Source of the DNA: Maricaulis maris MCS10 | GTDB lineage: Bacteria; Pseudomonadota; Alphaproteobacteria; Caulobacterales; Maricaulaceae | Assembly: GCF_000014745.1 (NCBI RefSeq) | Contig: NC_008347.1 | Location: 992,001-1,056,000, forward strand | Length of the DNA: 64,000 bases | Reading direction: 5' to 3' | Shown here: piece by piece, positions 1 to 64,000 of the stretch | How positions within the stretch are numbered: the stretch's first letter is position 1 | How the letters are laid out: each line of letters starts with the position of its first letter | Notes under the pieces: model-generated | The model's database searches: none | What the model saw: the letters and a program-made list of their open reading frames with translations, nothing else | Told to the model about the DNA's origin: nothing | Translations under genes and position numbers: made by a program

Positions 1-359
1 CCCGGGCCAGCGGTGGCCAGCTTGTGATGGCCGTCGGCGATAGCGGTGTCGGCATCGATCCGGAAGAAACCGCCCGTCTTGGCCAGCCCTACCAGCAGGC
101 CGCCAATGCGCGTGACATCGAAAAGCGCGGCACGGGCCTCGGCCTGTCACTGGTTCGCGCCCTGTCGGAATTGCATGGCGGCTCGATGAATATCGCCAGC
201 CGCAAGGGCGAGGGCACCACGGTGACCATTTCCCTGCCCATCCTCGCCGAAGACAAGGCCGACGTGGAACCCCATCCCGGCCTCGACGTCCGCCAGCAGA
301 TCCAGCGGGCCCAGGAAGCCAGCCAGGACATGACGGTGGTGAAGGCGGATGTGGCCTAG
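1..359 (+). CDS. Sensor histidine kinase, C-terminal fragment (5' end outside window)
   Basis: The reading frame is open from the left edge (first full codon at base 3) to a TAG at 357-359, giving about 118 residues. It contains the ATP-binding core of a HATPase_c domain: a G1 box DSGVGI and a G2 box GTGLGLSLV followed by LSELHGG and the closing GTTVTISLPI strand. A hydrophilic tail of about 45 residues follows. By family, it would bind ATP and phosphorylate a histidine in the missing upstream dimerisation domain. The sensor part is off the window, so the signal and the specific kinase family cannot be named. The first two bases are outside the codon frame. Confidence 0.85.
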   Translation, partial: RASGGQLVMAVGDSGVGIDPEETARLGQPYQQAANARDIEKRGTGLGLSLVRALSELHGGSMNIASRKGEGTTVTISLPILAEDKADVEPHPGLDVRQQIQRAQEASQDMTVVKADVA

Positions 360-538
360 CCGCTGAGTCTCGCGACTCGTCGGCACTTCAAACATTTCCA
401 CCGTCATCCCCGGCTTGCCCGGGAGGGCAGCCCTTCAGTCGAAGGGCTAGCACGGCTCCCGCGGGCCGCTGCTGGGCGGCGATTGTTGAATGTCGGTGTG
501 GGTATTCGAAGGCTGCGCCTCGCGCAGACCTGCCCTTA

Positions 539-656
539 CATCGCTTGTCAGCCAGCGCGCCAGACGCGATTTGCGAGGTCAAGGGCGCGAAGCGCCGCTG
601 CGCGGTTACACCCTTGAGCTCGCAAATCGCGTCTGGCCATCTCTCGGCAAGCGATG
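539..656. repeat. Variable-arm hairpin repeat, copy 1
   Basis: The outer stem is CATCGCTTG (539-547) against CAAGCGATG (648-656). A perfect 17-bp inner stem pairs 560-576 (CCAGACGCGATTTGCGA) with 620-636. The enclosed core (577-619) begins GGTCAAGGG, contains the mini-hairpin GGCGCGAAGCGCC and ends CCCTTGAGC. The same core occurs at 27351-27393 and, with paired changes, at 29595-29639, but the arms here have a completely different sequence from those two copies. Confidence 0.9.
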
Positions 657-706
657 AATGGGGACGTGGGCGCTGGCGCGCCGTTTCTTGGCTGCAGGTA
701 CATGTC

Positions 707-822
707 GTCATCCCTGATGGACGCCCGGCGCAGGCCGGGCGAAAGTCAGGGACCTGGCTGGTAGCGACCACTTAGGTCCCTGCCCTGCGTCCGGCCTTCG
801 CCGGACATCCGGCAGGGATGAC
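707..822. repeat. GTCATCCC nested-hairpin repeat, copy 1
   Basis: This element of about 116 bp is bounded by GTCATCCC and GGGATGAC. Each half folds on itself: CCCGGCGCAGGCCGGG on the left and GTCCGGCCTTCGCCGGAC on the right. The halves are joined by AGGGACCT/AGGTCCCT, so the whole could form a cloverleaf or cruciform. Near-identical copies lie at 9179, 15785 and 29391, and an inverted diverged copy lies at 23791. Confidence 0.9.
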
Positions 823-875
823 AAGGAAACGTGGTGCGGCCCGTTCCTCCCCACGCGTTGGGGAAAGGGAGCCGT

Positions 876-3239
876 CTAACCCTTCGGCTTGCGCTTCAGC
901 GTGGCGCCCTTCTCGAACGGTTTTCCGCCATCCTTCTTGAAGCCGGGCTTCTTGCCGGCGGGCTTGTCATAGCCGCCGCCCTTTTTCTTGAAGCCACCGG
1001 CGGCCGGTTTGCGCTTGCGGGCCCAGGAGCTGTCCTCGCCCTTGTCGGGGCGGGCATTGGGATTGGTCAGGTCGCCAGCGGGGCGAGCCTTGGCGGCCGG
1101 GCGGTCGTCGCTCGAGGATGTTGGCTTGTCGGCACGGGGACGGCGCGGCTTGTCGTCCTTTTTCCAATCGGACTTGTCGGCCCGGGGCTTTTTCTCCCAG
1201 GGTTTCTCATCGCCACCAACCGGGCTTTCGGCGCGGTCATAGTCCGGCTTTGGCTTGCCCTTGTAGGGACGGTCGCCATCGGCGGCCTTGCCATAGGGTT
1301 TCTTGTCGCCGAATGATTTCTTCTCGTACGGCTTCTTGTCGCCATAAGGCTTCTTGTCGCCATAGGGCTTTTTGTCGCCGAACGGTTTCTTGTCACCGTA
1401 GGGCTTCTTCTCATACGGCTTTTTCTCGTAGCGCGGCTTGTCGCCAGAGCTTTCACCCTCGCGTTCGCGCTGGTCGTGCGGCTTGCGGTCCTCATAGGAG
1501 CGCGGGGCGCTGTCATCGCGATTGCGGCTGACCGGATAGCCGTCACTGTCGGTCTCGCGATGGCGCGACTTCTCGCGGTGACGCATTTTCGGCGTGCGGG
1601 CATCGGTCGGGCCGTCATTGGGACCGGCGCGTTCCATCTGCGAGCCGTCATCCGGGCTGACGCGGATATTGTTCTCGCCGCCGCCATTCTCGGCCAGCGC
1701 CTTGGCGAAGCGGTCGGCATGTTCGGCGTCGATCTCGAAACGGGTTTCGGTCTCGCCGATCTGGATCGAGCCGATCTCGCGCTTGGTGACATGTCCCAGG
1801 CGGCAGATCAGCGGCAGCAGCCAGCGCGGCTCGGCCTTGGCCTTGCGACCGGCCGACAGGCGGAACCAGACACTGGCCTTGAAGTTCTCGCGCGGCTTGC
1901 GCTCGGGACGGTCATTCTGTGCTGCCGGGCCGGACAGAAGGTCCTCGGCCGAGGGCAGGGTCGCCAGGCGGGCGCGCAGGAAGGCGGCGGCCAGTTGCTC
2001 GGCGGTGAATTTCTCGAGCAGGGCGTCCGTGTCGACTTTCATCGCCTCATCGACCGCTTCGGTCAGGATCGGGTCGGCCATCAGGCGTTCGCGGTCGCGG
2101 GCGCGGACATCATCCGAGCTCGGCGCTTCGGCCCATTCGGCCTGCAGCTTGGCATCGCGCAGAAGGCGATTGGCGCGGCCGCGGCGGGTGTGCGGCACGA
2201 TGATCGCGCAGACACCCTTGGCACCGGCCCGGCCGGTCCGGCCCGAGCGGTGCAGCAGCACGTCGGAATTGGTCGGCAGGTCGGCATGGATGACCAGTTC
2301 CAGACCCGGCAGGTCGATACCGCGGGCGGCGACATCGGTCGCCACACAGACGCGGGCGCGGCCATCGCGCAGGGCCTGCAGGGCGTGTGTGCGCTCTTTC
2401 TGGGTCAGCTCGCCGGACAGGGCGACGGCGGCAAAGCCGCGATTGCCGAAGCGGGCGGCCAGACGGTTCACCGCTTCGCGCGTGGCGCAGAAGATGATGG
2501 CGCGCTCGGCATCGTAATAGCGCAGTACATTGATGATCGCATTCTCGCGATCGGACGGGGCGACCGACAGGGCGCGGTATTCGATATCGGCGTGCTGGCC
2601 GCGCTCGGACACCGTCGAGATGCGCAGCGCATCCTTCTGGAAGCGGCGGGCAATATCGGCAATGGCGCGCGGCACGGTGGCCGAGAACAAGAGGGTGCGA
2701 CGGCTCGCCGGGGCCGCGTCGAGAATGTATTCAAGATCTTCGCGGAAACCGAAATCGAGCATCTCGTCGGCTTCGTCCAGGACCACGGCTTTCAGCTGGG
2801 ACATGTCCAGCGCGCCGCGCTCGATATGGTCGCGCAGGCGGCCCGGCGTGCCGACCACGATGTGACAGCCGCGCTCCAGCGCCTTGCGCTCGGCCCGCGG
2901 ATCCATGCCGCCGACACAGGAGGCGATCTGGCCGCGCGCCTCGCCATACAGCCAGGCCAGTTCGCGCTGGACCTGCAGGGCCAGTTCGCGCGTCGGCGCG
3001 ACAATCAGGGCCATCGGCAAGTCGGGCCGGTTGAACTGGTCGTCATCGCCCAGAAGCGTCTTGGCCATGGCCATGCCGAAGGCGGCGGTCTTGCCGGAGC
3101 CGGTCTGGGCCGAAACCAGCAGGTCACGCCCTTCGGCCTCTTCCGCGATCACGGCGGACTGGACTTCGGTGAGGGCGGCATAGCCCTTTTTCTCGAGCGC
3201 AGCGGCAAGGGCCGGCGCAATGCGGGGATTCAAGGTCAT
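876..3239 (-). CDS. DEAD-box RNA helicase with DbpA-type domain and basic repeat tail
   Basis: This is a cytoplasmic ATP-dependent RNA helicase, probably acting in ribosome assembly or RNA remodelling. I place the start at 3239 (protein begins MTLNPRIAPAL, 787 residues) because the 13 extra upstream codons do not look conserved. Visible motifs in order are motif I SAQTGSGKT, DEAD in VLDEADEML, SAT in LFSATVPR, and motifs V/VI in RGIDLPG and HRSGRTGRAG. Residues about 480-560 resemble the DbpA RNA-binding domain. The last 200 or so residues are low complexity, rich in K, R, P, Y and G, with a six-residue KKPYGD-type unit repeated. This makes the protein much longer than the usual 450-600 residue family members. 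The tail probably aids RNA binding or condensate formation (inference). Confidence 0.92.
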   Translation of the reverse strand: MTLNPRIAPALAAALEKKGYAALTEVQSAVIAEEAEGRDLLVSAQTGSGKTAAFGMAMAKTLLGDDDQFNRPDLPMALIVAPTRELALQVQRELAWLYGEARGQIASCVGGMDPRAERKALERGCHIVVGTPGRLRDHIERGALDMSQLKAVVLDEADEMLDFGFREDLEYILDAAPASRRTLLFSATVPRAIADIARRFQKDALRISTVSERGQHADIEYRALSVAPSDRENAIINVLRYYDAERAIIFCATREAVNRLAARFGNRGFAAVALSGELTQKERTHALQALRDGRARVCVATDVAARGIDLPGLELVIHADLPTNSDVLLHRSGRTGRAGAKGVCAIIVPHTRRGRANRLLRDAKLQAEWAEAPSSDDVRARDRERLMADPILTEAVDEAMKVDTDALLEKFTAEQLAAAFLRARLATLPSAEDLLSGPAAQNDRPERKPRENFKASVWFRLSAGRKAKAEPRWLLPLICRLGHVTKREIGSIQIGETETRFEIDAEHADRFAKALAENGGGENNIRVSPDDGSQMERAGPNDGPTDARTPKMRHREKSRHRETDSDGYPVSRNRDDSAPRSYEDRKPHDQREREGESSGDKPRYEKKPYEKKPYGDKKPFGDKKPYGDKKPYGDKKPYEKKSFGDKKPYGKAADGDRPYKGKPKPDYDRAESPVGGDEKPWEKKPRADKSDWKKDDKPRRPRADKPTSSSDDRPAAKARPAGDLTNPNARPDKGEDSSWARKRKPAAGGFKKKGGGYDKPAGKKPGFKKDGGKPFEKGATLKRKPKG
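1301..1440 (-). repeat. Tandem 18-bp coding repeat (KKPYGD units) in helicase tail
   Basis: On the minus strand, repeated codons give the series KKPYGD, KKPFGD, KKPYGD, KKPYGD, KKPYE, KKSFGD, KKPYG. The unit is six codons and is imperfect at the DNA level. Such a tract can expand or contract by slippage without breaking the frame. Confidence 0.85.
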
Positions 3240-3640
3240 ATATAGCTGTTTCCAGTGCCTAATGCCGGTCGCACCCATCAGCGACCGGGTTCCATCGTCG
3301 TCCCGGTAAGGGCGCCGATAGGGCGACTGGCCGGAATAGACGGGGCTTTAGCACGAGATTACCGGCAAAGGCCAATGATGCGGCAGCAGGGCGGTCATGC
3401 AGATGTGGGGGTGAGGCGCGAATGCGTGATCGGCTGGCCAGGAGCGCGCAGTGCAGGTCGTCAGATGACTGGCCTGCACGGTGCCCCGAATCCGGGTGCC
3501 GAATCCGGGTGCCGAATCCGATCCGGTCGCTGCCTGCCATGGCAAGTCTGCGGTCTGAATGATTTATTTGTTTTGCGACAGGACTGTCCTGTGTTGCGCT
3601 CGGCGCGGGCGTGACATTTTAGCTGTGTCGATTCGATTGC
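3240..3640. other. Intergenic region between divergent genes
   Basis: This 401-base spacer lies between the helicase start (minus) and the signalling cassette start (plus). It should hold both promoters. I see a 13-bp direct repeat GAATCCGGGTGCC at 3488 and 3501 with a partial third copy at 3514, and a perfect palindrome at 3578-3592. No convincing gene is present. Confidence 0.6.
3578..3592. promoter_or_regulatory. Perfect 15-bp palindrome upstream of the phosphorelay cassette
   Basis: The sequence ACAGGACTGTCCTGT has 7-bp arms around a single central base. It lies about 49 bp before the GTG start at 3641, next to an AT-rich stretch (TTTATTTGTTTTG), which is where an operator would be expected. 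The binding protein is unknown. It does not match the alphaproteobacterial LexA or CtrA consensus. Confidence 0.45.
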
Positions 3641-4765
3641 GTGATCGACCCCGCAACCGGAGCACTTGCGTTGGAGACAAACCCCGCCGGCTCGGAGCCC
3701 AGACGCTTCCTGATCATCGATGATGACGACCTCGACCGGATGGTGATCGAGCGCAAGCTGGGTCAGATGGAGCCGGGAGCGGTGTGTTGCCATGCGGCGA
3801 CCGCGGATGCCGCGCTTCGCCTGGTCGCCGAGGATCCGGCTTTTGACGCAGCTTTTGTTGATTTCGCCATGCCGGACGAGGACGGGCTGAGTACCATTCG
3901 CGCGCTGCGCCGGCAAAAAGCGCTTGAGCTGGTGCCGGTGATCATGGTCACCGGAAGCGCAGACCCGGTGCTGGCCGCGTCGTCCATTATCGAGGGAGCG
4001 GATGCCTATCTGAGCAAGGAGGACATGACCGATTCGCGGTTTGCCTGGGCATTGGTCAGTGCGTCCGAGCGGGCGAGATTGCGCCGGGAGGCCCGGGCCA
4101 AGGAAATCGCGATGCGTGAATTTGCGTTCAACGCGGCTCATGACCTCAAATCGCCGCTGAACGGTATTACCGGCTTTGCCGCCCTGCTGGCAAAAGCCGT
4201 CGATGACGTATCTCCCCAGGCCCGGGAGTTCGCTTCAAAAATCCGGACCCAGGGCCTCAAGATGGCAGAGATGATCGACTCGATGCTGGACTACGCGATA
4301 GCCGGTGAAGCGATCGGCGAGACCCCGGTCGTCGCCCTGCAGGATGTCGCCGATGATGCCGTCGCTTCGACCCGGGCTGAGCTGGACGCGATCGCCGCCA
4401 GCATTCGTGTGAGCGTGACCGGACAGGCGCCCATGGATCGCATCCAGATCGAGCGCGTCTTGCGCAATCTCATTCTGAACGCGGTCAAATACCGGGCATC
4501 TGCAATCCCCGAAATAGCGATCCGAACCCGCCACGTTGCGGGCACCCTGGCGGTCGAGGTCGCCGACAACGGAGTGGGCGTTCCGTCCGATCTCCGGGAC
4601 CGGATATTCGAACCCATGCAGCGTGCCCATCACCAATCGGTTGACGGGCACGGTCTGGGGCTGGCGATTTCCCGCAAGATCATCAATGCCCATGGCGGCC
4701 GGATCTGGTGCGAGGCAAGACCCGGCGGCGGTAGTCTGTTTACCTTCACCCTGCCCGAGGCCTGA
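3641..4765 (+). CDS. Receiver-histidine kinase (N-terminal REC, HisKA, HATPase)
   Basis: This soluble 374-residue protein has a receiver domain first (about residues 22-145; acidic pocket IIDDDDLD, phospho-acceptor in VDFAMPDEDG, lysine in SKED). A dimerisation helix follows with the H-box FNAAHDLKSPLNGI (about residue 167), then a HATPase with N-box LRNLILNAVKY, G1 DNGVGV and G2 GHGLGLAIS. With no transmembrane segment, the kinase is probably switched by phosphorylation of its own receiver. The GTG at 3641 is the first start after the promoter region. It is followed at a 4-base gap by a second kinase and then a single receiver, so the three genes probably form one relay. Confidence 0.88.
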   Translation: MIDPATGALALETNPAGSEPRRFLIIDDDDLDRMVIERKLGQMEPGAVCCHAATADAALRLVAEDPAFDAAFVDFAMPDEDGLSTIRALRRQKALELVPVIMVTGSADPVLAASSIIEGADAYLSKEDMTDSRFAWALVSASERARLRREARAKEIAMREFAFNAAHDLKSPLNGITGFAALLAKAVDDVSPQAREFASKIRTQGLKMAEMIDSMLDYAIAGEAIGETPVVALQDVADDAVASTRAELDAIAASIRVSVTGQAPMDRIQIERVLRNLILNAVKYRASAIPEIAIRTRHVAGTLAVEVADNGVGVPSDLRDRIFEPMQRAHHQSVDGHGLGLAISRKIINAHGGRIWCEARPGGGSLFTFTLPEA

Positions 4766-4769
4766 TCTG

Positions 4770-6968
4770 ATGACACAAGGCCCACCCACACACATTTCTG
4801 CCCTGCTCACCCGGGTCGGGCGCCATCGCGGGCACCTTATCCTGGCGCTGGTTTCGATCGCGATTTGTGTCGCTGTCATGATTGGCTGGAAGCTGGGTCT
4901 GGAGGCGGTGGTGCGGCTGACGCCAACCTTGTCTCCGATGCAGTTCAACACTGCCTTGGCGCTGTTGCTGGTGGGGCTGGGGGCGGTCGCCGGAAGCTTG
5001 CGGTATCGCTTGGTGGCGGGACTCCTGGCGGGACTGGGGGCCGGCATAGCCGGGCTCTGCCTGGTGGAAATTGCGACCGGATTCAGTCTGGCCCTGGACG
5101 AGTTGTTTCACGCCCACCAATTTGTCGAGCCGGGTGCCGTCCCCGGTCGCATGTCGCCCAACTCGGCGCTGGCAATCCTGTTGATGGGGCTGGCCGTCTC
5201 CTTGCCACAGATACGGGTTGCGGGTCGCCCCCTGCCGGGCGCGGCGATTGCCGCATTCGTATGCAGTGCCGCATCGGTCGGGGCTATCGCGGCCTCGGTG
5301 ATCGGTTACCTGATCGGCGCCGCGGAGGTTTTCGGTTTCGTGCCGGAAACGCGGATGGGTGTGCTGACCACGATCGCGGCAACCTGTCTGGCGGTTCCGA
5401 TCTGCGAGTCGATGCTGGTGGCCCTGCTGAGGCGGCGGCGCTTGCCGATGTTCGGCCTGCTGGGCGGTTTCGGCCTGGCGCTGATAATCGTGCTCGCCTC
5501 TGCGCATAGCGCCATTCGCGATGATGCTCGCAATGCCCGCCGTGCACAGATTGAACTCGAACTGGGATATGTCGCGCGACAGCTTTCGGGAACCATTACC
5601 GACCGGATTCTGGCGGTGGAAGGCATGGCCCAGCGGTGGGCGCGCGTCGGCGGGCTGGCGGAGGATGAATGGCGCGCCGATGCGCTGCGCTACGCGACTG
5701 ACCACCCGATGATCCAGGCGGTCAGCTGGGCTGGTACCGATGGCATATTGACCTGGGTGGAACCGGTAGCCGGCAATGAGCAGGCAGTCGGCCTCGATCT
5801 GTTCAGCTTTCAGGATCGGCGTGCGGTCTATGAGCGCGCCCGCGATACTGGCCGCACAGGGGCAACGCCCGTACTCGAATTCGTGCAGGGCGGGAGTGGA
5901 TTTGTCACCATGTCGCCGGTCTATCTGCAGGGCGGTGAGTTTGATGGGGTCATGAATGCCGTGTTCGAATTGTCGGAGGTCGTCTCGGCCCTGCCGGTTT
6001 CGCCGGTGCTGAGTGAGGTGGATCTCATCCTGGCGGACACGACGGCCCGGATGGTGATGTGGGATCAGGTCCAGATCATGGATGGCGCATTCTTTGTCGG
6101 GATCGGACAGGATGCCGTCGGCGTGCTGCAGCCCCGCCAGGCGATTGCCGATCTGGTGCTGGTTCTCGGTCTGATTTCGGGCGGTCTGGCCTTGCTTGCC
6201 TCCGGGGCCTTTCTTGTCTCAATGTCGCAGAATCGGCAAATCGCCCACACGAACCGTGAGCTCGAACAGGCCAATGCCGAGCTCGACAGTTTTGTTTATC
6301 TGGCCTCGCATGACCTGAAATCGCCGATGCGCGGCATCCGGCAATTGGCGGACTGGCTCGAGCAGGACATGGCCGAGAATTTGTCGAATGATGCCCGACG
6401 ATATCTCGAGCTGATCCACTCGCGTATCGGTCGCCTGCAGGACCTGCTGGATGCGCTGCTGGATTTCTCCAGAATTGGGCGCAATGCGATGGTTCTGACG
6501 ACCGTTGACGTGCTGGAGGAAGTCCGGCGCACGGTCGCCTTGCAGGACCTCCCGGAAGCGTGGACGTTCGAAGTCAATGGCGAGCGCCTGGCAGCGCGGA
6601 CCGACAAGAATTTGCTCTTTGTGATTGTGGCCAATCTCGTCCGCAATGCCGTCAAGCATCATGACCGGGAGGTCGGGCATCTGCAGCTGAGCGTGGCCGG
6701 TGATGTTGATGACTGGACGCTCACCGTGACCGATGACGGGCCGGGGATTCCGCGCCAGATGCAAGCGCGGGTCTTCGAGATGTTCCAGACTCTCAAGGCC
6801 AAGGATGTTGTCGAGGGCAGCGGCATGGGATTGGCGATTGTGTCCAAGGCCGTTGCGCGTTTGGATGGTAGTGTCCGTGTCGAATCAGATCCGACCAAGA
6901 GACGCGGATCCCGGTTTGTTGTTCGATTTCCACTTGTAGTGAGGGAAGCTCATGCACCTGAATCGTGA
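4770..6968 (+). CDS. Membrane sensor histidine kinase with CHASE domain
   Basis: The 732-residue protein starts at ATG 4770 (MTQGPPTHIS), four bases after the preceding stop. Six or seven hydrophobic helices fill about residues 18-250. A periplasmic CHASE-like ligand-binding region follows (about 255-450, with VSWAGTDGILTWVEP and GLDLFSFQDR), then another transmembrane helix (about 460-490), a short coiled coil, HisKA with YLASHDLKSPMRGI and HATPase with DDGPGI and GSGMGLAIV. CHASE domains sense small extracellular molecules, but the ligand here is unknown. It overlaps the downstream receiver by 17 bases. Confidence 0.88.
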   Translation: MTQGPPTHISALLTRVGRHRGHLILALVSIAICVAVMIGWKLGLEAVVRLTPTLSPMQFNTALALLLVGLGAVAGSLRYRLVAGLLAGLGAGIAGLCLVEIATGFSLALDELFHAHQFVEPGAVPGRMSPNSALAILLMGLAVSLPQIRVAGRPLPGAAIAAFVCSAASVGAIAASVIGYLIGAAEVFGFVPETRMGVLTTIAATCLAVPICESMLVALLRRRRLPMFGLLGGFGLALIIVLASAHSAIRDDARNARRAQIELELGYVARQLSGTITDRILAVEGMAQRWARVGGLAEDEWRADALRYATDHPMIQAVSWAGTDGILTWVEPVAGNEQAVGLDLFSFQDRRAVYERARDTGRTGATPVLEFVQGGSGFVTMSPVYLQGGEFDGVMNAVFELSEVVSALPVSPVLSEVDLILADTTARMVMWDQVQIMDGAFFVGIGQDAVGVLQPRQAIADLVLVLGLISGGLALLASGAFLVSMSQNRQIAHTNRELEQANAELDSFVYLASHDLKSPMRGIRQLADWLEQDMAENLSNDARRYLELIHSRIGRLQDLLDALLDFSRIGRNAMVLTTVDVLEEVRRTVALQDLPEAWTFEVNGERLAARTDKNLLFVIVANLVRNAVKHHDREVGHLQLSVAGDVDDWTLTVTDDGPGIPRQMQARVFEMFQTLKAKDVVEGSGMGLAIVSKAVARLDGSVRVESDPTKRRGSRFVVRFPLVVREAHAPES

Positions 6969-7383
6969 AGTGTCCATCCTGCTGGTCGAGGACGATGATA
7001 TCGACGCGGAGGCCGTGGCCCGGGGGCTGCAACAGGCCCGGGTTGCCAATCCGATCGTGCGGGCCCGCAATGGCGAGGAAGCGCTCGCCATCCTGCGGGA
7101 GAAGGATGGGGCGTTGGGGATTGGCCGCCCTTATCTTGTGCTTCTCGACCTGAACATGCCGGTGATGAACGGCATCGAATTCCTCGAGGAATTACGGGCC
7201 GATCCAGCGTTGACCCGGGCTGTGGTCATGGTGCTGACCACCTCGAACGCTGACAAGGACCGAACGGCGGCATTTGATCACCATGTCGCTGCCTATATCC
7301 TCAAGGCCCGCGCCGGCAAGGAATTCGAGGCCGCGGTCAAGCTGATCGGGCATTATTGGCGTTACGTCGAATTTCCTGACTGA
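6952..7383 (+). CDS. Single-domain response regulator (Rcp1-like)
   Basis: The 143-residue protein consists of one receiver domain with no output domain. It shows the acidic pocket VEDDDIDAEA, phospho-acceptor in LLDLNMPVMNG, threonine in VLTTSN and a lysine near YILKARAG. The Rcp1 type typically pairs with SHDLKSP-type kinases such as phytochromes. It overlaps the CHASE kinase gene, which supports co-translation. It likely serves as phosphate sink, shuttle or diffusible output of the cassette. Confidence 0.88.
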   Translation: MHLNREVSILLVEDDDIDAEAVARGLQQARVANPIVRARNGEEALAILREKDGALGIGRPYLVLLDLNMPVMNGIEFLEELRADPALTRAVVMVLTTSNADKDRTAAFDHHVAAYILKARAGKEFEAAVKLIGHYWRYVEFPD

Positions 7384-7422
7384 GCCCGGCTGGCGCTGCA
7401 CGCGGGGGCACCCAGTCCCGTC

Positions 7423-9006
7423 CTATCTCTTGTCCGCTTGCAGGATCAGCTTGCGGTAGTCATTGAGGTCGCCGTCATAGCGTGTCGCCCGGCCGTCCTT
7501 GACCAGCCAGAGCTGGTCGGCCGTGCCTTCGGCGAGATAGACGTCGTGGGTGATCAGCACGACGGCGCCATTGTATTCGTTGAGGGCGTAGATCAGGGCT
7601 TCGCGGCTGTCGATATCGAGGTGCGAGGTCGGCTCGTCGAGGATCAGGATGTGCGGTTTTTCCAGCGCCATCAGGCCGAGCAGCAAACGCACTTTCTCGC
7701 CACCGGACAGTTTCTCGATATTGGTCTCGACCTTCTCGTGCGGAAAGCCCATCCCGGCCGCCACGGCGCGGCAGCGGGAGGGCAGGGCCCCCTCGGGCAG
7801 GGCGTCGCGGATATGATCGAGCACGGTCTCGCCGGTGTGCAGCTCGTCCATCTGGTCCTGCGAGAAATATCCGATCCGGAGCGAGCGGGCAGCGGTGCGC
7901 TCGCCCCCCATCAGCGGCAGGCGCCGGGCAATGGATTTGACCAGGGTCGTCTTGCCCTGGCCGTTGGCGCCGACAATTGCGATGCGGTCATCCGGATCAA
8001 GGCGCAGATCGATCTTGTCGAGAATCTTCGCCCCCTCGCCATACCCCACCGCCGCATCGCGCAATTGCAATAGCGGGGCATTGAGCTTGTCGGTCGAGGC
8101 GGGGAAGGAAAACGGCGTCGTTCGCTCGGCGATCGGGATGGAGATGTCCTGCATTTTCTCGAGCATTTTCACCCGCGATTGCGCCTGGCTGGCCTTGGAC
8201 GCCTTGGCACCGAAGCGGTCGACGAAAGATTGCAGGCGGGCGCGGTCGGCGTCCTGCTTGGCGCGCTGGCTTTCCAGCAGCGCTGTCTTGGCGGCGCGCA
8301 GTCGCAGCCAGGCGTCATAGCCACCGGGCGAGATCGACAATTGCTTGTGTTCCAGCGCCAGGGTGTGGGTGACGCAGCGGTTCAGCATTTCCCGGTCGTG
8401 CGAGACGATGACCACGGTGTGCGGATATTTCTTCAGATAGGTCTCGAGCCAGGCGGCACCCTCCAGGTCGAGATAATTGGTCGGTTCGTCGAGCAGCAGC
8501 AGGTCGGGCTGAGAGAAGAGCACGCCGGCTATCGCCGCGCGCATCCGCCAGCCGCCGGAGAATTCGCGCGTCGGACGGGACAGGTCGGCATCGGTGAAGC
8601 CCAGTCCCATCAGGACTTCCGCCGCCCGCGATTCCGCCGACCAGGCGTCGATATCGGCCAGGCGCATGAAAATCTCGGAGATGCGGTCCGGATCGGTCGC
8701 GGTCTCGGACTCCTGCATCAGCGCATGACGCTCGGCATCGGTGGCCAGCACGACGTCCAGTATGGTCTCGTCGGAGGGTTCGACTTCCTGCGCCACCCAG
8801 CCCATGCGGGCACCGCGATTCATGCGGATCGAGGCGTCGGAGGAGGGGTGCTCGATCTCTTCGCGGATCAGCTTCAACAGGGTCGACTTGCCGGTCCCGT
8901 TGCGGCCCACCAGCCCGACCTTCCAGCCGGAAAAGATCTGTGCCGAGGCATTCTCGAACAGGGACCGCTCGCCAATGCGATAGTCGAGATTGGAAATCGT
9001 CAGCAT
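7423..9006 (-). CDS. ABC-F family ATPase
   Basis: The 527-residue protein has two ABC domains in tandem and no membrane segment. Walker A motifs are GRNGTGKST and GANGQGKTT, signature motifs are FSGGWRMR and LSGGEKVRL, and Walker B motifs are LLLLDEPTNYLD and ILILDEPTSHLD. The charged linker between the domains contains a helical ARLQSFVDRFGAKA stretch. ABC-F proteins of the Uup/YheS group act on the ribosomal E site or in translation quality control. The exact subgroup cannot be settled by eye. It is convergent with the receiver gene ending at 7383. Confidence 0.9.
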   Translation of the reverse strand: MLTISNLDYRIGERSLFENASAQIFSGWKVGLVGRNGTGKSTLLKLIREEIEHPSSDASIRMNRGARMGWVAQEVEPSDETILDVVLATDAERHALMQESETATDPDRISEIFMRLADIDAWSAESRAAEVLMGLGFTDADLSRPTREFSGGWRMRAAIAGVLFSQPDLLLLDEPTNYLDLEGAAWLETYLKKYPHTVVIVSHDREMLNRCVTHTLALEHKQLSISPGGYDAWLRLRAAKTALLESQRAKQDADRARLQSFVDRFGAKASKASQAQSRVKMLEKMQDISIPIAERTTPFSFPASTDKLNAPLLQLRDAAVGYGEGAKILDKIDLRLDPDDRIAIVGANGQGKTTLVKSIARRLPLMGGERTAARSLRIGYFSQDQMDELHTGETVLDHIRDALPEGALPSRCRAVAAGMGFPHEKVETNIEKLSGGEKVRLLLGLMALEKPHILILDEPTSHLDIDSREALIYALNEYNGAVVLITHDVYLAEGTADQLWLVKDGRATRYDGDLNDYRKLILQADKR

Positions 9007-9313
9007 CGGTAAGGTCCAATGGGCGTTGAAGTGGCCGGAAAATGGGGTGCCCAGAGCCGCGCATCAACGCCGCCCGATCACCCGCCGGACATCACGCCCG
9101 CGCTCTTGGCCGGGGTCATAGCGGGTACAGCCCGATCCGGCCAGTGCTGGCTGCGGTGAGGACGTGACACGGGAGCTTGTCATCCCTGATGGACGCCCTG
9201 CGAAGGCAGGGCGAAAGTCAGGGACCTAGCTGGTTGCAACATGTTGGTCCCCGCCTTGCGTCCGGCCTGCGCCGGACATCCAGCGGGGATGACAGCAGGG
9301 GAGAACCCCGCGT
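9007..9313. other. Intergenic region with one nested-hairpin repeat
   Basis: The gap separates the ABC-F gene and a secreted-protein gene, both on the minus strand. The 9179-9293 repeat occupies its right half. The left half should hold the ABC-F promoter, but no clear motif is seen and no gene is apparent. Confidence 0.6.
9179..9293. repeat. GTCATCCC nested-hairpin repeat, copy 2
   Basis: This 115-bp element has the same ends and internal hairpins as the copy at 707-822. The left internal hairpin reads GCCCTGCGAAGGCAGGGC and the right GTCCGGCCTGCGCCGGAC. The stems are kept although several bases differ from copy 1. It is nearly identical to the copy at 15785-15899. Confidence 0.9.
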
Positions 9314-10222
9314 CTAACTACGCACATCACCCCGATCGGCACCGCGCAGGAAAGCCAGCGCGGCAGCAAAGTCGCCGATTTCGATATAGTGGCTGGCGAC
9401 GATATTGCCGTGCCGGTCCATCAGCTCGATGCGGGCGGTTTCTCGCGGGTCTCGTGCCGCCATCGCGTCGGCGGCGGAGATCGGGAAGTCGAACAGGGTG
9501 GCGCTGTCTTCGCCGGCCAGGGTGGCGGCGGTGCGACCGGTATCGCGGCCACTGGCCCAGATGCGGGTCTGGGCAAAGCGGGGCGGGGTCCAGCGGGCCC
9601 AGGGGGCGTCGGTCGGGCCGGAATAACTCCCGCCCATGGTGGCGTCATACAGGGTTGGCTGGCGGTCCATGTCGCGCAGGACGAGAATGGCCGAGGTGGC
9701 GCGCTCGCTGCCGGGCAGGACAAGACTGAGCTGGCGCTGGCCTTCGCGGGTGGAAACACCGATCTTCAGATCGGCCTGGTCCTGGACGATCGACCAGACC
9801 GGCATGTCCGGCATGACACCGCGGCTGGAGGTCCAGGTGAAATGGGTGCCGGGGAAATCCATCGCCGGAATGCGGACCCAGCCGACAAAGCCCTCGACTA
9901 CGCGGTGTTGCAGGTCGCCCACCGCCGGGTCATTGCAGGCGATGCCGGCGGCCTGGCGTTGCAGCTCGCGGGTATAGTCGTCCAGCGCATGCAGGGAGAC
10001 GCCTTCGCGCAGCAAAAGGCCGCGCGCCTGCAGGCGGGCCGCGTCAAGGGCGGTGCGCTGGCTTTGGGTAAACAGTCCACAACGGGTGTCGACGGCCATG
10101 GCCAGCTGGCGCTCACCGAAAATGGCGGCGGCCGCGTCGTCGGCGAGGGCCGGCGCGGTCGCGCTGGCCAGCCCCAGACCGAGGCCCATTCCGAGACAGA
10201 GTGTTTTGACGAAGGCGTGCAT
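9314..10222 (-). CDS. Secreted protein of unknown function
   Basis: With the start at 10222 (MHAFVKTLCLGMG), the 302-residue protein opens with a clear signal peptide and an APALA-DD cleavage region. An upstream in-frame Met would only add six residues before the signal. The mature part has three cysteines, two of them near the N-terminus (RCGLF and GIACND), and a beta-rich C-terminal half with SYSGPTDAPWARWTPP and a closing GNIVASHYIEIGDF segment. I do not recognise the family. It lies downstream of the BcsB-like gene on the same strand, about 100 bp apart, separated by an inverted repeat. Confidence 0.7.
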   Translation of the reverse strand: MHAFVKTLCLGMGLGLGLASATAPALADDAAAAIFGERQLAMAVDTRCGLFTQSQRTALDAARLQARGLLLREGVSLHALDDYTRELQRQAAGIACNDPAVGDLQHRVVEGFVGWVRIPAMDFPGTHFTWTSSRGVMPDMPVWSIVQDQADLKIGVSTREGQRQLSLVLPGSERATSAILVLRDMDRQPTLYDATMGGSYSGPTDAPWARWTPPRFAQTRIWASGRDTGRTAATLAGEDSATLFDFPISAADAMAARDPRETARIELMDRHGNIVASHYIEIGDFAAALAFLRGADRGDVRS

Positions 10223-10293
10223 GACAGATCCCGTTTGCATGGATCCTGTCTAGCAGGGCGGGTTTGATGCCGCGTGAAGAAGGGTGGTTAATG

Positions 10294-10315
10294 CTTAGCG
10301 AATTCAATCGCTAAG
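10294..10315. promoter_or_regulatory. 8-bp inverted repeat between BcsB-like and secreted-protein genes
   Basis: CTTAGCGA and TCGCTAAG are perfect inverted arms around ATTCAA. The site is just downstream of the BcsB-like stop and about 70 bp upstream of the next gene's start. It could be an operator for the secreted-protein gene or a weak terminator hairpin. No T-run follows, so an operator seems slightly more likely. Confidence 0.4.
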
Positions 10316-10324
10316 ATTGATCCC

Positions 10325-12022
10325 TCACGCCTCGACGCGGACCCGCTTGCGACGTCCGAAGAAGCCCCGGATCAGCAGCAGGATGGCAGCTCCGAACAGC
10401 ACGAAAGCGGCGTCGCGGGTATGGTCGACGGCGAATTCCTGCACCCGTTCGTTCAGCGTCGGAGCGACGATGGCATAATCCAGCGCGGTGACGCCGCGGG
10501 CGCTCCATACGGCGGCCCGGCCTTCCAGCGCCGACCACAGGTTGGAGCGGGCGAGCGAGCGGCCGGCGGCTTCGAACGAGGCCTGGTCCGGCGCGGTCAG
10601 CGTCGCGATCCAGCGGCCATCCTGGGCCTGGTCACGGAACAGCGAGGCGACACCGATCCCGACTTCCGTGCCGACTTCGGCATCGGCGGCATCCGCATAG
10701 GCCGCCGCGGCCAGACGCATCAGGCCACGCTGGCCACGCGAGCGTTCGGCGGCGCGCAGGGCGGCGCGCAGCTCGGGCGGTGCATTGCGGTCGACGGCGG
10801 CGATCCGGGTCGAGGCCGGTCCGATGACCAGCAGGTTGTGATTGACCGGTGCGCTCTCGTCGGCATCGCCATACCAGGCATAGAGCCAGGCTTCGCCGCT
10901 GATCAGGGCAGCGCGGGCCAGCACGGACAGGGCGCCATGACGGTCGGCATCGAGGCGGGTCGAGAACTGGACGGCCGTGCGTGAGCCCTGGTCGGCGCTG
11001 AAGGGCAGACCGCTATCGGCAAAGGTACGCAAGTCGGCTTCGGTATGGACGCTGCGGGCATCGCGGATCTGGCGGGTGCCAAGGCGGGTCGCCGTCATGG
11101 CGTCGGCGGCAATGAAGCTGCGGTCATAGCCGACGAAGGAGCGCGCAGCCATCAAGCGTGCCGCGGCCGTGGCTTCGTCCAGATTGCGGCCGGTGATCAC
11201 CAGGTGCGGTACACCGTCATGACGGTAGGCGATCTCCGGACCGGAAGAGCGATCCCCCGAGCGCAGGGCGGCGCGGTCTTCGGCGGCCAGGCGGTCATTG
11301 TCGGCGATGCGGACAACCAGGTCGGCCTCATCGGCGTGGCTGGTGAAGAGCGGGACCTGGCCGGCACGCAGGGCCAGACCCTGGGCGACCAGGGCTTCCA
11401 GTGTCACCCGCTCGCGGCTGATATCGGTGATCAGGGCGATGCGGCGAGGCGCGGCGAAATCGGAGGCGAGGGCCGCTTCCAGTCCTTCCAGCGTCTCGAT
11501 CGGGGCGACCGGCTCGAGCGTCAGGCGCATTTGCGAGCGGCGGGCATCGACAATCCAGCCGGAAGCCGGCGTGTCGGTGGAGTAGGCAATCTCGAGCGTG
11601 TTCTGGCCGGGACGGAAATCGGCGGAGAAAAGGGCGAAACGGGCTTCGATCGGGCGGGCCTGCGGGCGGATTGTGATCGCCTCACCACCATTGATGGACA
11701 CATGGATCAGGCCGGCCGTGCCATCGCTGGCCGGACGGGCGGCGAGACGCAGCCAGGCTTCCGACGTGTCGACATGCGGCGGCAGGGAAAAGCGGATTTC
11801 AGTGCGTTCGCGCGAGGTTGAGAGGATGAAGGCATCGCCACCACCGTCGAGATCGGCGAGACTGCGTTCTTCCGTGTTGACGGGAATCGCGTCAAGCGCC
11901 TGCACATGTGTGCTATCAGCTTGAGCGGTGTCTGATGTTGATGACGGCCCCCAAGCCGCCAAGGCACCCGACGCAACGATAGCCATAGCGGCGACCGCAG
12001 ACGACAATACTCGTACAAACAT
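10325..12022 (-). CDS. BcsB-like periplasmic membrane-anchored protein
   Basis: The ATG at 12022 (MFVRVLSSAVAAM) gives 565 residues with a signal peptide. The body resembles the cellulose synthase regulatory subunit BcsB: beta-sandwich carbohydrate-binding-like segments (RFSLPPHVDTSEAWLRL, then VSINGGEAITI) alternate with flavodoxin-like segments (LITDISRERVTLEAL and HLVITGRNLDEATAAARL). A C-terminal helix (AAFVLFGAAILLLIRGFF) is followed by a basic RRKRVR tail that anchors it in the inner membrane. BcsB normally guides polysaccharide leaving BcsA, but no BcsA-type synthase lies in this window. It may serve another exopolysaccharide machine encoded elsewhere. Confidence 0.65.
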   Translation of the reverse strand: MFVRVLSSAVAAMAIVASGALAAWGPSSTSDTAQADSTHVQALDAIPVNTEERSLADLDGGGDAFILSTSRERTEIRFSLPPHVDTSEAWLRLAARPASDGTAGLIHVSINGGEAITIRPQARPIEARFALFSADFRPGQNTLEIAYSTDTPASGWIVDARRSQMRLTLEPVAPIETLEGLEAALASDFAAPRRIALITDISRERVTLEALVAQGLALRAGQVPLFTSHADEADLVVRIADNDRLAAEDRAALRSGDRSSGPEIAYRHDGVPHLVITGRNLDEATAAARLMAARSFVGYDRSFIAADAMTATRLGTRQIRDARSVHTEADLRTFADSGLPFSADQGSRTAVQFSTRLDADRHGALSVLARAALISGEAWLYAWYGDADESAPVNHNLLVIGPASTRIAAVDRNAPPELRAALRAAERSRGQRGLMRLAAAAYADAADAEVGTEVGIGVASLFRDQAQDGRWIATLTAPDQASFEAAGRSLARSNLWSALEGRAAVWSARGVTALDYAIVAPTLNERVQEFAVDHTRDAAFVLFGAAILLLIRGFFGRRKRVRVEA

Positions 12023-12079
12023 GAAACGCTCCCTCACCCGTTTACAAACTATTAAGCAATTGGGCTGCCAGCAATCGAA

Positions 12080-12418
12080 ATGAGTGTGCTGAAGACGAAA
12101 TTCTGGGTGGACGCCTTGATTCGCAGGGCTGAATTGGGGTTGGCGTCGGTTTATGTGATTCGCCGGGGAGACGAAGATGCAGGGTCGGTGCTCGTAAAGG
12201 TGGTGGTCGACCGGTCTCTGGCACAGCTTTATGTCCCGGCACGGGACGATCAGGGTGAACGGGTCTGGAGTCGGCGAGCCGAGACCGACGAGGCCAGTCT
12301 GGATGCGTGGTGCCACAAGCGGGCGGATCAGGACCCGGATCTTTGGGTGATCGAAATCGAGGACCGTCACGGTCGGCATTTTCTGACCGAACCGGTCGAA
12401 TTGCCCGGTCCGGGGTAG
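12080..12418 (+). CDS. DUF1491 family protein
   Basis: This 112-residue cytoplasmic protein matches the alphaproteobacterial DUF1491 pattern: KFWVDALIRRAEL near the N-terminus, VIRRGDEDAGSVLVKV, RVWSRRAE, and the closing DPDLWVIEIEDRHGRHFL. The molecular function of this family is unknown. It is divergent from the BcsB-like gene with a 57-bp gap. Confidence 0.85.
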   Translation: MSVLKTKFWVDALIRRAELGLASVYVIRRGDEDAGSVLVKVVVDRSLAQLYVPARDDQGERVWSRRAETDEASLDAWCHKRADQDPDLWVIEIEDRHGRHFLTEPVELPGPG

Positions 12419-12483
12419 CCAATCCTTAAGGGGATGGCGCTAGGTTGTGGATTGCAAACCGTTCTACTAGCTCCGAGTCCGTC

Positions 12484-12873
12484 ATGTTGTTCCTGTTCAA
12501 CGATGTCGTGTTCGACCTGGGCGACCTGCAGTCCATTCTGAAGGCCGACCAGTTGCCGCTTACACCGGCGCAGGTCGAATCCCTGACCGCCGCCCAGCTG
12601 AACAGCCTGGTGCGTGAGGCCGTGTTCGCCAATCCAGATATCGCCCATTCGCGACCCGACCAGGTGCAGTACATCATGGCCCTGATCAGCGTCGTTGCGC
12701 CGGGTGCCAATGCCTTGCTGGCGGTTCGGGCGGACGGCGCTGCAAGCGCCGCCGATGTTGGCCTGCGCTATGCCAATGTCTCGATGACCACGCTGGCCTC
12801 GCTCTGGCGCGACCAGACCAATGGTGAACTGACCGCCCACCAGATCAATGACCAGGTCTGGCTTGCCGCGTGA
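12484..12873 (+). CDS. Conserved hypothetical protein
   Basis: The 129-residue protein (start MLFLFNDVVFDLGD) has no signal peptide or membrane segment that I can see, and is predicted mostly helical. I placed the start at ATG 12484 because the upstream codons encode an unlikely serine-rich lead. The family is not recognised. It lies 65 bases after DUF1491 and 64 bases before prfC on the same strand, so it may share transcription with either. Confidence 0.65.
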   Translation: MLFLFNDVVFDLGDLQSILKADQLPLTPAQVESLTAAQLNSLVREAVFANPDIAHSRPDQVQYIMALISVVAPGANALLAVRADGAASAADVGLRYANVSMTTLASLWRDQTNGELTAHQINDQVWLAA

Positions 12874-12937
12874 GGTGGCTTGCCTAGCGGGGCGGTAACA
12901 GGGTAACCGGACGGCTTGCATCACCTGTGAGCCCATC

Positions 12938-14566
12938 ATGACGACCCCGACTTCAGACGCTCCGGCCCTGACTTCTCACGCTCCGGAATGGGCGCGCCGC
13001 CGTTCTTTCGCGATCATCTCCCACCCCGATGCCGGTAAGACCACGCTGACCGAGACACTCCTGCTGTCTGCCGGCGCGATCCGGCTGGCCGGTCAGGTGC
13101 GGGCACGCGGTGAAAACCGCCGCACCCAGTCGGACTGGATGAAGATCGAGCAGGAGCGCGGCATTTCGGTCTCGGCCTCGGTGATGACATTCGAGCACCG
13201 GGCCCTGCTCTTCAACCTGCTGGACACGCCGGGCCACGAGGACTTTTCCGAGGACACCTACCGCACGCTCACCGCGGCCGATAGCGCCATCATGGTGCTC
13301 GACGCCGCCAAGGGCGTCGAGCCGCGGACCCTGAAACTGGTCGAGGTCTGCCGCTTGCGTGACATCCCGATCGTCACCTTCATCAACAAGATGGACCGCG
13401 AGGCGCTTGATCCGGTCGACCTCTTGGAAGACATCCAGGACAAGCTGGCGCTGGACACCGTGCCGATGCAATGGCCGTCCGGTTCCGGTAACCGCTTCAA
13501 GGGCGTGCTCGATCTGAAGACGCGCGAACTGGTCGGTTATCAAAAACCCTCCGATGATCGCGACCCGACCGAGGCCAGCCCGCGCTGGGCGCTGGAGGGA
13601 GACGAAATCCTCGAACATATCTCCGCCGAGGAACAGGCCGAGCTGGACGAGGGTGCCGAAGTGGCGTCCGAACTCTGCCCGGCCTTCAAGATGCAGAGCT
13701 TCCTGGAAGGACATATGACGCCGGTCTTCTTCGGCTCGGCCCTGCGTGGCTTTGGCGTGCGCGAACTGCTGGACGGGCTGGCCGACATAATTCCGGGTCC
13801 GGCGGCCATGCCGGCGATCAGGAATGGCCAGGCGGTGGAACTGGAGCCGGGCGGCAAGGAAGTTGCCGGTTTCGTGTTCAAGGTGCAGGCCAATATGGAC
13901 CCCAATCACCGTGACCGGGTTGCCTTCGTGCGCCTGTGTTCCGGCGTGTTCAAACGCGGCATGAAGCTGAAGACCGAGGCCGGCAAACAGCTGACAGTCT
14001 CTTCGCCCATCCTGTTCTTCGCCCAGGATCGCGAGATCGCTGACGAGGCCTTTGCCGGTGATGTGATGGGTGTGCCCAATCACGGAACCTTGCGGGTCGG
14101 TGACAGCCTGTCGGAAAGCGGCAAGCTGCGCTTCTCCGGCATTCCGAACTTTGCGCCGGAAATCCTGCGCCGGGCCCGTCTCGCTGATCCGCTGAAAGCC
14201 AAACACCTCAAAAAGGCACTGGAAAGCCTCGCCGAGGAGGGCGTCACCCAGCTCTTCCGTCCGACCCTGGGCGGCGATTTCATCGTCGGTGCCGTCGGCG
14301 CGCTGCAGATCGATGTGATGCGCGAGCGTGTGGCGGCCGAATACGGTCTCGAGGTCGATTTCGAGCCGGCGCCCTATGACACGGCCCGCTGGCTCAGCGG
14401 TGACCGCGTCAAGATCGAGGAATTCGCCGACCGTCACAAATCGGCGATGGCCGAGGATATCAATGGTGACCCGGTCTTCCTCGCCAAATCGGCCTGGGAA
14501 GTCTCCTATTCCGAGGAGAAATTCCCCGACCTGACCTTCCACCGCGCCAAGGAGCGGTCCGCATGA
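12938..14566 (+). CDS. prfC: Peptide chain release factor 3 (RF3)
   Basis: The 542-residue GTPase recycles RF1/RF2 from the ribosome after termination. The P-loop is HPDAGKTT (residues 29-36), followed by GERGISVSASV-type switch I sequence, DTPGHEDFSEDTYRTL (G3) and NKMDRE (G4). The RF3 hallmark SDWMKIEQERGISV is present, which separates it from EF-G and EF-Tu. Length is close to that of E. coli RF3. Its last four bases (ATGA) are the start of the MscS gene, so the two are translationally coupled. Confidence 0.95.
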   Translation: MTTPTSDAPALTSHAPEWARRRSFAIISHPDAGKTTLTETLLLSAGAIRLAGQVRARGENRRTQSDWMKIEQERGISVSASVMTFEHRALLFNLLDTPGHEDFSEDTYRTLTAADSAIMVLDAAKGVEPRTLKLVEVCRLRDIPIVTFINKMDREALDPVDLLEDIQDKLALDTVPMQWPSGSGNRFKGVLDLKTRELVGYQKPSDDRDPTEASPRWALEGDEILEHISAEEQAELDEGAEVASELCPAFKMQSFLEGHMTPVFFGSALRGFGVRELLDGLADIIPGPAAMPAIRNGQAVELEPGGKEVAGFVFKVQANMDPNHRDRVAFVRLCSGVFKRGMKLKTEAGKQLTVSSPILFFAQDREIADEAFAGDVMGVPNHGTLRVGDSLSESGKLRFSGIPNFAPEILRRARLADPLKAKHLKKALESLAEEGVTQLFRPTLGGDFIVGAVGALQIDVMRERVAAEYGLEVDFEPAPYDTARWLSGDRVKIEEFADRHKSAMAEDINGDPVFLAKSAWEVSYSEEKFPDLTFHRAKERSA

Positions 14567-15765
14567 CGAGAAACGCACCGGCGATGTCGACCGAGGACAG
14601 CCTGACCGGCCAGGCCAGCGAGCTCTGGGGCATCGCCATCGATGTCTGGAATTCCTCCTTTCTCGGTGTCAGCATCGGCCAGGGCCTGCTGGCACTGACC
14701 ATCGTTCTGATCGGCTTTGTCGCCCGAGGCATGATCGCCCGTTGGCTTGTCGGGGCGCTGAAGCGTCTGGCCGAGAAGACCCAGACCGGATTCGACGACG
14801 CCGTGGTCGACGCGATAGCCGGGCCGATGAAACTGGTCCCGGTGATCATCTCGCTGTTTTTCGCGCTGAACATCCTGCAGATCGGAGCCGAGGGTGCCGT
14901 CCGCGGGCATCAATTCGTCCAGTCGCTGGTCGTGATCGCCCTGTTCTGGGCCCTGCACAATGCAGTCGGTCCGCTGTCGCACGCCCTGAAGGGGCTGCGC
15001 AACGCGCTGACGCCGGTGATGGTCGACTGGATGACCAAGGCCTTGCGGATCGTCTTCATGGTGGTTGGCGCGGCGGCCGTGTTGCAGGTCTGGGATATCC
15101 CGGTTGCCGGCATCGTCGCGGGTCTCGGCCTGTTCGGCGTGGCCATCGGCCTCGGCGCCCAGGACCTGTTCAAGAACCTGATCGCCGGCATTCTGATCCT
15201 GACCGAAAAGCGCTTCCTGCCCGGTGACTGGGTCAAGGTGGACGGGATCGTCGAAGGCACGGTCGAGGAAATCAATTTCCGCTCCACCGTCGTGCGCCGT
15301 TTCGACAAGGGCCCGGTCTATGTCCCCAACTCGAAACTGTCCGACAATGCGGTGACCAATTTCACCCGCATGACCCATCGCCGCACCTACTGGATCATCG
15401 GCGTGCGCTATGACACGACCTCAGACCAGTTGCGCGAGATCCGTGACAAGGTGCTGGGCTATGTCCAGAGCCATCCCGAATACGCCCAGGCGCCGGAGGT
15501 TTCGACCTTCATGCGGGTCGACAGTTTCGGCCCGTCCTCGATCGATTTCATGCTGTATTGCTTCACCAAGACCACCAATTGGGGAGAATGGCTGCGCCTG
15601 AAGGAGGATCTCGCCTTCTTCATCAAGGATACCGTCGAAGCCGCCGGCACCGAATTCGCCTTCCCCTCGACCAGTGTCTATGTGGAAGGCGGCGCCGAGG
15701 TGTTTTCGCCGCCCGGTGATGATGGCGCGAAAGCCGTGCTGGCGAGCGAGGCTGGCAAGGGTTGA
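14563..15765 (+). CDS. Small-conductance mechanosensitive channel (MscS family)
   Basis: This 400-residue inner-membrane channel opens under tension to release solutes. Hydrophobic helices run at about residues 35-60, 85-105, 115-135 and 155-185. The pore-lining TM3 is rich in Gly and Ala (VAGIVAGLGLFGVAIGLGAQ), and the beta domain follows with FRSTVVRRFDKGPVYVPNS. The extra N-terminal helix makes it longer than E. coli MscS (286 residues), as is usual for YbdG/YnaI-like members. It is coupled to prfC by an ATGA overlap, and a nested-hairpin repeat follows the stop by 19 bases. Confidence 0.9.
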   Translation: MTRNAPAMSTEDSLTGQASELWGIAIDVWNSSFLGVSIGQGLLALTIVLIGFVARGMIARWLVGALKRLAEKTQTGFDDAVVDAIAGPMKLVPVIISLFFALNILQIGAEGAVRGHQFVQSLVVIALFWALHNAVGPLSHALKGLRNALTPVMVDWMTKALRIVFMVVGAAAVLQVWDIPVAGIVAGLGLFGVAIGLGAQDLFKNLIAGILILTEKRFLPGDWVKVDGIVEGTVEEINFRSTVVRRFDKGPVYVPNSKLSDNAVTNFTRMTHRRTYWIIGVRYDTTSDQLREIRDKVLGYVQSHPEYAQAPEVSTFMRVDSFGPSSIDFMLYCFTKTTNWGEWLRLKEDLAFFIKDTVEAAGTEFAFPSTSVYVEGGAEVFSPPGDDGAKAVLASEAGKG

Positions 15766-15784
15766 AGCAGTGTATTGGCGGATT

Positions 15785-15899
15785 GTCATCCCTGATGGAC
15801 GCCTTGCGAAGGCAGGGCGAAAGTCAGGGACCTAGCTGATGGCAACATGTTGGTCCCCGCCTTGCGTCCGGCCTTCGCCGGACATCCAGCGGGGATGAC
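15785..15899. repeat. GTCATCCC nested-hairpin repeat, copy 3
   Basis: This 115-bp element lies between the convergent MscS and 157-residue protein genes. It is almost identical to the copy at 9179-9293, including the middle GCAACATGTTGGTCCC segment. The position between two stop codons would suit a bidirectional 3' hairpin. Confidence 0.9.
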
Positions 15900-15916
15900 A
15901 AGGTGTTGGGACGGCT

Positions 15917-16390
15917 TTACCCCTTTGGCAAAAGCCCCGCTTCTCGCCGCAAGGCCTGCGCAATCCCGGCATTGAGTTGCCAGTCCAGGTCCGGCACCAC
16001 GTCCGGTATCGCGCCCCAGGCCTCCAGGAAACTCGACCGGGCGGCGTTCAATTGCTGATGCAGGAGCGCCACGCCCGGATCATCAGCATCGAGTCCTGCC
16101 GCCCTGGCCCAGCTGGCCAGATCCACGGCATCGGCCAGCTCACCAAACCCGCGTCCGATCAACACCAGCGCCAGGATGGCGTCGGCGGTACCCAGATCGC
16201 CATACTCGTCGAACACGGTCACCCGGAGCGATGGCAAGGTCTCGCTGTGGACGAGGATGTCGACGGCGTCGCTGTGAAGCACGGCAAAGTCGGAAGGCGC
16301 AATCTCGAAACGGAGGCCGGCTTCGGCGAGCCAGGTGTCCAGCTGCGCCATTGCGCGGGTTGCGATGTCTGGGTGGAAGGGCTCGGGCAT
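15917..16390 (-). CDS. Hypothetical protein, 157 residues
   Basis: The start is placed at 16390 (MPEPFHPDIATRAMAQLD). The longer frame overlapping the DUF2336 gene encodes an implausible Pro/Thr/Ser-rich lead. The protein is acidic, soluble and has no motif I recognise. The centre SLRVTVFDEYGDLGTADAIL and a C-terminal PDLDWQLNAGIAQALRREAG helix are the most structured-looking parts. It sits 43 bases downstream of the DUF2336 gene on the same strand, so it is probably in one transcript with it. Confidence 0.6.
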   Translation of the reverse strand: MPEPFHPDIATRAMAQLDTWLAEAGLRFEIAPSDFAVLHSDAVDILVHSETLPSLRVTVFDEYGDLGTADAILALVLIGRGFGELADAVDLASWARAAGLDADDPGVALLHQQLNAARSSFLEAWGAIPDVVPDLDWQLNAGIAQALRREAGLLPKG

Positions 16391-16433
16391 GCCGAAAGAC
16401 TGGCATGTGCCCGACGGTCGGGGAAGGGTTTGC

Positions 16434-17516
16434 CTAAGCCGCCATGTCCCGGCGCATGCGCCAGAAACGCATGGCCCGGGCGGCGTCGTCGGCGGTGACC
16501 TTGTCGTAGAGCTGGCCGAGTTCGCGGGCGTCGCGGAAGGCATCGTCGGAATTCTTGTGGCGCAGCACGGCCAGGGTGACGAAGAGCGCCTTGTCGAAGC
16601 CGGCGGATTTGCAGATCAGGGCCAGCGGATCAATGCTGTCCTGCTCGAGGGCACGCTTGGCGGCGATGTAGTCGACGCCGGTCATTTCGGCGAAGACGAC
16701 ATGGCATTTGACGCTGTCACCCTCGCGCAGGAGGCGGGCCAGCAGGGCGCCGTCGAGCTTTTTGCGCATGGCCATCGAGCGCACGAATTTTTGCGCCTCC
16801 TCGACGGCCTTGTCCTGCTGCAAACGGGCGGCAAGGCGAGCCTTGGAGACCGCCATGGCCTGGTCGATGATGGCCGGGTCGACGCTGTCAAAACGTTCCA
16901 TGATGTGGTCGCGCAGGTGATTGCGCACGGTCAGCATCATGTCGGCGAGAATGTCGTTGGGCGTGTCCTTGCGCTTGACCAGCGGGCCCTGCAGGACTTC
17001 CGAATTCTCGGCGCGTTCCGACACGGTCTCGTAGGTCTCGCGCGACAGCTGGGCGCCGTCATTCGAGATCAGGGTGGCGACGGTCTCATCGTCACCACGG
17101 CGCACGATGGTGTCGGACAGGCGTTCGGACACGGCGTCGCGCTTTGACATCGCCTTCAGGTGATCCTGCCCGCTCTTCTCGGCGATCGAGAGCAGATCGT
17201 CTTCCGACAGGACCGAGGATTGCGACAGCATCGGGCCGGCGACCTCGATCGCGTCCTGGGCCAGTTTCAGCACCAGGCCGCGCGGCGCCAGGGGGGTTCC
17301 GGAAAAGCGTTGTGACAATTCCTCGCGGGCATCGACGGCAGTCTGTTCGGCGAGTGCGGAGAGCACGTCGTCGAACCGGCCGGACACGGCGCTGTCTCGC
17401 TCAGGCGTCTCCTCGAAGAAGAGATCGGTCACTTCGCGCAACAGGGTGCGCCGACGGTCACTCGATTTCTCGCGTGCCAGATCGACGAGGGTGTTGAGCT
17501 TGCTGATGACCGCCAT
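16434..17516 (-). CDS. DUF2336 domain protein
   Basis: The ATG at 17516 (MAVISKLNTLVDLAREKSS) has a GGAG ribosome site about 8 bases upstream, so I prefer it to the longer frame. The 360-residue protein is almost entirely helical, with repeated acidic/basic segments typical of the alphaproteobacterial DUF2336 family (DRRRTLLREVTDLFFE, then TLISNDGAQLSRETYETVSE). The family is thought of as HEAT-like helical repeats, but its function is unknown. No membrane segment is seen. Confidence 0.8.
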   Translation of the reverse strand: MAVISKLNTLVDLAREKSSDRRRTLLREVTDLFFEETPERDSAVSGRFDDVLSALAEQTAVDAREELSQRFSGTPLAPRGLVLKLAQDAIEVAGPMLSQSSVLSEDDLLSIAEKSGQDHLKAMSKRDAVSERLSDTIVRRGDDETVATLISNDGAQLSRETYETVSERAENSEVLQGPLVKRKDTPNDILADMMLTVRNHLRDHIMERFDSVDPAIIDQAMAVSKARLAARLQQDKAVEEAQKFVRSMAMRKKLDGALLARLLREGDSVKCHVVFAEMTGVDYIAAKRALEQDSIDPLALICKSAGFDKALFVTLAVLRHKNSDDAFRDARELGQLYDKVTADDAARAMRFWRMRRDMAA

Positions 17517-17615
17517 GTCGGACTCCAAACGGAACAGGGGCAAAGTGTGCGGGGTGCGGGTAAAAAAATCGTGCGGCGGATGGTTCAAATTGTTCAGGTG
17601 TGGCGAATTGCCCGG

Positions 17616-17999
17616 TCAATGCGGTCCGTCCAGGGTCGCCCGCAGGGCCGGAATTTCACGATCGCTGGGAGGCCGTTCGGCGGCGGCATCGATCCGGCTT
17701 GCGATCGCCTGCGACAAGCCGGTGACGCGACCCGGCGCCGGGTAGGGGGTCGGGGCGGCAGATAACAGGCTGCAGGCGGGCTCGGATCCTGTCAGTTCGG
17801 CCCGCGTCCAGACCCAGGACTGGCAGGTCCCGTCGGCGTCGCACAGGGCGGCGCAGGCGCGCGGGGTCAGGCTGTCGGCGGCGAGGGTCTGATAGACCGC
17901 TCCGCGGCGGGCATGGCCATGCAGTACGTCATCGGCGACAGCCGGTGTGACGGCGAGACCGGCCAGGACCAGCACTGCGACCAGGCCGCGTCCGGTCAT
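17616..17999 (-). CDS. Secreted PAN/Apple-domain protein
   Basis: The 127-residue protein has a signal peptide (VAVLVLAGLAVTPAVADD) and a small cysteine module with RACAALCDADGTCQSWVW, the PAN_4 pattern in which two disulfides hold the fold. PAN domains bind proteins or carbohydrates, and here it would act in the periplasm or outside. Its ATG overlaps the TGA of the GGDEF-EAL gene by four bases (17996-17999), so the two are co-translated. It may be a partner in c-di-GMP-controlled surface behaviour (inference). Confidence 0.75.
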   Translation of the reverse strand: MTGRGLVAVLVLAGLAVTPAVADDVLHGHARRGAVYQTLAADSLTPRACAALCDADGTCQSWVWTRAELTGSEPACSLLSAAPTPYPAPGRVTGLSQAIASRIDAAAERPPSDREIPALRATLDGPH

Positions 18000-19966
18000 G
18001 CCCGTGCCCGTCGAAGGCTCGGCGGACGGGCTGGGTCAGACGCTTTGCGCAGGGGCATTGGCGTTGAGAGAATGGGGTCGATCTGGTCGGCATCCATGGG
18101 TGCCCCGATCAGATAGCCCTGGACGTGACGGGCTCCCAGCGTCCGCAGGATATGGACCTGGGCCTCCGTCTCGACGCCCTCGATGACACAACCCAGATCG
18201 AGCGATTGTGACAGGGCCAGCATGGTCCGCACGATCTTGAAGGATGAACTGTCCTCCAGCATCTGGCTGACGAAGGAGCGGTCGATCTTGAGTTTGGAGA
18301 CCGGCAGTTGCTGCAAGTATTGCAACGAGGAATAGCCGACGCCGAAATCGTCCAGCGCGATTGAATGGCCGGCGGCCGAGATCTGGTCGATCGCCCGGCG
18401 CGCCTGGTTGAAATCGCTCATCATCGCCGTTTCGGTGATCTCGAATTCGATCCGGCTGGCCGGCAGGCCGCTCTGCCTGACGGTATCGAGCAGGCTGTCC
18501 ATCGCCTGCGGGGACATCAGGTCATGCGCTGACAGGTTGAAGGACAGGGTGATGTCCGTCGGCCAGCTCGCCATCTCCCGCAATGCCTTGCTCAGCAGGG
18601 TCTGGGTCAGGCCGCGGATCAGCCCGGCCCGTTCGGCGGCAGGAATGAAGAGGTCGGGAGTGACGCTGCCGAGTTCGGGCGAGTCCCACCGTGCCAGGGC
18701 CTCAAAGCCTGTGACCTTCGACTTCACCAGGTCGTATTGCGGCTGGAACTTGACGCTGAACTCCGCCTCGTGGTCGCTGCGGCGAAGGGCCTTGTCCAGC
18801 TGGCTGGACGCCGTCATTTCCTGTTCCAGCGCAGCATTGAAGACCACCGCCTTGCCCTGCAGGGCGCGCTTGGCGAAATAAAGGGCGTGGTCGGCCCGTT
18901 CCATCAGTTCCTGCGCGCTGACCTGCGGATCATTGCAGATCAACAGGCCGACCGAGCCTGATGACTTGCACGTGTATTCGCCCAGTTCATAGGGCTCTGA
19001 CAGGGCCGCCTCGACCCGGTGTCCAAGCGCCAGGGCTGTCTCATTGAGCGTGCAGGGTATTGCGGCGAGCAGGGCGAATTCGTCCCCTCCCAGGCGGGCC
19101 GGGGTGACCGTCTCGTCGGCGATGTCGCACAGTCGCTCGGCCACGATCTTGAGCATCTCGTCACCAGCCGCGTGGCCGTAGGTGTCGTTGACGGGTTTGA
19201 AGCCATCAAGGTCGACCAGGCCAAGGATGAAAGGCTCGCCATGGCTGCGAAGCCGCTCAATATGTTGGTCCAGGGCCAGGAAGAAGCTTCGACGGTTGGG
19301 CAGGCCCGTCAGCGCGTCGCATTCGGCAAGGTGACGGGCATCACGCTCGAGCTGCTCTGCGGTTTCACGGTCCCGAACCGCTTCCAGGCGGGCCTTGACG
19401 GCGTTGAGCACGGAATTGCGGATGATCACCGCGATGGCGACAGCCGCCATCACGCCAGCAAGGCCAACCGAGAGGTAATTGCTCGTCATGTGCGGCAGAT
19501 TGACATGAACCAGATAGGCCAATGCTGCGCAGCAGAAAGCCACGGCGATGACAATCGCACGCCGGCGGGGCAGCAGGGTCGCGAAGATCGGCATCATCAA
19601 GATCGAGTAGACGAGGTTTTCCTGCTCGAACGACAACAATTGTTGCAGATTGGAGTTGAGGAAGAGGACGAGGCAGATGATGCCGCCGGCGATCTCGAGA
19701 TGCCGACTGGACAGGTTTCGACGCAAGGCCATGTAAACAATACTGAGGGTCGTCAGACCGACGACGTTCATCACCAGCATGGGCCCGTCATAGATCGGGT
19801 TCGGGAAGATCAGGCGCGTCAGCAGATCATAGAGCACGAACAGCAGGATCGCGATCGTCGCCCCGTTGAGGATGGGCTGATAGGCGACGACCACTTCATC
19901 GGCGAGTGGCGCATCGGCTTCAGCCTTCTGGCTGGAGGGCAACGGGTCGTGGCGGTGGGTCCGCAT
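17996..19966 (-). CDS. Membrane GGDEF-EAL c-di-GMP signalling protein
   Basis: I choose ATG 19966 (MRTHRHDPLPSS) over a TTG six codons upstream because AGGAAG lies 4-5 bases before it. The 656-residue protein has six hydrophobic helices (about residues 30-190), then a GGDEF domain with intact RLGGDEFALL (about residue 293) and an EAL domain with intact GFEALARW, the N in FNLS, ETA, LDDFGVGYSS, KIDRSF and EGVETEAQ. The RxxD inhibitory site expected just before GGDEF is absent. Both cyclase and phosphodiesterase activity are possible, and the net direction cannot be read from sequence. A PAN protein follows in the same operon. Confidence 0.9.
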   Translation of the reverse strand: MRTHRHDPLPSSQKAEADAPLADEVVVAYQPILNGATIAILLFVLYDLLTRLIFPNPIYDGPMLVMNVVGLTTLSIVYMALRRNLSSRHLEIAGGIICLVLFLNSNLQQLLSFEQENLVYSILMMPIFATLLPRRRAIVIAVAFCCAALAYLVHVNLPHMTSNYLSVGLAGVMAAVAIAVIIRNSVLNAVKARLEAVRDRETAEQLERDARHLAECDALTGLPNRRSFFLALDQHIERLRSHGEPFILGLVDLDGFKPVNDTYGHAAGDEMLKIVAERLCDIADETVTPARLGGDEFALLAAIPCTLNETALALGHRVEAALSEPYELGEYTCKSSGSVGLLICNDPQVSAQELMERADHALYFAKRALQGKAVVFNAALEQEMTASSQLDKALRRSDHEAEFSVKFQPQYDLVKSKVTGFEALARWDSPELGSVTPDLFIPAAERAGLIRGLTQTLLSKALREMASWPTDITLSFNLSAHDLMSPQAMDSLLDTVRQSGLPASRIEFEITETAMMSDFNQARRAIDQISAAGHSIALDDFGVGYSSLQYLQQLPVSKLKIDRSFVSQMLEDSSSFKIVRTMLALSQSLDLGCVIEGVETEAQVHILRTLGARHVQGYLIGAPMDADQIDPILSTPMPLRKASDPARPPSLRRARA

Positions 19967-20053
19967 CGGGCTTCCTGATAGCAATTTCTGCCCTGTCTAG
20001 TGATGCCGCCTTAAATCGTGGATAAGCCGTCCGGTAAAATTCGAACTATCTGC

Positions 20054-20068
20054 GGTTTTATTAAAACC
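20054..20068. promoter_or_regulatory. Palindrome in the divergent GGDEF-EAL / ion channel promoter region
   Basis: GGTTTTATTAAAACC has perfect 7-bp arms around one T. It lies in the AT-rich 203-bp spacer between the GGDEF-EAL start (19966) and the channel start (20170). This looks like an operator that could act on either promoter. The binding factor is unknown. Confidence 0.4.
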
Positions 20069-20169
20069 ATGATCTGGCAGCAGATGATTGAATTTCAACG
20101 GAGACAGGGCTAGGAGCAGCGCAGCATGGCCGCAGGACAGGCGGCGTGTCGGCGGCTTTGGGGGATCAA

Positions 20170-21006
20170 ATGAAGGCTTTTGTCGAAAGCGCGGGTTTTC
20201 GCAATTTCATCATGACGCTGATCGTGCTCAACGCGATCACGCTGGGTCTGGAGACCTACCCTTATGAGGGCGCCTGGTTCACGACCTGGATGCCGCTGCT
20301 GGACCGCACCATCGTCATCATATTCGTGGTCGAGATTGCGCTGCGCCTGATCGTCTATCGCCACCGCTTTTTCATGAATGGCTGGAACTGGTTCGACCTC
20401 GCCGTGATCATCATCTCGATCCTGCCGGCCGCCGGCGGCTTCTCGGTCCTGCGGGCGCTGCGTATCGTGCGCGCCTTTCGCCTGTTCTCGGTCATGCCGG
20501 ACCTGCGCAAGGTCGTGGAAGCCCTGCTGCGCGCCATTCCGGGCATGGGCGCCGTGATGGCTGTGCTGGGGCTGATGTTCTACGTCTCCGCCGTCATGGC
20601 GACGAAATTCTTTTCGGAGACCAATCCGGAACGTTTCGGCTCGCTGGGGGAGAGTGCCTTTGCCCTGTTCCAGGTGATGACGCTGGAAGGCTGGGCCACT
20701 GATGTCGCCATCCCGGTAATGGAATTTCATCCCTGGGCCTGGGTTTTCTTCCTCGTTTTCATCGTCCTGACCAGTTTCGCGGTCCTCAACCTCTTCATCG
20801 CCATCATCGTCGACAGCCTGCAGGCCAAGCATTTCGATGATGAGGAAGCGCGCGACCTGGAAGCCGATGCCGACCGCGATGTCCTGCATGCGGAAATCGC
20901 CGGCATGCGGACCCAGATCGCCGAGCTGACGGCCCTGGTTCAGCGCTCGGTGGGCGAAGCCCCGTCAGCCAGTATCACCGAGAAGGACGCTGACAGGTCG
21001 GAGTAG
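20170..21006 (+). CDS. Voltage-gated cation channel (NaChBac family) with TLEGWAT filter
   Basis: ATG 20170 is preceded by GGGGGA six bases upstream, so it is favoured over GTG 20146. The 278-residue subunit has S1-S4 (about residues 10-107), with S4 arginines R95, R98, R101 and R104. The pore helix leads to the filter T171-L-E-G-W-A-T177, S6 spans about 191-217, and a C-terminal coiled coil is at about 238-262. Four copies form the channel. NaChBac-type Na+ channels have TLESW; here the fourth position is Gly, as described for the Ca2+-selective CavMr. The ion may therefore be Ca2+ rather than Na+ (inference). The 3' end overlaps the convergent penicillin-binding protein gene by 67 bases. 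Confidence 0.9.
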   Translation: MKAFVESAGFRNFIMTLIVLNAITLGLETYPYEGAWFTTWMPLLDRTIVIIFVVEIALRLIVYRHRFFMNGWNWFDLAVIIISILPAAGGFSVLRALRIVRAFRLFSVMPDLRKVVEALLRAIPGMGAVMAVLGLMFYVSAVMATKFFSETNPERFGSLGESAFALFQVMTLEGWATDVAIPVMEFHPWAWVFFLVFIVLTSFAVLNLFIAIIVDSLQAKHFDDEEARDLEADADRDVLHAEIAGMRTQIAELTALVQRSVGEAPSASITEKDADRSE

Positions 21007-22910
21007 AAGGCGGCCAGCCGCTCTTCCCGTTCCGAGCGTGTGCGCGGCGCCGGGGCCGATAGCGGCCGCACCGGCAGGTCCTGATGCACCCGGGTCATGA
21101 AGCGTTGCCAGATAATCGCCGGCAGGCCGCCGCCGGTGACGTCGTCCATCGGTGTGTCATCATCATTGCCAACCCAGACCCCGGCTGTGAAATCGGCCGT
21201 ATAGCCAACGAACCAGGCATCGCGGAAGGACTGGCTGGTCCCGGTTTTCCCGGCCGAGGCGCGGCCTGGCAGGGCGGCCCGCCGGCCGGTTCCGCTCAGC
21301 ACCACATCCTGCAACATGGTCGACATCGAGCGGGCGGTCGCGGCCGTCGTTGCCCGCTGGGCCGGCGTGTCGACATGTTCAAACAGGATGTCGCCGCGTG
21401 AATTGGTGATCGAGGTGATGAAATAGGGCTCGCGGCGGGCCCCGTCATTGCCGAACACGGCATAGGCCGAGGTCAGTTCGAGCAGATTCACTTCCGCGGC
21501 GCCGAGCGCGATGGCGGGCAGTTCGGGCAAGGGCGAGCGGATGCCGAAGCGCTGTCCGACCTCGACCACACGGGCAATGCCAACCTGGTCTGCGACCTGG
21601 GCCGCGACCGTGTTGATCGAGCGTTTCAGCGCTTCTTGCAGGGTCACCAGACCGCGAAACCCGCCGGAGAAATTCTGCGGCGTCCAGCCTTCCAGGTCGA
21701 TCGGCTCGTCCCATACCGCCGAGGACGGATCATAGCCCGCCTCCAGCGCTGCGGCGAAGACGAAGGGCTTGAAGGCCGAGCCGGGCTGGCGCTGGGCCTG
21801 GATGGCGCGATTGAACTGGCTGGTCGCATAGTCGCGGCCCCCGGCAAAGGCCCGGATCGCCCCGTCCGGTGCCAGCAGCATGATCGCGGCCTCGCCGGCA
21901 TTCTGGGCCTCGCCCTCTTCGTCCAGCACAGTCTCGATGACGTCGTGTGCCGCCCGCGACAGGGCCGGGTCGAGCGTGGTGCGGATGACCAGATCGGGGA
22001 CGTCGGCGGCGACCAGATCGGCGGCTTCGGCGAGGGCATAGTCAAAGGCGTGACCCCAGACCGCCGTGGCATTGGGGTCGGAGGTGTCGGCGACCGGTGC
22101 GGCCGGTTCGGCGATGGCGGCATCATGGGCTGCCTGGTCGATGAAACCGGCCTCCAGCATGGCGTCGAGCACGGTCGCGGCGCGAGCCTGGGCGGCAGCC
22201 AGATTGACCGTCGGGTCAAGCCGGCTGGGTGCCTTGGGCAGGGCCGCCAGAAGTGCCGCCTCGGCCAGGGTCAACTCGGTCGCCGGCTTGTCGAAATAGC
22301 GCTGCGCCGCCGCTTCGACGCCAAAGGCGCGGGCGCCCAGATAGATGCGGTTGAGATAAAGCTCGAGAATCTCGGTCTTGGTCAGATGGTCTTCCAGCTG
22401 CCGCGCCAGCCGCATTTCCTGGATCTTGCGGCGCAGATGCCGGTCCGGCGTCAGGATCAGATTCTTGACCAGCTGCATGGTGATGGTCGAACCACCCTGG
22501 ACCGAGCGGCCGGCCTGGAAATTGACCCACAAGGCCCGGAAAACGCCGCGCAGATCGACGCCGTCATGCTCGTAAAAGCGCTGGTCCTCGATCGCCAGGA
22601 AGGCCTGCGGTACATGCTCGGGCAGGGCATCCAGCGCCACCGCACGGGCATATAAGGGGCCCCGTACCGCCAGCACATGACCGTCGCGATCCTGCAGCGT
22701 CACCGAGGGTTCGCGCCGGGTCGACCACAGTTCGGAGGCCGAAGTCGGAGCGGCCGGCAGGTCGTGGAAGGCCCAATGCCAGCCGGTCACGCCCAACACC
22801 GTGCCCAGCAGGACAAGCGAGCCCAGCACGCCGCCGAGGATCAGGCGCGTGCGACGTGTGCGTCGGTCACGTTCCATCATGTGATCCGCGCGAAACGGCT
22901 CCTGATACAT
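20940..22910 (-). CDS. Class A penicillin-binding protein (PBP1A-like)
   Basis: This 656-residue bifunctional enzyme polymerises and cross-links peptidoglycan. A cytoplasmic basic stretch precedes one transmembrane helix (about residues 23-48). The glycosyltransferase catalytic motif is EDQRFYEHDG (108-117), followed by GGSTITMQLVKN. The transpeptidase has SxxK at S378-K381 (PGSAFKPF), SIN at 431-433 and KTGTS at 555-559. An alternative start lies ten codons downstream at 22880, and the ribosome sites do not decide between them. The 3' end overlaps the cation-channel gene on the other strand. Confidence 0.92.
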   Translation of the reverse strand: MYQEPFRADHMMERDRRTRRTRLILGGVLGSLVLLGTVLGVTGWHWAFHDLPAAPTSASELWSTRREPSVTLQDRDGHVLAVRGPLYARAVALDALPEHVPQAFLAIEDQRFYEHDGVDLRGVFRALWVNFQAGRSVQGGSTITMQLVKNLILTPDRHLRRKIQEMRLARQLEDHLTKTEILELYLNRIYLGARAFGVEAAAQRYFDKPATELTLAEAALLAALPKAPSRLDPTVNLAAAQARAATVLDAMLEAGFIDQAAHDAAIAEPAAPVADTSDPNATAVWGHAFDYALAEAADLVAADVPDLVIRTTLDPALSRAAHDVIETVLDEEGEAQNAGEAAIMLLAPDGAIRAFAGGRDYATSQFNRAIQAQRQPGSAFKPFVFAAALEAGYDPSSAVWDEPIDLEGWTPQNFSGGFRGLVTLQEALKRSINTVAAQVADQVGIARVVEVGQRFGIRSPLPELPAIALGAAEVNLLELTSAYAVFGNDGARREPYFITSITNSRGDILFEHVDTPAQRATTAATARSMSTMLQDVVLSGTGRRAALPGRASAGKTGTSQSFRDAWFVGYTADFTAGVWVGNDDDTPMDDVTGGGLPAIIWQRFMTRVHQDLPVRPLSAPAPRTRSEREERLAAFYSDLSASFSVILADGASPTER

Positions 22911-22976
22911 GCTATAGCCACCCCTCTCGGGCTTAGTCTAAGGCCTGCCAATCGAGGCCAAATTCAGGCGTTTGTC

Positions 22977-23441
22977 ATGTCATTGCCTTTCTGGAAGATG
23001 AAATCTCTCGGCGAGATGAGCAAATCGGAATGGGAGTCGCTGTGCGACCATTGCGGCAAATGCTGTCTGATCAAGCTGGAAGACGAGGATACCGGCCTCA
23101 ACCTGGACACCGATGTCGCCTGCAAGCTTTACGACTGCAACAAGGGCGGCTGCCGCCACTACGCCAACCGTCACACCCATGTGCCCGACTGCGTCGTCCT
23201 GACGCCGGACAATGTCCCCAAACTCAAATGGATCCCGCAAACCTGCGCCTACCGCCTGATCGCCGAAGGCCGCGACTTGTTCGACTGGCACCCGCTGAAA
23301 ACCGGCGACCCCGAGAGCACCCGCAAGGCCGGCATGTCGGTGATCGGCCGGGTGACGTCCGAAACCCAGTTCTCCGATCCCGACAGTGTCGACTGGGAAG
23401 CGCGGATCACGGAATGGCCGGGTGAGGGGGATGAGGATTGA
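22977..23441 (+). CDS. YcgN / UPF0260 family CxxCxxCC protein
   Basis: The start at ATG 22977 (MSLPFWKMKSLGEMSKSEW) gives 154 residues, the usual family length. The N-terminal cysteine cluster CDHCGKCCLIKLEDEDTG and later cysteines (ACKLYDCNKGGCRHY, PDCVVL, TCAYRL) suggest a metal or iron-sulfur site. The family function is unknown. It is divergent from the penicillin-binding protein gene with a 66-bp shared promoter region. Confidence 0.88.
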   Translation: MSLPFWKMKSLGEMSKSEWESLCDHCGKCCLIKLEDEDTGLNLDTDVACKLYDCNKGGCRHYANRHTHVPDCVVLTPDNVPKLKWIPQTCAYRLIAEGRDLFDWHPLKTGDPESTRKAGMSVIGRVTSETQFSDPDSVDWEARITEWPGEGDED

Positions 23442-23446
23442 GGCTC

Positions 23447-23471
23447 GGTCAGTCTGACTGATCCGGTTTTT
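23447..23471 (+). terminator. Rho-independent terminator after the ycgN-like gene
   Basis: A hairpin with arms GGTCAGT and ACTGATC around CTG is followed by CCGG and five Ts. It begins 6 bases after the stop codon at 23441. Confidence 0.65.
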
Positions 23472-23472
23472 C

Positions 23473-23570
23473 ATTTTTCCCGGGCGAAGACCCGGGACCA
23501 ACCGACCTTGTTTGGAGGCGATGAGTTTCCCGTTGGTCCCGGATAGCGCTGCCGCGCTTCCGGGAAAAAT
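23473..23570. repeat. ATTTTTCCCG palindromic repeat, copy 1
   Basis: The ends ATTTTTCCCGGG and TTCCGGGAAAAAT pair. Inside, GGGACCAAC and GTTGGTCCC form a second stem around an unpaired centre. A related element lies at 27501-27625, sharing the right half CGTTGGTCCCGGATAGCGCT. Confidence 0.75.
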
Positions 23571-23624
23571 GTGTGAGTCGGGGGCGCAGAGATTTCAATG
23601 CAATTCGAAATCTCCCCCAACTCC

Positions 23625-23725
23625 ACCGTCATCCCCCGGCTTGTCCGGGGGACCTCGTCCACCCTGTCACCGGCGAAGCAAAGGTCCCCCGGATCGCTGC
23701 TGCGCATCGACCGTGGGATGACGGT
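23625..23725. repeat. Diverged GTCATCCC-type palindrome
   Basis: The element starts ACCGTCATCCC and ends GGGATGACGGT. Inner pairing includes GGGGGACCT with AGGTCCCCC. The middle differs from the main nested-hairpin family, so this is either a subfamily or a decayed member. The fragment at about 402-427 has a similar start. Confidence 0.6.
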
Positions 23726-23790
23726 TGGGAGTTGCCGTCGTGCAGTGGGGCGGCTCACGCCAGCCTGGCAACAACGCCCCTCCCACACTT

Positions 23791-23917
23791 GTCATCCCCG
23801 CAGGATGTCCGGCGCAGGCCGGACGCATGGCGGGGACCCATGTGCCCGCCACCAGCCAGGTCCCGGGCTTGCGCCCGGCCTGCGCCCGGCCTGCGCCGGG
23901 CGTCCACCCGGGATGAC
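23791..23917. repeat. GTCATCCC nested-hairpin repeat, inverted diverged copy
   Basis: The left end GTCATCCCCGCAGGATGTCC corresponds to the reverse complement of the right end of the other copies, so this member is inverted relative to them. It is about 127 bp. A short CCCGGCCTGCG unit is duplicated in its right half, which explains the extra length. Confidence 0.75.
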
Positions 23918-24004
23918 AAGGGAGTGGCTCCCGCCCGTCCCGAATGCCCGGCATTTTCACGATCGGCTTTACCGGCGCGCAACCCTGCTCGCGGTCCGGT
24001 GTTT

Positions 24005-24023
24005 CAAATTCGAGCCAAATTCG
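24005..24023. promoter_or_regulatory. CAAATTCG direct repeat with 11-bp spacing upstream of GTA g1
   Basis: CAAATTCG occurs at 24005-24012 and 24016-24023, exactly one helical turn apart, about 200 bp before g1. This is a possible binding site for a GTA activator or part of the promoter. No family consensus was available to test it. Confidence 0.3.
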
Positions 24024-24146
24024 TCACAACGGCCATCAAGCAGGACGCGCCACCGATCGTCCTTTGCCATGAAACCAGTGACATTCCCCCCGGCGGGGTC
24101 CGATCGCGGGGATAAACCCGCGACTATCCCCGTATCTGTCCCGAAG

Positions 24147-24180
24147 AACCCGTGACCGTCCAGTCGGTTGCGGGTTTTTT
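24147..24180 (+). terminator. Rho-independent terminator in the GTA leader
   Basis: The stem AACCCGTGACCG pairs with CGGTTGCGGGTT (two G-T pairs) around the loop TCCAGT and is followed directly by six Ts. It lies 46 bases before the g1 start and after any obvious upstream promoter space. No complete gene upstream needs it, since the ycgN-like gene already has its own terminator 700 bases away. Confidence 0.75.
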
Positions 24181-24225
24181 CGTGGACGATATCCGCCCGG
24201 TCGCGGCGTCGGCCTATTGTTCGGC

Positions 24226-24762
24226 ATGACTGGAAAACCCGGACGCGGCCGCCGCGACAAGATGGATATCTATCCTGGATATCTGATGTTCCTGAACGGC
24301 GAGACGGTCGAGGCGATTGCCAAATCCTTCAACCTCACAACCGCCCACATGCGCAAGCGGATCAATGAGCTGCGGGCGCTTGACCCAGGAGAGCTGGATG
24401 CGATCCGCGACGAGGCTTTGGAGCGTCGCCGTCGGCAGGTGGAGATCGAGTTTCTGAGGGGCGACCCCCTCAAGGCGACACGCTTGGCCAATGCCGATGC
24501 GGCGCTCCGCAAGGTCGACCGCGCCAGGACCGAAGCATCGGAAAGCCTCTCAACACCCAAGACAACAGACGAAGAGGACGCGATCGATGACGCAGCCCAG
24601 CAAGCTCGCGACGATGCTTTCCTTCGTCGATACATTCTGGATGCAGACGATGCGCGAGCGGGAGAGGGCGTGGCACAAGGAGGCGGATCGTCAGGAAAGA
24701 GACGCGATCCATACCGACTTCCGCCACCGCGCGACGGGCCCGCAACTGCCGCCGCCGGGTGA
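24226..24762 (+). CDS. GTA g1: small terminase-like protein
   Basis: The position directly before the large terminase and the N-terminal helix-turn-helix-like segment (GETVEAIAKSFNLTTAHMRK) identify this 178-residue protein as the g1 homologue. It would bind DNA and feed it to the packaging motor. The ATG at 24226 is preferred to a TTG three codons upstream. The C-terminal 58 or so residues overlap the g2 gene in another frame (24587-24762). They turn Gly/Pro-rich at the end and may be less constrained. Confidence 0.72.
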   Translation: MTGKPGRGRRDKMDIYPGYLMFLNGETVEAIAKSFNLTTAHMRKRINELRALDPGELDAIRDEALERRRRQVEIEFLRGDPLKATRLANADAALRKVDRARTEASESLSTPKTTDEEDAIDDAAQQARDDAFLRRYILDADDARAGEGVAQGGGSSGKRRDPYRLPPPRDGPATAAAG

Positions 24763-25939
24763 GTGGCTGACCTGGCTCTTCCTGGGTGGGCGCGGTGCCG
24801 GCAAGACCCGCGCCGGCGCCGAATGGGTGCGCCACCGGGCGCTGCGTACGGTCAGCCGGATCGCCCTGGTGGGGCCGACTTTCAATGATGTCCGCGAAGT
24901 GATGATTGAGGGGCCCTCGGGCCTGAAACATCTGGGAAGCGCAATGGAAAGACCGCGCTATGAGGCCAGCCGAAAGCGTCTGGTCTTTCCATCCGGCAGC
25001 CAGGCCTATGCCTTTTCCGCCGAGGATGCGGACGGGCTGCGCGGGCCGCAATTTGACTATGCCTGGGGTGATGAGTTCGCGGCCTGGCCGGACCCGCAAC
25101 GTGTCCTCGACACGCTGCGCATGGGGGTGAGGCTGGGCGGCGCGCCGCGGATATTGCTGACCACCACACCGCGCCCGATCCCGGCGCTGAAAGCCCTGGT
25201 CAAGGCCTGGGATCCGCGCGGTCCCATCCGTGTGACCCATCAGCCGACCGCTGCCAATGCCGCCAATCTGGCGCCCGGCTTTGTCGAGGCGCTCAACGCC
25301 GCCTATGGCGGCTCGATGCTGGGGCGGCAGGAGGTGGAAGGCCTGTTGATCGATGATCCCGATGGCGCCTTGTGGACACGGCCCAAGATTGAGGCGGCGC
25401 GCCTTGCTGCCGGGCAGATGCCGGAGCTGGACCGCATCGTCGTTGCGCTCGACCCGCCGGCGACCGGCGGTCCGCGCTCCGATGAATGCGGGATTGTGGT
25501 GGCCGGCGCGCACGGCGAGGGCCCGGCGCGGATTGCCGTGGTGCTGGCGGACCTGTCCTTCGGTCCCGCTCTGCCCGCCGACTGGGCCGCGCGGGCGGCC
25601 TCCGCCTTTGACGATTACAGCGCCGACGCCCTCATCGCCGAAGCCAACCAGGGCGGCGAAATGGTGCGCTCGGTCCTGCAGGCCGCCGCGCCGGGACTGC
25701 CGGTGCGCCTCGTCCATGCCAGCCGCGGCAAGCGTGCCCGCGCCGAACCGGTTGCGGCCCTCTATGCCGCCGGACGGGTCCGCCATGCGCGACCCTTCCC
25801 GGCGCTGGAAGACCAGATGTGCGCCTTTGGAGCGCCCGACGGCCCCAAATCCAGCCCCGACCGCGTCGATGCGCTGGTCTGGGCGATCAGCGATCTCGTG
25901 CTGGGCCGGACGGGCGCGCCGCGTCTGCGGCGGCTTTAG
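24587..25939 (+). CDS. GTA g2: large terminase subunit (packaging ATPase/nuclease)
   Basis: The 450-residue motor protein cuts and translocates host DNA into GTA heads. The ATPase has Walker A LGGRGAGKTRAG (residues 66-77) and a Walker B/catalytic segment DYAWGDEFAAWPD. The RNase H-like nuclease domain shows acidic residues in VVALDPPATGG, ALIAEANQGGE and SPDRVDALVWA. ATG 24587 has AGAGGA eight bases upstream. A later Met (24614) would still give a full Walker A. It starts inside g1. Confidence 0.93.
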   Translation: MTQPSKLATMLSFVDTFWMQTMRERERAWHKEADRQERDAIHTDFRHRATGPQLPPPGEWLTWLFLGGRGAGKTRAGAEWVRHRALRTVSRIALVGPTFNDVREVMIEGPSGLKHLGSAMERPRYEASRKRLVFPSGSQAYAFSAEDADGLRGPQFDYAWGDEFAAWPDPQRVLDTLRMGVRLGGAPRILLTTTPRPIPALKALVKAWDPRGPIRVTHQPTAANAANLAPGFVEALNAAYGGSMLGRQEVEGLLIDDPDGALWTRPKIEAARLAAGQMPELDRIVVALDPPATGGPRSDECGIVVAGAHGEGPARIAVVLADLSFGPALPADWAARAASAFDDYSADALIAEANQGGEMVRSVLQAAAPGLPVRLVHASRGKRARAEPVAALYAAGRVRHARPFPALEDQMCAFGAPDGPKSSPDRVDALVWAISDLVLGRTGAPRLRRL

Positions 25940-25977
25940 TCACCCGTTTCAAACTTCAATCCAGAAAGGAGCCCACC

Positions 25978-27033
25978 ATGCCCCACTGGCTCGACCGGCT
26001 GTTTGGCCGGGAGGAAAAATCGGCTCTGTCCAGCCGTCTGATTGCCCTGACGGCGGGGACGCGGTCGGCCTGGTCGCCGCGCGCGCTGCCGGCGATGATG
26101 CAGGCCGGCTATGCCCGCAATGCCATTGTCCATCGCTGTGTCCGGCTGACGGCGGAGGCGGCGGCCTCGGTGCCGCTCGCCGCGTCGGACGGTGCCATCA
26201 CCCGCCTGCTCGACATGCCCAATCCGGACCAGTCCGGGCCGGAGCTGTGGGAAAGTCTCTATGGTTATCTACAGCTGGCGGGAAATGCCTATCTGGAACT
26301 TGCCAGCCTGGCCGATGAACCCCGCGCGCTACACCTTCTGCGGCCGGATCGTATGCGTGTGCTGGCCGGGCCGACCGGCTGGCCGGACGGGTGGGAATAC
26401 GCCGCCGCCGGCCGGAAGCGGCGTTTCCAGCGGGACCGGGTCTCGGGTCGCAGCCCGGTTTTCCACATCCGCCTCTTTCATCCCGGCGATGATCATTACG
26501 GCCTGTCACCGCTGGAGGCGGTCGGCCGGGCGCTGGATCTTCATACTGCCGGCTCCGATTGGGCGCGCGCCCTGCTCGACAATGCGGCGCGGCCGTCCGG
26601 GGCGCTGGTCTTCAAGGGCGAAAACGGCCAGCTCTCGCCGGACCAGTTCGAACGCCTGAAGGCCGAGCTGGAAGCCAGCCATACCGGCGCCGCCAATGCC
26701 GGCCGGCCGCTGCTGCTGGAAGGCGGGCTCGACTGGACGCCGATGGCGCTCAGCCCGGCCGAGATGGATTTCACCACCGCCCGCCGCGAAGCCGCCCGCG
26801 AGATCGCGCTGGGGCTCGGCGTGCCGCCGCTTCTGCTGGGCCTGCCCGGCGACAATACCCACGCCAATTACGCCGAAGCCAATGCCGCCTTCCTGCGCCA
26901 GACCGTGCGTCCGCTGGTGATGAAAATGGCCCGCGCCCTGAGCGTCTGGCTGCGGCCCTGGTCTGTGCCTGACCTCGAGATACGGCCGGACTTTGCCGCG
27001 CTCGAGGAAGCCGGGGAGGCGCGCCATGCGTGA
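25978..27033 (+). CDS. GTA g3: portal protein (HK97 family)
   Basis: The 351-residue protein forms the ring through which DNA enters the head. ATG 25978 is preceded by AGAAAGGAG. Portal-family features include RNAIVHRCVRLTAEAAASVPL near the N-terminus, ELWESLYGYLQLAGNAYLEL, GLSPLEAVGRALDLH and ALGLGVPPLLLGLPGDNTHANYAEA near the C-terminus. It is followed by g3.5 with an 8-base overlap. Confidence 0.93.
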   Translation: MPHWLDRLFGREEKSALSSRLIALTAGTRSAWSPRALPAMMQAGYARNAIVHRCVRLTAEAAASVPLAASDGAITRLLDMPNPDQSGPELWESLYGYLQLAGNAYLELASLADEPRALHLLRPDRMRVLAGPTGWPDGWEYAAAGRKRRFQRDRVSGRSPVFHIRLFHPGDDHYGLSPLEAVGRALDLHTAGSDWARALLDNAARPSGALVFKGENGQLSPDQFERLKAELEASHTGAANAGRPLLLEGGLDWTPMALSPAEMDFTTARREAAREIALGLGVPPLLLGLPGDNTHANYAEANAAFLRQTVRPLVMKMARALSVWLRPWSVPDLEIRPDFAALEEAGEARHA

Positions 27034-27265
27034 GATCGACAACTGGACGGTCCAGAAACAGGTCACCCTCGGCCTGATCTTCGCCATCCTCCTGCAAACC
27101 TCCGGCGCCCTGATCTGGTCCGGCCGCGTCGGCGAACGCCTCGACCAGCTCGAACATGTCAGCGACCGCGCCAGCCCGCTGGCGGAAAGGCTGGCGAGAC
27201 TGGAAGCCGAGATGCGCCTGGCCAGGGAGAGCCTGGTGCGGATCGAGCGGCGGATGGAGGAGTGA
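27026..27265 (+). CDS. GTA g3.5: small membrane/coiled-coil protein
   Basis: ATG 27026 overlaps the portal stop, giving 79 residues (MREIDNWTVQKQVTLG). A single hydrophobic helix (VTLGLIFAILLQTSGALIW) is followed by a heptad-like region ending in RLEAEMRLARESLVRIE. Position and size match g3.5 of the RcGTA cluster. Its role in particle formation is not established. Confidence 0.78.
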   Translation: MREIDNWTVQKQVTLGLIFAILLQTSGALIWSGRVGERLDQLEHVSDRASPLAERLARLEAEMRLARESLVRIERRMEE

Positions 27266-27305
27266 TTTTTCGTCGATTTTAAAGTGAGGCGCCGCTGCGC
27301 TCACC

Positions 27306-27439
27306 CATCCATTCATCGCTTGCCGAGACGTCGCCGCATCCGGTTTTCCAGGTCAAGGGCGCGAAGCGCCGCTGTGCGGTTACACCCTTGAGCTGGAAAA
27401 CCGGATGCGGCCTGCTGGCTGACAAGGGATTTATGGATG
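27306..27439. repeat. Variable-arm hairpin repeat, copy 2
   Basis: The outer CATCCAT (27306-27312) pairs with ATGGATG (27433-27439). A perfect 17-bp inner stem pairs 27334-27350 (CCGCATCCGGTTTTCCA) with 27394-27410. The 43-nt core (27351-27393) differs from copy 1 at one base. Flanks outside the inner stem (CTTGCCGAGACGTCG on the left) match the right side of copy 1 in reverse complement. Confidence 0.9.
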
Positions 27440-27500
27440 ATTACGCGCCGACGGCGCTGAATTTCCAACTCTATTCCAACTCCCATCTGCCCGAGCAACA

Positions 27501-27625
27501 CGCACTTTTCCCGGCCGCAGCCGCGCGAAGACGCGGCGGAGAGCCGGGACCGACCGAACGTGCCTTGAAACGCTAAGTCTCCCGTTGGTCCCGGATAGCG
27601 CTGGCGCGCTTCCGGGAAAAATGCG
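27501..27625. repeat. ATTTTTCCCG palindromic repeat, copy 2
   Basis: The end CGCACTTTTCCCGG pairs with CCGGGAAAAATGCG, and the inner GGGACCGAC can pair with GTTGGTCCC through a G-T pair. The left half carries an extra internal hairpin (CCGCGCGAAGACGCGG). It shares its right half with 23473-23570. Confidence 0.75.
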
Positions 27626-27676
27626 TGGGGGCGCGCCCCGTAAATCGTCATTTCCTCCCAAACCCGGAGCCCCCTC

Positions 27677-28111
27677 ATGACTGACACCCTCGTCATCGAG
27701 GGTCATGCGAGCCTGTTCGGGCTGGCTGACCTTGGCGGCGATGTGGTGGCGCGTGGCGCCTTTGCTGCTTCGCTCGCCACCCGCCGCACCATCCCCATGC
27801 TGTTCCAGCACGACCCGTCCGAGCCGGTCGGCCTGTGGACTTCGATCACCGAGGACGCGCGCGGCCTGTTTGTGCGCGGCGAGATCCTGACCTCCGGGGC
27901 CCGGGGCCGGGCGACGGCGGCGCTGGTCCGGCGCGGCGCGGTAGACGGGCTTTCCATCGGTTTTCGCACCCGCGCCGCCACGCCGCGAGAGGCGCGCGGC
28001 CGGGTGCTGACCGCGATCGATCTCTGGGAGGTCTCCATCGTGACCTTCCCCATGCTGCCCCAGGCGCGCCTGCGCCTTGTGGCTCCGGCGCGCAACCGCG
28101 TCGCCGCCTGA
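27677..28111 (+). CDS. GTA g4: prohead protease
   Basis: The 144-residue serine protease of the HK97 prohead family trims the capsid protein during maturation. The His motif is MLFQHDPSEPVG and the Ser motif is AVDGLSIGF, with WEVSIVTFPMLPQA after it. A GGAG site precedes the ATG by seven bases. It is followed 51 bases later by the capsid gene. Confidence 0.9.
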   Translation: MTDTLVIEGHASLFGLADLGGDVVARGAFAASLATRRTIPMLFQHDPSEPVGLWTSITEDARGLFVRGEILTSGARGRATAALVRRGAVDGLSIGFRTRAATPREARGRVLTAIDLWEVSIVTFPMLPQARLRLVAPARNRVAA

Positions 28112-28162
28112 CTTTCCACCTTTTGACAACTCCCACCCTTTTTCCAACCCCAGGAGATTTAT

Positions 28163-29374
28163 GTGAGCAAGGAAACCAAGATGACCGCCGCGACCGGTGA
28201 CAGCCGCGCGGTGATGGGCGAGCTGCTGGCTGCCTTCGAACAGTTCAAACAGGCCAATGACCAGCGCCTCGCCGAGATCGAGACCCGCGCCGCTGCCGAT
28301 GTGCTGCTGGAGGACAAGGTCGCCCGCATCGACAAGGCGCTCGACAGCCAGAAATCCGCGCTCGACCGTCTCGTCCATGAAGCGGCCCGTCCCGGCCTCG
28401 CTCCGGGTGCCGACAGGTCGGCGGCCTCGACGGGCTTTGCCGCCTATATGCGCAGCGGCCAGCTGGCCGAAGGCAAGTCCGCCACGGCCGGCACGCCCGG
28501 TGAGGGCGGTCATGTCGTGCCGGCCGAAACCGAGGCCCGGATCGACCGGCTGCTGGCCGAAGCCTCACCCATTCGCGCCATCGCCACGGTGCGCCAGACC
28601 GCGTCCGGCACCTTCCGCAAGCCGGTCTCGCGCGGCGGGGCGGCGACGGGCTGGGTGTCCGAAACGGCGGCCCGCCCGGAAACCGATGCGCCCAGTCTCG
28701 AACTGATCGAGTTTCCCGCCGCCGAGCTTTACGCCATGCCGGCCGCCACCCAGCAATTGCTCGATGACGCCATGGTCGATGTCGAGGACTGGCTGGCCGA
28801 GGAGGTCCGCGACGTCTTCGCCGCCCAGGAAAGCGCCGCCTTTGTCTCCGGCGACGGCATCAACAAGCCGCGTGGCCTGCTGGACTACACTGCCGTCGCC
28901 GAGGGCACCCAAGCCTGGGGCGAGCTCGGCTATGTCGCCACCGGCACGGCGGGCGGGTTTGACGCGACAGATCCCGCCGACGCGTTGATCGATCTCATCT
29001 ATGCACCCAAGACCGCCTATCGCGCCAAGGGCCGCTTCCTGATGAACCGCCAGACCGTCTCCGCCGTGCGCCGCTTCAAGGATGCCGACGGCAATTATCT
29101 CTGGCAGCCGGCGCTGGGCGAGGGGGCGAGTTCGACCCTGCTCGGCTATCCGGTCACCGAGGCCGAGGACATGCCCGATATCGGCACTGACAGCGCCTCG
29201 ATCGCTTTTGGTGACTTCGCCCGCGGCTATCTGGTGCTGGACCGCCAGGGCGTCGAAGTCCTGCGCGACCCGTTCAGCGCCAAACCCTATGTCCTCTTCT
29301 ACACCACCAAGCGCGTCGGCGGCGGAGTGCAGGATTTCGAAGCGATCAAGCTGCTGAAGTTTGGTGTGAGCTGA
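28163..29374 (+). CDS. GTA g5: major capsid protein (HK97 fold)
   Basis: The 403-residue protein starts at GTG 28163 with AGGAG 6 bases upstream; the nearby ATG 28161 is out of frame. Residues 1-100 form a helical delta/scaffold region (LLAAFEQFKQANDQRLAEIE) expected to be removed by g4. Cleavage would fall near GTPGEGGHVVPAE. The HK97 core follows, with IRAIATVRQTASGTFRKPV, GDGINKPRGLLDY and VLRDPFSAKPYVLFYTTKRVGG. Two repeat elements follow its stop immediately. Confidence 0.94.
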   Translation: MSKETKMTAATGDSRAVMGELLAAFEQFKQANDQRLAEIETRAAADVLLEDKVARIDKALDSQKSALDRLVHEAARPGLAPGADRSAASTGFAAYMRSGQLAEGKSATAGTPGEGGHVVPAETEARIDRLLAEASPIRAIATVRQTASGTFRKPVSRGGAATGWVSETAARPETDAPSLELIEFPAAELYAMPAATQQLLDDAMVDVEDWLAEEVRDVFAAQESAAFVSGDGINKPRGLLDYTAVAEGTQAWGELGYVATGTAGGFDATDPADALIDLIYAPKTAYRAKGRFLMNRQTVSAVRRFKDADGNYLWQPALGEGASSTLLGYPVTEAEDMPDIGTDSASIAFGDFARGYLVLDRQGVEVLRDPFSAKPYVLFYTTKRVGGGVQDFEAIKLLKFGVS

Positions 29375-29390
29375 GTTCGGGAACCTGTTT

Positions 29391-29506
29391 GTCATCCCTG
29401 ATGGACGCCCGGCGAAGGCCGGGCGAAAGTCAGGGACCTATGTGATTGCAGACAGTTAGGTCCCCGCCCTGCGTCCCGCGTTCGCGGGACATCCGGCGGG
29501 GATGAC
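29391..29506. repeat. GTCATCCC nested-hairpin repeat, copy 4
   Basis: This 116-bp copy begins 17 bases after the capsid stop. The right internal hairpin is GTCCCGCGTTCGCGGGAC rather than GTCCGGCCTTCGCCGGAC: both sides of the stem changed together, so pairing is kept. Confidence 0.9.
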
Positions 29507-29552
29507 AAATGTTTGTAGCGTTGGTGTGACGCCCCTCCGGGCGCCCACCCCG

Positions 29553-29682
29553 CCATACATCCCTTGCCGGGACGTCGCCGTATCCGGTTTTCCAGGTCAA
29601 GGGCGGCGCAGCCGCCGCTGCACGGTTTCACCCCTGAGCTGGAAAACCGGATACGGCCTGCTGGCCGACAAGGAATGTATGG
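29553..29682. repeat. Variable-arm hairpin repeat, copy 3
   Basis: The outer CCATACAT (29553-29560) pairs with ATGTATGG (29675-29682). The perfect 17-bp inner stem is 29578-29594 (CCGTATCCGGTTTTCCA) with 29640-29656. Compared with copy 2 the arm has one C-to-T change matched by a G-to-A on the other arm. The core mini-hairpin is GGCGGCGCAGCCGCC, again with both sides changed. It ends one base before the antisense gene's stop codon. Confidence 0.9.
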
Positions 29683-29683
29683 C

Positions 29684-29977
29684 TCAGTCCGCGCTGGGGC
29701 GCGGGTCGGCATTACCCGGAAGGTTAAAGCTCGCGGCAATGCGGTCGTCCAGATCACTATCGACCCAGCGTCGCTGGGTCATCAGCGTCCACAGGACGAG
29801 GAGCGGGTAGGCTTGAAACCAGCACGAGATGGCGGCCAGTGGCACCCAGATCACGGCCGCGCCGGCCCAGATCAAAGGGCCGGCTTGAGGTAGCACGACT
29901 GGTATCAGCAACAAGCTCGCAAACGGCACAACGACCAGAACAAACAGTCGAATGAAGTCGTTTTGATCGAGCTTCAT
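29684..29977 (-). CDS. Small membrane protein, antisense within the GTA cluster
   Basis: The 97-residue frame from ATG 29977 (MKLDQNDFIRLFVLVVVPFA) encodes two strong hydrophobic helices (about residues 9-32 and 35-62), then a short polar tail with LMTQRRWVDSDLDDRIAAS. The longer frame reaching 30352 only reads antisense to g6 and is rejected. It is the only minus-strand gene in the GTA cluster, and no GTA family is known to me for it. It may be a small integral-membrane protein of unknown role, a remnant of an insertion, or an accessory factor. A poor ribosome site lowers confidence. Confidence 0.6.
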   Translation of the reverse strand: MKLDQNDFIRLFVLVVVPFASLLLIPVVLPQAGPLIWAGAAVIWVPLAAISCWFQAYPLLVLWTLMTQRRWVDSDLDDRIAASFNLPGNADPRPSAD

Positions 29978-30017
29978 GCGCCGATTGCCTTTTCTTTCAC
30001 TCCTGGAGTTCTCCCCC

Positions 30018-30596
30018 ATGTCCCTCACACTCCTTGACCCGCCCACCACGGAGCCTGTCAGCCTGTCCGAAGCCAGGGATCGCCTTCGGGTGACGGATGC
30101 GTCGCAGGATGACGCGATCAACCACTGGATACAAACCGCGCGGGCACGTGTCGAGCGGGATACGGGGCGGGCCCTGATCGCCCAGACCTGGCTGGAGCGG
30201 CGCGATGTGTGGTGGGGCGAGGGGCGTCTGTCGGCCTTCGGGACACGGTTTCGCCTGTTGAAACCGCCCCTGATCGCGCTGGAGGCGGTCACGGTGTACG
30301 GGCTGGATGATGCGCCGTCGGAGATTGATCCGGCGGCGTTTTTTGTCGACACGCTGAGCGATCCGGGACGCCTCGTTCTGAGGCCGGGGCAGAGCTGGCC
30401 TCTGCCGGGCCGGGCGGCGGCAGGGATCGGGATTCGCTTTCGCTGCGGCTATGGCGACCAGCCCGGGGATGTACCGGCGCCGCTGCGCGAAGCGATTCTC
30501 CAGCTCACCGTGCATCTGGCTGAAACCAATGGCGCCAGTGCCCTGCCGCCTGGCGTGGCGGCTCTGATCGCGCCTTATCGCCCGGTGATGTTGTGA
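30018..30596 (+). CDS. GTA g6: head-tail adaptor protein
   Basis: The 192-residue protein begins MSLTLLDPPTTEPVSLSEA, with GGAG about ten bases upstream. It matches the phage gp6-like/head completion family: LSEARDRLRVTDASQDDAI, ARARVERDTGRALIAQTW and a C-terminal LREAILQLTVHLAE. By family it joins the portal to the tail. Its stop overlaps the GTG of g8, with no room for a separate g7. Confidence 0.9.
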   Translation: MSLTLLDPPTTEPVSLSEARDRLRVTDASQDDAINHWIQTARARVERDTGRALIAQTWLERRDVWWGEGRLSAFGTRFRLLKPPLIALEAVTVYGLDDAPSEIDPAAFFVDTLSDPGRLVLRPGQSWPLPGRAAAGIGIRFRCGYGDQPGDVPAPLREAILQLTVHLAETNGASALPPGVAALIAPYRPVML

Positions 30597-31042
30597 GCGG
30601 CGTCATTGAGGCCTTGCGCGAAGCCCTGACCGCGCAGTTTGCCAGTGACCCGGCGGTGATGCTCCTGCTGGGAGATCCGATCCGCCTTTATGACGAGCGC
30701 TCGACCCGCGCCGCTTTTCCGCATGCCAGCTGGGGCCGTATCGAGACCCATGAGAGCGGTGCCGACGGCGTCCGCCTGCTGGAAGTCAGGCTCGGGCTGG
30801 ACGTCTGGTATCGCGATGGCGAGCCGGGACCAGTGCTCGACGCCCTGGCCGACAGTGTCAGCGCTGCTGCACTTCCAAACCTGCCCGAACCCGCTCTGCC
30901 CGAGCCCTGGCGCCTGATCACACTCAACCCCGCCTATCGCGACGTCTTCTCGACCCGCGAGCGGCGGTTGAAACGCGGCCTTCTGCGCCTGCGCGCGGTT
31001 GTGGGCCGTGCAAGCCAAACCCAAGAAGGAGCCCTGCCATGA
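30593..31042 (+). CDS. GTA g8: tail terminator (DUF3168)
   Basis: The 149-residue DUF3168 protein has IEALREALTAQFASDPAVM, LLEVRLGLDVWYRDGEPG and TLNPAYRDVFSTRERRLKRG, as in RcGTA g8. It is expected to cap the tail tube at the head side. GTG start overlaps the g6 stop (GTGA), and its stop overlaps the g9 ATG. Confidence 0.88.
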   Translation: MSGVIEALREALTAQFASDPAVMLLLGDPIRLYDERSTRAAFPHASWGRIETHESGADGVRLLEVRLGLDVWYRDGEPGPVLDALADSVSAAALPNLPEPALPEPWRLITLNPAYRDVFSTRERRLKRGLLRLRAVVGRASQTQEGALP

Positions 31043-31455
31043 GTGTCCAATCCGGCCGCGATATCCTGATCCGTATCGGTGATGGCGGAGATCCGCCGGT
31101 CTTCACGGCGGCCGCCGGCCTGCGGCTGAAGACGATTTCGCTTAATGCCCGTCTGGTCGATGTGACGAATGCCGACAGTGTCGGCGGCTGGCGCGAGCTG
31201 ATGGACGGGGCGGGGTTGAAGACCTGTGCTGTTTCCGGCTCGGGCGTGTTTGTCGATGCGGCAGCCGATGCGCGGATCCGTCAGGCCTTTTTCGACCGCT
31301 CAGCGGACAGCTGGCAATTGCTCATTCCTGATTTCGGCACGCTGACCGGCGCCTTCCAGGTCGCGGCACTGGACTATGCCGGCCGCCATGATGGCGAGGC
31401 GAGCTGGTCGATGAGCCTGGCCTCGGCCGGACCGCTGGTCTTCGAGGCGCTGTGA
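31039..31455 (+). CDS. GTA g9: major tail tube protein
   Basis: The 138-residue TP901-1-like tail protein shows GRDILIRIGDGGDPPVFTAAA near the start, ISLNARLVDVTNADSVGGW, then MDGAGLKTCAVSGSGVF and QVAALDYAGRHDGEASWSMS. Hexamers would stack to form the tail tube. The ATG lies in the g8 stop (ATGA). Confidence 0.92.
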   Translation: MSVQSGRDILIRIGDGGDPPVFTAAAGLRLKTISLNARLVDVTNADSVGGWRELMDGAGLKTCAVSGSGVFVDAAADARIRQAFFDRSADSWQLLIPDFGTLTGAFQVAALDYAGRHDGEASWSMSLASAGPLVFEAL

Positions 31456-31456
31456 G

Positions 31457-31726
31457 ATGGCCAACCGGCAACGCGGCGAGGTCGAACTCGTCATCGGTGA
31501 GCGCACGTTGACGCTCTGCCTCACCCTGGGAGCCCTGGCGGAAATCGAAGCGCTCTGCCCGCCTGGCGAGACGCTGGGCGCCGGACGCCTGTTGTTGATC
31601 GTCGAAGTGCTGGCGCGCGGCGGCGGCGAGGTGATCGGCCTGGATGAGCTGAAGGCCGCCCCGATCGATATCGGCGATGCCGCTGCGGCGGTGGCTGACT
31701 GTTTCGACCTTGGCAGCGCGCCATGA
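31457..31726 (+). CDS. GTA g10: tail assembly chaperone
   Basis: The 89-residue protein has GEVELVIGERTLTLCLTLGA followed by LAEIEALCPPGETLG, characteristic of the GTA gp10 family. It probably coats the tape measure during tail assembly. One base separates its ATG from the g9 stop. It overlaps g10.1 by an ATGA. Confidence 0.88.
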   Translation: MANRQRGEVELVIGERTLTLCLTLGALAEIEALCPPGETLGAGRLLLIVEVLARGGGEVIGLDELKAAPIDIGDAAAAVADCFDLGSAP

Positions 31727-31923
31727 ACTGGGCGCTGGTCCTGCGCGCCGGCCTCGCCCTGGGACTGGTGCCGGAACAGGTCTGGCGCCTGTCGCTGGTC
31801 GAATGGCGCGCCCTGACGGCTTTCGGCGGCCAGGCCCCGCTCGACCGGGCCGGGCTGGAGGCGCTGCGGACCCGTTTTCCTGATCCTGAATTTGCGGACA
31901 CAACAGAGGAGGCAAGGCCATGA
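31723..31923 (+). CDS. GTA g10.1: second tail assembly chaperone
   Basis: The 66-residue protein has the short pattern LGLVPEQVWRLSLVEWRALT typical of the Phage_TAC_6-like proteins encoded after g10. In many phages two such proteins are made, one by frameshifting; here they are separate overlapping genes. Confidence 0.85.
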   Translation: MNWALVLRAGLALGLVPEQVWRLSLVEWRALTAFGGQAPLDRAGLEALRTRFPDPEFADTTEEARP

Positions 31924-32444
31924 CCTCATCCCGTCCGGATACCCCGCTGGAGGACTTTGCCGACGGAGCGGGCCAACGCGCTGCCGAGGCATTGGAGACC
32001 GCTTTCGAGCGGGCCGGCAGCCGGATCGAGCAGGCGCTCGGTCGGGCGGCCCGCTCCGGCGAGGCGGACTTCTCGCGCATGACCGAGGCGATCCTGGCGG
32101 ACCTCGCCCGACTGGCTGCCCAGCAGGTGATCGAACGACCGCTGGCCGGGCTGATCGATCGGGCGCTGGGGGCGATCACGCCGGATGGTGCCCGCGCCGA
32201 GGGCGGGCCGGTGCAGCCGGGCGGCGCCTATCTGGTTGGTGAGCGCGGTCCCGAACTCTTCACGCCGGGCGTGGCCGGTCAGGTCAGCCCATCGGGCAGC
32301 GGCGGTGGCGGTCAGACTGTCCATATCCACCTGACCCTGCCGCCGGGATCAAGCGACAGCAGCGAACGCGCCATTGCCCAATCGCGGGGCCGGATCGCCC
32401 GCTCCTTGGCGCGGGCGGTGGATGAGGGGAGGCGCTGGTCATGA
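31920..32444 (+). CDS. GTA g11: tape measure protein
   Basis: The 174-residue protein is helical over the first 110 residues and contains the tape-measure C-terminal signature GGAYLVGERGPELFTPG, then a Gly/Ser linker and VHIHLTLPPGSS. It is somewhat shorter than RcGTA g11 (about 220 residues), which would predict a slightly shorter tail. It overlaps g10.1 and g12 by ATGA sequences. Confidence 0.87.
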   Translation: MTSSRPDTPLEDFADGAGQRAAEALETAFERAGSRIEQALGRAARSGEADFSRMTEAILADLARLAAQQVIERPLAGLIDRALGAITPDGARAEGGPVQPGGAYLVGERGPELFTPGVAGQVSPSGSGGGGQTVHIHLTLPPGSSDSSERAIAQSRGRIARSLARAVDEGRRWS

Positions 32445-33067
32445 CTGTGTTTCACGAGGTCCGCTTTCCGTTCTCGGTTTCCGTCGGTGCCAGCGGCGGG
32501 CCGGAGCGGCGCACTGACATCGTGCCGCTGGTCTCCGGCCGCGAGCAACGCAACACGTCCTGGGCCGATAGTCGCCGCCGCTATGATGTCGGGCCGGGCG
32601 TGCGTTCGCTGACCGATATCCACACACTGATCGGGTTTTTCGAGGCGCGGCGCGGGCCGTTGCACGGGTTTCGCTTTCGCGATCCGTTCGACAATCGCTC
32701 CGCCGCGCCGGACCAGGCCCCGGATCCGGCCGACCAGCTGATTGGCACCGGCGATGGAGCAGTGACCCAGTTCCAGCTGGTCAAGCATTATGAGAGCGGC
32801 GGCGAGCTTTGGACGCGCACCATCACCAAGCCGGTCGAGGGCTCGGTCCGGGTTGCCGTGGAGGGCGTGGAGACTTTCGACTTCACGCTCGATACGGCGA
32901 ACGGGCGGGTCACGCTGGCTGATCCGCCAGCGTCCGGGCAGGCGGTCACGGCCGGTTTTGCCTTTGATGTGCCGGTGCGCTTTGCCAGTGAGCGGCTCGA
33001 CCTCGCCCTCGACGAGCCCGGTGCGGCGTCGGCGCTCTCCATCCCCCTGATCGAAATCAGAGTCTGA
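32441..33067 (+). CDS. GTA g12: distal tail protein (DUF2460)
   Basis: The 208-residue DUF2460 protein has FHEVRFPFSVSVGASGGPER, YDVGPGVRSLTDIHTLIGFF, FRFRDPFDNRS and the repetitive beta segment RVTLADPPASGQAVTAGFAF. It forms the distal ring at the tail tip. Confidence 0.92.
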   Translation: MTVFHEVRFPFSVSVGASGGPERRTDIVPLVSGREQRNTSWADSRRRYDVGPGVRSLTDIHTLIGFFEARRGPLHGFRFRDPFDNRSAAPDQAPDPADQLIGTGDGAVTQFQLVKHYESGGELWTRTITKPVEGSVRVAVEGVETFDFTLDTANGRVTLADPPASGQAVTAGFAFDVPVRFASERLDLALDEPGAASALSIPLIEIRV

Positions 33068-33097
33068 ACACGGCCGCAAAGCCTGCCGGAGGTAATC

Positions 33098-33766
33098 ATG
33101 AAAACCGTGCCTGCATCAATCCAGGCGGCGCTCGATGAGGGCGTCACCACAGTGTGTGATTGCTGGATCGTGACGCGCGCTGACGCGTCCCGTTTCGGCT
33201 TCACCGATCATGACCATGATCTGGTGTTTGAGGGCGTGACCTGCCGTGCCGGAAGTGGTTTTGGCGGTAGCGATGTCGCGGCGGAAGCCGGGTTGGCGCC
33301 GGATCAGGGCGGTCTGGTCGGCGCGCTGGATGATGACGTCCTGCGGCGCGACGATCTGGAAGCCGGGATCTGGTCCGGTGCGCGGGTGGAAAGCTGGCGC
33401 GTCGACTGGGCCAGCGATCCGCCGGTCGGCGTGAAGACCGGGCAGGGCGAGCTGGGCGAGATCCGCCGCGTTGATCACCGCTTCGAGGCCGAGCTGCTGG
33501 GTCTTGCCCACCGGCTGGGCCGGGTTTGCGGCCGGGTCTTTGCCCGTCGCTGTGATGCGGTGCTGGGTGATCATCGTTGCTCGGTGGATGGCAGCCATCC
33601 CGGTTTTGCGCTGGGCTGTGACCAGGCTTTCACCACCTGCCGCGACCGTTTCGCCAACACGCTCAATTTTCGCGGCTTCCCGCACATGGTCGGCAATGAT
33701 GTGCTGCAGGCCTCACCGGCCAGCGAGCCGGTCCGCGATGGCTCGTCCCGGGGGCTGGTCGGATGA
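33098..33766 (+). CDS. GTA g13: tail hub protein (DUF2163), internally shortened
   Basis: An unusually strong ribosome site (GGAGGTAATC) precedes ATG 33098. The 222-residue protein begins with a clear DUF2163 domain (FGFTDHDHDLVFEGVTCRAG, then DLEAGIWSGARVESW). At the C-terminus, RRCDAVLGDHRCSV is followed almost at once by LGCDQAFTTC and NTLNFRGFPHMVG. In RcGTA-type proteins these two parts are separated by roughly 70-80 residues and total length is near 290-300. The middle segment thus looks deleted in frame near 33590-33605, while all four cysteines of the reported iron-sulfur site are kept. Confidence 0.85.
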   Translation: MKTVPASIQAALDEGVTTVCDCWIVTRADASRFGFTDHDHDLVFEGVTCRAGSGFGGSDVAAEAGLAPDQGGLVGALDDDVLRRDDLEAGIWSGARVESWRVDWASDPPVGVKTGQGELGEIRRVDHRFEAELLGLAHRLGRVCGRVFARRCDAVLGDHRCSVDGSHPGFALGCDQAFTTCRDRFANTLNFRGFPHMVGNDVLQASPASEPVRDGSSRGLVG

Positions 33767-34278
33767 GGCGGGGCAAGCGCGCCACCGCCCACGTCACCGC
33801 CCGTGTTCAGGCCCGTGTTCGGGCCTTGGCCGAAGCGCGGCGCTGGATCGGCACGCCTTATGGTCACCAGGCCAGTTGCCTGGGCGCGGGCTGTGACTGT
33901 CTGGGCCTCATTCGCGGGATCTGGCGGACGCTTTACGGCCAGGAAGCGCAGACCGTTCCGCCCTATGGCCCTGATGTCGCCGGGACACCGCTCGCCGAAG
34001 CGCTGATGGCGGCGGTCTGTGCCCATTTCGTGGAGATCGACAAGGACAGTCCGCGCCCGGGCGATGTGCTGCTGTTTGCCGACCGGCCCGGCGGGACGGC
34101 GCGTCATTGCGCAGTGCTGTCGCAGCGCGACCGGATCATCCACGCCTATTGGCGGCGCAGCGTCGTCGAGACCGCGCTGACACCCTGGTGGCAGCGCCGA
34201 CTGGTTGCTGCCTTCGCCTTTCCCGATCTGCCCCCTGCCGAACCCCGCGAGGAGATGACATGGCCCAACTTGTCCTGA
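33763..34278 (+). CDS. GTA g14: NlpC/P60 cell-wall peptidase
   Basis: The 171-residue peptidase probably opens the recipient wall during DNA delivery. The catalytic Cys is in AGCDCLGLIRGIWR and the His in GTARHCAVLSQ, with PGDVLLFAD between them. The N-terminal basic extension (MRRGKRATAHVTARV) is longer than in RcGTA, and an internal start is possible. It overlaps g13 (ATGA) and g15. Confidence 0.9.
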   Translation: MRRGKRATAHVTARVQARVRALAEARRWIGTPYGHQASCLGAGCDCLGLIRGIWRTLYGQEAQTVPPYGPDVAGTPLAEALMAAVCAHFVEIDKDSPRPGDVLLFADRPGGTARHCAVLSQRDRIIHAYWRRSVVETALTPWWQRRLVAAFAFPDLPPAEPREEMTWPNLS

Positions 34279-37200
34279 CTGCCGGCCGGGTTGCCCTGAC
34301 AGCGGCCCGCGCTGCCCTGCCGACGCTGGGACGGATCGCGGCCAGCGCGGCGATCAATTCGCTGCTGCCCGGACGCGAGGGGCCGCGCCTGCTCGAACTG
34401 CCGGTCCAGACCTCCACCGATGGCGCTGCCATGCCCCAGGTCTGGGGCCGGGCCCGTCTGGCCGGCCAGGTGATCTGGGCCGCCCGTTTCACCGAGCACG
34501 CCCAGACCTCCGGCGGCGGCAAGTCCGGGCCGAAGGAGACCGGTTTCACCTATTCGCTCTCCTTTGCCGTCGGTCTGTGTGAGGGCGAGATTTCCGGGAT
34601 CGGGCGGATCTGGGCCAATGGGGCATTGCTCGACCAGTCACGCTATCCGGTGCGCTGGCATGCTGGCCGCGACGACCAGCTGCCCGACCCCTTGATCACC
34701 GCGATCGAAGGCCCTGACGCGCCGGGTTTTCGGGGCACCGCCTATCTGGTGCTCGAAGACCTGCCGCTGGATGAGTTCGGGCATCGCCTGCCCAATCTGT
34801 CGGTCGAGGTGTTTCGCGGTGTCGGATCGGACGGGTTGGAGCAGCAGGTGCGCGGCGTCAATCTCATCCCCGGCTGCGGTGAGTTCGCGTTGAGCCCGGA
34901 CCCGGTCATGCGTCTGGAGGGGCCCGGTGCGGAGACAGCCGTCAATCGCAATAATGCCCGCGGCCTGAGTGATGTGCTGGCCGCGCTCGATGATCTGGAA
35001 CGCGACCTGCCGGCCTGCCGCTCGGTGCAGATCGTGCTGGCCTGGTTCGGCGATGACCTGCGCTGCGGGGAATGCGAGATCCGGCCCGGCGTTGAGGATC
35101 GCGACACTGAGACGCGCCCGACAGCCTGGCGCGCGGCTGGCGCCGAGCGCGACACGGCCTGGCTGGTCGGCCGGATTGATGACCGTCCGGTCTATGGCGG
35201 CACGCCGGATGATGCCGGTGTGGTGGCGCTGATCGGGGCGCTCAAGGCGCGCGGCTTTGCGGTCACGCTCTACCCCTTCATCCTGATGGACATCGCTGAC
35301 GGCAATTCCCTGCCGGACCCCGATGGCGGTAGCGGGCAGCCCGCCTATCCCTGGCGCGGCCGTATCCGGCCCGGGGCGGGCAGTGTTGCGGCTCAGGTGG
35401 ACGCCTTTTTCGGGACCGCGCAGGCGACGGATTTCACGGTTAATGGCGGGACGGTGAGCTATGCCGGTCCGGACGCGTGGCGCTATCGGCGTTTCATCCT
35501 GCATTGCGCCGCCCTGGCAAAGGCGGCGGGCGGCGTGGACGGTTTCCTGATCGGTTCGGAAATGGTGGCGCTGACCACATCCGGGGCCGGTGAGAACTAT
35601 CCGGCGGTCGCGGCGCTGTGCGCGCTGGCGACCGAGGCGCGCAGCCTGCTCGGCCCGTCCACGCGTCTGTCCTATGCGGCCGATTGGAGCGAGTATCACG
35701 GTCATCAAAGCGGCGGTGGGGCCAAGATATTCCATCTCGACCCGCTCTGGTCCCACCCCGCGATTGATGCCGTGGCGATCGATTTCTACATCCCGCTGGC
35801 CGATTGGCGCGACGGCGATGACCATCTCGACGCGGCGCAGGCCTTGGGCCCGCATGACAAGAGCTATCTCGCCAGCCAGGTGACGGGCGGGGAGGGGCAT
35901 GACTGGTATTACGCCTCGCCGGAGGATCGCGACGCCCAGCTGCGCACGCCGATCAGCGATGCGGTGCATGGCGAGGACTGGGTTTGGCGCTACAAGGACC
36001 TCATCGGCTGGTGGTCGAACGCCCATCACGACCGGCCCGGCGGGGTTCGCGCGGTCGCACCCACAAGCTGGATCCCGGCCTCGAAACCCATCTGGCTGAC
36101 CGAGACCGGTTGTCCGGCGGTCGACAAGGGGGCCAATCAGCCCAATGTCTTCATCGATCCGAAAAGCTCCGAGAGCGCACCGCCCCATCACTCCACCGGC
36201 GCACGCGATGACCTGATCCAGCGGCGCTATCTGGAAGTCCTGCTGGCGCACTGGGATGATCCGGCCGCCAATCCGGTCTCGGCGCTGTATGGCGGCCCGA
36301 TGATCGAGCCGGAGTGGACCCATGTCTGGGCCTTCGATGCGCGACCCTGGCCGGACTTCCCGGCGCGCTCGGAAATCTGGTCGGACGGGGAAAACTGGCG
36401 GCTGGGCCACTGGCTCAATGGCCGCGCCGGGCTGGTCCCGGTCGCGCGCATCATTGACGAGTTGTGCGATGCGGCCGGTCTGGCCGAACGCGACGTGTCC
36501 GCCACCCATGATCTGGTCGCCGGCTATGTGATGGACCGGCCAATGCCGGCGCGTGACGCGCTGGCGCCATTGCTTGACCTTTTGGGTGTCTCCGTCCTCG
36601 AGGGGGCCGACAGTGTGCGCTTTGTCTCCGCCGGGGTGGCGAGCGGTGCCGATACACTGACTCTCACCGACCCGGTCGATACGGGCGAGGACAGCGTCAC
36701 CCGCGTCCATCCCGCTCCGCTGGACCTTGTCCGTGATATCGCTCTGGGCTTTTACGACGACCGCGCCAGCTATCGCACCGGCCATGCCTCGGCCCGGGGC
36801 ACGCTGGGGACGGTGGCGACACGCTCGCTCATCGTGCCGGTGATTGCCGATGCCGATACCGCCCGGCGCTGGTGCGGCGACCGCCTGCTGGCAGTTCACG
36901 CGCAGGCCGAGCGGCTCGATCTGGTCCTGCCGCCCGAATTCCTGGCGGTGGAGGTGGGTGACCGGATCGCGGTCGATGACGCGGTCTGGCAGGTCGCGGC
37001 GCTGGAGGGTGACGCCGTGCGTCAGGCCCGCCTGCACCGACCGACAGGGCAGTCTGTCACCGTTGCGGCAGGCGAGACCGGAGCCGACCCGGCTCTGCCC
37101 GGCACGTCAATGCGCCCGGCCCTGGAGTTACTCGACCTGCCGCTCCAGTCCGGTGAGAGCCGGGACGGTCCCCTTGTGGCCGCCTGGGCGCAGTCATGGC

Positions 37201-38018
37201 CGGGCGCTGTCGATATCCATCTGTTTGACCGTCACGCCGTGACCCTGACCCGTCCGGCGAGGCTTGGCTGGCTGGCCGGGGACCTGCCCGCCGGGCCGGT
37301 CGGTCGCTGGGACCGGGCCCATGCGGTGCTGCTCGATCTGGACTGGGGCACGCTGGCCAGTGCCGACCCGGCCGCCGTGCTGGACGGGGCCAACCGGATC
37401 GCCATCGAGGCCGCGCCCGGCGTCTGGGAGGTGATCGGCTTTTGCGATGCGCAGTTGCAGGCGCCCGGGCGCTATCAGCTGACCGGCCTGTTGCGCGGGC
37501 TGGGCAATGGTGTGTCACGGACAGCCGTCAGTGGTGCCCGTCTGGTCGTGCTGGATGCGGCCTGTGAGGCGCTGACATTGGCCCCGCACGAGCGCGGTGT
37601 GCCGCTCGAACCCGTCGCCGTCGCTGCCGGCTTCGCGCCGGGCGATGATGCCGCGACCCGGCGCGAGGTGCCGCCGGTCGCCTCCGACCTGACACCGCTG
37701 GCCCCGGTCCATCTCGCCCACACACGCACCGCCGGCACATTGAACCTGAGCTGGATCCGGCAGACCCGTATCGGCGGGGATGACTGGTCGGCGCCCGACG
37801 TGCCGCTGGGCGAGGCGGGCGAGGCCTGGCAGGTTGAGCTGGATGATGCCGGTAATGTGCATCTGCTGGACGGCCTCACGGCCCCGTCTCTCACACTCAC
37901 CGACAGCGATCTGGTCGCGGCATTCGGGGCTGTGCCCGATCATCTGACCGTGCGGGTGGCGCAGCTGTCGGCGCGCGTCGGCCCCGGGCAGGTGGCAGAG
38001 GCTGAGGTCGATCTGTGA
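34260..38018 (+). CDS. GTA g15: tail fibre/megatron protein with GTA TIM-barrel-like domain
   Basis: ATG 34260 (MAQLVLTAGRVALTAARA) has GAGGAG about seven bases upstream and lies inside g14. The 1252-residue protein is close to RcGTA g15 in length. The N-terminal Ala-rich helix is followed by a tail-hub region (PVQTSTDGAAMPQVWGRARL), a TIM-barrel-like region (about 400-700: FLIGSEMVALT, RLSYAADWSEYHG, AIDFYIPLADWRDG, LTETGCPAVDKG) and a phage-tail domain (about 760-920). The last 250 residues are beta-rich. It forms the baseplate spike/fibre that meets the recipient cell. Confidence 0.93.
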   Translation: MAQLVLTAGRVALTAARAALPTLGRIAASAAINSLLPGREGPRLLELPVQTSTDGAAMPQVWGRARLAGQVIWAARFTEHAQTSGGGKSGPKETGFTYSLSFAVGLCEGEISGIGRIWANGALLDQSRYPVRWHAGRDDQLPDPLITAIEGPDAPGFRGTAYLVLEDLPLDEFGHRLPNLSVEVFRGVGSDGLEQQVRGVNLIPGCGEFALSPDPVMRLEGPGAETAVNRNNARGLSDVLAALDDLERDLPACRSVQIVLAWFGDDLRCGECEIRPGVEDRDTETRPTAWRAAGAERDTAWLVGRIDDRPVYGGTPDDAGVVALIGALKARGFAVTLYPFILMDIADGNSLPDPDGGSGQPAYPWRGRIRPGAGSVAAQVDAFFGTAQATDFTVNGGTVSYAGPDAWRYRRFILHCAALAKAAGGVDGFLIGSEMVALTTSGAGENYPAVAALCALATEARSLLGPSTRLSYAADWSEYHGHQSGGGAKIFHLDPLWSHPAIDAVAIDFYIPLADWRDGDDHLDAAQALGPHDKSYLASQVTGGEGHDWYYASPEDRDAQLRTPISDAVHGEDWVWRYKDLIGWWSNAHHDRPGGVRAVAPTSWIPASKPIWLTETGCPAVDKGANQPNVFIDPKSSESAPPHHSTGARDDLIQRRYLEVLLAHWDDPAANPVSALYGGPMIEPEWTHVWAFDARPWPDFPARSEIWSDGENWRLGHWLNGRAGLVPVARIIDELCDAAGLAERDVSATHDLVAGYVMDRPMPARDALAPLLDLLGVSVLEGADSVRFVSAGVASGADTLTLTDPVDTGEDSVTRVHPAPLDLVRDIALGFYDDRASYRTGHASARGTLGTVATRSLIVPVIADADTARRWCGDRLLAVHAQAERLDLVLPPEFLAVEVGDRIAVDDAVWQVAALEGDAVRQARLHRPTGQSVTVAAGETGADPALPGTSMRPALELLDLPLQSGESRDGPLVAAWAQSWPGAVDIHLFDRHAVTLTRPARLGWLAGDLPAGPVGRWDRAHAVLLDLDWGTLASADPAAVLDGANRIAIEAAPGVWEVIGFCDAQLQAPGRYQLTGLLRGLGNGVSRTAVSGARLVVLDAACEALTLAPHERGVPLEPVAVAAGFAPGDDAATRREVPPVASDLTPLAPVHLAHTRTAGTLNLSWIRQTRIGGDDWSAPDVPLGEAGEAWQVELDDAGNVHLLDGLTAPSLTLTDSDLVAAFGAVPDHLTVRVAQLSARVGPGQVAEAEVDL

Positions 38019-38104
38019 GCTGTGCTTTGATATCAGTCGCAAAGCCCCTTACATGAAGCATGGCCTTCGCGGCCGACAGGCTTTACCGGCAAGGCAAGAC
38101 GGGT

Positions 38105-39022
38105 ATGGACGATCCCTACAAGACGCTCGGCGTCTCCAAAACGGCGACCGCCGACGAAATCCGCAAGGCTTATCGCAAGCTGGCCAAGGAGCTGCATCCC
38201 GATTCCAATCCCGGCAATGCCGCCGCCGAGGAGCGTTTCAAACACGTCTCGCAAGCCTTCAAACTGTTGTCCGACCCGGAAAAGCGGGCCGAATATGACG
38301 CTGCGGCGCGGGCCGGCTTCCATCCGGGCATGGGCGGGATGGGAGGCATGGGCGGCGGCCCAGGCGGCAAGCCGTTCAATTTCCGCCAGTCGCGCCATCA
38401 GGGCCGCGGCGGGTTTGAGGATATATTCTCCGACCTGTTCACCGATTTTGGCGGACAGGGCGGTGGCGGACGCCAGCGGCAGGCCCCGCGCAAGGGGGCT
38501 GATGTGCGCCAGACCGTGACCGTCGATTTCATGCAGGCGGCCCAGGGCGGCAAGCACCGGGTCAGCTTGCCGGGCGGACGGACGCTCGATGTCGCGGTGC
38601 CCTCGGGTGCCAGTGATGGCCAGGTGCTGCGCCTGCGCGGTCAGGGTGAGGCCTCTGCCATGGGTGGCGAGCCGGGCGATGCGCTGATCGAGATCAAGGT
38701 CGCCGAACACAAATTCTTTTCGCGCGCGGGCGATGATGTCCGTCTTGAGCTGCCGATCAGCCTCAAGGAAGCGGCGCTGGGTGCCAAGGTGCGCGTGCCG
38801 ACCATTGACGGTCCGGTTGATGTGCGGGTGCCGCCCGGCTCCTCGACCGGAACCTTGCTGCGTCTGCGTGGCAAGGGATTTGCGGGCAGCAAGGGCAAGC
38901 GCGGCGACCAGCTGGTCAGGCTGATGGTCGCGTTGCCGTCGAGTGATGAGGCCCTCAAGGCCTTCCTCGAAAAATGGTCACCGCCCGATGGCCATGACCC
39001 GCGCAAGGGTCTGCATTCGTGA
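38105..39022 (+). CDS. DnaJ-type co-chaperone lacking zinc finger (CbpA-like)
   Basis: I choose ATG 38105 (MDDPYKTLGVSKTATADEI) since the J domain begins there; an earlier ATG at 38060 adds 15 residues. The 305-residue protein has a J domain with HPD (KELHPDSNPG), a Gly/Met-rich linker and two C-terminal beta domains (VDFMQAAQGGKHRVSLPGG, VRVPPGSSTGTLLRLRGKGF). No CxxCxGxG zinc fingers are present. It would stimulate DnaK ATPase. It is 86 bases after g15 but belongs to the host. Confidence 0.9.
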   Translation: MDDPYKTLGVSKTATADEIRKAYRKLAKELHPDSNPGNAAAEERFKHVSQAFKLLSDPEKRAEYDAAARAGFHPGMGGMGGMGGGPGGKPFNFRQSRHQGRGGFEDIFSDLFTDFGGQGGGGRQRQAPRKGADVRQTVTVDFMQAAQGGKHRVSLPGGRTLDVAVPSGASDGQVLRLRGQGEASAMGGEPGDALIEIKVAEHKFFSRAGDDVRLELPISLKEAALGAKVRVPTIDGPVDVRVPPGSSTGTLLRLRGKGFAGSKGKRGDQLVRLMVALPSSDEALKAFLEKWSPPDGHDPRKGLHS

Positions 39023-39077
39023 CGGTGATGTTTTGGTAGTATGTTGTTCAGCACGGGTTCAGGGGGAGCCCGTCATT

Positions 39078-39431
39078 GTGAGTGCCATGTTGAGAAACCT
39101 TGTGATCCTTGCTGGCGCTCTGAGCGTCTTCGCAGCCCCCGCCCGGGCCGATGGAAACGACGCTGCTGTCGTGGAGCCGGCCGGCTATGCCAATCTGCAG
39201 GACCGCTATACCGCGCCTGAAGCCCGCGATGCCCGGCGTCAGGGTGATGTGGTGCCGGCACTGCGGGTGATCTCGGAAGTGCGCCGCCGCTATCCCGGCG
39301 CCGACGTGCTCGATGCCGAGCTCGAGGGCGGCGCGTCTCCGCGCTATGTCATCAAGATTCTCACCCGAGACGGCCGCCGCGTCGATGTGGTTGCCGATGC
39401 CCGGACCGGGCAGATACTGTTTGAACGATAG
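39078..39431 (+). CDS. Periplasmic PepSY protein (FeuN-like)
   Basis: GTG 39078 has AGGGGGAG 9 bases upstream and is preferred to ATG 39087. The 117-residue protein has a signal peptide (LVILAGALSVFAAPARAD) and a PepSY domain at the end (RYVIKILTRDGRRVDVVADARTGQIL). PepSY modules inhibit or sense in the periplasm. It is ten bases before a FeuP-like regulator and its kinase, the order seen for feuN-feuP-feuQ in Rhizobiales, where FeuN restrains FeuQ. Confidence 0.8.
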   Translation: MSAMLRNLVILAGALSVFAAPARADGNDAAVVEPAGYANLQDRYTAPEARDARRQGDVVPALRVISEVRRRYPGADVLDAELEGGASPRYVIKILTRDGRRVDVVADARTGQILFER

Positions 39432-39440
39432 GGGGAGTGC

Positions 39441-40118
39441 ATGCGCGCGCTTGTTGTTGAAGACGATCCGGATCTGAACCGTCAGCTTGGCCGGGCCCTC
39501 GAGGATGCCGGCTATGCCGTCGACGCAGCCGTCGATGGCGAGGACGGGCATTTCATGGGCGACACCGAACCCTATGATGTTGTGGTGCTGGACCTTGGCC
39601 TGCCCAAGATGGACGGCGTCACCGTCCTGGAACGCTGGCGCCAGGCCGGCCGCGATTTCCCGGTGCTGATCCTGACCGCGCGCGATCGCTGGTCGGAAAA
39701 GGTGGCGGGCTTTGATGCCGGCGCCGATGATTATCTCACCAAGCCTTTCCATACCGAGGAATTGCTGGCCCGCATGCGCGCCCTGACGCGCCGCGCCGCT
39801 GGTCACACCACGGCGACGATTGAATGCGGCGGCCTGTCCATCGACACCCGCGGCGCCCGCGTCTTTATCGACGGCGCACCGGTGAAGGTGACCTCGCACG
39901 AATTCCGCATGCTGTCCTATCTGGCCCATCATCAGGACCGGGTGATTTCGCGCACCGAGCTGGTCGAGCACATCTACGACCAGGATTTCGATCGCGACAG
40001 CAATACGATCGAGGTCTTTGTCGGACGTCTGCGCAAGAAGATCGGCACCGACCGGATCGAGACCGTGCGCGGACTGGGCTATCGACTGGTTGATCCGGTG
40101 GCACGCCCGGTTTCGTGA
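39441..40118 (+). CDS. OmpR-family response regulator (FeuP-like)
   Basis: The 225-residue regulator has a receiver (EDDPDLN, phospho-acceptor in VVLDLGLPKMDG, TARD, KPFHTEE) and a winged-helix output domain (VTSHEFRMLSYLAHHQDRV, NTIEVFVGRLRKKIG). The DTEPYD and WSEKVAGFDAGADDYL segments are characteristic of the FeuP/PhoP-like group. GGGGGAG precedes the ATG. The stop overlaps the kinase GTG start. Confidence 0.9.
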   Translation: MRALVVEDDPDLNRQLGRALEDAGYAVDAAVDGEDGHFMGDTEPYDVVVLDLGLPKMDGVTVLERWRQAGRDFPVLILTARDRWSEKVAGFDAGADDYLTKPFHTEELLARMRALTRRAAGHTTATIECGGLSIDTRGARVFIDGAPVKVTSHEFRMLSYLAHHQDRVISRTELVEHIYDQDFDRDSNTIEVFVGRLRKKIGTDRIETVRGLGYRLVDPVARPVS

Positions 40119-41500
40119 AGCGCCGGGCCTCCCTCGCTTTCAGACTGTTTGCCGGCGCCGCTGCCTGGGCGCTGGCCCTTCTGCTTCTGGGCGCCATCGC
40201 CCTGACCACGCTCTATCAGCGCTCGGTCCTGCGCACGATGGACGACCGGTTGAGCAGCGTCGTCGAGGCCCTCGTCGCGGCCGCCGAGACGGATCCAGGC
40301 GGTGGCATTGTCCTTGCCCGTCGGCCCTCTGACCCCGCCTATGACCGCGTGTTCTCCGGCCGCTACTGGCAGATTTTCGACGCTCCCGTCATGGAAGGCG
40401 GCGGACACCAGGCGCTGGTCGTGTCCCGGTCGCTGTGGGACGAGACCCTGACACCGCCCGACGCCCTGATGGCCTCCTTGCTGGCCAGCCCGGGACAGGT
40501 GATGTCGTTCGACACCAAGGGGCCAAGCGGTGAGCCCTTGCGCCTCACCGGACAGGCCGTGCAGTTGCCGGCGCGTGCGGACATGGTCATCATGATGGCG
40601 GCCGAGGATCGAGAAATCGCGGACCGCGATGTCCGAAATTTCGCCATCACGTCGGGCATCATGTTCCTGGGCTTTGCCACTGCCATTGCTGCGGGTGTCT
40701 TCTTCCAGGTCCGGATCGGTCTGGCGCCGGTCCTGCGCATGCGGACCAGCGTCGCGGAAGTCCGCGAGGGCAATCAGGAGCGCGTTGATGGCGAGTTTCC
40801 GGTCGAGCTCCAGCCGCTGGCCGACGAGCTCAATGCCATGCTCGATCACTCGCGCGAGCTGGTCGAGCGATCACGCACCCATGTCGGCAACCTCGCCCAC
40901 GCGCTGAAAACACCGATTGCCGTTCTGACCAATGAGGCGCGGACCTCGCAAGGGGCGCTGGCCGACATGGTCGAACGGCAGACCGGCGTGATGACTGAAC
41001 AGGTCGAACATCATCTGCGCCGCGCCCGGGCCGCGGCCCACGCCAAGGCCGTCGGTGCGCGTACGCCGGTTGCGTCGACTGTGAGCGACCTCGCGCGGAC
41101 GCTGGAAAAGATCAATGCCGCACGTGGTATCCGGATTACCGTCGAGGCCGAGGAGGGTCTCAATTTCAAGGGTGAGCGCCAGGACCTTGAAGAGATGATC
41201 GGCAATCTGATGGACAATGCCTGCAAGTGGTCGGGCGGTGAGGTCCATGTGGTGGCCCGCCGGACGGCGGCCCGGGAACTGGCCGTGATAATCGAGGATG
41301 ACGGTCCGGGCCTCGACCCGCAGCAGTGCGAAGCCGCCCTGCAGCGCGGGGTCCGGCTGGACGAGCAGGCACCGGGCTCGGGTCTTGGTCTGGCAATTGT
41401 TTCGGATCTGGCCAAGGCCTATGGTGGAGAACTCAGCTTGTCGAGATCAGAACTCGGCGGACTGGCGGCCCGTATTGGATTGCCGGCGACTGGTCGCTAA
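40115..41500 (+). CDS. Membrane sensor histidine kinase (FeuQ-like)
   Basis: The 461-residue kinase has two transmembrane helices (about residues 12-34 and 176-198) flanking a periplasmic sensor of about 140 residues. A HAMP-like linker follows, then HisKA with H262 in NLAHALKTPIAVL and a HATPase with DNACKW, DDGPGL and GSGLGLAIVSDL. GTG start in GTGA overlap with the regulator. It presumably phosphorylates the FeuP-like protein under control of the PepSY protein. Confidence 0.9.
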   Translation: MKRRASLAFRLFAGAAAWALALLLLGAIALTTLYQRSVLRTMDDRLSSVVEALVAAAETDPGGGIVLARRPSDPAYDRVFSGRYWQIFDAPVMEGGGHQALVVSRSLWDETLTPPDALMASLLASPGQVMSFDTKGPSGEPLRLTGQAVQLPARADMVIMMAAEDREIADRDVRNFAITSGIMFLGFATAIAAGVFFQVRIGLAPVLRMRTSVAEVREGNQERVDGEFPVELQPLADELNAMLDHSRELVERSRTHVGNLAHALKTPIAVLTNEARTSQGALADMVERQTGVMTEQVEHHLRRARAAAHAKAVGARTPVASTVSDLARTLEKINAARGIRITVEAEEGLNFKGERQDLEEMIGNLMDNACKWSGGEVHVVARRTAARELAVIIEDDGPGLDPQQCEAALQRGVRLDEQAPGSGLGLAIVSDLAKAYGGELSLSRSELGGLAARIGLPATGR

Positions 41501-41511
41501 GTGGTCATTAA
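41497..41511 (+). promoter_or_regulatory. Possible CtrA box upstream of the 41561 gene
   Basis: CTAA-GTGGTCA-TTAA matches the CtrA consensus TTAA-N7-TTAA except for one base. It lies 50 bp before ATG 41561, overlapping the end of the upstream kinase gene (stop at 41500). With a single mismatch in eight fixed bases, chance occurrence is possible. Confidence 0.35.
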
Positions 41512-41560
41512 CCGAAGTGGTTGAAGACTAGGATTAGCAAAAGACTGTGTATTCTGGATC

Positions 41561-42922
41561 ATGGCCAATCTCTCGCCTTCTCAGCGAGCCAAACTCGAAG
41601 CGCTGTGGCGCAGCATGCCCGAGAAAATGCGGGCGGCATTAAGAGCCACAACCAAGGCGGCCGCCGCGAGTGATCCGGCGTCGGCGGCGCTCGACACCAT
41701 TTTTTCCGAGCTTGAGGAAGCCATGCGGCCGCCCGCGGGCGACATGGCGAAGGCCTATGTCCTGGCCCCCCTGCGTCCCCTGGTTGGCGATTCGGCGCTG
41801 ATCCCGCCGTCGCGTTTTCGTTTCTCGGCCGAGGACCTGTCGAAGATCTGGGGTTGGATGGGGCGCCATCTGGCCAAGGACATGGTCGAGACTGCCAAGA
41901 AGTGCAAACGGCCGGAGCGGGATCCGATCTGGTTCGATTTTCGCCGTCAGGCCGGTGCGGCGCTGGCAGATGCGGTTCACAAGGCCGATCGCGTGCCCAA
42001 GGACATGACCGCGTTGCTCAAACGGTTCGGCGGCGAAGGCCGGGCGATGCTGAGCGATGCGATCATCCTGCTGAACAATTGCGAGCAAATCGCCAGCGCC
42101 ATGGGCCAATTGCCGGACAAGATCGAGGATTTCGACGACGAGCTGTCGCTGCTGGTCAAGCAGTTGCATGAGGAGATGGTGGAATCGAATGCCGAGGCCG
42201 CCTTGTGGGTCCTGCTCCTGACCATGGGTCGACTGGAAAGTCCCTGGCAGATTTTCCGCGTGGTCAAGCGGATCGGTCGCCGGGATGATGACCTGGTCGT
42301 GCAGAAGACGGAGCTGGCCGCGGTCGGCGACGCCGTGCTCGGCGATACCGGCTATTTCGCAGCCCGTCTGAAACAGCCGCCGCAAACGCTCGAAGAGGCC
42401 AAGGCCTGTTATCTGGTGTTTGACCGTTTCGTCGCGTTTTCAACCGGCATGGCGGCCGAATTCGGTATCCGCAAGGATGGACGCTGGGGCCGCGCCCTGT
42501 TCGGATTGCGGGCCGAGGCCTCGACGAATGTCGAGAAGATCCTCGCCAAGGTCCCCCTGGCGCTCGATGCCGGTCTGCCCGAACCGCGCCGCGGGCGCAG
42601 CGGGAGGGTCATACCGGCCCAGATCCCGCCCGCCGCCGCCGTCGACAAGGCCGATGGCCTGCTCTACTTCCTCGGAAAATGCCGGGTACATGCGACGGCC
42701 GCTGCGATCGCCTCGACCCAGAAACGCATCGCCGATGCGGCCGAAAAGCGCATGCAGGAGGCCGGCGAGATGCTGGTCGATCTGGTTGCCTCCAGTGAAG
42801 GCCAGAACCGCACCACCGCTCAGGACGGGCTGGATATCACCATCCGCCTGATGGAAAGTGCGGGGCATGACGAGGCCGCGTCGCTGCTGCGACGGCGCGG
42901 TGTTGCCGCGACCGCGGCATAG
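41561..42922 (+). CDS. Conserved hypothetical helical protein
   Basis: The 453-residue protein has no signal peptide or membrane helix and is helical throughout. Distinct stretches include RFSAEDLSKIWGWMGRHLAK, WFDFRRQAGAALADAVHKAD, AALWVLLLTMGRLESPWQIF and a C-terminal coiled-coil-like TQKRIADAAEKRMQEAGEM. I do not recognise the family and cannot propose a function. It stands alone between the FeuPQ-like operon and the DUF938-ccmE pair, with a possible CtrA site upstream. Confidence 0.7.
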   Translation: MANLSPSQRAKLEALWRSMPEKMRAALRATTKAAAASDPASAALDTIFSELEEAMRPPAGDMAKAYVLAPLRPLVGDSALIPPSRFRFSAEDLSKIWGWMGRHLAKDMVETAKKCKRPERDPIWFDFRRQAGAALADAVHKADRVPKDMTALLKRFGGEGRAMLSDAIILLNNCEQIASAMGQLPDKIEDFDDELSLLVKQLHEEMVESNAEAALWVLLLTMGRLESPWQIFRVVKRIGRRDDDLVVQKTELAAVGDAVLGDTGYFAARLKQPPQTLEEAKACYLVFDRFVAFSTGMAAEFGIRKDGRWGRALFGLRAEASTNVEKILAKVPLALDAGLPEPRRGRSGRVIPAQIPPAAAVDKADGLLYFLGKCRVHATAAAIASTQKRIADAAEKRMQEAGEMLVDLVASSEGQNRTTAQDGLDITIRLMESAGHDEAASLLRRRGVAATAA

Positions 42923-42980
42923 CGTCCCGACTGCATCCCTCCGCCTTGCACTGCCGCTCTGTGCAACGTAGTTCGTTGTC

Positions 42981-43637
42981 ATGGTCCAGCCTCCCAAATC
43001 CCCCATTGCCCTTGAGGATCGCGCGAGCGAGCAGGGTCGCCTGTATTCGCCCAGCGCGGCGCGCAATCGCGATGCCATTGCCGAGGTTCTGGCCCGGGTC
43101 CTGCCGACCGGTGCCTCGGTGCTGGAAATCGGCTCGGGAACCGGTGAGCATGCGGTGGCGGCCTGTCAGGCCCGCCCGGATCTGAGTTGGCAGCCCAGCG
43201 ACCCCGATGCGGCCTCGCGCGACAGCCAGGCCGCCTGGGCCGGTGAGGTCGGTGGCGCGATCCTGGCACCGCTCGAAATCGATCTCCTGCGCCCGCAGAC
43301 GCTTGTCGCGATTGACGGTTTCGACGCGCTGGTCTGCATGAATGTCATCCATATCGCTCCATGGGCGGTGGCCGAGGCTCTCGCCTCGCTGGCGCAGGAC
43401 CGGCTGCGGCCGGGCGGCCATCTCGTGCTGTACGGCCCCTATCTGCTCGGCGACGAGACCGCGCCGTCAAACCTGGCCTTTGACGCGTCGCTGAAATCAC
43501 GCAATCCGGAATGGGGTGTGCGCCCGCTGGACGCGGTCACGACGCTGCTGGCTTCGCACGGCCTCGTCCTGGTCGAACGGGTCGACATGCCGGCCAATAA
43601 TCTCATGCTCATCTTTCAACGCCGGGAGCCGGAATGA
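42981..43637 (+). CDS. DUF938 SAM-dependent methyltransferase-like protein
   Basis: The 218-residue protein has the Rossmann SAM motif VLEIGSGTGEHAVA, an acidic DPD after strand 2 (WQPSDPDAASRDS) and MNVIHIAPW in place of motif IV. The opening RLYSPSAARNRDAI is the DUF938 signature. The substrate is unknown. It overlaps ccmE by four bases. Confidence 0.88.
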   Translation: MVQPPKSPIALEDRASEQGRLYSPSAARNRDAIAEVLARVLPTGASVLEIGSGTGEHAVAACQARPDLSWQPSDPDAASRDSQAAWAGEVGGAILAPLEIDLLRPQTLVAIDGFDALVCMNVIHIAPWAVAEALASLAQDRLRPGGHLVLYGPYLLGDETAPSNLAFDASLKSRNPEWGVRPLDAVTTLLASHGLVLVERVDMPANNLMLIFQRREPE

Positions 43638-44110
43638 TGCGGCATCGCAATCGACGTCTCGCTACCATTGCCGCCTCGGCGATCGTTCTGGTGGTTGCGG
43701 TCGGGCTCGGTCTCATGGCGCTGCGCAGTGCCGTGGTCTTCTTCTATTCGCCCAGCGAGATCGCGGCGGAACATCCAGGCATCGAAGCCCGGATCCGCGT
43801 CGGCGGACTGGTGCTGGAAGAATCGGTGGGCGAGGCGGCCAGCGGCGCGACCCGTTTCGTGATCACCGACCGGGTCGAGAATGTGCAGGTGGAATATGCC
43901 GGCCTGCTGCCCGACCTGTTCCGTGAAGGGCAGGGGGTTGTGGTCGAGGGGCGTTTCGCTGCTGACGGCGTGTTGCAGGCCCGCACGGTGTTGGCCAAGC
44001 ATGATGAGACCTATATGCCGCCGGAAGTCGCTGAGGCCCTGCGTGAGGCCGGCGTCTGGCAGGGTGAGGGCGAGACGCCGTCGGCAGCTGGCGATGGCGA
44101 TAGTCGCTGA
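43634..44110 (+). CDS. ccmE: Cytochrome c maturation heme chaperone CcmE
   Basis: The 158-residue protein has an N-terminal membrane anchor (about 9-30), FFYSPSEI after it, an OB-fold body and the heme-binding H123 in AKHDETYMPPEV with the conserved Tyr. It holds heme covalently in the periplasm and hands it to apocytochrome c via CcmF/CcmH. Alphaproteobacterial ccmE is often followed by ccmF; here it is followed by an unrelated hydrolase, so the other ccm genes must be elsewhere. Confidence 0.93.
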   Translation: MMRHRNRRLATIAASAIVLVVAVGLGLMALRSAVVFFYSPSEIAAEHPGIEARIRVGGLVLEESVGEAASGATRFVITDRVENVQVEYAGLLPDLFREGQGVVVEGRFAADGVLQARTVLAKHDETYMPPEVAEALREAGVWQGEGETPSAAGDGDSR

Positions 44111-44192
44111 GGCCTGTCCTCGCGCTCAAGCGCTTGTGTCTTGCATGCCATCGTGGACGCCTTACCTCCAAGCTGGCTGAAGGAGACAGGCA

Positions 44193-45422
44193 ATGGCACA
44201 GACCCGACGTGTTGATTTTGAAGGCGCCCTTGGCGAGACGCTCGCCGCCCGGCTTGAAATGCCGCATGGCCGGCCGCGGGCGTATGCGCTGTTCGCGCAT
44301 TGCTTTTCCTGTTCCAAGGACATTCTCGCAGCAAGCCGGATCGCCCGGCGGCTGACGGCTGCGGGTTTCGCTGTGCTGCGCTTCGACTTCACCGGGCTGG
44401 GACAGTCGGATGGCGATTTCGCCAATACCAATTTCTCCTCCAACATCGCCGACCTGATCGCCGCTGCCGGCTATCTGGAAGCCGAGCACGCGGCGCCGTC
44501 CCTCTTGATCGGGCATTCACTGGGCGGGGCGGCGGTGATCGCGGCGGCGGGTCAGCTGCCATCGGTTCGTGCGGTGGCGACGATCGGTGCGCCGGCCGAC
44601 GCCGCGCATGTGACGCAGCAGTTTGCCGCCGATGTCGACGCCATTGAACGCGAGGGCGTGGCCCGGGTGGAACTGGCCGGTCGGACCTTCACGCTCAAGA
44701 AGCAGTTTCTCGACGATATTGGCGGGCACAGGGTGGAAGACGCCGCGGCGGCCTTGCACCGCCCCCTGCTGCTGTTGCATGCCCCCACCGATGCCATTGT
44801 CGCTATCGACAATGCGTCCCGGCTGTTTCGCGCCGCCAGACACCCCAAGAGCTTTGTCAGCCTTGATGATGCCGATCATCTGCTGGGAAACCGGCCGGAT
44901 GCCGAATACGCCGCCGACATGATTGCCGCCTGGGCCGAGCGCTATCTGCCCGAGACCCGGCCCGAGCCGCCGGAATCCGCAGGCGAGGGGGTGGTCGTCG
45001 TCCGGGAAACCGGTGCCGGCCCCTATGAGAACCATGTGGTTGCCGGCGAGCATGTGATGCTGGCCGATGAGCCGGCTTCGGTCGGTGGCCTGGATGCCGG
45101 TCCGTCGCCCTATGGCTATCTCAGCGCAGCGCTGGGCAGCTGTACCTCGATGACCCTGCGCATGTATGCCGACCGCAAGGGCCTGCCGCTGGACCGGGTC
45201 ACGGTCAGTACCGGTCATCACAAGGGCCATGCCGATGACTGCGCCGACTGCGTCGACGGCCAGGAACGCCATGTCGACATCTTCGAGCGGGAGATCACGC
45301 TGGAGGGTGAGCTTGATGCGGCCCAGACGGCCCGCCTCCTCGAGATCGCCGACAAATGCCCGGTGCATCGGACCCTGCACAGCCCGGTTGTCGTGCGGAC
45401 CCGTTTGAAAGATGACGGGTAA
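44193..45422 (+). CDS. Alpha/beta hydrolase-OsmC fusion protein
   Basis: The 409-residue protein fuses an alpha/beta hydrolase (nucleophile S109 in LIGHSLGGAA; likely His in DDADHLLGN) to a C-terminal OsmC domain (about 275-405) with redox cysteines in GSCTSMTLRMYADRKG and DDCADCVDG. This two-domain architecture is known in proteobacteria. OsmC parts reduce organic peroxides, while the hydrolase substrate is unknown. The ribosome site GAAGGAG lies ten bases before the ATG. Confidence 0.92.
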   Translation: MAQTRRVDFEGALGETLAARLEMPHGRPRAYALFAHCFSCSKDILAASRIARRLTAAGFAVLRFDFTGLGQSDGDFANTNFSSNIADLIAAAGYLEAEHAAPSLLIGHSLGGAAVIAAAGQLPSVRAVATIGAPADAAHVTQQFAADVDAIEREGVARVELAGRTFTLKKQFLDDIGGHRVEDAAAALHRPLLLLHAPTDAIVAIDNASRLFRAARHPKSFVSLDDADHLLGNRPDAEYAADMIAAWAERYLPETRPEPPESAGEGVVVVRETGAGPYENHVVAGEHVMLADEPASVGGLDAGPSPYGYLSAALGSCTSMTLRMYADRKGLPLDRVTVSTGHHKGHADDCADCVDGQERHVDIFEREITLEGELDAAQTARLLEIADKCPVHRTLHSPVVVRTRLKDDG

Positions 45423-45432
45423 GTTACCATCT

Positions 45433-45452
45433 GTAATGTTATTGTAATGTTT
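45433..45452 (+). promoter_or_regulatory. TGTAATGTT direct repeat upstream of degP operon
   Basis: TGTAATGTT occurs at 45433-45441 and 45444-45452, 11 bp apart, in a short AT-rich stretch of an otherwise GC-rich region. This is the typical layout of an OmpR-family regulator site, and such a regulator is encoded in the same operon at 47061. Confidence 0.5.
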
Positions 45453-45457
45453 GAGTC

Positions 45458-45483
45458 ACGCGGGGGTTAGTCCCGCCGCGTGA
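45458..45483. repeat. Inverted repeat in the degP leader
   Basis: CACGCGG pairs with CCGCGTG, and GGG with CCC inside, around GTTAGT-type loop bases. It may be a leader hairpin for the protease mRNA or a terminator remnant of the upstream gene; no T-run follows. Confidence 0.4.
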
Positions 45484-45523
45484 AATTGTGCTCCTAATCG
45501 CAATGGAAAGGTCGTCGACACTC

Positions 45524-47044
45524 ATGATTTCGGTTGATCGCATACGCCGCCTCGGCGGAGTTTCGCTTCTGGTCCTGTCCGCGCTGGCAGCAGGAAGTCT
45601 CCTGGATCGCTCGATGGGCGAGGCCTACGCCGTCCAGTCGTCCGAGGCGCCGCCCCTGGCGGCTGCCGTCCCGGCCGGCGCACCGCTGTCCTTTGCCGAC
45701 CTGATCGAAACCGTCAGCCCGTCCGTGGTCACGGTTCAGGTCAGCGGACTGGTCGAGAGCTCGCCCTTTGGCGGCGGCAATGGACCCGACCTCGACAATC
45801 TCCCCCCGCAAATGCGCGAATGGATGGAGCGCCAGTTCGGCGGCCAGCGCCAGGCGCCGCAGCCGCAACCGCGCCAGTCGCTGGGATCCGGCTTCTTCAT
45901 CTCGGCTGACGGATATCTGGTGACCAATCACCATGTGGTGGCCAATGCCGACGAGATCACCATCGGAACGGCCGAGGGCGAGGAGTTTCCTGCCCGCGTC
46001 ATTGGTACCGATCCGCAGACCGACCTGGCGCTGCTCAAGGTCGATGGCGAGACTGATTTCCCGTTTGTGCGGCTGGAAGAGAACCCGAACTACCGGGTTG
46101 GCGACTGGGTCGTCGCGGTCGGCAATCCCTTCGGTCTCGGCGGTACGGCAACAGCCGGTATCATCTCGGCCATCGGTCGTCCGATCGGCAATTCCACCTA
46201 TAATGACTTCATCCAGACCGACGCCTCGATCAATCGCGGCAATTCCGGCGGCCCGACCTTTGACCTCAACGGCAATGTGATCGGCGTGAACTCGCAAATC
46301 TTCTCGCCGTCTGGCGGCAATGTCGGCATCGGCTTTGCCATTCCCTCCGACGTCGCGGCCCGCATCGTCGGCGATCTGCGCGATGATGGCCGGGTGGCGC
46401 GCGGCTGGCTGGGTGTCTCGATCCAGAATGTCACCGAGGACATTGCCGAAGCGCTGGGCCTTGAGGGCACGACCGGCGCCATCATCAGCTCGATCGTCGA
46501 GGGCGGCCCCGCCGACCGCGCCGGTTTCGAGCGCGAGGATGTGGTGCTGGAAATCGATGGCGAGGCCGTTGACGGTTCGCGCGACCTGACCCGCCGCGTC
46601 GGCAATATCCAGGCCGGCGGCGATGTCCGCTTCCTGGTGCTGCGTGACGGCCGCGAGCGGACCATCCGTGCCACGCTGGGTGATCGCCCGGGCGAGGAAC
46701 AACTGGCCAGCATGAGCAGTGTTGATGCGGCTCCGGCACGGACTTCCGTGTTCGGCATGTCGATGGCGCCGCTCGCTGAGGAGGACCGTGAGGTCCGCGG
46801 CCTTGGCGCTGAAGTCAGCGGCGTGGTGGTCGACGAGATCGAGCCGGGCAGCGAGGCCGCCCGCAAGGGTGTCCAGGTCGGCGACATCATCCTGGAAGCG
46901 GGTGGCAATTCTGTTGCCGACGCCGAGGCCCTCCGTGCCATCGCCGATGAAGCCCGTGAAGACGGTCGCAGCGCCATCCTGCTGCTGGTCGAGGGACGTG
47001 GCGGTCAGCGCTATGTCGCCCTGCAACTCGGCTCTGCCGACTAG
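45524..47044 (+). CDS. Periplasmic serine protease Do/DegP (HtrA family)
   Basis: I choose ATG 45524 (MISVDRIRRLGGVSLLVLSA), with GGAAAGG about a dozen bases upstream; starts at 45503 and 45488 have none. The 506-residue protein has a signal sequence, the trypsin-like domain with H137 (TNHHVV), D167 (TDLALL) and S241 (GNSGGP), and two PDZ domains (about 290-375 and 415-505). It degrades or refolds damaged envelope proteins. It is followed 16 bases later by a regulator and kinase, so it is probably both a member and a target of an envelope-stress system. Confidence 0.92.
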   Translation: MISVDRIRRLGGVSLLVLSALAAGSLLDRSMGEAYAVQSSEAPPLAAAVPAGAPLSFADLIETVSPSVVTVQVSGLVESSPFGGGNGPDLDNLPPQMREWMERQFGGQRQAPQPQPRQSLGSGFFISADGYLVTNHHVVANADEITIGTAEGEEFPARVIGTDPQTDLALLKVDGETDFPFVRLEENPNYRVGDWVVAVGNPFGLGGTATAGIISAIGRPIGNSTYNDFIQTDASINRGNSGGPTFDLNGNVIGVNSQIFSPSGGNVGIGFAIPSDVAARIVGDLRDDGRVARGWLGVSIQNVTEDIAEALGLEGTTGAIISSIVEGGPADRAGFEREDVVLEIDGEAVDGSRDLTRRVGNIQAGGDVRFLVLRDGRERTIRATLGDRPGEEQLASMSSVDAAPARTSVFGMSMAPLAEEDREVRGLGAEVSGVVVDEIEPGSEAARKGVQVGDIILEAGGNSVADAEALRAIADEAREDGRSAILLLVEGRGGQRYVALQLGSAD

Positions 47045-47060
47045 AGAAAAGGAGATCGGG

Positions 47061-47732
47061 GTGCGCATTCTGATCGTTGAAGACGACCGCGAAGCAGCCA
47101 GCTATATCCGCAAGGGCCTTCGCGAAAGCGGCCATGTGGCCGACCATGCCGGTGACGGCGAAGAGGGCCTGGAAATGGCCCGCGCCGCGGAATACGACGT
47201 GCTCGTTGTTGACCGCATGATGCCGCGCATGGACGGGCTTTCGATGGTCGAGGCGCTGCGCGCCGACGATGATCGCACCCCGGTCCTCATCCTCTCTGCC
47301 CTCGGCGAGGTCGATGACCGTGTCGAAGGGCTGAAGGCGGGCGGCGATGACTATCTGGTCAAGCCCTACGCCTTTGCCGAATTGCTGGCCCGCGTCGAGG
47401 CCCTGGCCCGTCGCCGTGATCCGGATACCGTCCGGACCAAGCTGGTGGTCGGTGATCTGGAAATGGACCTGCTGGCCCGCACGGTGATCCGTGAGGGCGA
47501 GGACATCCTGCTCCAGCCCCGCGAATTCCGCTTGCTGGAATTCCTGATGAAGCATTCCGGCCAGGTGGTGACCCGCACCATGTTGCTGGAAAAAGTCTGG
47601 GACTATCATTTCGACCCCCAGACCAATGTCATTGATGTGCACATTTCGCGTCTGCGCTCGAAGATCGACAAACCCTTCCCGCGCTCGTTGCTGCACACGG
47701 TGCGCGGAGCCGGTTACCGTCTGCAGGCCTGA
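47061..47732 (+). CDS. OmpR-family response regulator
   Basis: GTG 47061 is preceded by AAAGGAG. The 223-residue protein has a receiver (VEDDREA, phospho-acceptor in VVDRMMPRMDG, SALGEVDDR, KPYAFAEL) and a winged-helix output (LLQPREFRLLEFLMKHSG, NVIDVHISRLRSKID). It lies between degP and its kinase, suggesting CpxR-like control of envelope stress (inference). It may bind the TGTAATGTT repeats upstream of degP. Confidence 0.9.
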   Translation: MRILIVEDDREAASYIRKGLRESGHVADHAGDGEEGLEMARAAEYDVLVVDRMMPRMDGLSMVEALRADDDRTPVLILSALGEVDDRVEGLKAGGDDYLVKPYAFAELLARVEALARRRDPDTVRTKLVVGDLEMDLLARTVIREGEDILLQPREFRLLEFLMKHSGQVVTRTMLLEKVWDYHFDPQTNVIDVHISRLRSKIDKPFPRSLLHTVRGAGYRLQA

Positions 47733-47738
47733 TCCGGC

Positions 47739-49172
47739 ATGACGGCGCGCGGTGCCGCCTTTCTTCGGACAACGGCCTTCCGGCAGACGCTTCTGTCGGC
47801 GGCCCTGTTCGCCCTGTCGAGTTTTGTCACGCTGGGCTTTGTCTATGCGGCCTCGGCCGGCATGGTGCTGCGCCGTGCCGATAGTGCGATCAACGAGGAA
47901 GTCGTCGCCCTGGATGCCAGCTTCCAGGCTGGCGGGATACGCACGGTCAATCGCTATATCCTTGAACGAACCGTCGGCGGCGGTGCCGACTATCTCTACC
48001 TGCTCGTCCACCCCACCGGGCGCAGCCTGTCGGGTAATCTGACCTATCTGCCCGAGGTCCAGCCCGATGATGAAGGCCGGGTCCAGTTCACCTATCGACG
48101 GCCTGCCGCCGGTGACAGTGATGGTGAGGACGGCAAGGATGATCGCACCGCTCGGGGCCGTATCATCGAGCTGCCGTCCGGTTACCGGCTCTATGTCGGT
48201 CTCGATGTCGACGAGGAAACGCGACTGATATCGCGGATGCTCAACACCATCCTGGCCGCCTCGGCGCTGGCACTGGCGCTGGGTGTGGCGACCGGGATCT
48301 TCGTCAGCCGGCGTTTCGTGCGCCGCCTCGACCGCATCAATACGGTCGCCCGGCGGGTCAAGGCCGGGGACCTGCAACCCCGGGCGCCGCGAAACTTCAC
48401 CGGCGACGAGCTGGACGAGCTGTCCGAGAATTTCAACAACATGCTCGACCGGGTCGAGGCGTTGATGCACCGCATGCGCCACACGGGCGACAGCATCGCC
48501 CATGACCTGCGCACTCCGCTGACCCGCATGCGCAACCGGCTCGACGAGGCGCTGCGCGAGGATGGAGACGCCGACACGCGCGAGCAGGCGCTTGAACGTG
48601 CCGTTGCCGATACCGACGAGCTGCTGGGCATCTTCAACGCCATCCTGTCGCTGTCGCGTCTGGAGGCGGGTGAGAGCCGTGCCTCGATCCAGCGCCTCGA
48701 CCCGGCCGATATCGCCGCCGACCTGGCCGAGCTCTACGAGCCTGTCTGCGAGGATGAAGGGCTGGCCTTCAACAGCGAGATCCAGAGCGGCCTGTCGATG
48801 CTGGGCGATCGGGGCCTGCTGTCGCAGGCCCTCGCCAATATTCTCGACAATGCGGTCAAATACACCCCGACCGGCGAGGCGGTGACCCTGCGCCTGCGCG
48901 AGACGGGTGGCGGTCGGATCGAGTTCTCGGTCACCGATACCGGGCCGGGCATTCCGGCTGCCGACCGTGATCGTGTCACCCAGCGCTTTGTGCGGCTGGA
49001 CAATTCCCGCACCCAGCCGGGTTCCGGGCTTGGACTGTCCCTGGTCCAGGCCATTGTCGACGTGCACAATGGCGAGTTCGAACTGGCGGAAGGGCCCGGC
49101 GTCGTGTCCGACGGCCATGGTCCCGGCCTGCGCGCCTCACTCAGCTTTCCCAAGGCGCCCGCTGAGGGGTGA
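47739..49172 (+). CDS. Membrane sensor histidine kinase with HAMP domain
   Basis: The 477-residue kinase has two transmembrane helices (about 18-40 and 165-190), a periplasmic sensor of about 120 residues containing an acidic Gly/Asp stretch, then HAMP (RRFVRRLDRINTVARRVKAG), HisKA with DSIAHDLRTPLTRM and HATPase with NILDNAVKY, DTGPGI and GSGLGLSLVQ. Six bases after the regulator, so it is its expected partner. Confidence 0.9.
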   Translation: MTARGAAFLRTTAFRQTLLSAALFALSSFVTLGFVYAASAGMVLRRADSAINEEVVALDASFQAGGIRTVNRYILERTVGGGADYLYLLVHPTGRSLSGNLTYLPEVQPDDEGRVQFTYRRPAAGDSDGEDGKDDRTARGRIIELPSGYRLYVGLDVDEETRLISRMLNTILAASALALALGVATGIFVSRRFVRRLDRINTVARRVKAGDLQPRAPRNFTGDELDELSENFNNMLDRVEALMHRMRHTGDSIAHDLRTPLTRMRNRLDEALREDGDADTREQALERAVADTDELLGIFNAILSLSRLEAGESRASIQRLDPADIAADLAELYEPVCEDEGLAFNSEIQSGLSMLGDRGLLSQALANILDNAVKYTPTGEAVTLRLRETGGGRIEFSVTDTGPGIPAADRDRVTQRFVRLDNSRTQPGSGLGLSLVQAIVDVHNGEFELAEGPGVVSDGHGPGLRASLSFPKAPAEG

Positions 49173-49238
49173 GCCAGCGCCGGCCTACCGCAAAATTAGA
49201 CCTTCACCTGTCGGGCGGATCGGGTCAGTTTGCTTGCC

Positions 49239-52124
49239 ATGACTGACTTGGCCGCTCATCCGGACTGTGTATTGCCAGCGGGGCTTGCGCCGCTGCCTGG
49301 CCGGACGCCGGGCGCCGCGGCTCACATGATTGCGGCGCTGCCCGACACGGTCGGCCAGGCGATCGGCCCGGCCCGGGATTTTCTCGATACGGTTTTCGCG
49401 GCTGCCCCCTATCTGGCCCGGCTGGCGCAGCGACGGGCGGACACACTCGAGGCCTGCCTCGTGCGGACGCCTGACGCCCTGATTTCATCGGTCATCGCCG
49501 ATCTGCACCGGGCCGGGGCCGAGGCGGGCGACCCGTCCGCACTCGATATCGCGCTGCGTCATGCCAAGAGTGATGCCCACCTGGTCACGGCCCTGGCCGA
49601 CCTGACCGGTGTCTGGGACGTTCGCGAGGTGACCGGTGCGATGACGCGGGTGGCGGATGCGGCGCTGCAGGCCGCGCTGCACGCCCATGTCCGCTTCCTG
49701 GCCGAACAGGGCCGGGCCCATCCGGTGACCAATCCCGACAATCCGATTCCGGGCGTGGTCATTCTGGCGCTGGGCAAGATGGGCACGGGCGATCTCAATT
49801 ACTCCTCCGATATCGACCTTGTGGCCGTCTACGATCCGGACAGCCTGTCGCTGCCCGACAGCGAGGAACCGCGCAAACGACTGCCGCGCCTGATCCAGGC
49901 GGTGGTAAAATCGCTGCAGGACGTAACGGCCGAGGGTTATGTCTTCCGGGTCGATCTGCGCCTGCGGCCCGATCCGGGCGCGACGCCGGTCATCATCTCC
50001 ACCGAGGCGGCGCTGAATTATTATGAGAGCCTGGGTCAGACCTGGGAACGCGCGGCCTGGATCAAGGCCCGCGCCAGTGCCGGCGACCGTGACGCCGCGG
50101 CCCGCTTCCTCGCCCACATGCAACCGTTTATCTGGCGACGCTCGCTGGATTATGCCGCCATTGACGACATTCGCGGGCTCGCCCGCCAGATCCAGACGGT
50201 CGGGCGCCGGGCCGAGATCCGACCCGCCGGACATGACCTGAAACTCGGGCGGGGCGGCATTCGCGAGATCGAGTTCTATGCCCAGATCCCGCAACTGGTC
50301 TTCGGGGGCCGGGACGAGCGGGTGCGCGAACCCTCGACGCTGGCGGCTCTGGGCGCGCTGGCCGTGACCGGTGCGGTCGAGCCGGACGTTGTTGATGCCC
50401 TGGCGCGGGATTATCGAGACCTTCGCAGCTGGGAACACCGGATCCAGATGCGCCAGGACGAACCCAGTCAGACCGTGCCGCTGGAGGATGAGGACCGGGC
50501 CGATCTGGCGGCTCTGTCGGGTTTTGCCGATGTCGCGGCCTTCGAAACGGCCGTCGAAGCCTGCCTGCAAAGGGTGCACGGTCATTTTTCCGACCAGTTC
50601 GAGGGCGATGAGGCGCTGTCCTCATCGGCAGGGTCGCTGATCCTGACCGGGGTCGAGCCGACCCCGGACACCATCACGACCTTGCAGACCCTGGGCTTCT
50701 CGCAGCCGGGCTCGGTCTGGGCGACACTGAATGGCTGGGCCGGTGGCCGGGTGAGGGCGGTGCGATCCAGCCGCGCGCGGACCCTGTTTGCCCGCATCGC
50801 ACCGCAATTGGTCGACCGCATGTCGGCGACTGGTGAGCCGGATGCTGCGATGACCCGGTTTGCTGCTTTCTTCGAGAACCTGCCGATGGGCGTGCAACCT
50901 CTCTCACTATTGTCCAACGAGCCGGGCCTGGCCGCAGACCTGATCGGCATTCTTACCCTGGCGCCGCGCCTTGCATCAGATCTGGCGCGTCGTCCGGCCT
51001 TGCTGGATGCGATGCTGGATGACCGCTTTTCCGTACCATTGGGGCAGGACCCGGCCGACAGTTTCAAGCGGGTGCTCGACGAGGCGCTGGAGCGGGCCGG
51101 AGGGTATGAGGACCGTCTCAATTCGGCGCGGCGACGGGTCCGTGAGGAGCGCTTCCGCATCGGTGCCCAGATCCTCAACGGGATGGCCACTGCGCAAACC
51201 GCCGGCGCTGCTTTCTCGGCGATGGCCGATGCGACGCTGGCAGCAATGGCCCGTGCGGCGCAGGACGAGACCGAACGCCGTTTCGGCCCCATGCCGGGCG
51301 AGGGCGTCATCCTGGGCATGGGCAAGCTGGGTGGCCGCGAACTGGCGGCCGACAGCGATCTGGACATCATGATCATCTATCAGGGTGACGAGACCGCCTC
51401 GGGCTGGTTCGGCCGTTTCGCCACCCGCCTGATCAGCGCGCTGTCGGCTCCGACTGAAGAGGGCGAGCTCTATACGGTCGACATGCAATTGCGGCCGTCC
51501 GGCAAGGCCGGGCCGGTCGCGGTCTCGCTGTCGCGCTTCGACAGTTATTATCCGCACGAGGCCTGGACCTGGGAGATGATGGCGCTGACCCGAGCCCGCA
51601 TCATTGCCGGCGACGGGCCGCTGGCCGACGCCGTCACGGCTTCGTTTGAACGGGCACTGTGCCGGCCACGCGATGGCAAGGGTGTGCGGGAAGATGCGCG
51701 AGCGATGCGCCAGCGGCTGGCCGAGGCCAAGCCACCCTCATCCATCTGGGACCTGAAGGCCCGCCCCGGCGGTTTGCAGGACATCGAATTCATCGCCCAG
51801 ACACTCCAGCTCATCCATGCCGACCGGGAGGATGTGGTGCGGGCCTCGACCCGCGAGGCCCTTCAGGCCCTGGGAGAGGCGGGCGTGCTGCCCGCGGGCG
51901 AGGTCAAGCTGCTGACCGAGACCCTGCAGCTTCAGCTTGGCGTCCTGCAGATGATCCGTTGCGCCCACGGGTCCGGTTTTGATCCCGCCCAGGCCAGCAG
52001 CGGCTTTGCCACGCGACTGGCCGAGCTGGCCGGATGTGCGAAAATCGAGGCGCTGGAAGCGGCTCTGGACCGGCGCATGCGGGCCGTCCGCAAGGTGTTC
52101 GAGCGCCGGATCGGAAAAATGTGA
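49239..52124 (+). CDS. glnE: Glutamine synthetase adenylyltransferase / adenylyl-removing enzyme
   Basis: The 961-residue bifunctional enzyme adjusts glutamine synthetase activity to nitrogen status under PII control. The N-terminal removase nucleotidyltransferase has GKMGTGDLNYSSDIDL, and the C-terminal transferase has GKLGGRELAADSDLDIM. These paired G-x-SD-DLD patterns and the family length identify it. ATG 49239 is chosen over a TTG three codons earlier. Confidence 0.95.
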   Translation: MTDLAAHPDCVLPAGLAPLPGRTPGAAAHMIAALPDTVGQAIGPARDFLDTVFAAAPYLARLAQRRADTLEACLVRTPDALISSVIADLHRAGAEAGDPSALDIALRHAKSDAHLVTALADLTGVWDVREVTGAMTRVADAALQAALHAHVRFLAEQGRAHPVTNPDNPIPGVVILALGKMGTGDLNYSSDIDLVAVYDPDSLSLPDSEEPRKRLPRLIQAVVKSLQDVTAEGYVFRVDLRLRPDPGATPVIISTEAALNYYESLGQTWERAAWIKARASAGDRDAAARFLAHMQPFIWRRSLDYAAIDDIRGLARQIQTVGRRAEIRPAGHDLKLGRGGIREIEFYAQIPQLVFGGRDERVREPSTLAALGALAVTGAVEPDVVDALARDYRDLRSWEHRIQMRQDEPSQTVPLEDEDRADLAALSGFADVAAFETAVEACLQRVHGHFSDQFEGDEALSSSAGSLILTGVEPTPDTITTLQTLGFSQPGSVWATLNGWAGGRVRAVRSSRARTLFARIAPQLVDRMSATGEPDAAMTRFAAFFENLPMGVQPLSLLSNEPGLAADLIGILTLAPRLASDLARRPALLDAMLDDRFSVPLGQDPADSFKRVLDEALERAGGYEDRLNSARRRVREERFRIGAQILNGMATAQTAGAAFSAMADATLAAMARAAQDETERRFGPMPGEGVILGMGKLGGRELAADSDLDIMIIYQGDETASGWFGRFATRLISALSAPTEEGELYTVDMQLRPSGKAGPVAVSLSRFDSYYPHEAWTWEMMALTRARIIAGDGPLADAVTASFERALCRPRDGKGVREDARAMRQRLAEAKPPSSIWDLKARPGGLQDIEFIAQTLQLIHADREDVVRASTREALQALGEAGVLPAGEVKLLTETLQLQLGVLQMIRCAHGSGFDPAQASSGFATRLAELAGCAKIEALEAALDRRMRAVRKVFERRIGKM

Positions 52125-52196
52125 CATCCGGGCGACGGATTGCGGCGTCAGCCCCGTTCTATTCACAGCGAGGCTATGAACGACAAGGACGACGTC

Positions 52197-52772
52197 ATGA
52201 AACCCTTCAAACTGATTGTACTGATGAGCACTTCCTGCCTGATGCTGGCCGGGGCAGCCGCCCAGGCCCAGGGACACGGCGGCCCGCATCGCGGGGACCA
52301 CGGTGAGCGTGGCGGCAATCCCGCGATGCGCTCCGCCATGATGCTGCGGGCGGCTGACGCCAATGGCGATAATTCGATCACCCGGGCCGAAGTCGATGCC
52401 CTGCAGGGCGAAATGTTCGCCTGGATGGACCGCAATGGCGACGGCTATCTCGACGAGGCGGACCAGTCTCCGATCCGCCAGCGCCTGCGGGCCGCTCGCG
52501 AGGCCGAAGCCGAAGACGGTGATGATCGCGAGCGTCGCGGACGTCGCGGCATGCGCGGTCGTGGCGGTCGAGGTGGCGAAGGACCGGGCCGGCAGTTCGA
52601 TGCCGATGAGGATGGCCGGATCTCCCGGGCTGAATTCCTCGACGGCGAAAACCGCCTGTTCGGGATGCTCGACACCGATGAGGATGGCGTGATCACGCCG
52701 GACGAGCTGGACGCCGCATCGGAAAGGCGTCAGGAACGCCGTGAGAACCGTCGCCGGTGGTGGCGGAACTAG
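52197..52772 (+). CDS. Secreted EF-hand calcium-binding protein
   Basis: AAGGA lies seven bases before ATG 52197, favouring it over ATG 52176. The 191-residue protein has a signal peptide (MKPFKLIVLMSTSCLMLAGA) and four EF-hand loops: DANGDNSITRAE, DRNGDGYLDEAD, DADEDGRISRAE and DTDEDGVITPDE, grouped in two pairs split by an Arg/Gly-rich linker. All four loops keep the key acidic positions, so Ca2+ binding is likely. It is 29 bases before an ECF sigma factor gene. Confidence 0.88.
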   Translation: MKPFKLIVLMSTSCLMLAGAAAQAQGHGGPHRGDHGERGGNPAMRSAMMLRAADANGDNSITRAEVDALQGEMFAWMDRNGDGYLDEADQSPIRQRLRAAREAEAEDGDDRERRGRRGMRGRGGRGGEGPGRQFDADEDGRISRAEFLDGENRLFGMLDTDEDGVITPDELDAASERRQERRENRRRWWRN

Positions 52773-52801
52773 CAGCAACGCGGATGTTTGACGGACACGG
52801 C

Positions 52802-53479
52802 ATGAAGACAGATGAACCGGCCAATGCCGGACCCATCTCCGGCCGTGTCCGCGAACGCCCGCCGGTCGAAGCGTCGGCGATGGCCGACATCCGGGCGGCG
52901 GAAGACAGGTTGATGGCGCGCATCGGCGCGGGTGATCGCGATGCGGCACGCGAGCTGATGGCGGCCAACATGTCCCGGATCATCGGTCTCGCCCGGCGTA
53001 CGCTGGGTGATCCGATGGAAGCCGAGGATATCGCCCAGGAGACCTTCCTGCGCGTCTGGAAAGCGGCTGGCCGTTGGCAGTCTGGTCAGGCGCGGGTGTC
53101 CAGCTGGGTATGCCGGATTGCCCTCAATCTCTGCTATGACCGCCTGCGCAAGCGGCGTGAGGTCCTGACCGACACCCTGCCGGAACGGGCCGATGATACG
53201 CCCGGGCAGGACGCGCAGATGGAACAGGCGGAAAGCGGCAATCGTATTGCCACGGCGGTGCGGCAATTGCCGGACCGCCAACGCCAGGCGCTCGAACTGG
53301 TGCACTTCCAGGAGTTGAGCAATATTGAAGCGGCGGAGATCATGTCGGTAAGTGTGGATGCGCTTGAATCCCTGCTGGCACGCGGTCGGCGCAAGCTCAA
53401 AACGGTGTTGTTGGGCGACGCCCCCGATCTGATCGCCAGCTATGCACGGGGCGGTGACGCCCGTTACGGTGACGAATGA
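52802..53479 (+). CDS. ECF-type RNA polymerase sigma factor
   Basis: The 225-residue sigma factor has region 2 (ARELMAANMSRIIGLARRTL, then DPMEAEDIAQETFLRVWKA) and region 4 (VRQLPDRQRQALELVHFQEL, then NIEAAEIMSVSVDALESLLA). An N-terminal extension of about 35 residues precedes region 2, and an internal Met at 52880 is an alternative start. Its stop overlaps a small membrane protein gene, the usual position of an anti-sigma factor. Confidence 0.92.
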   Translation: MKTDEPANAGPISGRVRERPPVEASAMADIRAAEDRLMARIGAGDRDAARELMAANMSRIIGLARRTLGDPMEAEDIAQETFLRVWKAAGRWQSGQARVSSWVCRIALNLCYDRLRKRREVLTDTLPERADDTPGQDAQMEQAESGNRIATAVRQLPDRQRQALELVHFQELSNIEAAEIMSVSVDALESLLARGRRKLKTVLLGDAPDLIASYARGGDARYGDE

Positions 53480-53886
53480 TGACTGAGGAACGATTTTTCC
53501 GGATTCTCGAAGCCTATGGAGCCGACCCGGCCCATTGGCCGGCGGATGAACGCGAGGCGGCGCAAGGCTTTGCGCTGGCGCGTCCCGAACTGGTTGCCGT
53601 CGCGACCAGTGACGAGATGGTGCTCGATGAGTTGCTGGATCGAATGATTGAGCCGGTTGCCGACACGGCCCTGCTCGAGCGCCGGGTGCTGGCTCGCCTG
53701 CCGCGCCCAGCCATGCCGGACTGGATGGCGCCGTCGGCGGTCGCCGCCGCGCTGGTGCTGGGTGTCTGCCTGGGTTTTGCCAGCGGCGCTGTGACGGTGC
53801 CACAGGATGATATGGACACGATCTATGCCGACGCCTTTACCGGCTATGAGCAGGACTGGGTCGACTGGTTGGGAGACGACGCATGA
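53476..53886 (+). CDS. Small membrane protein, putative anti-sigma factor
   Basis: The 136-residue protein has a cytoplasmic N-terminal 90 residues (RFFRILEAYGADPAHWPADE), one transmembrane helix (SAVAAALVLGVCLGFASGAV) and a short periplasmic tail. Size, topology and its ATGA overlap with the sigma gene support an anti-sigma role like CnrY, but no zinc HxxxCxxC motif is seen, so this is inferred from context. Confidence 0.65.
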   Translation: MMTEERFFRILEAYGADPAHWPADEREAAQGFALARPELVAVATSDEMVLDELLDRMIEPVADTALLERRVLARLPRPAMPDWMAPSAVAAALVLGVCLGFASGAVTVPQDDMDTIYADAFTGYEQDWVDWLGDDA

Positions 53887-54416
53887 GACCCGCCTTGCCC
53901 TGGATCATAGCCCTGGTCGGCTCGGTCCTGATCAATGGTGCCCTGGCCGGCTATGTGGTGCATCGGACCGCCGACGGACCACGCTGGCAGATGCCGTCTC
54001 CGGAGGCCCGCGAAGTCGGCCGCCGCGCCGGCCCGGGCTCGCGTCAGGGTTTTGACCTGCGCAGCTTTGTTGATGCCTTGCCCGACGAGGCCCGCGCCGA
54101 GGCTCGCGCCCGGCTGCGGAACGCTTTCCTGGACATGCGTGGACCTGGCCGTGACGCCATGGACGTTCGCCGTGAACTCGACGCGCTTTTGGTCGCTGAA
54201 GAGTTTGACGCGGAGGCGGTTGCCGATGCGATGGCGCGGATGCACGCCAGCCAGCGGGCGATCGAGATGCAGATTGAGACCATTGTCCTGGACGTGGTCG
54301 CCGGGCTGGATGCCGAGACCCGTGCCGCCGCGCTTCAGGCGGGGCGTGAGCGGATCGGACGCCGCGGGCCACCGCGTGATCGTCGTCGCGAGGGGCCGCC
54401 GCCACCGCGGCAATAG
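53883..54416 (+). CDS. Periplasmic CpxP/CnrX-like sensor protein
   Basis: The 177-residue protein has an N-terminal anchor (PWIIALVGSVLINGALAGYV) and a helical periplasmic domain with the paired-helix look of the heavy-metal-resistance/CpxP family (FVDALPDEARAEARARLRNA, REL, then EEFDAEAVADAMARMHASQR). The HxxxH metal ligands of CnrX are missing, so metal sensing is doubtful and a protein-folding or calcium-linked cue is possible. It overlaps the putative anti-sigma gene by four bases. The C-terminal tail is Arg/Pro-rich. Confidence 0.72.
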   Translation: MRPALPWIIALVGSVLINGALAGYVVHRTADGPRWQMPSPEAREVGRRAGPGSRQGFDLRSFVDALPDEARAEARARLRNAFLDMRGPGRDAMDVRRELDALLVAEEFDAEAVADAMARMHASQRAIEMQIETIVLDVVAGLDAETRAAALQAGRERIGRRGPPRDRRREGPPPPRQ

Positions 54417-54423
54417 TGTGAAC

Positions 54424-57168
54424 CTATTCGCCGGCGGCGAACCGGGGCGGCGTCTCGCTATCCACGAATTCATCATCGACATCGAAACCGTCATCCGTCG
54501 GCAGGCTGGCTGACAGGCCAAGTGGTGCGTGTGTGTCGATGCCGTCGTCCTCGATCGTGTCGACATCGTCATGGCCGGTATCGCCGGTTACCGATTTGAT
54601 CGCGTCGCGCGGAATGGGCTGGTCCTGGCTGATCGGCAGGACGACCGACACGGTGGTGCCTTCGCCGAGAACCGAGTCGATCGACAATGTGCCGCCATGA
54701 AGTTCGATCAGTGACTTGGACAGGGCCAGGCCCAGGCCGGAGCCCTGGAAGCTCTTGGAGTGCTGGCTCTCGATCTGTTCGAACGGGCGGCCGAGGCGTG
54801 GCAGGTCGTCCTTGGCGATGCCGATACCGGTATCGGAGACCTGGAAGGCCACGCCCAGGCCAGACAGGAAACCGCGCACCGTGACCCGGCCGCCTTCGGG
54901 CGTGAACTTCACCGCGTTGGACACCAGATTGATCATGACCTGCTTGAAGGCCCGAGGATCGACCTCGATCTCCGGCAGATCCGACACGTCGGCGCGCAAT
55001 TTCAACTGTTTTTCCTCGGCCCGGCCACGGACAATGCGGATGCTCTGCTCGACCAGCTCGCTGGCATCGGTCGGTTCAGGCTGAAGCTGCATCTTGCCGG
55101 CTTCGATCTTCGACATGTCGAGAATGTCGTTGATCAGTTCCAGCAGGTGACGGCCCGAGGACAGGATGTCCTTCATGTAGCCGACATAGCGATCATCACC
55201 GAGCGGCCCGAACATTTCCTGCATCATGATTTCGGAGAAACCATTGATGGCGTTCAGTGGTGTGCGCAGCTCATGGCTCATATTGGCGAGGAATTCGGAC
55301 TTGGAGCGGTTGGCTTCCTCGGCCCGTATCTTCTCTTCTTCGTACTTCTTGGCCAGATCGGCGATACGGGCCTGGGAGCGTTTGACGTCGTCGACGGTCT
55401 TGCGAAGTTGGCTCTCATTCTCGGTGAGGGCGGCCTCGTGATGCTTCAGATCGGTGATATCGGCGCCGACCGAGACCAGGCCGCCATCGGCGGTCGGACG
55501 GTCGGAATAGTGCAGCCAGCGGCCGTTCGACAGCTCGATCTCATAGGCGGCCTTGCCCTCGCTTCCGCCGTGAACGGTCTTGATGGCGCGGGCGGCGGCC
55601 TGCTCGACGGCGTCATAGCTCATGCCCGGCTTGAGCATGCCGTCGGTGAAGTCGAACAGGTCACGGAACTTGCGGTTCCACAGCACCAGGCGCTGGCGGC
55701 TGTCCCACAACACGAAGCTCTCGGACATGGATTCCAGCGCCGCGCGCAGCCGGTTTTCGGCCGCGGCCACCCGGGCCTGGGCGCCCTTGCGTTCGGTGAC
55801 ATCAATGGCGACGCCGATGATCCGGGTATGATTGGCTTCACCGCCGGGCAGGATGCGTCCGCGCATCTGCAGCCAGACCGGGGACCGCGCGGCCAGCACT
55901 TCATGATCGACCTCGGCGCCGGCGGGAGCCCCGCGCATGGCTGCGCGCAGGCGTTCCCGGTCAGGCTTGGAGAAGAGCTGCAGGAATTGCTGACCGGTAC
56001 ATTCCGTCGCTGCGTCGAGGCCGAGAATACGGGCCAGGCTGTCGGTGACGAAAACCGTGTCGGCCTCGGGATTCCAGTCCCAGACACCGCAGCGCGCGCC
56101 CTCGATGGCGACGCGGAAGCGTTGCTCATTGTCTTCAAGCTGCTGCCGGGTCGAGCGCAGGCGGCCCATCTGCATGAAGACCAGGGCGCACAGGCCCAGT
56201 GCCACAAAAATCGGGGCGATGAACATCAGCCCGTAAAATGAAATGGTGCGGTACCATGCGTCTTGGTTGATGCGCATTGCGCCGAGGGCGTAAACACGCA
56301 ATTCGGTGCCCGTGATCGGGGCGACGGCGAAGGTCACGCGTTCCTCACCGAAGCGGGCGTCGGAGGTGGCACCGCCGCCGCCGGCGGCCAGTGAGTCGAT
56401 AAAGCCGGGCTGCAGGCCGAAACGCTCGGCCAGCTGGGTGCCGGGGCGGGCGCTGGGCATGCGCGGGCGGATTGCCAGCATGCCGCCTTGCGCATCGGCC
56501 AAGGCGACCACACGGTCATCTCCCCAGTCAGGCAAGGCTGATTCCGTACTCAGTCGTGCCACGAATGCCCCCACTGTTCCGTCGCTCAGCGGCGTGGGAA
56601 CAGCGAGAATGAGATGAGCGACGCCGCCCGTGACCTGGGCGGTCAGACCGGACGGCGCGTCGAGCGCGGCACCGGTGATGTCGCGCAGCCCGTCTGCCGG
56701 TGTGCCAACGGCGATGACCTGGCCGCCGGGCAGAAGCAGGGCGACATCGGTCACCAGTTCGGACTCGTTGATGGCGGCAAGCCGGGCTCGGGTCAGCCCC
56801 TCGACCGATTGCGGCGACGCATCGCGCAAATCTGCTGCGGCGAAGGCGAGAGCGTAGCGGGCTTCGGCGATGCGCGCGGTCACACGCTCGGCCAGATACC
56901 CCGCCGCATTGGCCTGGGACCGTTCGGCCTCGGTGATCAGAATCTCGCGCTCCTGCTGGATCTTGACCAGAAGGATGCCGCCATAGGCGAGGGTGAATAG
57001 AACCATCGCCAGGATGATCCAGGACACGCCGCTGCCACGTTTCTTGGCAGGCTTGTCGGTGGGCGGGTTGCGGTCACGACCTTTCGATCCCCGGGACGGG
57101 GATTGCGGCGTCCTGTCCTTGGCCGCCGGGGCCTTGGACGGACGATGATCGAACCGCATCTGATTCAT
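54424..57168 (-). CDS. PleC-like cell-cycle histidine kinase
   Basis: The 914-residue protein has a basic Pro-rich lead, two transmembrane helices (48-70, 309-333) around a periplasmic sensor, two PAS domains (about 345-460 and 470-580), a coiled coil, HisKA with H632 (NMSHELRTPLNAINGFSEIM) and HATPase (NLVSNAVKF, DTGIGI, GSGLGLAL). The run EMFGPLGDDRYVGYMKDI after the His box is typical of PleC/DivJ-group kinases, and overall layout fits PleC. The acidic tail of about 55 residues is unusual. It is last in a minus-strand operon after an EAL protein and a receiver. Confidence 0.8.
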   Translation of the reverse strand: MNQMRFDHRPSKAPAAKDRTPQSPSRGSKGRDRNPPTDKPAKKRGSGVSWIILAMVLFTLAYGGILLVKIQQEREILITEAERSQANAAGYLAERVTARIAEARYALAFAAADLRDASPQSVEGLTRARLAAINESELVTDVALLLPGGQVIAVGTPADGLRDITGAALDAPSGLTAQVTGGVAHLILAVPTPLSDGTVGAFVARLSTESALPDWGDDRVVALADAQGGMLAIRPRMPSARPGTQLAERFGLQPGFIDSLAAGGGGATSDARFGEERVTFAVAPITGTELRVYALGAMRINQDAWYRTISFYGLMFIAPIFVALGLCALVFMQMGRLRSTRQQLEDNEQRFRVAIEGARCGVWDWNPEADTVFVTDSLARILGLDAATECTGQQFLQLFSKPDRERLRAAMRGAPAGAEVDHEVLAARSPVWLQMRGRILPGGEANHTRIIGVAIDVTERKGAQARVAAAENRLRAALESMSESFVLWDSRQRLVLWNRKFRDLFDFTDGMLKPGMSYDAVEQAAARAIKTVHGGSEGKAAYEIELSNGRWLHYSDRPTADGGLVSVGADITDLKHHEAALTENESQLRKTVDDVKRSQARIADLAKKYEEEKIRAEEANRSKSEFLANMSHELRTPLNAINGFSEIMMQEMFGPLGDDRYVGYMKDILSSGRHLLELINDILDMSKIEAGKMQLQPEPTDASELVEQSIRIVRGRAEEKQLKLRADVSDLPEIEVDPRAFKQVMINLVSNAVKFTPEGGRVTVRGFLSGLGVAFQVSDTGIGIAKDDLPRLGRPFEQIESQHSKSFQGSGLGLALSKSLIELHGGTLSIDSVLGEGTTVSVVLPISQDQPIPRDAIKSVTGDTGHDDVDTIEDDGIDTHAPLGLSASLPTDDGFDVDDEFVDSETPPRFAAGE

Positions 57169-57239
57169 GGTCTCAAACTAAGGTGCGTTGTGGGCCGGTG
57201 TCGACCTGTCAACGCGGGCTATCGATAGGCTCGCCCCGG

Positions 57240-57791
57240 TCAACCGGCGCTGGCGTCGGAGCCGTCGCCGCCGGCTTCGGTGTCGGCACCGACTTTCTGG
57301 CTCGCCTTGCGTCGTTCCGGCCCCTTGTAGGCGGCCCCGTCGGCACCGGCGCGGCGGCGGTCGGGACCGAAATAGGACTTGTTGCGGATAAAGGGGCGGG
57401 GTTCGTTGATCACCGAGGCAATCTTGGAAAACATTTCCTTTGCCGTCACCGGCTTGCAGCAAAACTCCGTCACGCCGGCATCGCGTGCCGACATCACCTT
57501 GGATTTTTCCGAATAGGCGGACAGCATGATGATCGGGACCAGCGGATTGGGGCTGTCATCGGCGGTCCGCACCAAGCGGACAAAGTCCAGCCCGTCCAGG
57601 ATTTCCATCTGATAGTCGGTGATGATGATGTCGACCGCATCCGAACGGACCATGTCGAAGGCGTCGGCCGGGTCTTTCGACTCGAATATCTGCTTGATGC
57701 CAAAGCCGTGCAAAATGGTGCGCAGGATCGTCAGCATGTAGCCGTTATCATCAACGATCAAAACTCGCACACGGCTGAAGTCAACGGCCAT
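57240..57791 (-). CDS. Response regulator with GPxRR tail motifs
   Basis: The 183-residue protein has a receiver (VDDNGYM, phospho-acceptor in ITDYQMEILDG, SAYSEKS, CKPVTAKE) and a disordered tail containing two related motifs, YFGPDRRR and YKGPERRK. No DNA-binding domain is present. It lies 71 bases upstream of the PleC-like gene and 20 bases downstream of the EAL gene on the same strand, so a relay linking c-di-GMP and cell-cycle kinase activity is plausible. Confidence 0.85.
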   Translation of the reverse strand: MAVDFSRVRVLIVDDNGYMLTILRTILHGFGIKQIFESKDPADAFDMVRSDAVDIIITDYQMEILDGLDFVRLVRTADDSPNPLVPIIMLSAYSEKSKVMSARDAGVTEFCCKPVTAKEMFSKIASVINEPRPFIRNKSYFGPDRRRAGADGAAYKGPERRKASQKVGADTEAGGDGSDASAG

Positions 57792-57811
57792 GGTCTGCCT
57801 ACCTTGTTGGG

Positions 57812-59377
57812 TTACGCCGCCCGGGACGCCTGCTTCTTGCGGTCTTTCAACGAGTTTAGCGGCGCAGGCTTACCGAAATAGTAACCCTGTCCGAAGGTCG
57901 CTCCCATAGCCTTGAGGGCTTTGGCCTGAGCCTCGGTTTCGATCATCTCGGCCACCGTCTTCGCGCCAAGGCTGCGGCAGACATTGATCATGCCCTTCAG
58001 CAAGGTCGCGTCGCGCTTGGACGTCTCGAAACGCTTGATGTAGGAGCCGTCAATCTTGACGACATCGGCGGGGAAGTCGCGCAGGTAATGGAAGCCCGCA
58101 GCGCCGGCGCCGAAATCGTCGAGGCAGACCTCGTGGCCGCGCTCCCGGATTTTCTGGATGATCGCGTTGGCGGCCTTGATATTGGTGATGGTCGCGGTCT
58201 CGGTCAGCTCGAAGCTGAGCCGTTTGCGGTCGATCTTGAGGTCGGCGAGCAAGGCCAGGAAGCGCTTGCCCCAGGCCATGTTGGTCAGTGATTTCCCAGA
58301 CAGGTTCACGGCCAGGGCCGGGCGATCGAAATCATCACGCAGGAAGGCAGCAGCGATTTCGGTCATCGCATAGTCGATTTCGTAGATGAGCCCCGTGCTT
58401 TCTGCGAAGCCGACACTGTCCTGGACCGGTTTGCCGTCGGGTAACCGAAGCAGAAGCTCGTAGTGGTGGGTCTCGCCGGTTTCCAGATTGACCACCGGTT
58501 GCGCATGCGGCTCGATGACCCGGCCGGCGATGGTGGTCCGCAGCTCGGTCAGTCGACGCTCATTCTCATGCATCATGGTTTCGGCCACCTTCTGAAGGCT
58601 GGCCACATCCAGGACGCGATCGCTCTGCGCCGCTTCATTCATCGCGTAGACGAAGGCCTGCACGGCCACGCCAGGCTCGAGGTTCGGCGCGTCGCAAACC
58701 GAATCGATACTGACCTCGACGCTATCCAGCCCCGAGTCAGTGAGCGAGGCCTCGACTTCAGCGCGCAGCTTGTTGAGGTCGACTGTTCGGTCGTGGATCA
58801 AGGCAGTGCGTTCCTCGTCGACCTGACGCGCGACGCCTTCATCGCCGACGGCCAGCGCGCAGGACGCCGCGATTGACTGGTAGATTGCCGCCGCGCGCGC
58901 TTCGCCGACGAGACGGTCCAGCGCGTCGCCCGCATCGACGCGCAACACTGACATCGCCATATCCACGCCGGCCGAGCGTGCTTTTTCGATCGCCTGTTCG
59001 GCGCTGCGCTCAAAGGCCTGGGGGTCCAGTTCGTCCGGGGCGTCGAAGGCTTCGTAGGACAGGCTCCAGCGGATCCGGTCATCATCGCCCAGCATCCAGC
59101 CACTCAGGCGGCACTGGCGGCCGCTAATGGCGATGCGGACCGGGCCCAGCCGACGGCCGGGTTTGAGGCGATGCATGATGGCCTGGAAAATCGGCCGGGA
59201 GGTGCGGTCGAACCGTTTCGCAAGGTCTTCACCGGAGCCTGACAGTTGCGGTTCACCAAGCGTGGCGATGGCGCCGGCGGCGTAGGTCACGCAGCCCTTG
59301 CTGTCTGTCTCGACGAGTATATCCGCCGAAGCGAAAGCGAAGGACAAAAAGCGGTTTCGTTGCTCGACCAGGGACAT
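57812..59377 (-). CDS. EAL-domain protein with PAS-like N-terminus
   Basis: ATG 59377 (MSLVEQRNRFLSFAFASADI) has a GGAA site seven bases upstream. The 521-residue cytoplasmic protein has a PAS-like N-terminal region, a helical middle and a C-terminal EAL domain (about 270-505). The signature reads YELLLRL instead of EALLRW, the N is kept in AVNLSGKSL, then FELTETA, LDDFGAG, VKIDGSYI and AEMIETEAQ. Core acidic residues appear present but the EGVE loop is altered, so catalysis or a c-di-GMP-binding-only role are both possible. Confidence 0.85.
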   Translation of the reverse strand: MSLVEQRNRFLSFAFASADILVETDSKGCVTYAAGAIATLGEPQLSGSGEDLAKRFDRTSRPIFQAIMHRLKPGRRLGPVRIAISGRQCRLSGWMLGDDDRIRWSLSYEAFDAPDELDPQAFERSAEQAIEKARSAGVDMAMSVLRVDAGDALDRLVGEARAAAIYQSIAASCALAVGDEGVARQVDEERTALIHDRTVDLNKLRAEVEASLTDSGLDSVEVSIDSVCDAPNLEPGVAVQAFVYAMNEAAQSDRVLDVASLQKVAETMMHENERRLTELRTTIAGRVIEPHAQPVVNLETGETHHYELLLRLPDGKPVQDSVGFAESTGLIYEIDYAMTEIAAAFLRDDFDRPALAVNLSGKSLTNMAWGKRFLALLADLKIDRKRLSFELTETATITNIKAANAIIQKIRERGHEVCLDDFGAGAAGFHYLRDFPADVVKIDGSYIKRFETSKRDATLLKGMINVCRSLGAKTVAEMIETEAQAKALKAMGATFGQGYYFGKPAPLNSLKDRKKQASRAA

Positions 59378-59453
59378 GAGCATTCCAATCGTGTGCACAG
59401 GACGAGGAGTTTCGCCCGGCAATCGTTAGAACGCCCTTAAAATTCGCGAAGTG

Positions 59454-60005
59454 TCAGGCCGCGCGTGACTGCGGGGTGTTCCCGGTCTTGGCGGGTTTGG
59501 TGTTGATGTCCCTGAGTACGCGTTCGGCGCTGCGCGACAGTTCGGCCAGTGCCGGAGGCAAATCACCGTCTTCGCCGGCCATGGCCGCCAATTGCTCGGC
59601 GATCTCGAGCAGGCGCGGGCTGTTGGCCAGCAGGCGCCCCTGGGCCTCGATCCGGTGCGGGTCGCGATCATACTCGGCCGCCGGCACACGCCAGCCACCC
59701 CAGTCCATCGCTTCGGTGACAACGACCGGGAATGTACCGGGGAAGGGATGCCCGGCGCACTCCTCGATCGTCTGCCACTTGTTCTTGGCGCGCAGCACGC
59801 GCCAGTGTCCGGCCTCGACATTATCGGCCTGTTCTGCGGCCAGCTCATCGGCGGTGAAGTCGCGTCCCAGCCCGCAATCATAGGCAATGCGGATCGGCTC
59901 CTCGACATCCTTCACCCAATGGGGCTTGACCTGCTCGACCAGGGCCCAGGTCCCGACCGGGCCGACAAAGACCCGCTGGTGCTTGTGAAAGACTGCCTTC
60001 GCCAT
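59454..60005 (-). CDS. Conserved hypothetical protein, 183 residues
   Basis: This soluble protein begins MAKAVFHKHQRVFVGPVGTW and has a compact, tryptophan-rich first half (WALVEQVKPHWVKDVEEPIR, WRVLRAKNKWQTIEEC, AMDWGGWRVPAAEYDRDPHR) and a helical C-terminus. I do not recognise the family. It is 76 bases upstream of the EAL gene on the same strand and divergent from dusA. Confidence 0.68.
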   Translation of the reverse strand: MAKAVFHKHQRVFVGPVGTWALVEQVKPHWVKDVEEPIRIAYDCGLGRDFTADELAAEQADNVEAGHWRVLRAKNKWQTIEECAGHPFPGTFPVVVTEAMDWGGWRVPAAEYDRDPHRIEAQGRLLANSPRLLEIAEQLAAMAGEDGDLPPALAELSRSAERVLRDINTKPAKTGNTPQSRAA

Positions 60006-60135
60006 ATGAGAACTCCCTCGCCGCCCTTACACAAACACAGTCCCGTTTAAACCGGGTGAACGGAACCGGTTGGATTTGAGCATTTGCGATCAAGCCGCGT
60101 TGCCCGGCAGGCCTGCACAGGCTATGTGGCGCCTC

Positions 60136-61131
60136 ATGACGTCACATCCTGCCTTTTCCCGCCGCCTGTCGGTGGCGCCGATGATGGACTGGACGGACCG
60201 GCATTGCCGGGCCTTTCACCGTGTCCTGACGCGACGGGCGCTTCTCTATACCGAGATGGCGGTCGACAAGGCGATCATCCATGGCGACACGGCGAGACTG
60301 ATCGGGTTCGACGCGGCCGAGCACCCCGTCGCCATCCAGCTGGGCGGTTCCGATCCGGGTGAGCTGGCCCAGGCCTCGAAAACGGCCGAAGGGTTTGGCT
60401 ATTGCGAGATCAATCTCAATGTCGGCTGTCCGTCCGACCGGGTCCAGTCGGGCCGTTTCGGTGCCTGTCTGATGCAGGAGCCCGACCTGGTCGCCGATTG
60501 TGTTGCGGCCATGCAGGACGCGGTGTCGGTGCCGGTCACGGTGAAGTGCCGGATCGGTGTTGATGACCAGGAACCGGAGCAGGCGCTGTTCACCCTGGTC
60601 GACACGGTCGCGGCGCGCGGCGTGACCAGCTTCGCCGTGCATGCCCGCAAGGCCTGGCTGAAAGGGTTGAGCCCGAAGGAAAACCGCTCGGTGCCGCCGC
60701 TTGACTATGCGCTTGTGCACCGGCTCAAGGCTGAACGGCCAGAGCTGGAGATCATCCTCAATGGCGGCCTGCAAGATCTCGATCATGCGATCAGTGAGAG
60801 TACCGGCCTCGACGGCGCCATGATTGGTCGTGCCGCCTATCACACGCCGTGGATCCTGGCCCGGGTCGACAGCGCGGTGTTTGGCGAGACCGACCCGGTC
60901 GCCACGCGCTCTCAGGCACTGGCCGCCTTCCGGCCCTATATCGCGGCCTGTCTCGACGAGGGCGGCCGCCTGCACGACATCACCCGCCACATGATGGGCT
61001 TGTATGCGGGCGAACCGGGGGCTCGCCAATGGCGTCGCATCCTGTCGGAAAAGGCCACCCGCGCCGGTGCCGGGCTGGATGTATTGGACGAAGCACAAGC
61101 GGCGGTGTCGCCGCGGGACGAGGCGGCCTGA
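60136..61131 (+). CDS. dusA: tRNA-dihydrouridine synthase A
   Basis: The 331-residue flavoenzyme reduces uridine in the tRNA D-loop. Motifs are SVAPMMDWTDRHCRAFHR, catalytic C98 in LNVGCPSDRVQSGRFGACLM, HARKAWLKGLSPKENR and NGGLQDLDHA. The spacing after the catalytic Cys (PSDRVQSG) marks the DusA type. An alternative ATG at 60124 adds four residues. It is immediately followed by a permease gene. Confidence 0.94.
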   Translation: MTSHPAFSRRLSVAPMMDWTDRHCRAFHRVLTRRALLYTEMAVDKAIIHGDTARLIGFDAAEHPVAIQLGGSDPGELAQASKTAEGFGYCEINLNVGCPSDRVQSGRFGACLMQEPDLVADCVAAMQDAVSVPVTVKCRIGVDDQEPEQALFTLVDTVAARGVTSFAVHARKAWLKGLSPKENRSVPPLDYALVHRLKAERPELEIILNGGLQDLDHAISESTGLDGAMIGRAAYHTPWILARVDSAVFGETDPVATRSQALAAFRPYIAACLDEGGRLHDITRHMMGLYAGEPGARQWRRILSEKATRAGAGLDVLDEAQAAVSPRDEAA

Positions 61132-61950
61132 ATGACCGATATCTGGATCCTGGTTGTGGCGATGGCGGCGACGGGCGCCTTCGCCGGACTGATCGCCGGC
61201 CTGTTCGGCATTGGCGGCGGCATCGTGATGGTGCCGGCCATGTATTTCGCCTTCCAGTTTCTTGGCTATGACGACCCGCGCATCATGCAGGTCGCGGTCG
61301 GCACATCGCTGGCGGTGATCATCGCCACCTCGGCCCGCTCCGTCGCCGCCCACGCCAAGCGCGACGCGGTCGATTTCGCGGTGCTGCGCGGTTGGGCGCC
61401 ATGGATCGTCATCGGCACGCTGGTCGGCTCGCGCATCGCCCATCTCCTGCCCGGCAATTTCCTGACCGGCTTGTTTGGCGTGACCGCCATGATCCTGTCG
61501 GCGCAATTTTTCTTCGGCCGGCCTGACTGGCGGTTGGCCGATGACCTGCCCGGCGGTCCGCTGCGCTGGGGGCTGGGCGGTCTGATCGGTATCCTGTCGG
61601 CCCTGATGGGAATTGGTGGCGGTGTGTTCGGCGTCACCTTGATGACCCTGTGCGGCAAGCCGATCCACAAGGCGGTCGCCACCGCTGCCGGTTTCGGCGT
61701 CGCCATCGGCCTGCCCGGTGCGATCGGCTTTGTGCTCAATGGCTGGGACCAGGATGCGGTGCCGTACTCGCTGGGCTATGTGAACCTGCCCGGCTTTGCG
61801 CTTCTGGCCGGCAGTGCCTTTTTCGTCGCTCCGCTCGGGGCGAAGCTGGCGCATTCCCTGCCCGAAAAGACGCTGAAGCGCTGCTTCGCCGTCGGCCTGG
61901 TGATTGTCGGCGTGATGCTGGTCCGCGAAGCCTGGCTGGCGGCCAGCTAG
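61132..61950 (+). CDS. TauE/SafE family membrane permease
   Basis: The 272-residue protein has eight hydrophobic segments and the duplicated Gly motif of the family (AGLFGIGGGIVMVPAMYF near the start and SALMGIGGGVFGVTLMTLCG in the second half). Members export sulfite, sulfonates or related anions; the substrate here is unknown. Its ATG directly follows the dusA TGA. Its TAG shares the bases CTAG with the convergent protease stop. Confidence 0.9.
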   Translation: MTDIWILVVAMAATGAFAGLIAGLFGIGGGIVMVPAMYFAFQFLGYDDPRIMQVAVGTSLAVIIATSARSVAAHAKRDAVDFAVLRGWAPWIVIGTLVGSRIAHLLPGNFLTGLFGVTAMILSAQFFFGRPDWRLADDLPGGPLRWGLGGLIGILSALMGIGGGVFGVTLMTLCGKPIHKAVATAAGFGVAIGLPGAIGFVLNGWDQDAVPYSLGYVNLPGFALLAGSAFFVAPLGAKLAHSLPEKTLKRCFAVGLVIVGVMLVREAWLAAS

Positions 61951-62681
61951 TTCGAGCGCAGGATCAGCTGGTCACGGCGGATCTCGACCGACTCGAAGCG
62001 CTCCAGAACGGTCATGCCCAGCAGCGACTGCTCGCCGCCGCTCATCACATGCGCCGGCACGGAGTCGAAGCTGCGACCGGGCAGGGTGAGGGAGCGTATC
62101 TCCACCGGTGCGGCCATCGACCGACCGGCCGCAGTGGAGGTCGGGATTGTGTAGTCCAGCCGGTCCGTGCGGATGCCGATGCGGCGGGCATCGGCCAGGC
62201 TGAGCGCGACCCCGGTGGCGCCGGTATCGATCATGAAGGTCACCTCGGCACCATTGATTTCGCTGGTGATGTAGAAATGCCCGTCGAACTGTCGCTCCAG
62301 CACGATTGCGCCATCGGACAGCTGTACGCCCAGTCCGCTGCTGGCCGAACGGCCCGGCACTGCGGGGGTGGCGCCCCAGACCTGCTCATACTGCCAGTCG
62401 GCATAGTCCCGGTTGAGGATGTTGACGGCGACCGCGGCAATGCCGATCGACAGCCAGGCGATCAGGTTGCGGTGGCGCCGCCCGTCCGGTGACAGGGCCG
62501 ACCCGGCGAGTGCCAGGCCAAGCAGGATCAGGACGAAGCCGATAAAGACCGTCTTCACCAGAGGCGCGATTTCGGCCCAGAGCGGCCAGCTGACCAGGCG
62601 CAGTCCCAGCAGGGCCATGGCCAGGGCGAGGGCGGGGATGGCGAGGCGCGTGATGATGCGGCCCAGCATGGTTTCTTGCAT
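61947..62681 (-). CDS. Retropepsin-like aspartic protease, membrane anchored
   Basis: The 244-residue protein has three N-terminal hydrophobic helices (about 8-28, 32-60, 73-90) and a C-terminal domain with the aspartyl motif FMIDTGATGVALSLADARRI and MTVLERFESVEI, as in the TIGR02281/clan AA family of alphaproteobacteria. It probably works as a dimer in the periplasm on unknown substrates. It follows the DUF1289 gene by two bases. Confidence 0.88.
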   Translation of the reverse strand: MQETMLGRIITRLAIPALALAMALLGLRLVSWPLWAEIAPLVKTVFIGFVLILLGLALAGSALSPDGRRHRNLIAWLSIGIAAVAVNILNRDYADWQYEQVWGATPAVPGRSASSGLGVQLSDGAIVLERQFDGHFYITSEINGAEVTFMIDTGATGVALSLADARRIGIRTDRLDYTIPTSTAAGRSMAAPVEIRSLTLPGRSFDSVPAHVMSGGEQSLLGMTVLERFESVEIRRDQLILRSN

Positions 62682-62683
62682 GA

Positions 62684-62905
62684 CTATCGCTTCCCCTGAC
62701 GCGCAGCCCGCGCCGCCTGATACGCTTTTTCCCGCTCCGGCAGGGCTGCCATCACCGCCTCGCGCTCTTCATCGCTGAAGCGTGTCCAGCGCCCCAGTTC
62801 CTCCATCGTGCGAAAACAGCCGACGCATAATCGGGCTTGCGGATCAACGAAGCAGACCTGCACGCAGGGTGTCCGGACCGGTGGTTTGACGGGCGACGCA
62901 TTCAT
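62684..62905 (-). CDS. DUF1289 cysteine-rich small protein
   Basis: The start at 62905 (MNASPVKPPVRTPCVQVC) gives 73 residues, the typical size. The four cysteines in TPCVQVCFVD and RLCVGCFRTMEELGRW form the DUF1289 signature, probably binding iron-sulfur or zinc. Function is unknown. It is co-transcribed with the downstream aspartic protease. Confidence 0.85.
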   Translation of the reverse strand: MNASPVKPPVRTPCVQVCFVDPQARLCVGCFRTMEELGRWTRFSDEEREAVMAALPEREKAYQAARAARQGKR

Positions 62906-63000
62906 GCGCCGCAGCATTTCGCGGGCCGCGCGTTGTGGCAAGAGGTTGCAGCGGCCCGGTCCGGCGGAATAAGGTCCCGCTTTGACCGGCGGGGACTTCC

Positions 63001-64000
63001 ATGGACGATCTTTTGCTGCAGGGCCGCAGTTTTGCGGGCCTGTTTCTTCTGGCAGGCATTGCCTGGCTGCTCGGGCCGCGCAAAAAACTGCCGATCGTCC
63101 TGCTTGTCGGCGCCATCGCGCTGCAGCTCGTCATCGCCACTCTGCTCTACACCGTCGCGCCGTTCCGCGCCTTCCTGCAATCGTTGACCGGCGTCGTCGC
63201 CGTGCTGCAGGAGGTGACCAATGAGGGGGCGCAATTCGTCTTCGGTTATCTCGCCGGCGGTGCCATCCCCTTCGAGATCGACCCGGAGGCCGGTGGCGGC
63301 ACCTTCCTGTTTGCTTTCCAGGCGCTGCCGATGGTCATCGTATTGTCGGCCCTGTCCGCCCTGTTATGGCGCTGGCGGGTGCTGGAAGTGCTGGTCCGCG
63401 GCTTTGCCTTTGCCTTCCAGCGCCTGCTCAACCTGTCCGGCTCGGCCAGCCTGGGTGCCGCAGCCAATATCTTTCTCGGCATGACCGAAAGTCCGGTCCT
63501 GATCCGGCCACGCCTGCCCGATATGAGCCGCTCCGACCTCTTCCTGATCATGACGGTCGGTTTTTCCACCGTGGCCGGCTCGGTGATGGCGCTCTACGTG
63601 TCCCAGCTTTCCGGCATCATTGACGGTGCCGCCGGCCATATCTTCACCGCCTCGCTGATCTCGGTGCCCGCCGCCGTCCTCCTGTCGCGCCTGATGATGC
63701 CGGGTGACGCGCCGACGCCGGAGGCCGAGGCCAAGGAAAAAGTGCCGACCCAGATCTATCACTCCTCCATGGACGCGCTGACCACCGGCGTGTCGGACGG
63801 GATGCGGCTTTATTTCAACATCATCTTCATGCTGCTGGTCTTCACCGCTCTGGTCGCCCTGCTCAACGTCATGCTGGGCCTGGCCCCCGACATGTTCGGC
63901 GCCCCGCTCTCGGTCGACCGCATCCTGGGCTGGCTGTTCGCCCCGATCGTCTGGCTGGCCGGCGTGCCCTGGTCGGAAGCGACCCAGGCCGGCTCCCTGA
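63001..64000 (+). CDS. NupC-type concentrative nucleoside transporter (3' end outside window)
   Basis: The open frame from ATG 63001 (MDDLLLQGRSFAGLFLLAGI) runs to the window edge without a stop, giving 333 residues of an expected 400-430. Family features are NEGAQFVFGYLAGG, FAFQALPMVIVLSALSALLW, AAANIFLGMTESPVLIRPRL and MTVGFSTVAGSVMALYV. These fit H+- or Na+-coupled nucleoside uptake across the inner membrane. It is divergent from the DUF1289 gene with a 95-bp spacer. Confidence 0.92.
   Translation, partial: MDDLLLQGRSFAGLFLLAGIAWLLGPRKKLPIVLLVGAIALQLVIATLLYTVAPFRAFLQSLTGVVAVLQEVTNEGAQFVFGYLAGGAIPFEIDPEAGGGTFLFAFQALPMVIVLSALSALLWRWRVLEVLVRGFAFAFQRLLNLSGSASLGAAANIFLGMTESPVLIRPRLPDMSRSDLFLIMTVGFSTVAGSVMALYVSQLSGIIDGAAGHIFTASLISVPAAVLLSRLMMPGDAPTPEAEAKEKVPTQIYHSSMDALTTGVSDGMRLYFNIIFMLLVFTALVALLNVMLGLAPDMFGAPLSVDRILGWLFAPIVWLAGVPWSEATQAGSL

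What the first reader, a model, noticed from the sequence alone, without database searches (positions are those of the whole stretch)
539..29682. Dispersed hairpin repeats with a conserved core and interchangeable, perfectly self-complementary arms
Three elements (539-656, 27306-27439, 29553-29682) share a 43-45 nt core but are flanked by 17-bp arms that pair perfectly within each copy. Copy 1 uses a wholly different arm sequence (CCAGACGCGATTTGCGA) from copies 2 and 3 (CCGCATCCGGTTTTCCA and CCGTATCCGGTTTTCCA). The C/T difference between copies 2 and 3 is matched on the opposite arm, and the core mini-hairpin also changes on both sides (GGCGC-GAA-GCGCC versus GGCGGC-GCA-GCCGCC). Structure, not sequence, is being kept. 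That points to a structured RNA, a cruciform-binding site, or arms corrected by copying within the hairpin. I know of no named family with this pattern.
Basis: seen in the sequence. Interest (0 to 1): 0.72.

Follow-up and report, generated by a model that had tools for sequence, protein, structure and literature searches.

The report
Self-copying palindromic DNA repeat family
These are scattered copies of a bacterial palindromic DNA repeat whose two hairpin arms stay identical, most likely because one is now and then copied onto the other, while the piece between them is sometimes turned round in place.

Summary
The window's genome holds 41 complete copies of a roughly 185-bp intergenic element: GCGC hairpins at both feet, an imperfect outer stem, an internal loop with two distinct sides (S and G), 18-bp arms, and a head with two mini-hairpins. 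Arms differ between copies but pair within each.

In 40 orthologous pairs from three Maricaulis genomes, arm changes are mostly two-sided (41 two-sided, 26 one-sided; about 4 and 159 expected if independent). In the outer stem of the same elements it is 2 against 82. Most two-sided changes are transversions, and three loci carry the head flipped in place. This favours DNA copying between arms (template switching) over selection on an RNA.

The core also occurs in Hyphomicrobiales, Xanthobacteraceae, Aquisalinus, Marinicaulis, Oceanicaulis and Acidobacteria; arms are poorly paired in the five Acidobacteria sites. No Rfam match, RAYT dependence, target duplication or published name turned up. 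How copies spread is unknown.

The parts
513..682 (+). Element 1, full extent with foot hairpins; head in S-G state (S end on the left)
513..527 (+). Element 1, foot hairpin on the S side (CTGCG...CGCAG)
   Evidence: read; foot hairpins conserved
539..547 (+). Element 1, left half of the outer stem (CATCGCTTG)
548..558 (+). Element 1, S side of the internal loop (TCAGCCAGC...)
559..576 (+). Element 1, left arm
577..619 (+). Element 1, head: GGTCAAGGG / two mini-hairpins / linker / CCCTTGAGC
620..637 (+). Element 1, right arm, perfect complement of 559-576
638..647 (+). Element 1, G side of the internal loop (..TCTCTCGG)
648..656 (+). Element 1, right half of the outer stem (CAAGCGATG)
27288..27457 (+). 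Element 2, full extent with foot hairpins; head in G-S state
27333..27350 (+). Element 2, left arm
27351..27393 (+). Element 2, head
27394..27411 (+). Element 2, right arm
29530..29703 (+). Element 3, full extent with foot hairpins; head in G-S state
29577..29594 (+). Element 3, left arm
29595..29639 (+). Element 3, head
29640..29657 (+). Element 3, right arm

Best explanation
The three elements are members of a dispersed, non-coding, intergenic palindromic DNA repeat family (a REP/MITE-like kind of repeat, roughly 185 bp). Shown: the anatomy; a conserved head and ends; arms free in sequence but paired; two-sided arm changes at fixed chromosomal loci; and in-place inversion of the head at one well-supported and two less certain loci. 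Inferred: the arms stay complementary because one arm is copied onto the other at the DNA level, by template switching during replication when the palindrome folds; the same event, when it spans the head, turns the head round. Also inferred: the element is (or was) mobile, since copies with identical arms sit at unrelated places and copy number varies between species, but the enzyme that moved it is unknown.
For: Arms in the window's genome: 666 cells (18 pairs x 37 distinct copies), 95 two-sided changes, 0 one-sided standard changes (G-U), 6 unpaired. 115 copies in three genomes: 33 of 2069 arm cells not Watson-Crick (5 G-U) against 239 of 1498 in the outer stem of 107 of them (76 G-U). 40 orthologous pairs: 41 two-sided, 26 one-sided, 2 other of 759; expected if independent 3.9 and 159; 27 of the 41 two-sided are transversion type; outer stem in 36 of these pairs: 2 two-sided, 82 one-sided, 7 other of 504. 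14 pairs whose arms are unique in their genome, so with no donor copy among those parsed: 30 two-sided against 7 one-sided. In-place head inversion: C1:748682 against G010 C1:723827, both flanks matched at 87% and 96%, unique arms with three compensated differences; also 678511/403045 and 901036/634164 with one flank each. A second lineage repeats it: 26 copies in Hyphomicrobiales MAG S144_35 have 442 of 442 arm cells Watson-Crick against 394 of 442 in the outer stem, and head orientations 15 to 10 with 1 unassigned; two more copies near contig ends also have 17 of 17. Template switching is described as homogenising inverted-repeat arms and inverting spacers, with a transversion bias in bacteria (PMC8604942, passages; PMC8794818, passages).
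Against: The parser and the model favour paired arms, so badly broken copies are under-counted; the decayed place 1188712 has imperfect arms. In an arm-blind set of 126 sites, 76 have all 16 tested pairs; the five Acidobacteria sites have 7-10 of 16 and the three Aquisalinus sites 12-13 of 16, so perfect arms are not universal. G-U pairs do occur (12 of 992 cells in 62 Maricaulis sites). One-sided changes (26) exist in orthologs. The 40 pairs are not independent (three genomes share loci), 2 pairs with S on opposite sides and 1 with unrelated arms were dropped, and a little over half of the 43 rest on one flank. The conserved G.G mismatch at the arm/head border (30 of 37) is not corrected, so copying must stop short of it or it is selected. 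No direct test of the mechanism.
Confidence: 0.6

Rival explanations
1. Structured RNA: the element is transcribed and selection keeps the stem, so compensatory changes accumulate one after the other.
For: Strong covariation, deep minimum energy, conserved head across phyla, wobble asymmetry in the outer stem (76 G-U against 29 C-A when read S to G).
Against: Two-sided changes outnumber one-sided in arms and are mostly transversions; G-U very rare in arms; the outer stem behaves the opposite way; head occurs in both orientations; no Rfam family at gathering score, and only sub-threshold, mostly microRNA matches otherwise.
Confidence: 0.14
2. A dedicated hairpin-resolving or transposition enzyme acting in trans (in the manner of terminal resolution of parvovirus hairpins, an analogy recalled, not tested) nicks the folded element and recopies one arm, giving both perfect arms and flip/flop of the T-shaped head.
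For: Same topology of head, both orientations in two distant lineages, conserved head and ends, patchy high copy number.
Against: Orientation is mostly inherited with the arm: among 70 copies with an exactly shared arm only 8 are in the minority orientation, so flipping is not obligatory at each move. Y1 (HUH) transposases are absent from the window's genome and from 5 of 8 other carrier genomes. No candidate enzyme found.
Confidence: 0.14
3. Ectopic gene conversion between copies: whole arm-head-arm units are overwritten by another copy, so both arms change together.
For: Many copies share arms; explains shared arm types, and probably some orthologous differences (901036/634164 also differ in head sequence).
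Against: In 14 pairs both arms are unique in their genome's parsed set yet differ two-sided 30 times; the outer stem and loops do not change along.
Confidence: 0.08
4. Site-specific invertase acting on the conserved CAAGGG/CCCTTG repeats, with arm identity a by-product.
For: Head flips in place and is bounded by invariant inverted repeats.
Against: The G.G mismatch just inside the arms turns with the head, so the exchange lies in the variable arms; an invertase would not explain two-sided substitutions.
Confidence: 0.04

Closest known systems
REP/REPIN (GTAG-tagged) repeats with RAYT transposases
   Same: Dispersed intergenic palindromes, patchy copy number, hairpins at both ends
   Different: No GTAG beside the hairpins in the end consensus; RAYT family (PF01797) absent from the window's genome and other carriers; RAYT genes of the genus carry other repeats (GGGACAG/GGGGACAC)
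CGTC-tagged REPs (PMC3733652, passages and section 16)
   Same: Palindromic, common in alphaproteobacteria, said to lack a dedicated transposase
   Different: Those are 20-40 bp with 8-9 bp stems and 4-5 b loops; this element is roughly 185 bp with an 18-bp arm and a two-hairpin head
Template-switch homogenisation of inverted repeats (PMC8604942, PMC8794818; passages)
   Same: Arm homogenisation, spacer inversion, transversions
   Different: Described there for yeast genes and RNA genes; loop inversions were rare (6 with and 69 without a compensatory change in Table 1 of PMC8794818); here a whole repeat family shows it at fixed loci
Parvovirus-type hairpin ends, flip/flop (recalled, not looked up)
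   Same: T-shaped head on a stem, both orientations
   Different: Chromosomal, interspersed, no Rep-like partner found

Membership tests
REP/REPIN (GTAG) | GTAG tetranucleotide beside the hairpin | tested here: not met
   End consensus of 109 S sides and 108 G sides shows none
REP/REPIN (GTAG) | RAYT (Y1_Tnp) in the genome or flanking relation | tested here: not met
   Absent in the window's genome and in 9 of the 14 carrier genomes of the genus in that search; absent in 5 of 8 other carriers; the 11 Y1 loci L074-L084 (9 of them in the genus) show no element
CGTC REP | 20-40 bp, CGTC tag | tested here: not met
   Length and end consensus against PMC3733652 passages
MITE of a DDE transposon | Target-site duplication | tested here: not met
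   No excess of flanking direct repeats of 3-9 b over shifted partners in 107 copies; no clean empty site
MITE of a DDE transposon | Terminal inverted repeats | tested here: inconclusive
   Outer stem is an imperfect inverted repeat, 239 of 1498 cells unpaired or wobble
Rfam RNA family | Score above gathering cut-off | tested here: not met
   whole window: 0 matches; 6 matches at most 27 bits, all far below cut-off
Inverted repeat kept by template switching | Two-sided arm changes in one step, spacer inversion, transversions | tested here: met
   (pattern met; single-step origin inferred)
Structured RNA | Transcription | not testable with these tools
   No expression data

The most novel reading that the evidence does not exclude
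A chromosomal hairpin-resolution system: an unidentified enzyme, shared between Alphaproteobacteria and Acidobacteria, recognises the T-shaped head, nicks the folded element and recopies one arm from the other, so that arms act as freely varying, always self-complementary tags (a hexamer in the Hyphomicrobiales copies) and the head flips, a bacterial counterpart of parvovirus flip/flop.
Probability: 0.12. Interest if true: 0.85.

Novelty: new variant of a known kind. Interest (0 to 1): 0.62.

Why it matters
Perfect compensatory change in hairpins is usually read as proof of a selected RNA. This family offers a built-in control, arms against outer stem of the same element at the same locus, that separates DNA copying from selection, and it does so in dozens of loci per genome. 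It warns that covariation statistics can be produced by DNA copying, and it makes the rate of template switching and spacer inversion in bacteria measurable from ordinary genome comparisons.

Tried and rejected
RAYT/REP mobilisation: rejected as a requirement. Classical MITE: no target duplication, no clean empty site; the two orthologous sites read closely in G010 carry half-element remnants left by deletion (992578 and 1112898). An autonomous partner sharing the S end: the S motif occurs at 45 places in the genome, most next to known copies; the others were listed but not examined. Replication terminus as the cause of clustering: GC skew does not change sign in 892-1192 kb. A common neighbouring gene: in the two Acidobacteria loci looked at (L285, L289) ORFs differ; identification there was by eye, no family search. 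Plasmid hits for a core query: none. Alignment A4 misplaced the linker gap and was not used for a model; A5 replaced it. The automatic orientation call was inconsistent and was replaced. The alignments of whole intergenic regions were too mixed to read an empty site.

Full report
Setting. The window is bases 992001-1056000 of a single-contig 3,368,780-base genome. I take it to be Maricaulis maris MCS10 from its size (recalled; no call names it). Elements 2 and 3 lie in a cluster whose ORFs read like a phage or gene-transfer-agent head operon (portal, protease, capsid, recognised by eye, no family search).

The observation. The three elements are present as described, fold far better than shuffles as DNA, and belong to a family. 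A covariance model of arms plus head (38 copies) finds 42 places in the genome. Forty-one are complete; the weakest, C1:1188712, is decayed with imperfect arms and was left out; two truncated copies were read. A search with the core alone, blind to the arms, gives 21 places, all 21 among the 41.

Anatomy. From outside in: a small GCGC hairpin, a spacer, an outer stem CCATAAAYCGCTTG/CAAGCGRTTTATGG, an internal loop whose two sides have different conserved sequences (S: TCAGCCAGC; G: CYCGG read towards the foot), an 18-bp arm, then GGTCAAGGG, two mini-hairpins, a 5-6 base linker and CCCTTGAGC. The head is asymmetric (linker on one side), which fixes its orientation. It occurs both ways relative to S and G: 24 S-G, 16 G-S and 1 partly assigned in G000; 32, 19 and 1 in G018; 8, 13 and 1 in G010. 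Copy 1 of the window is S-G, copies 2 and 3 are G-S.

Arms against outer stem. In 37 distinct copies 666 arm cells hold 95 two-sided changes, no one-sided standard change and 6 unpaired cells. Over 115 copies in three genomes 33 of 2069 arm cells are not Watson-Crick (5 G-U), against 239 of 1498 (76 G-U) in the outer stem of 107 of them. The parser asked for at least 13 of 20 paired bases, so badly broken copies are under-represented; the arm-blind checks address this in part.

Orthologous loci. Flank matching gave 43 reciprocal-best pairs between G000, G018 and G010, 19 with both flanks. Two with S on opposite sides and one with unrelated arms (1771286/194597) were dropped. In the other 40, at 19 paired positions each (759 after leaving out N), 41 changes are two-sided, 26 one-sided and 2 other; with flank divergence as the rate and independence, 3.9 and 159 are expected. 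Twenty-seven of the 41 are transversion type and cannot pass through G-U. In the outer stem of 36 of these pairs the counts are 2 two-sided, 82 one-sided, 7 other of 504. Fourteen pairs have arms found nowhere else in the parsed set of their genome; they still show 30 two-sided and 7 one-sided changes, so overwriting by another copy cannot explain them. The pairs are not independent, as one locus can give up to three.

Flips in place. At C1:748682 (S-G) the G010 ortholog C1:723827 is G-S: both flanks match (87%, 96%), S lies on the same side, the arms are unique, and three arm positions differ on both sides. The G018 ortholog at the same locus is S-G. Two more loci, 678511/403045 and 901036/634164, show the same with one matched flank (77%, 91%); the last also differs in head sequence. 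Flipping is occasional: of 70 copies sharing an exact arm, 8 are in the minority orientation.

Distribution. In 61 relatives 21 have matches: 16 of 19 in the genus (0 in G004, G013, G017), 0 of 18 in other genera of the family, 5 weaker ones of 24 in the order. In 385 genomes of the class 5 have matches, the own genome included. A second model (A5) gives 95 matches in Hyphomicrobiales MAG S144_35, 31 in Aquisalinus, 31, 27, 15, 12, 6, 3, 2 and 1 in eight others chosen because they had a hit; a place may count on both strands.

Second lineage. In S144_35, 26 copies parsed have 442 of 442 arm cells Watson-Crick, with 17 different hexamers at arm positions 4-9 inside otherwise constant arms; the outer stem has 394 of 442; the head orientation is 15 against 10, 1 unassigned. 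Two copies near contig ends have 17 of 17. Against universality: in 126 arm-blind sites 76 have all 16 tested pairs, while five Acidobacteria sites have 7-10 and three Aquisalinus sites 12-13 of 16.

How it works. Copying one arm from the other during replication (template switching) accounts for two-sided transversions, for the lack of G-U, for the contrast with the outer stem beyond the internal loop, and for in-place inversion of the head. The literature seen in passages describes just these two products (PMC8604942; PMC8794818). The single-step nature is inferred. How the element multiplies is not known: no target duplication, no clean empty site, no dependence on Y1 transposases. Thirty-three of 34 copies in the three long stretches are intergenic by a crude ORF caller (15 tandem, 11 convergent, 7 divergent).

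Known or new. No Rfam family, and no paper naming it in the open-access searches. It works like inverted repeats under template switching; as a repeat it resembles REPs but fails their defining features that were tested.

Noticed in passing
G000 C1 about 0.62-1.37 Mb: 25 of 41 copies fall in one 750-kb stretch (2000 random draws: mean maximum 14.7, highest 21); no skew change there, cause unknown.
   Followed up: partly
Hyphomicrobiales MAG S144_35 (G061), arm positions 4-9: A hypervariable hexamer, 17 kinds in 26 copies, always repeated as its complement, inside otherwise constant arms.
   Followed up: partly
L074-L076, L078 and L081-L084: Y1/RAYT genes of the genus are surrounded by GGGACAG/GGGGACAC repeats, like the GGGGWSAS motif of PMC3733652; such repeats also flank several of the palindromic elements.
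   Followed up: partly
window 700-800 and 29400-29510: Another dispersed repeat (GTCATCCC..., with a GGCCGGGC-type stem) crowds the intergenic regions; possibly a CGTC-type REP (not tested).
   Followed up: no
outer stem of Maricaulis copies: Read from S to G, G-U pairs (76) exceed C-A mismatches (29), a strand asymmetry that could hint at a folded strand or simply at shared ancestry.
   Followed up: no
L272, L279, L291, L237, L253, L293, L219, L264: In Hyphomicrobiales 134-614, Marinicaulis, Oceanicaulis and Aquisalinus a second palindrome stands beside the element instead of an outer stem around it.
   Followed up: no
L229, L255, L262, L289, L285: Acidobacteria copies share nearly the same arm and outer stem though neighbouring ORFs differ where looked at (L285, L289); arms are poorly paired.
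   Followed up: partly
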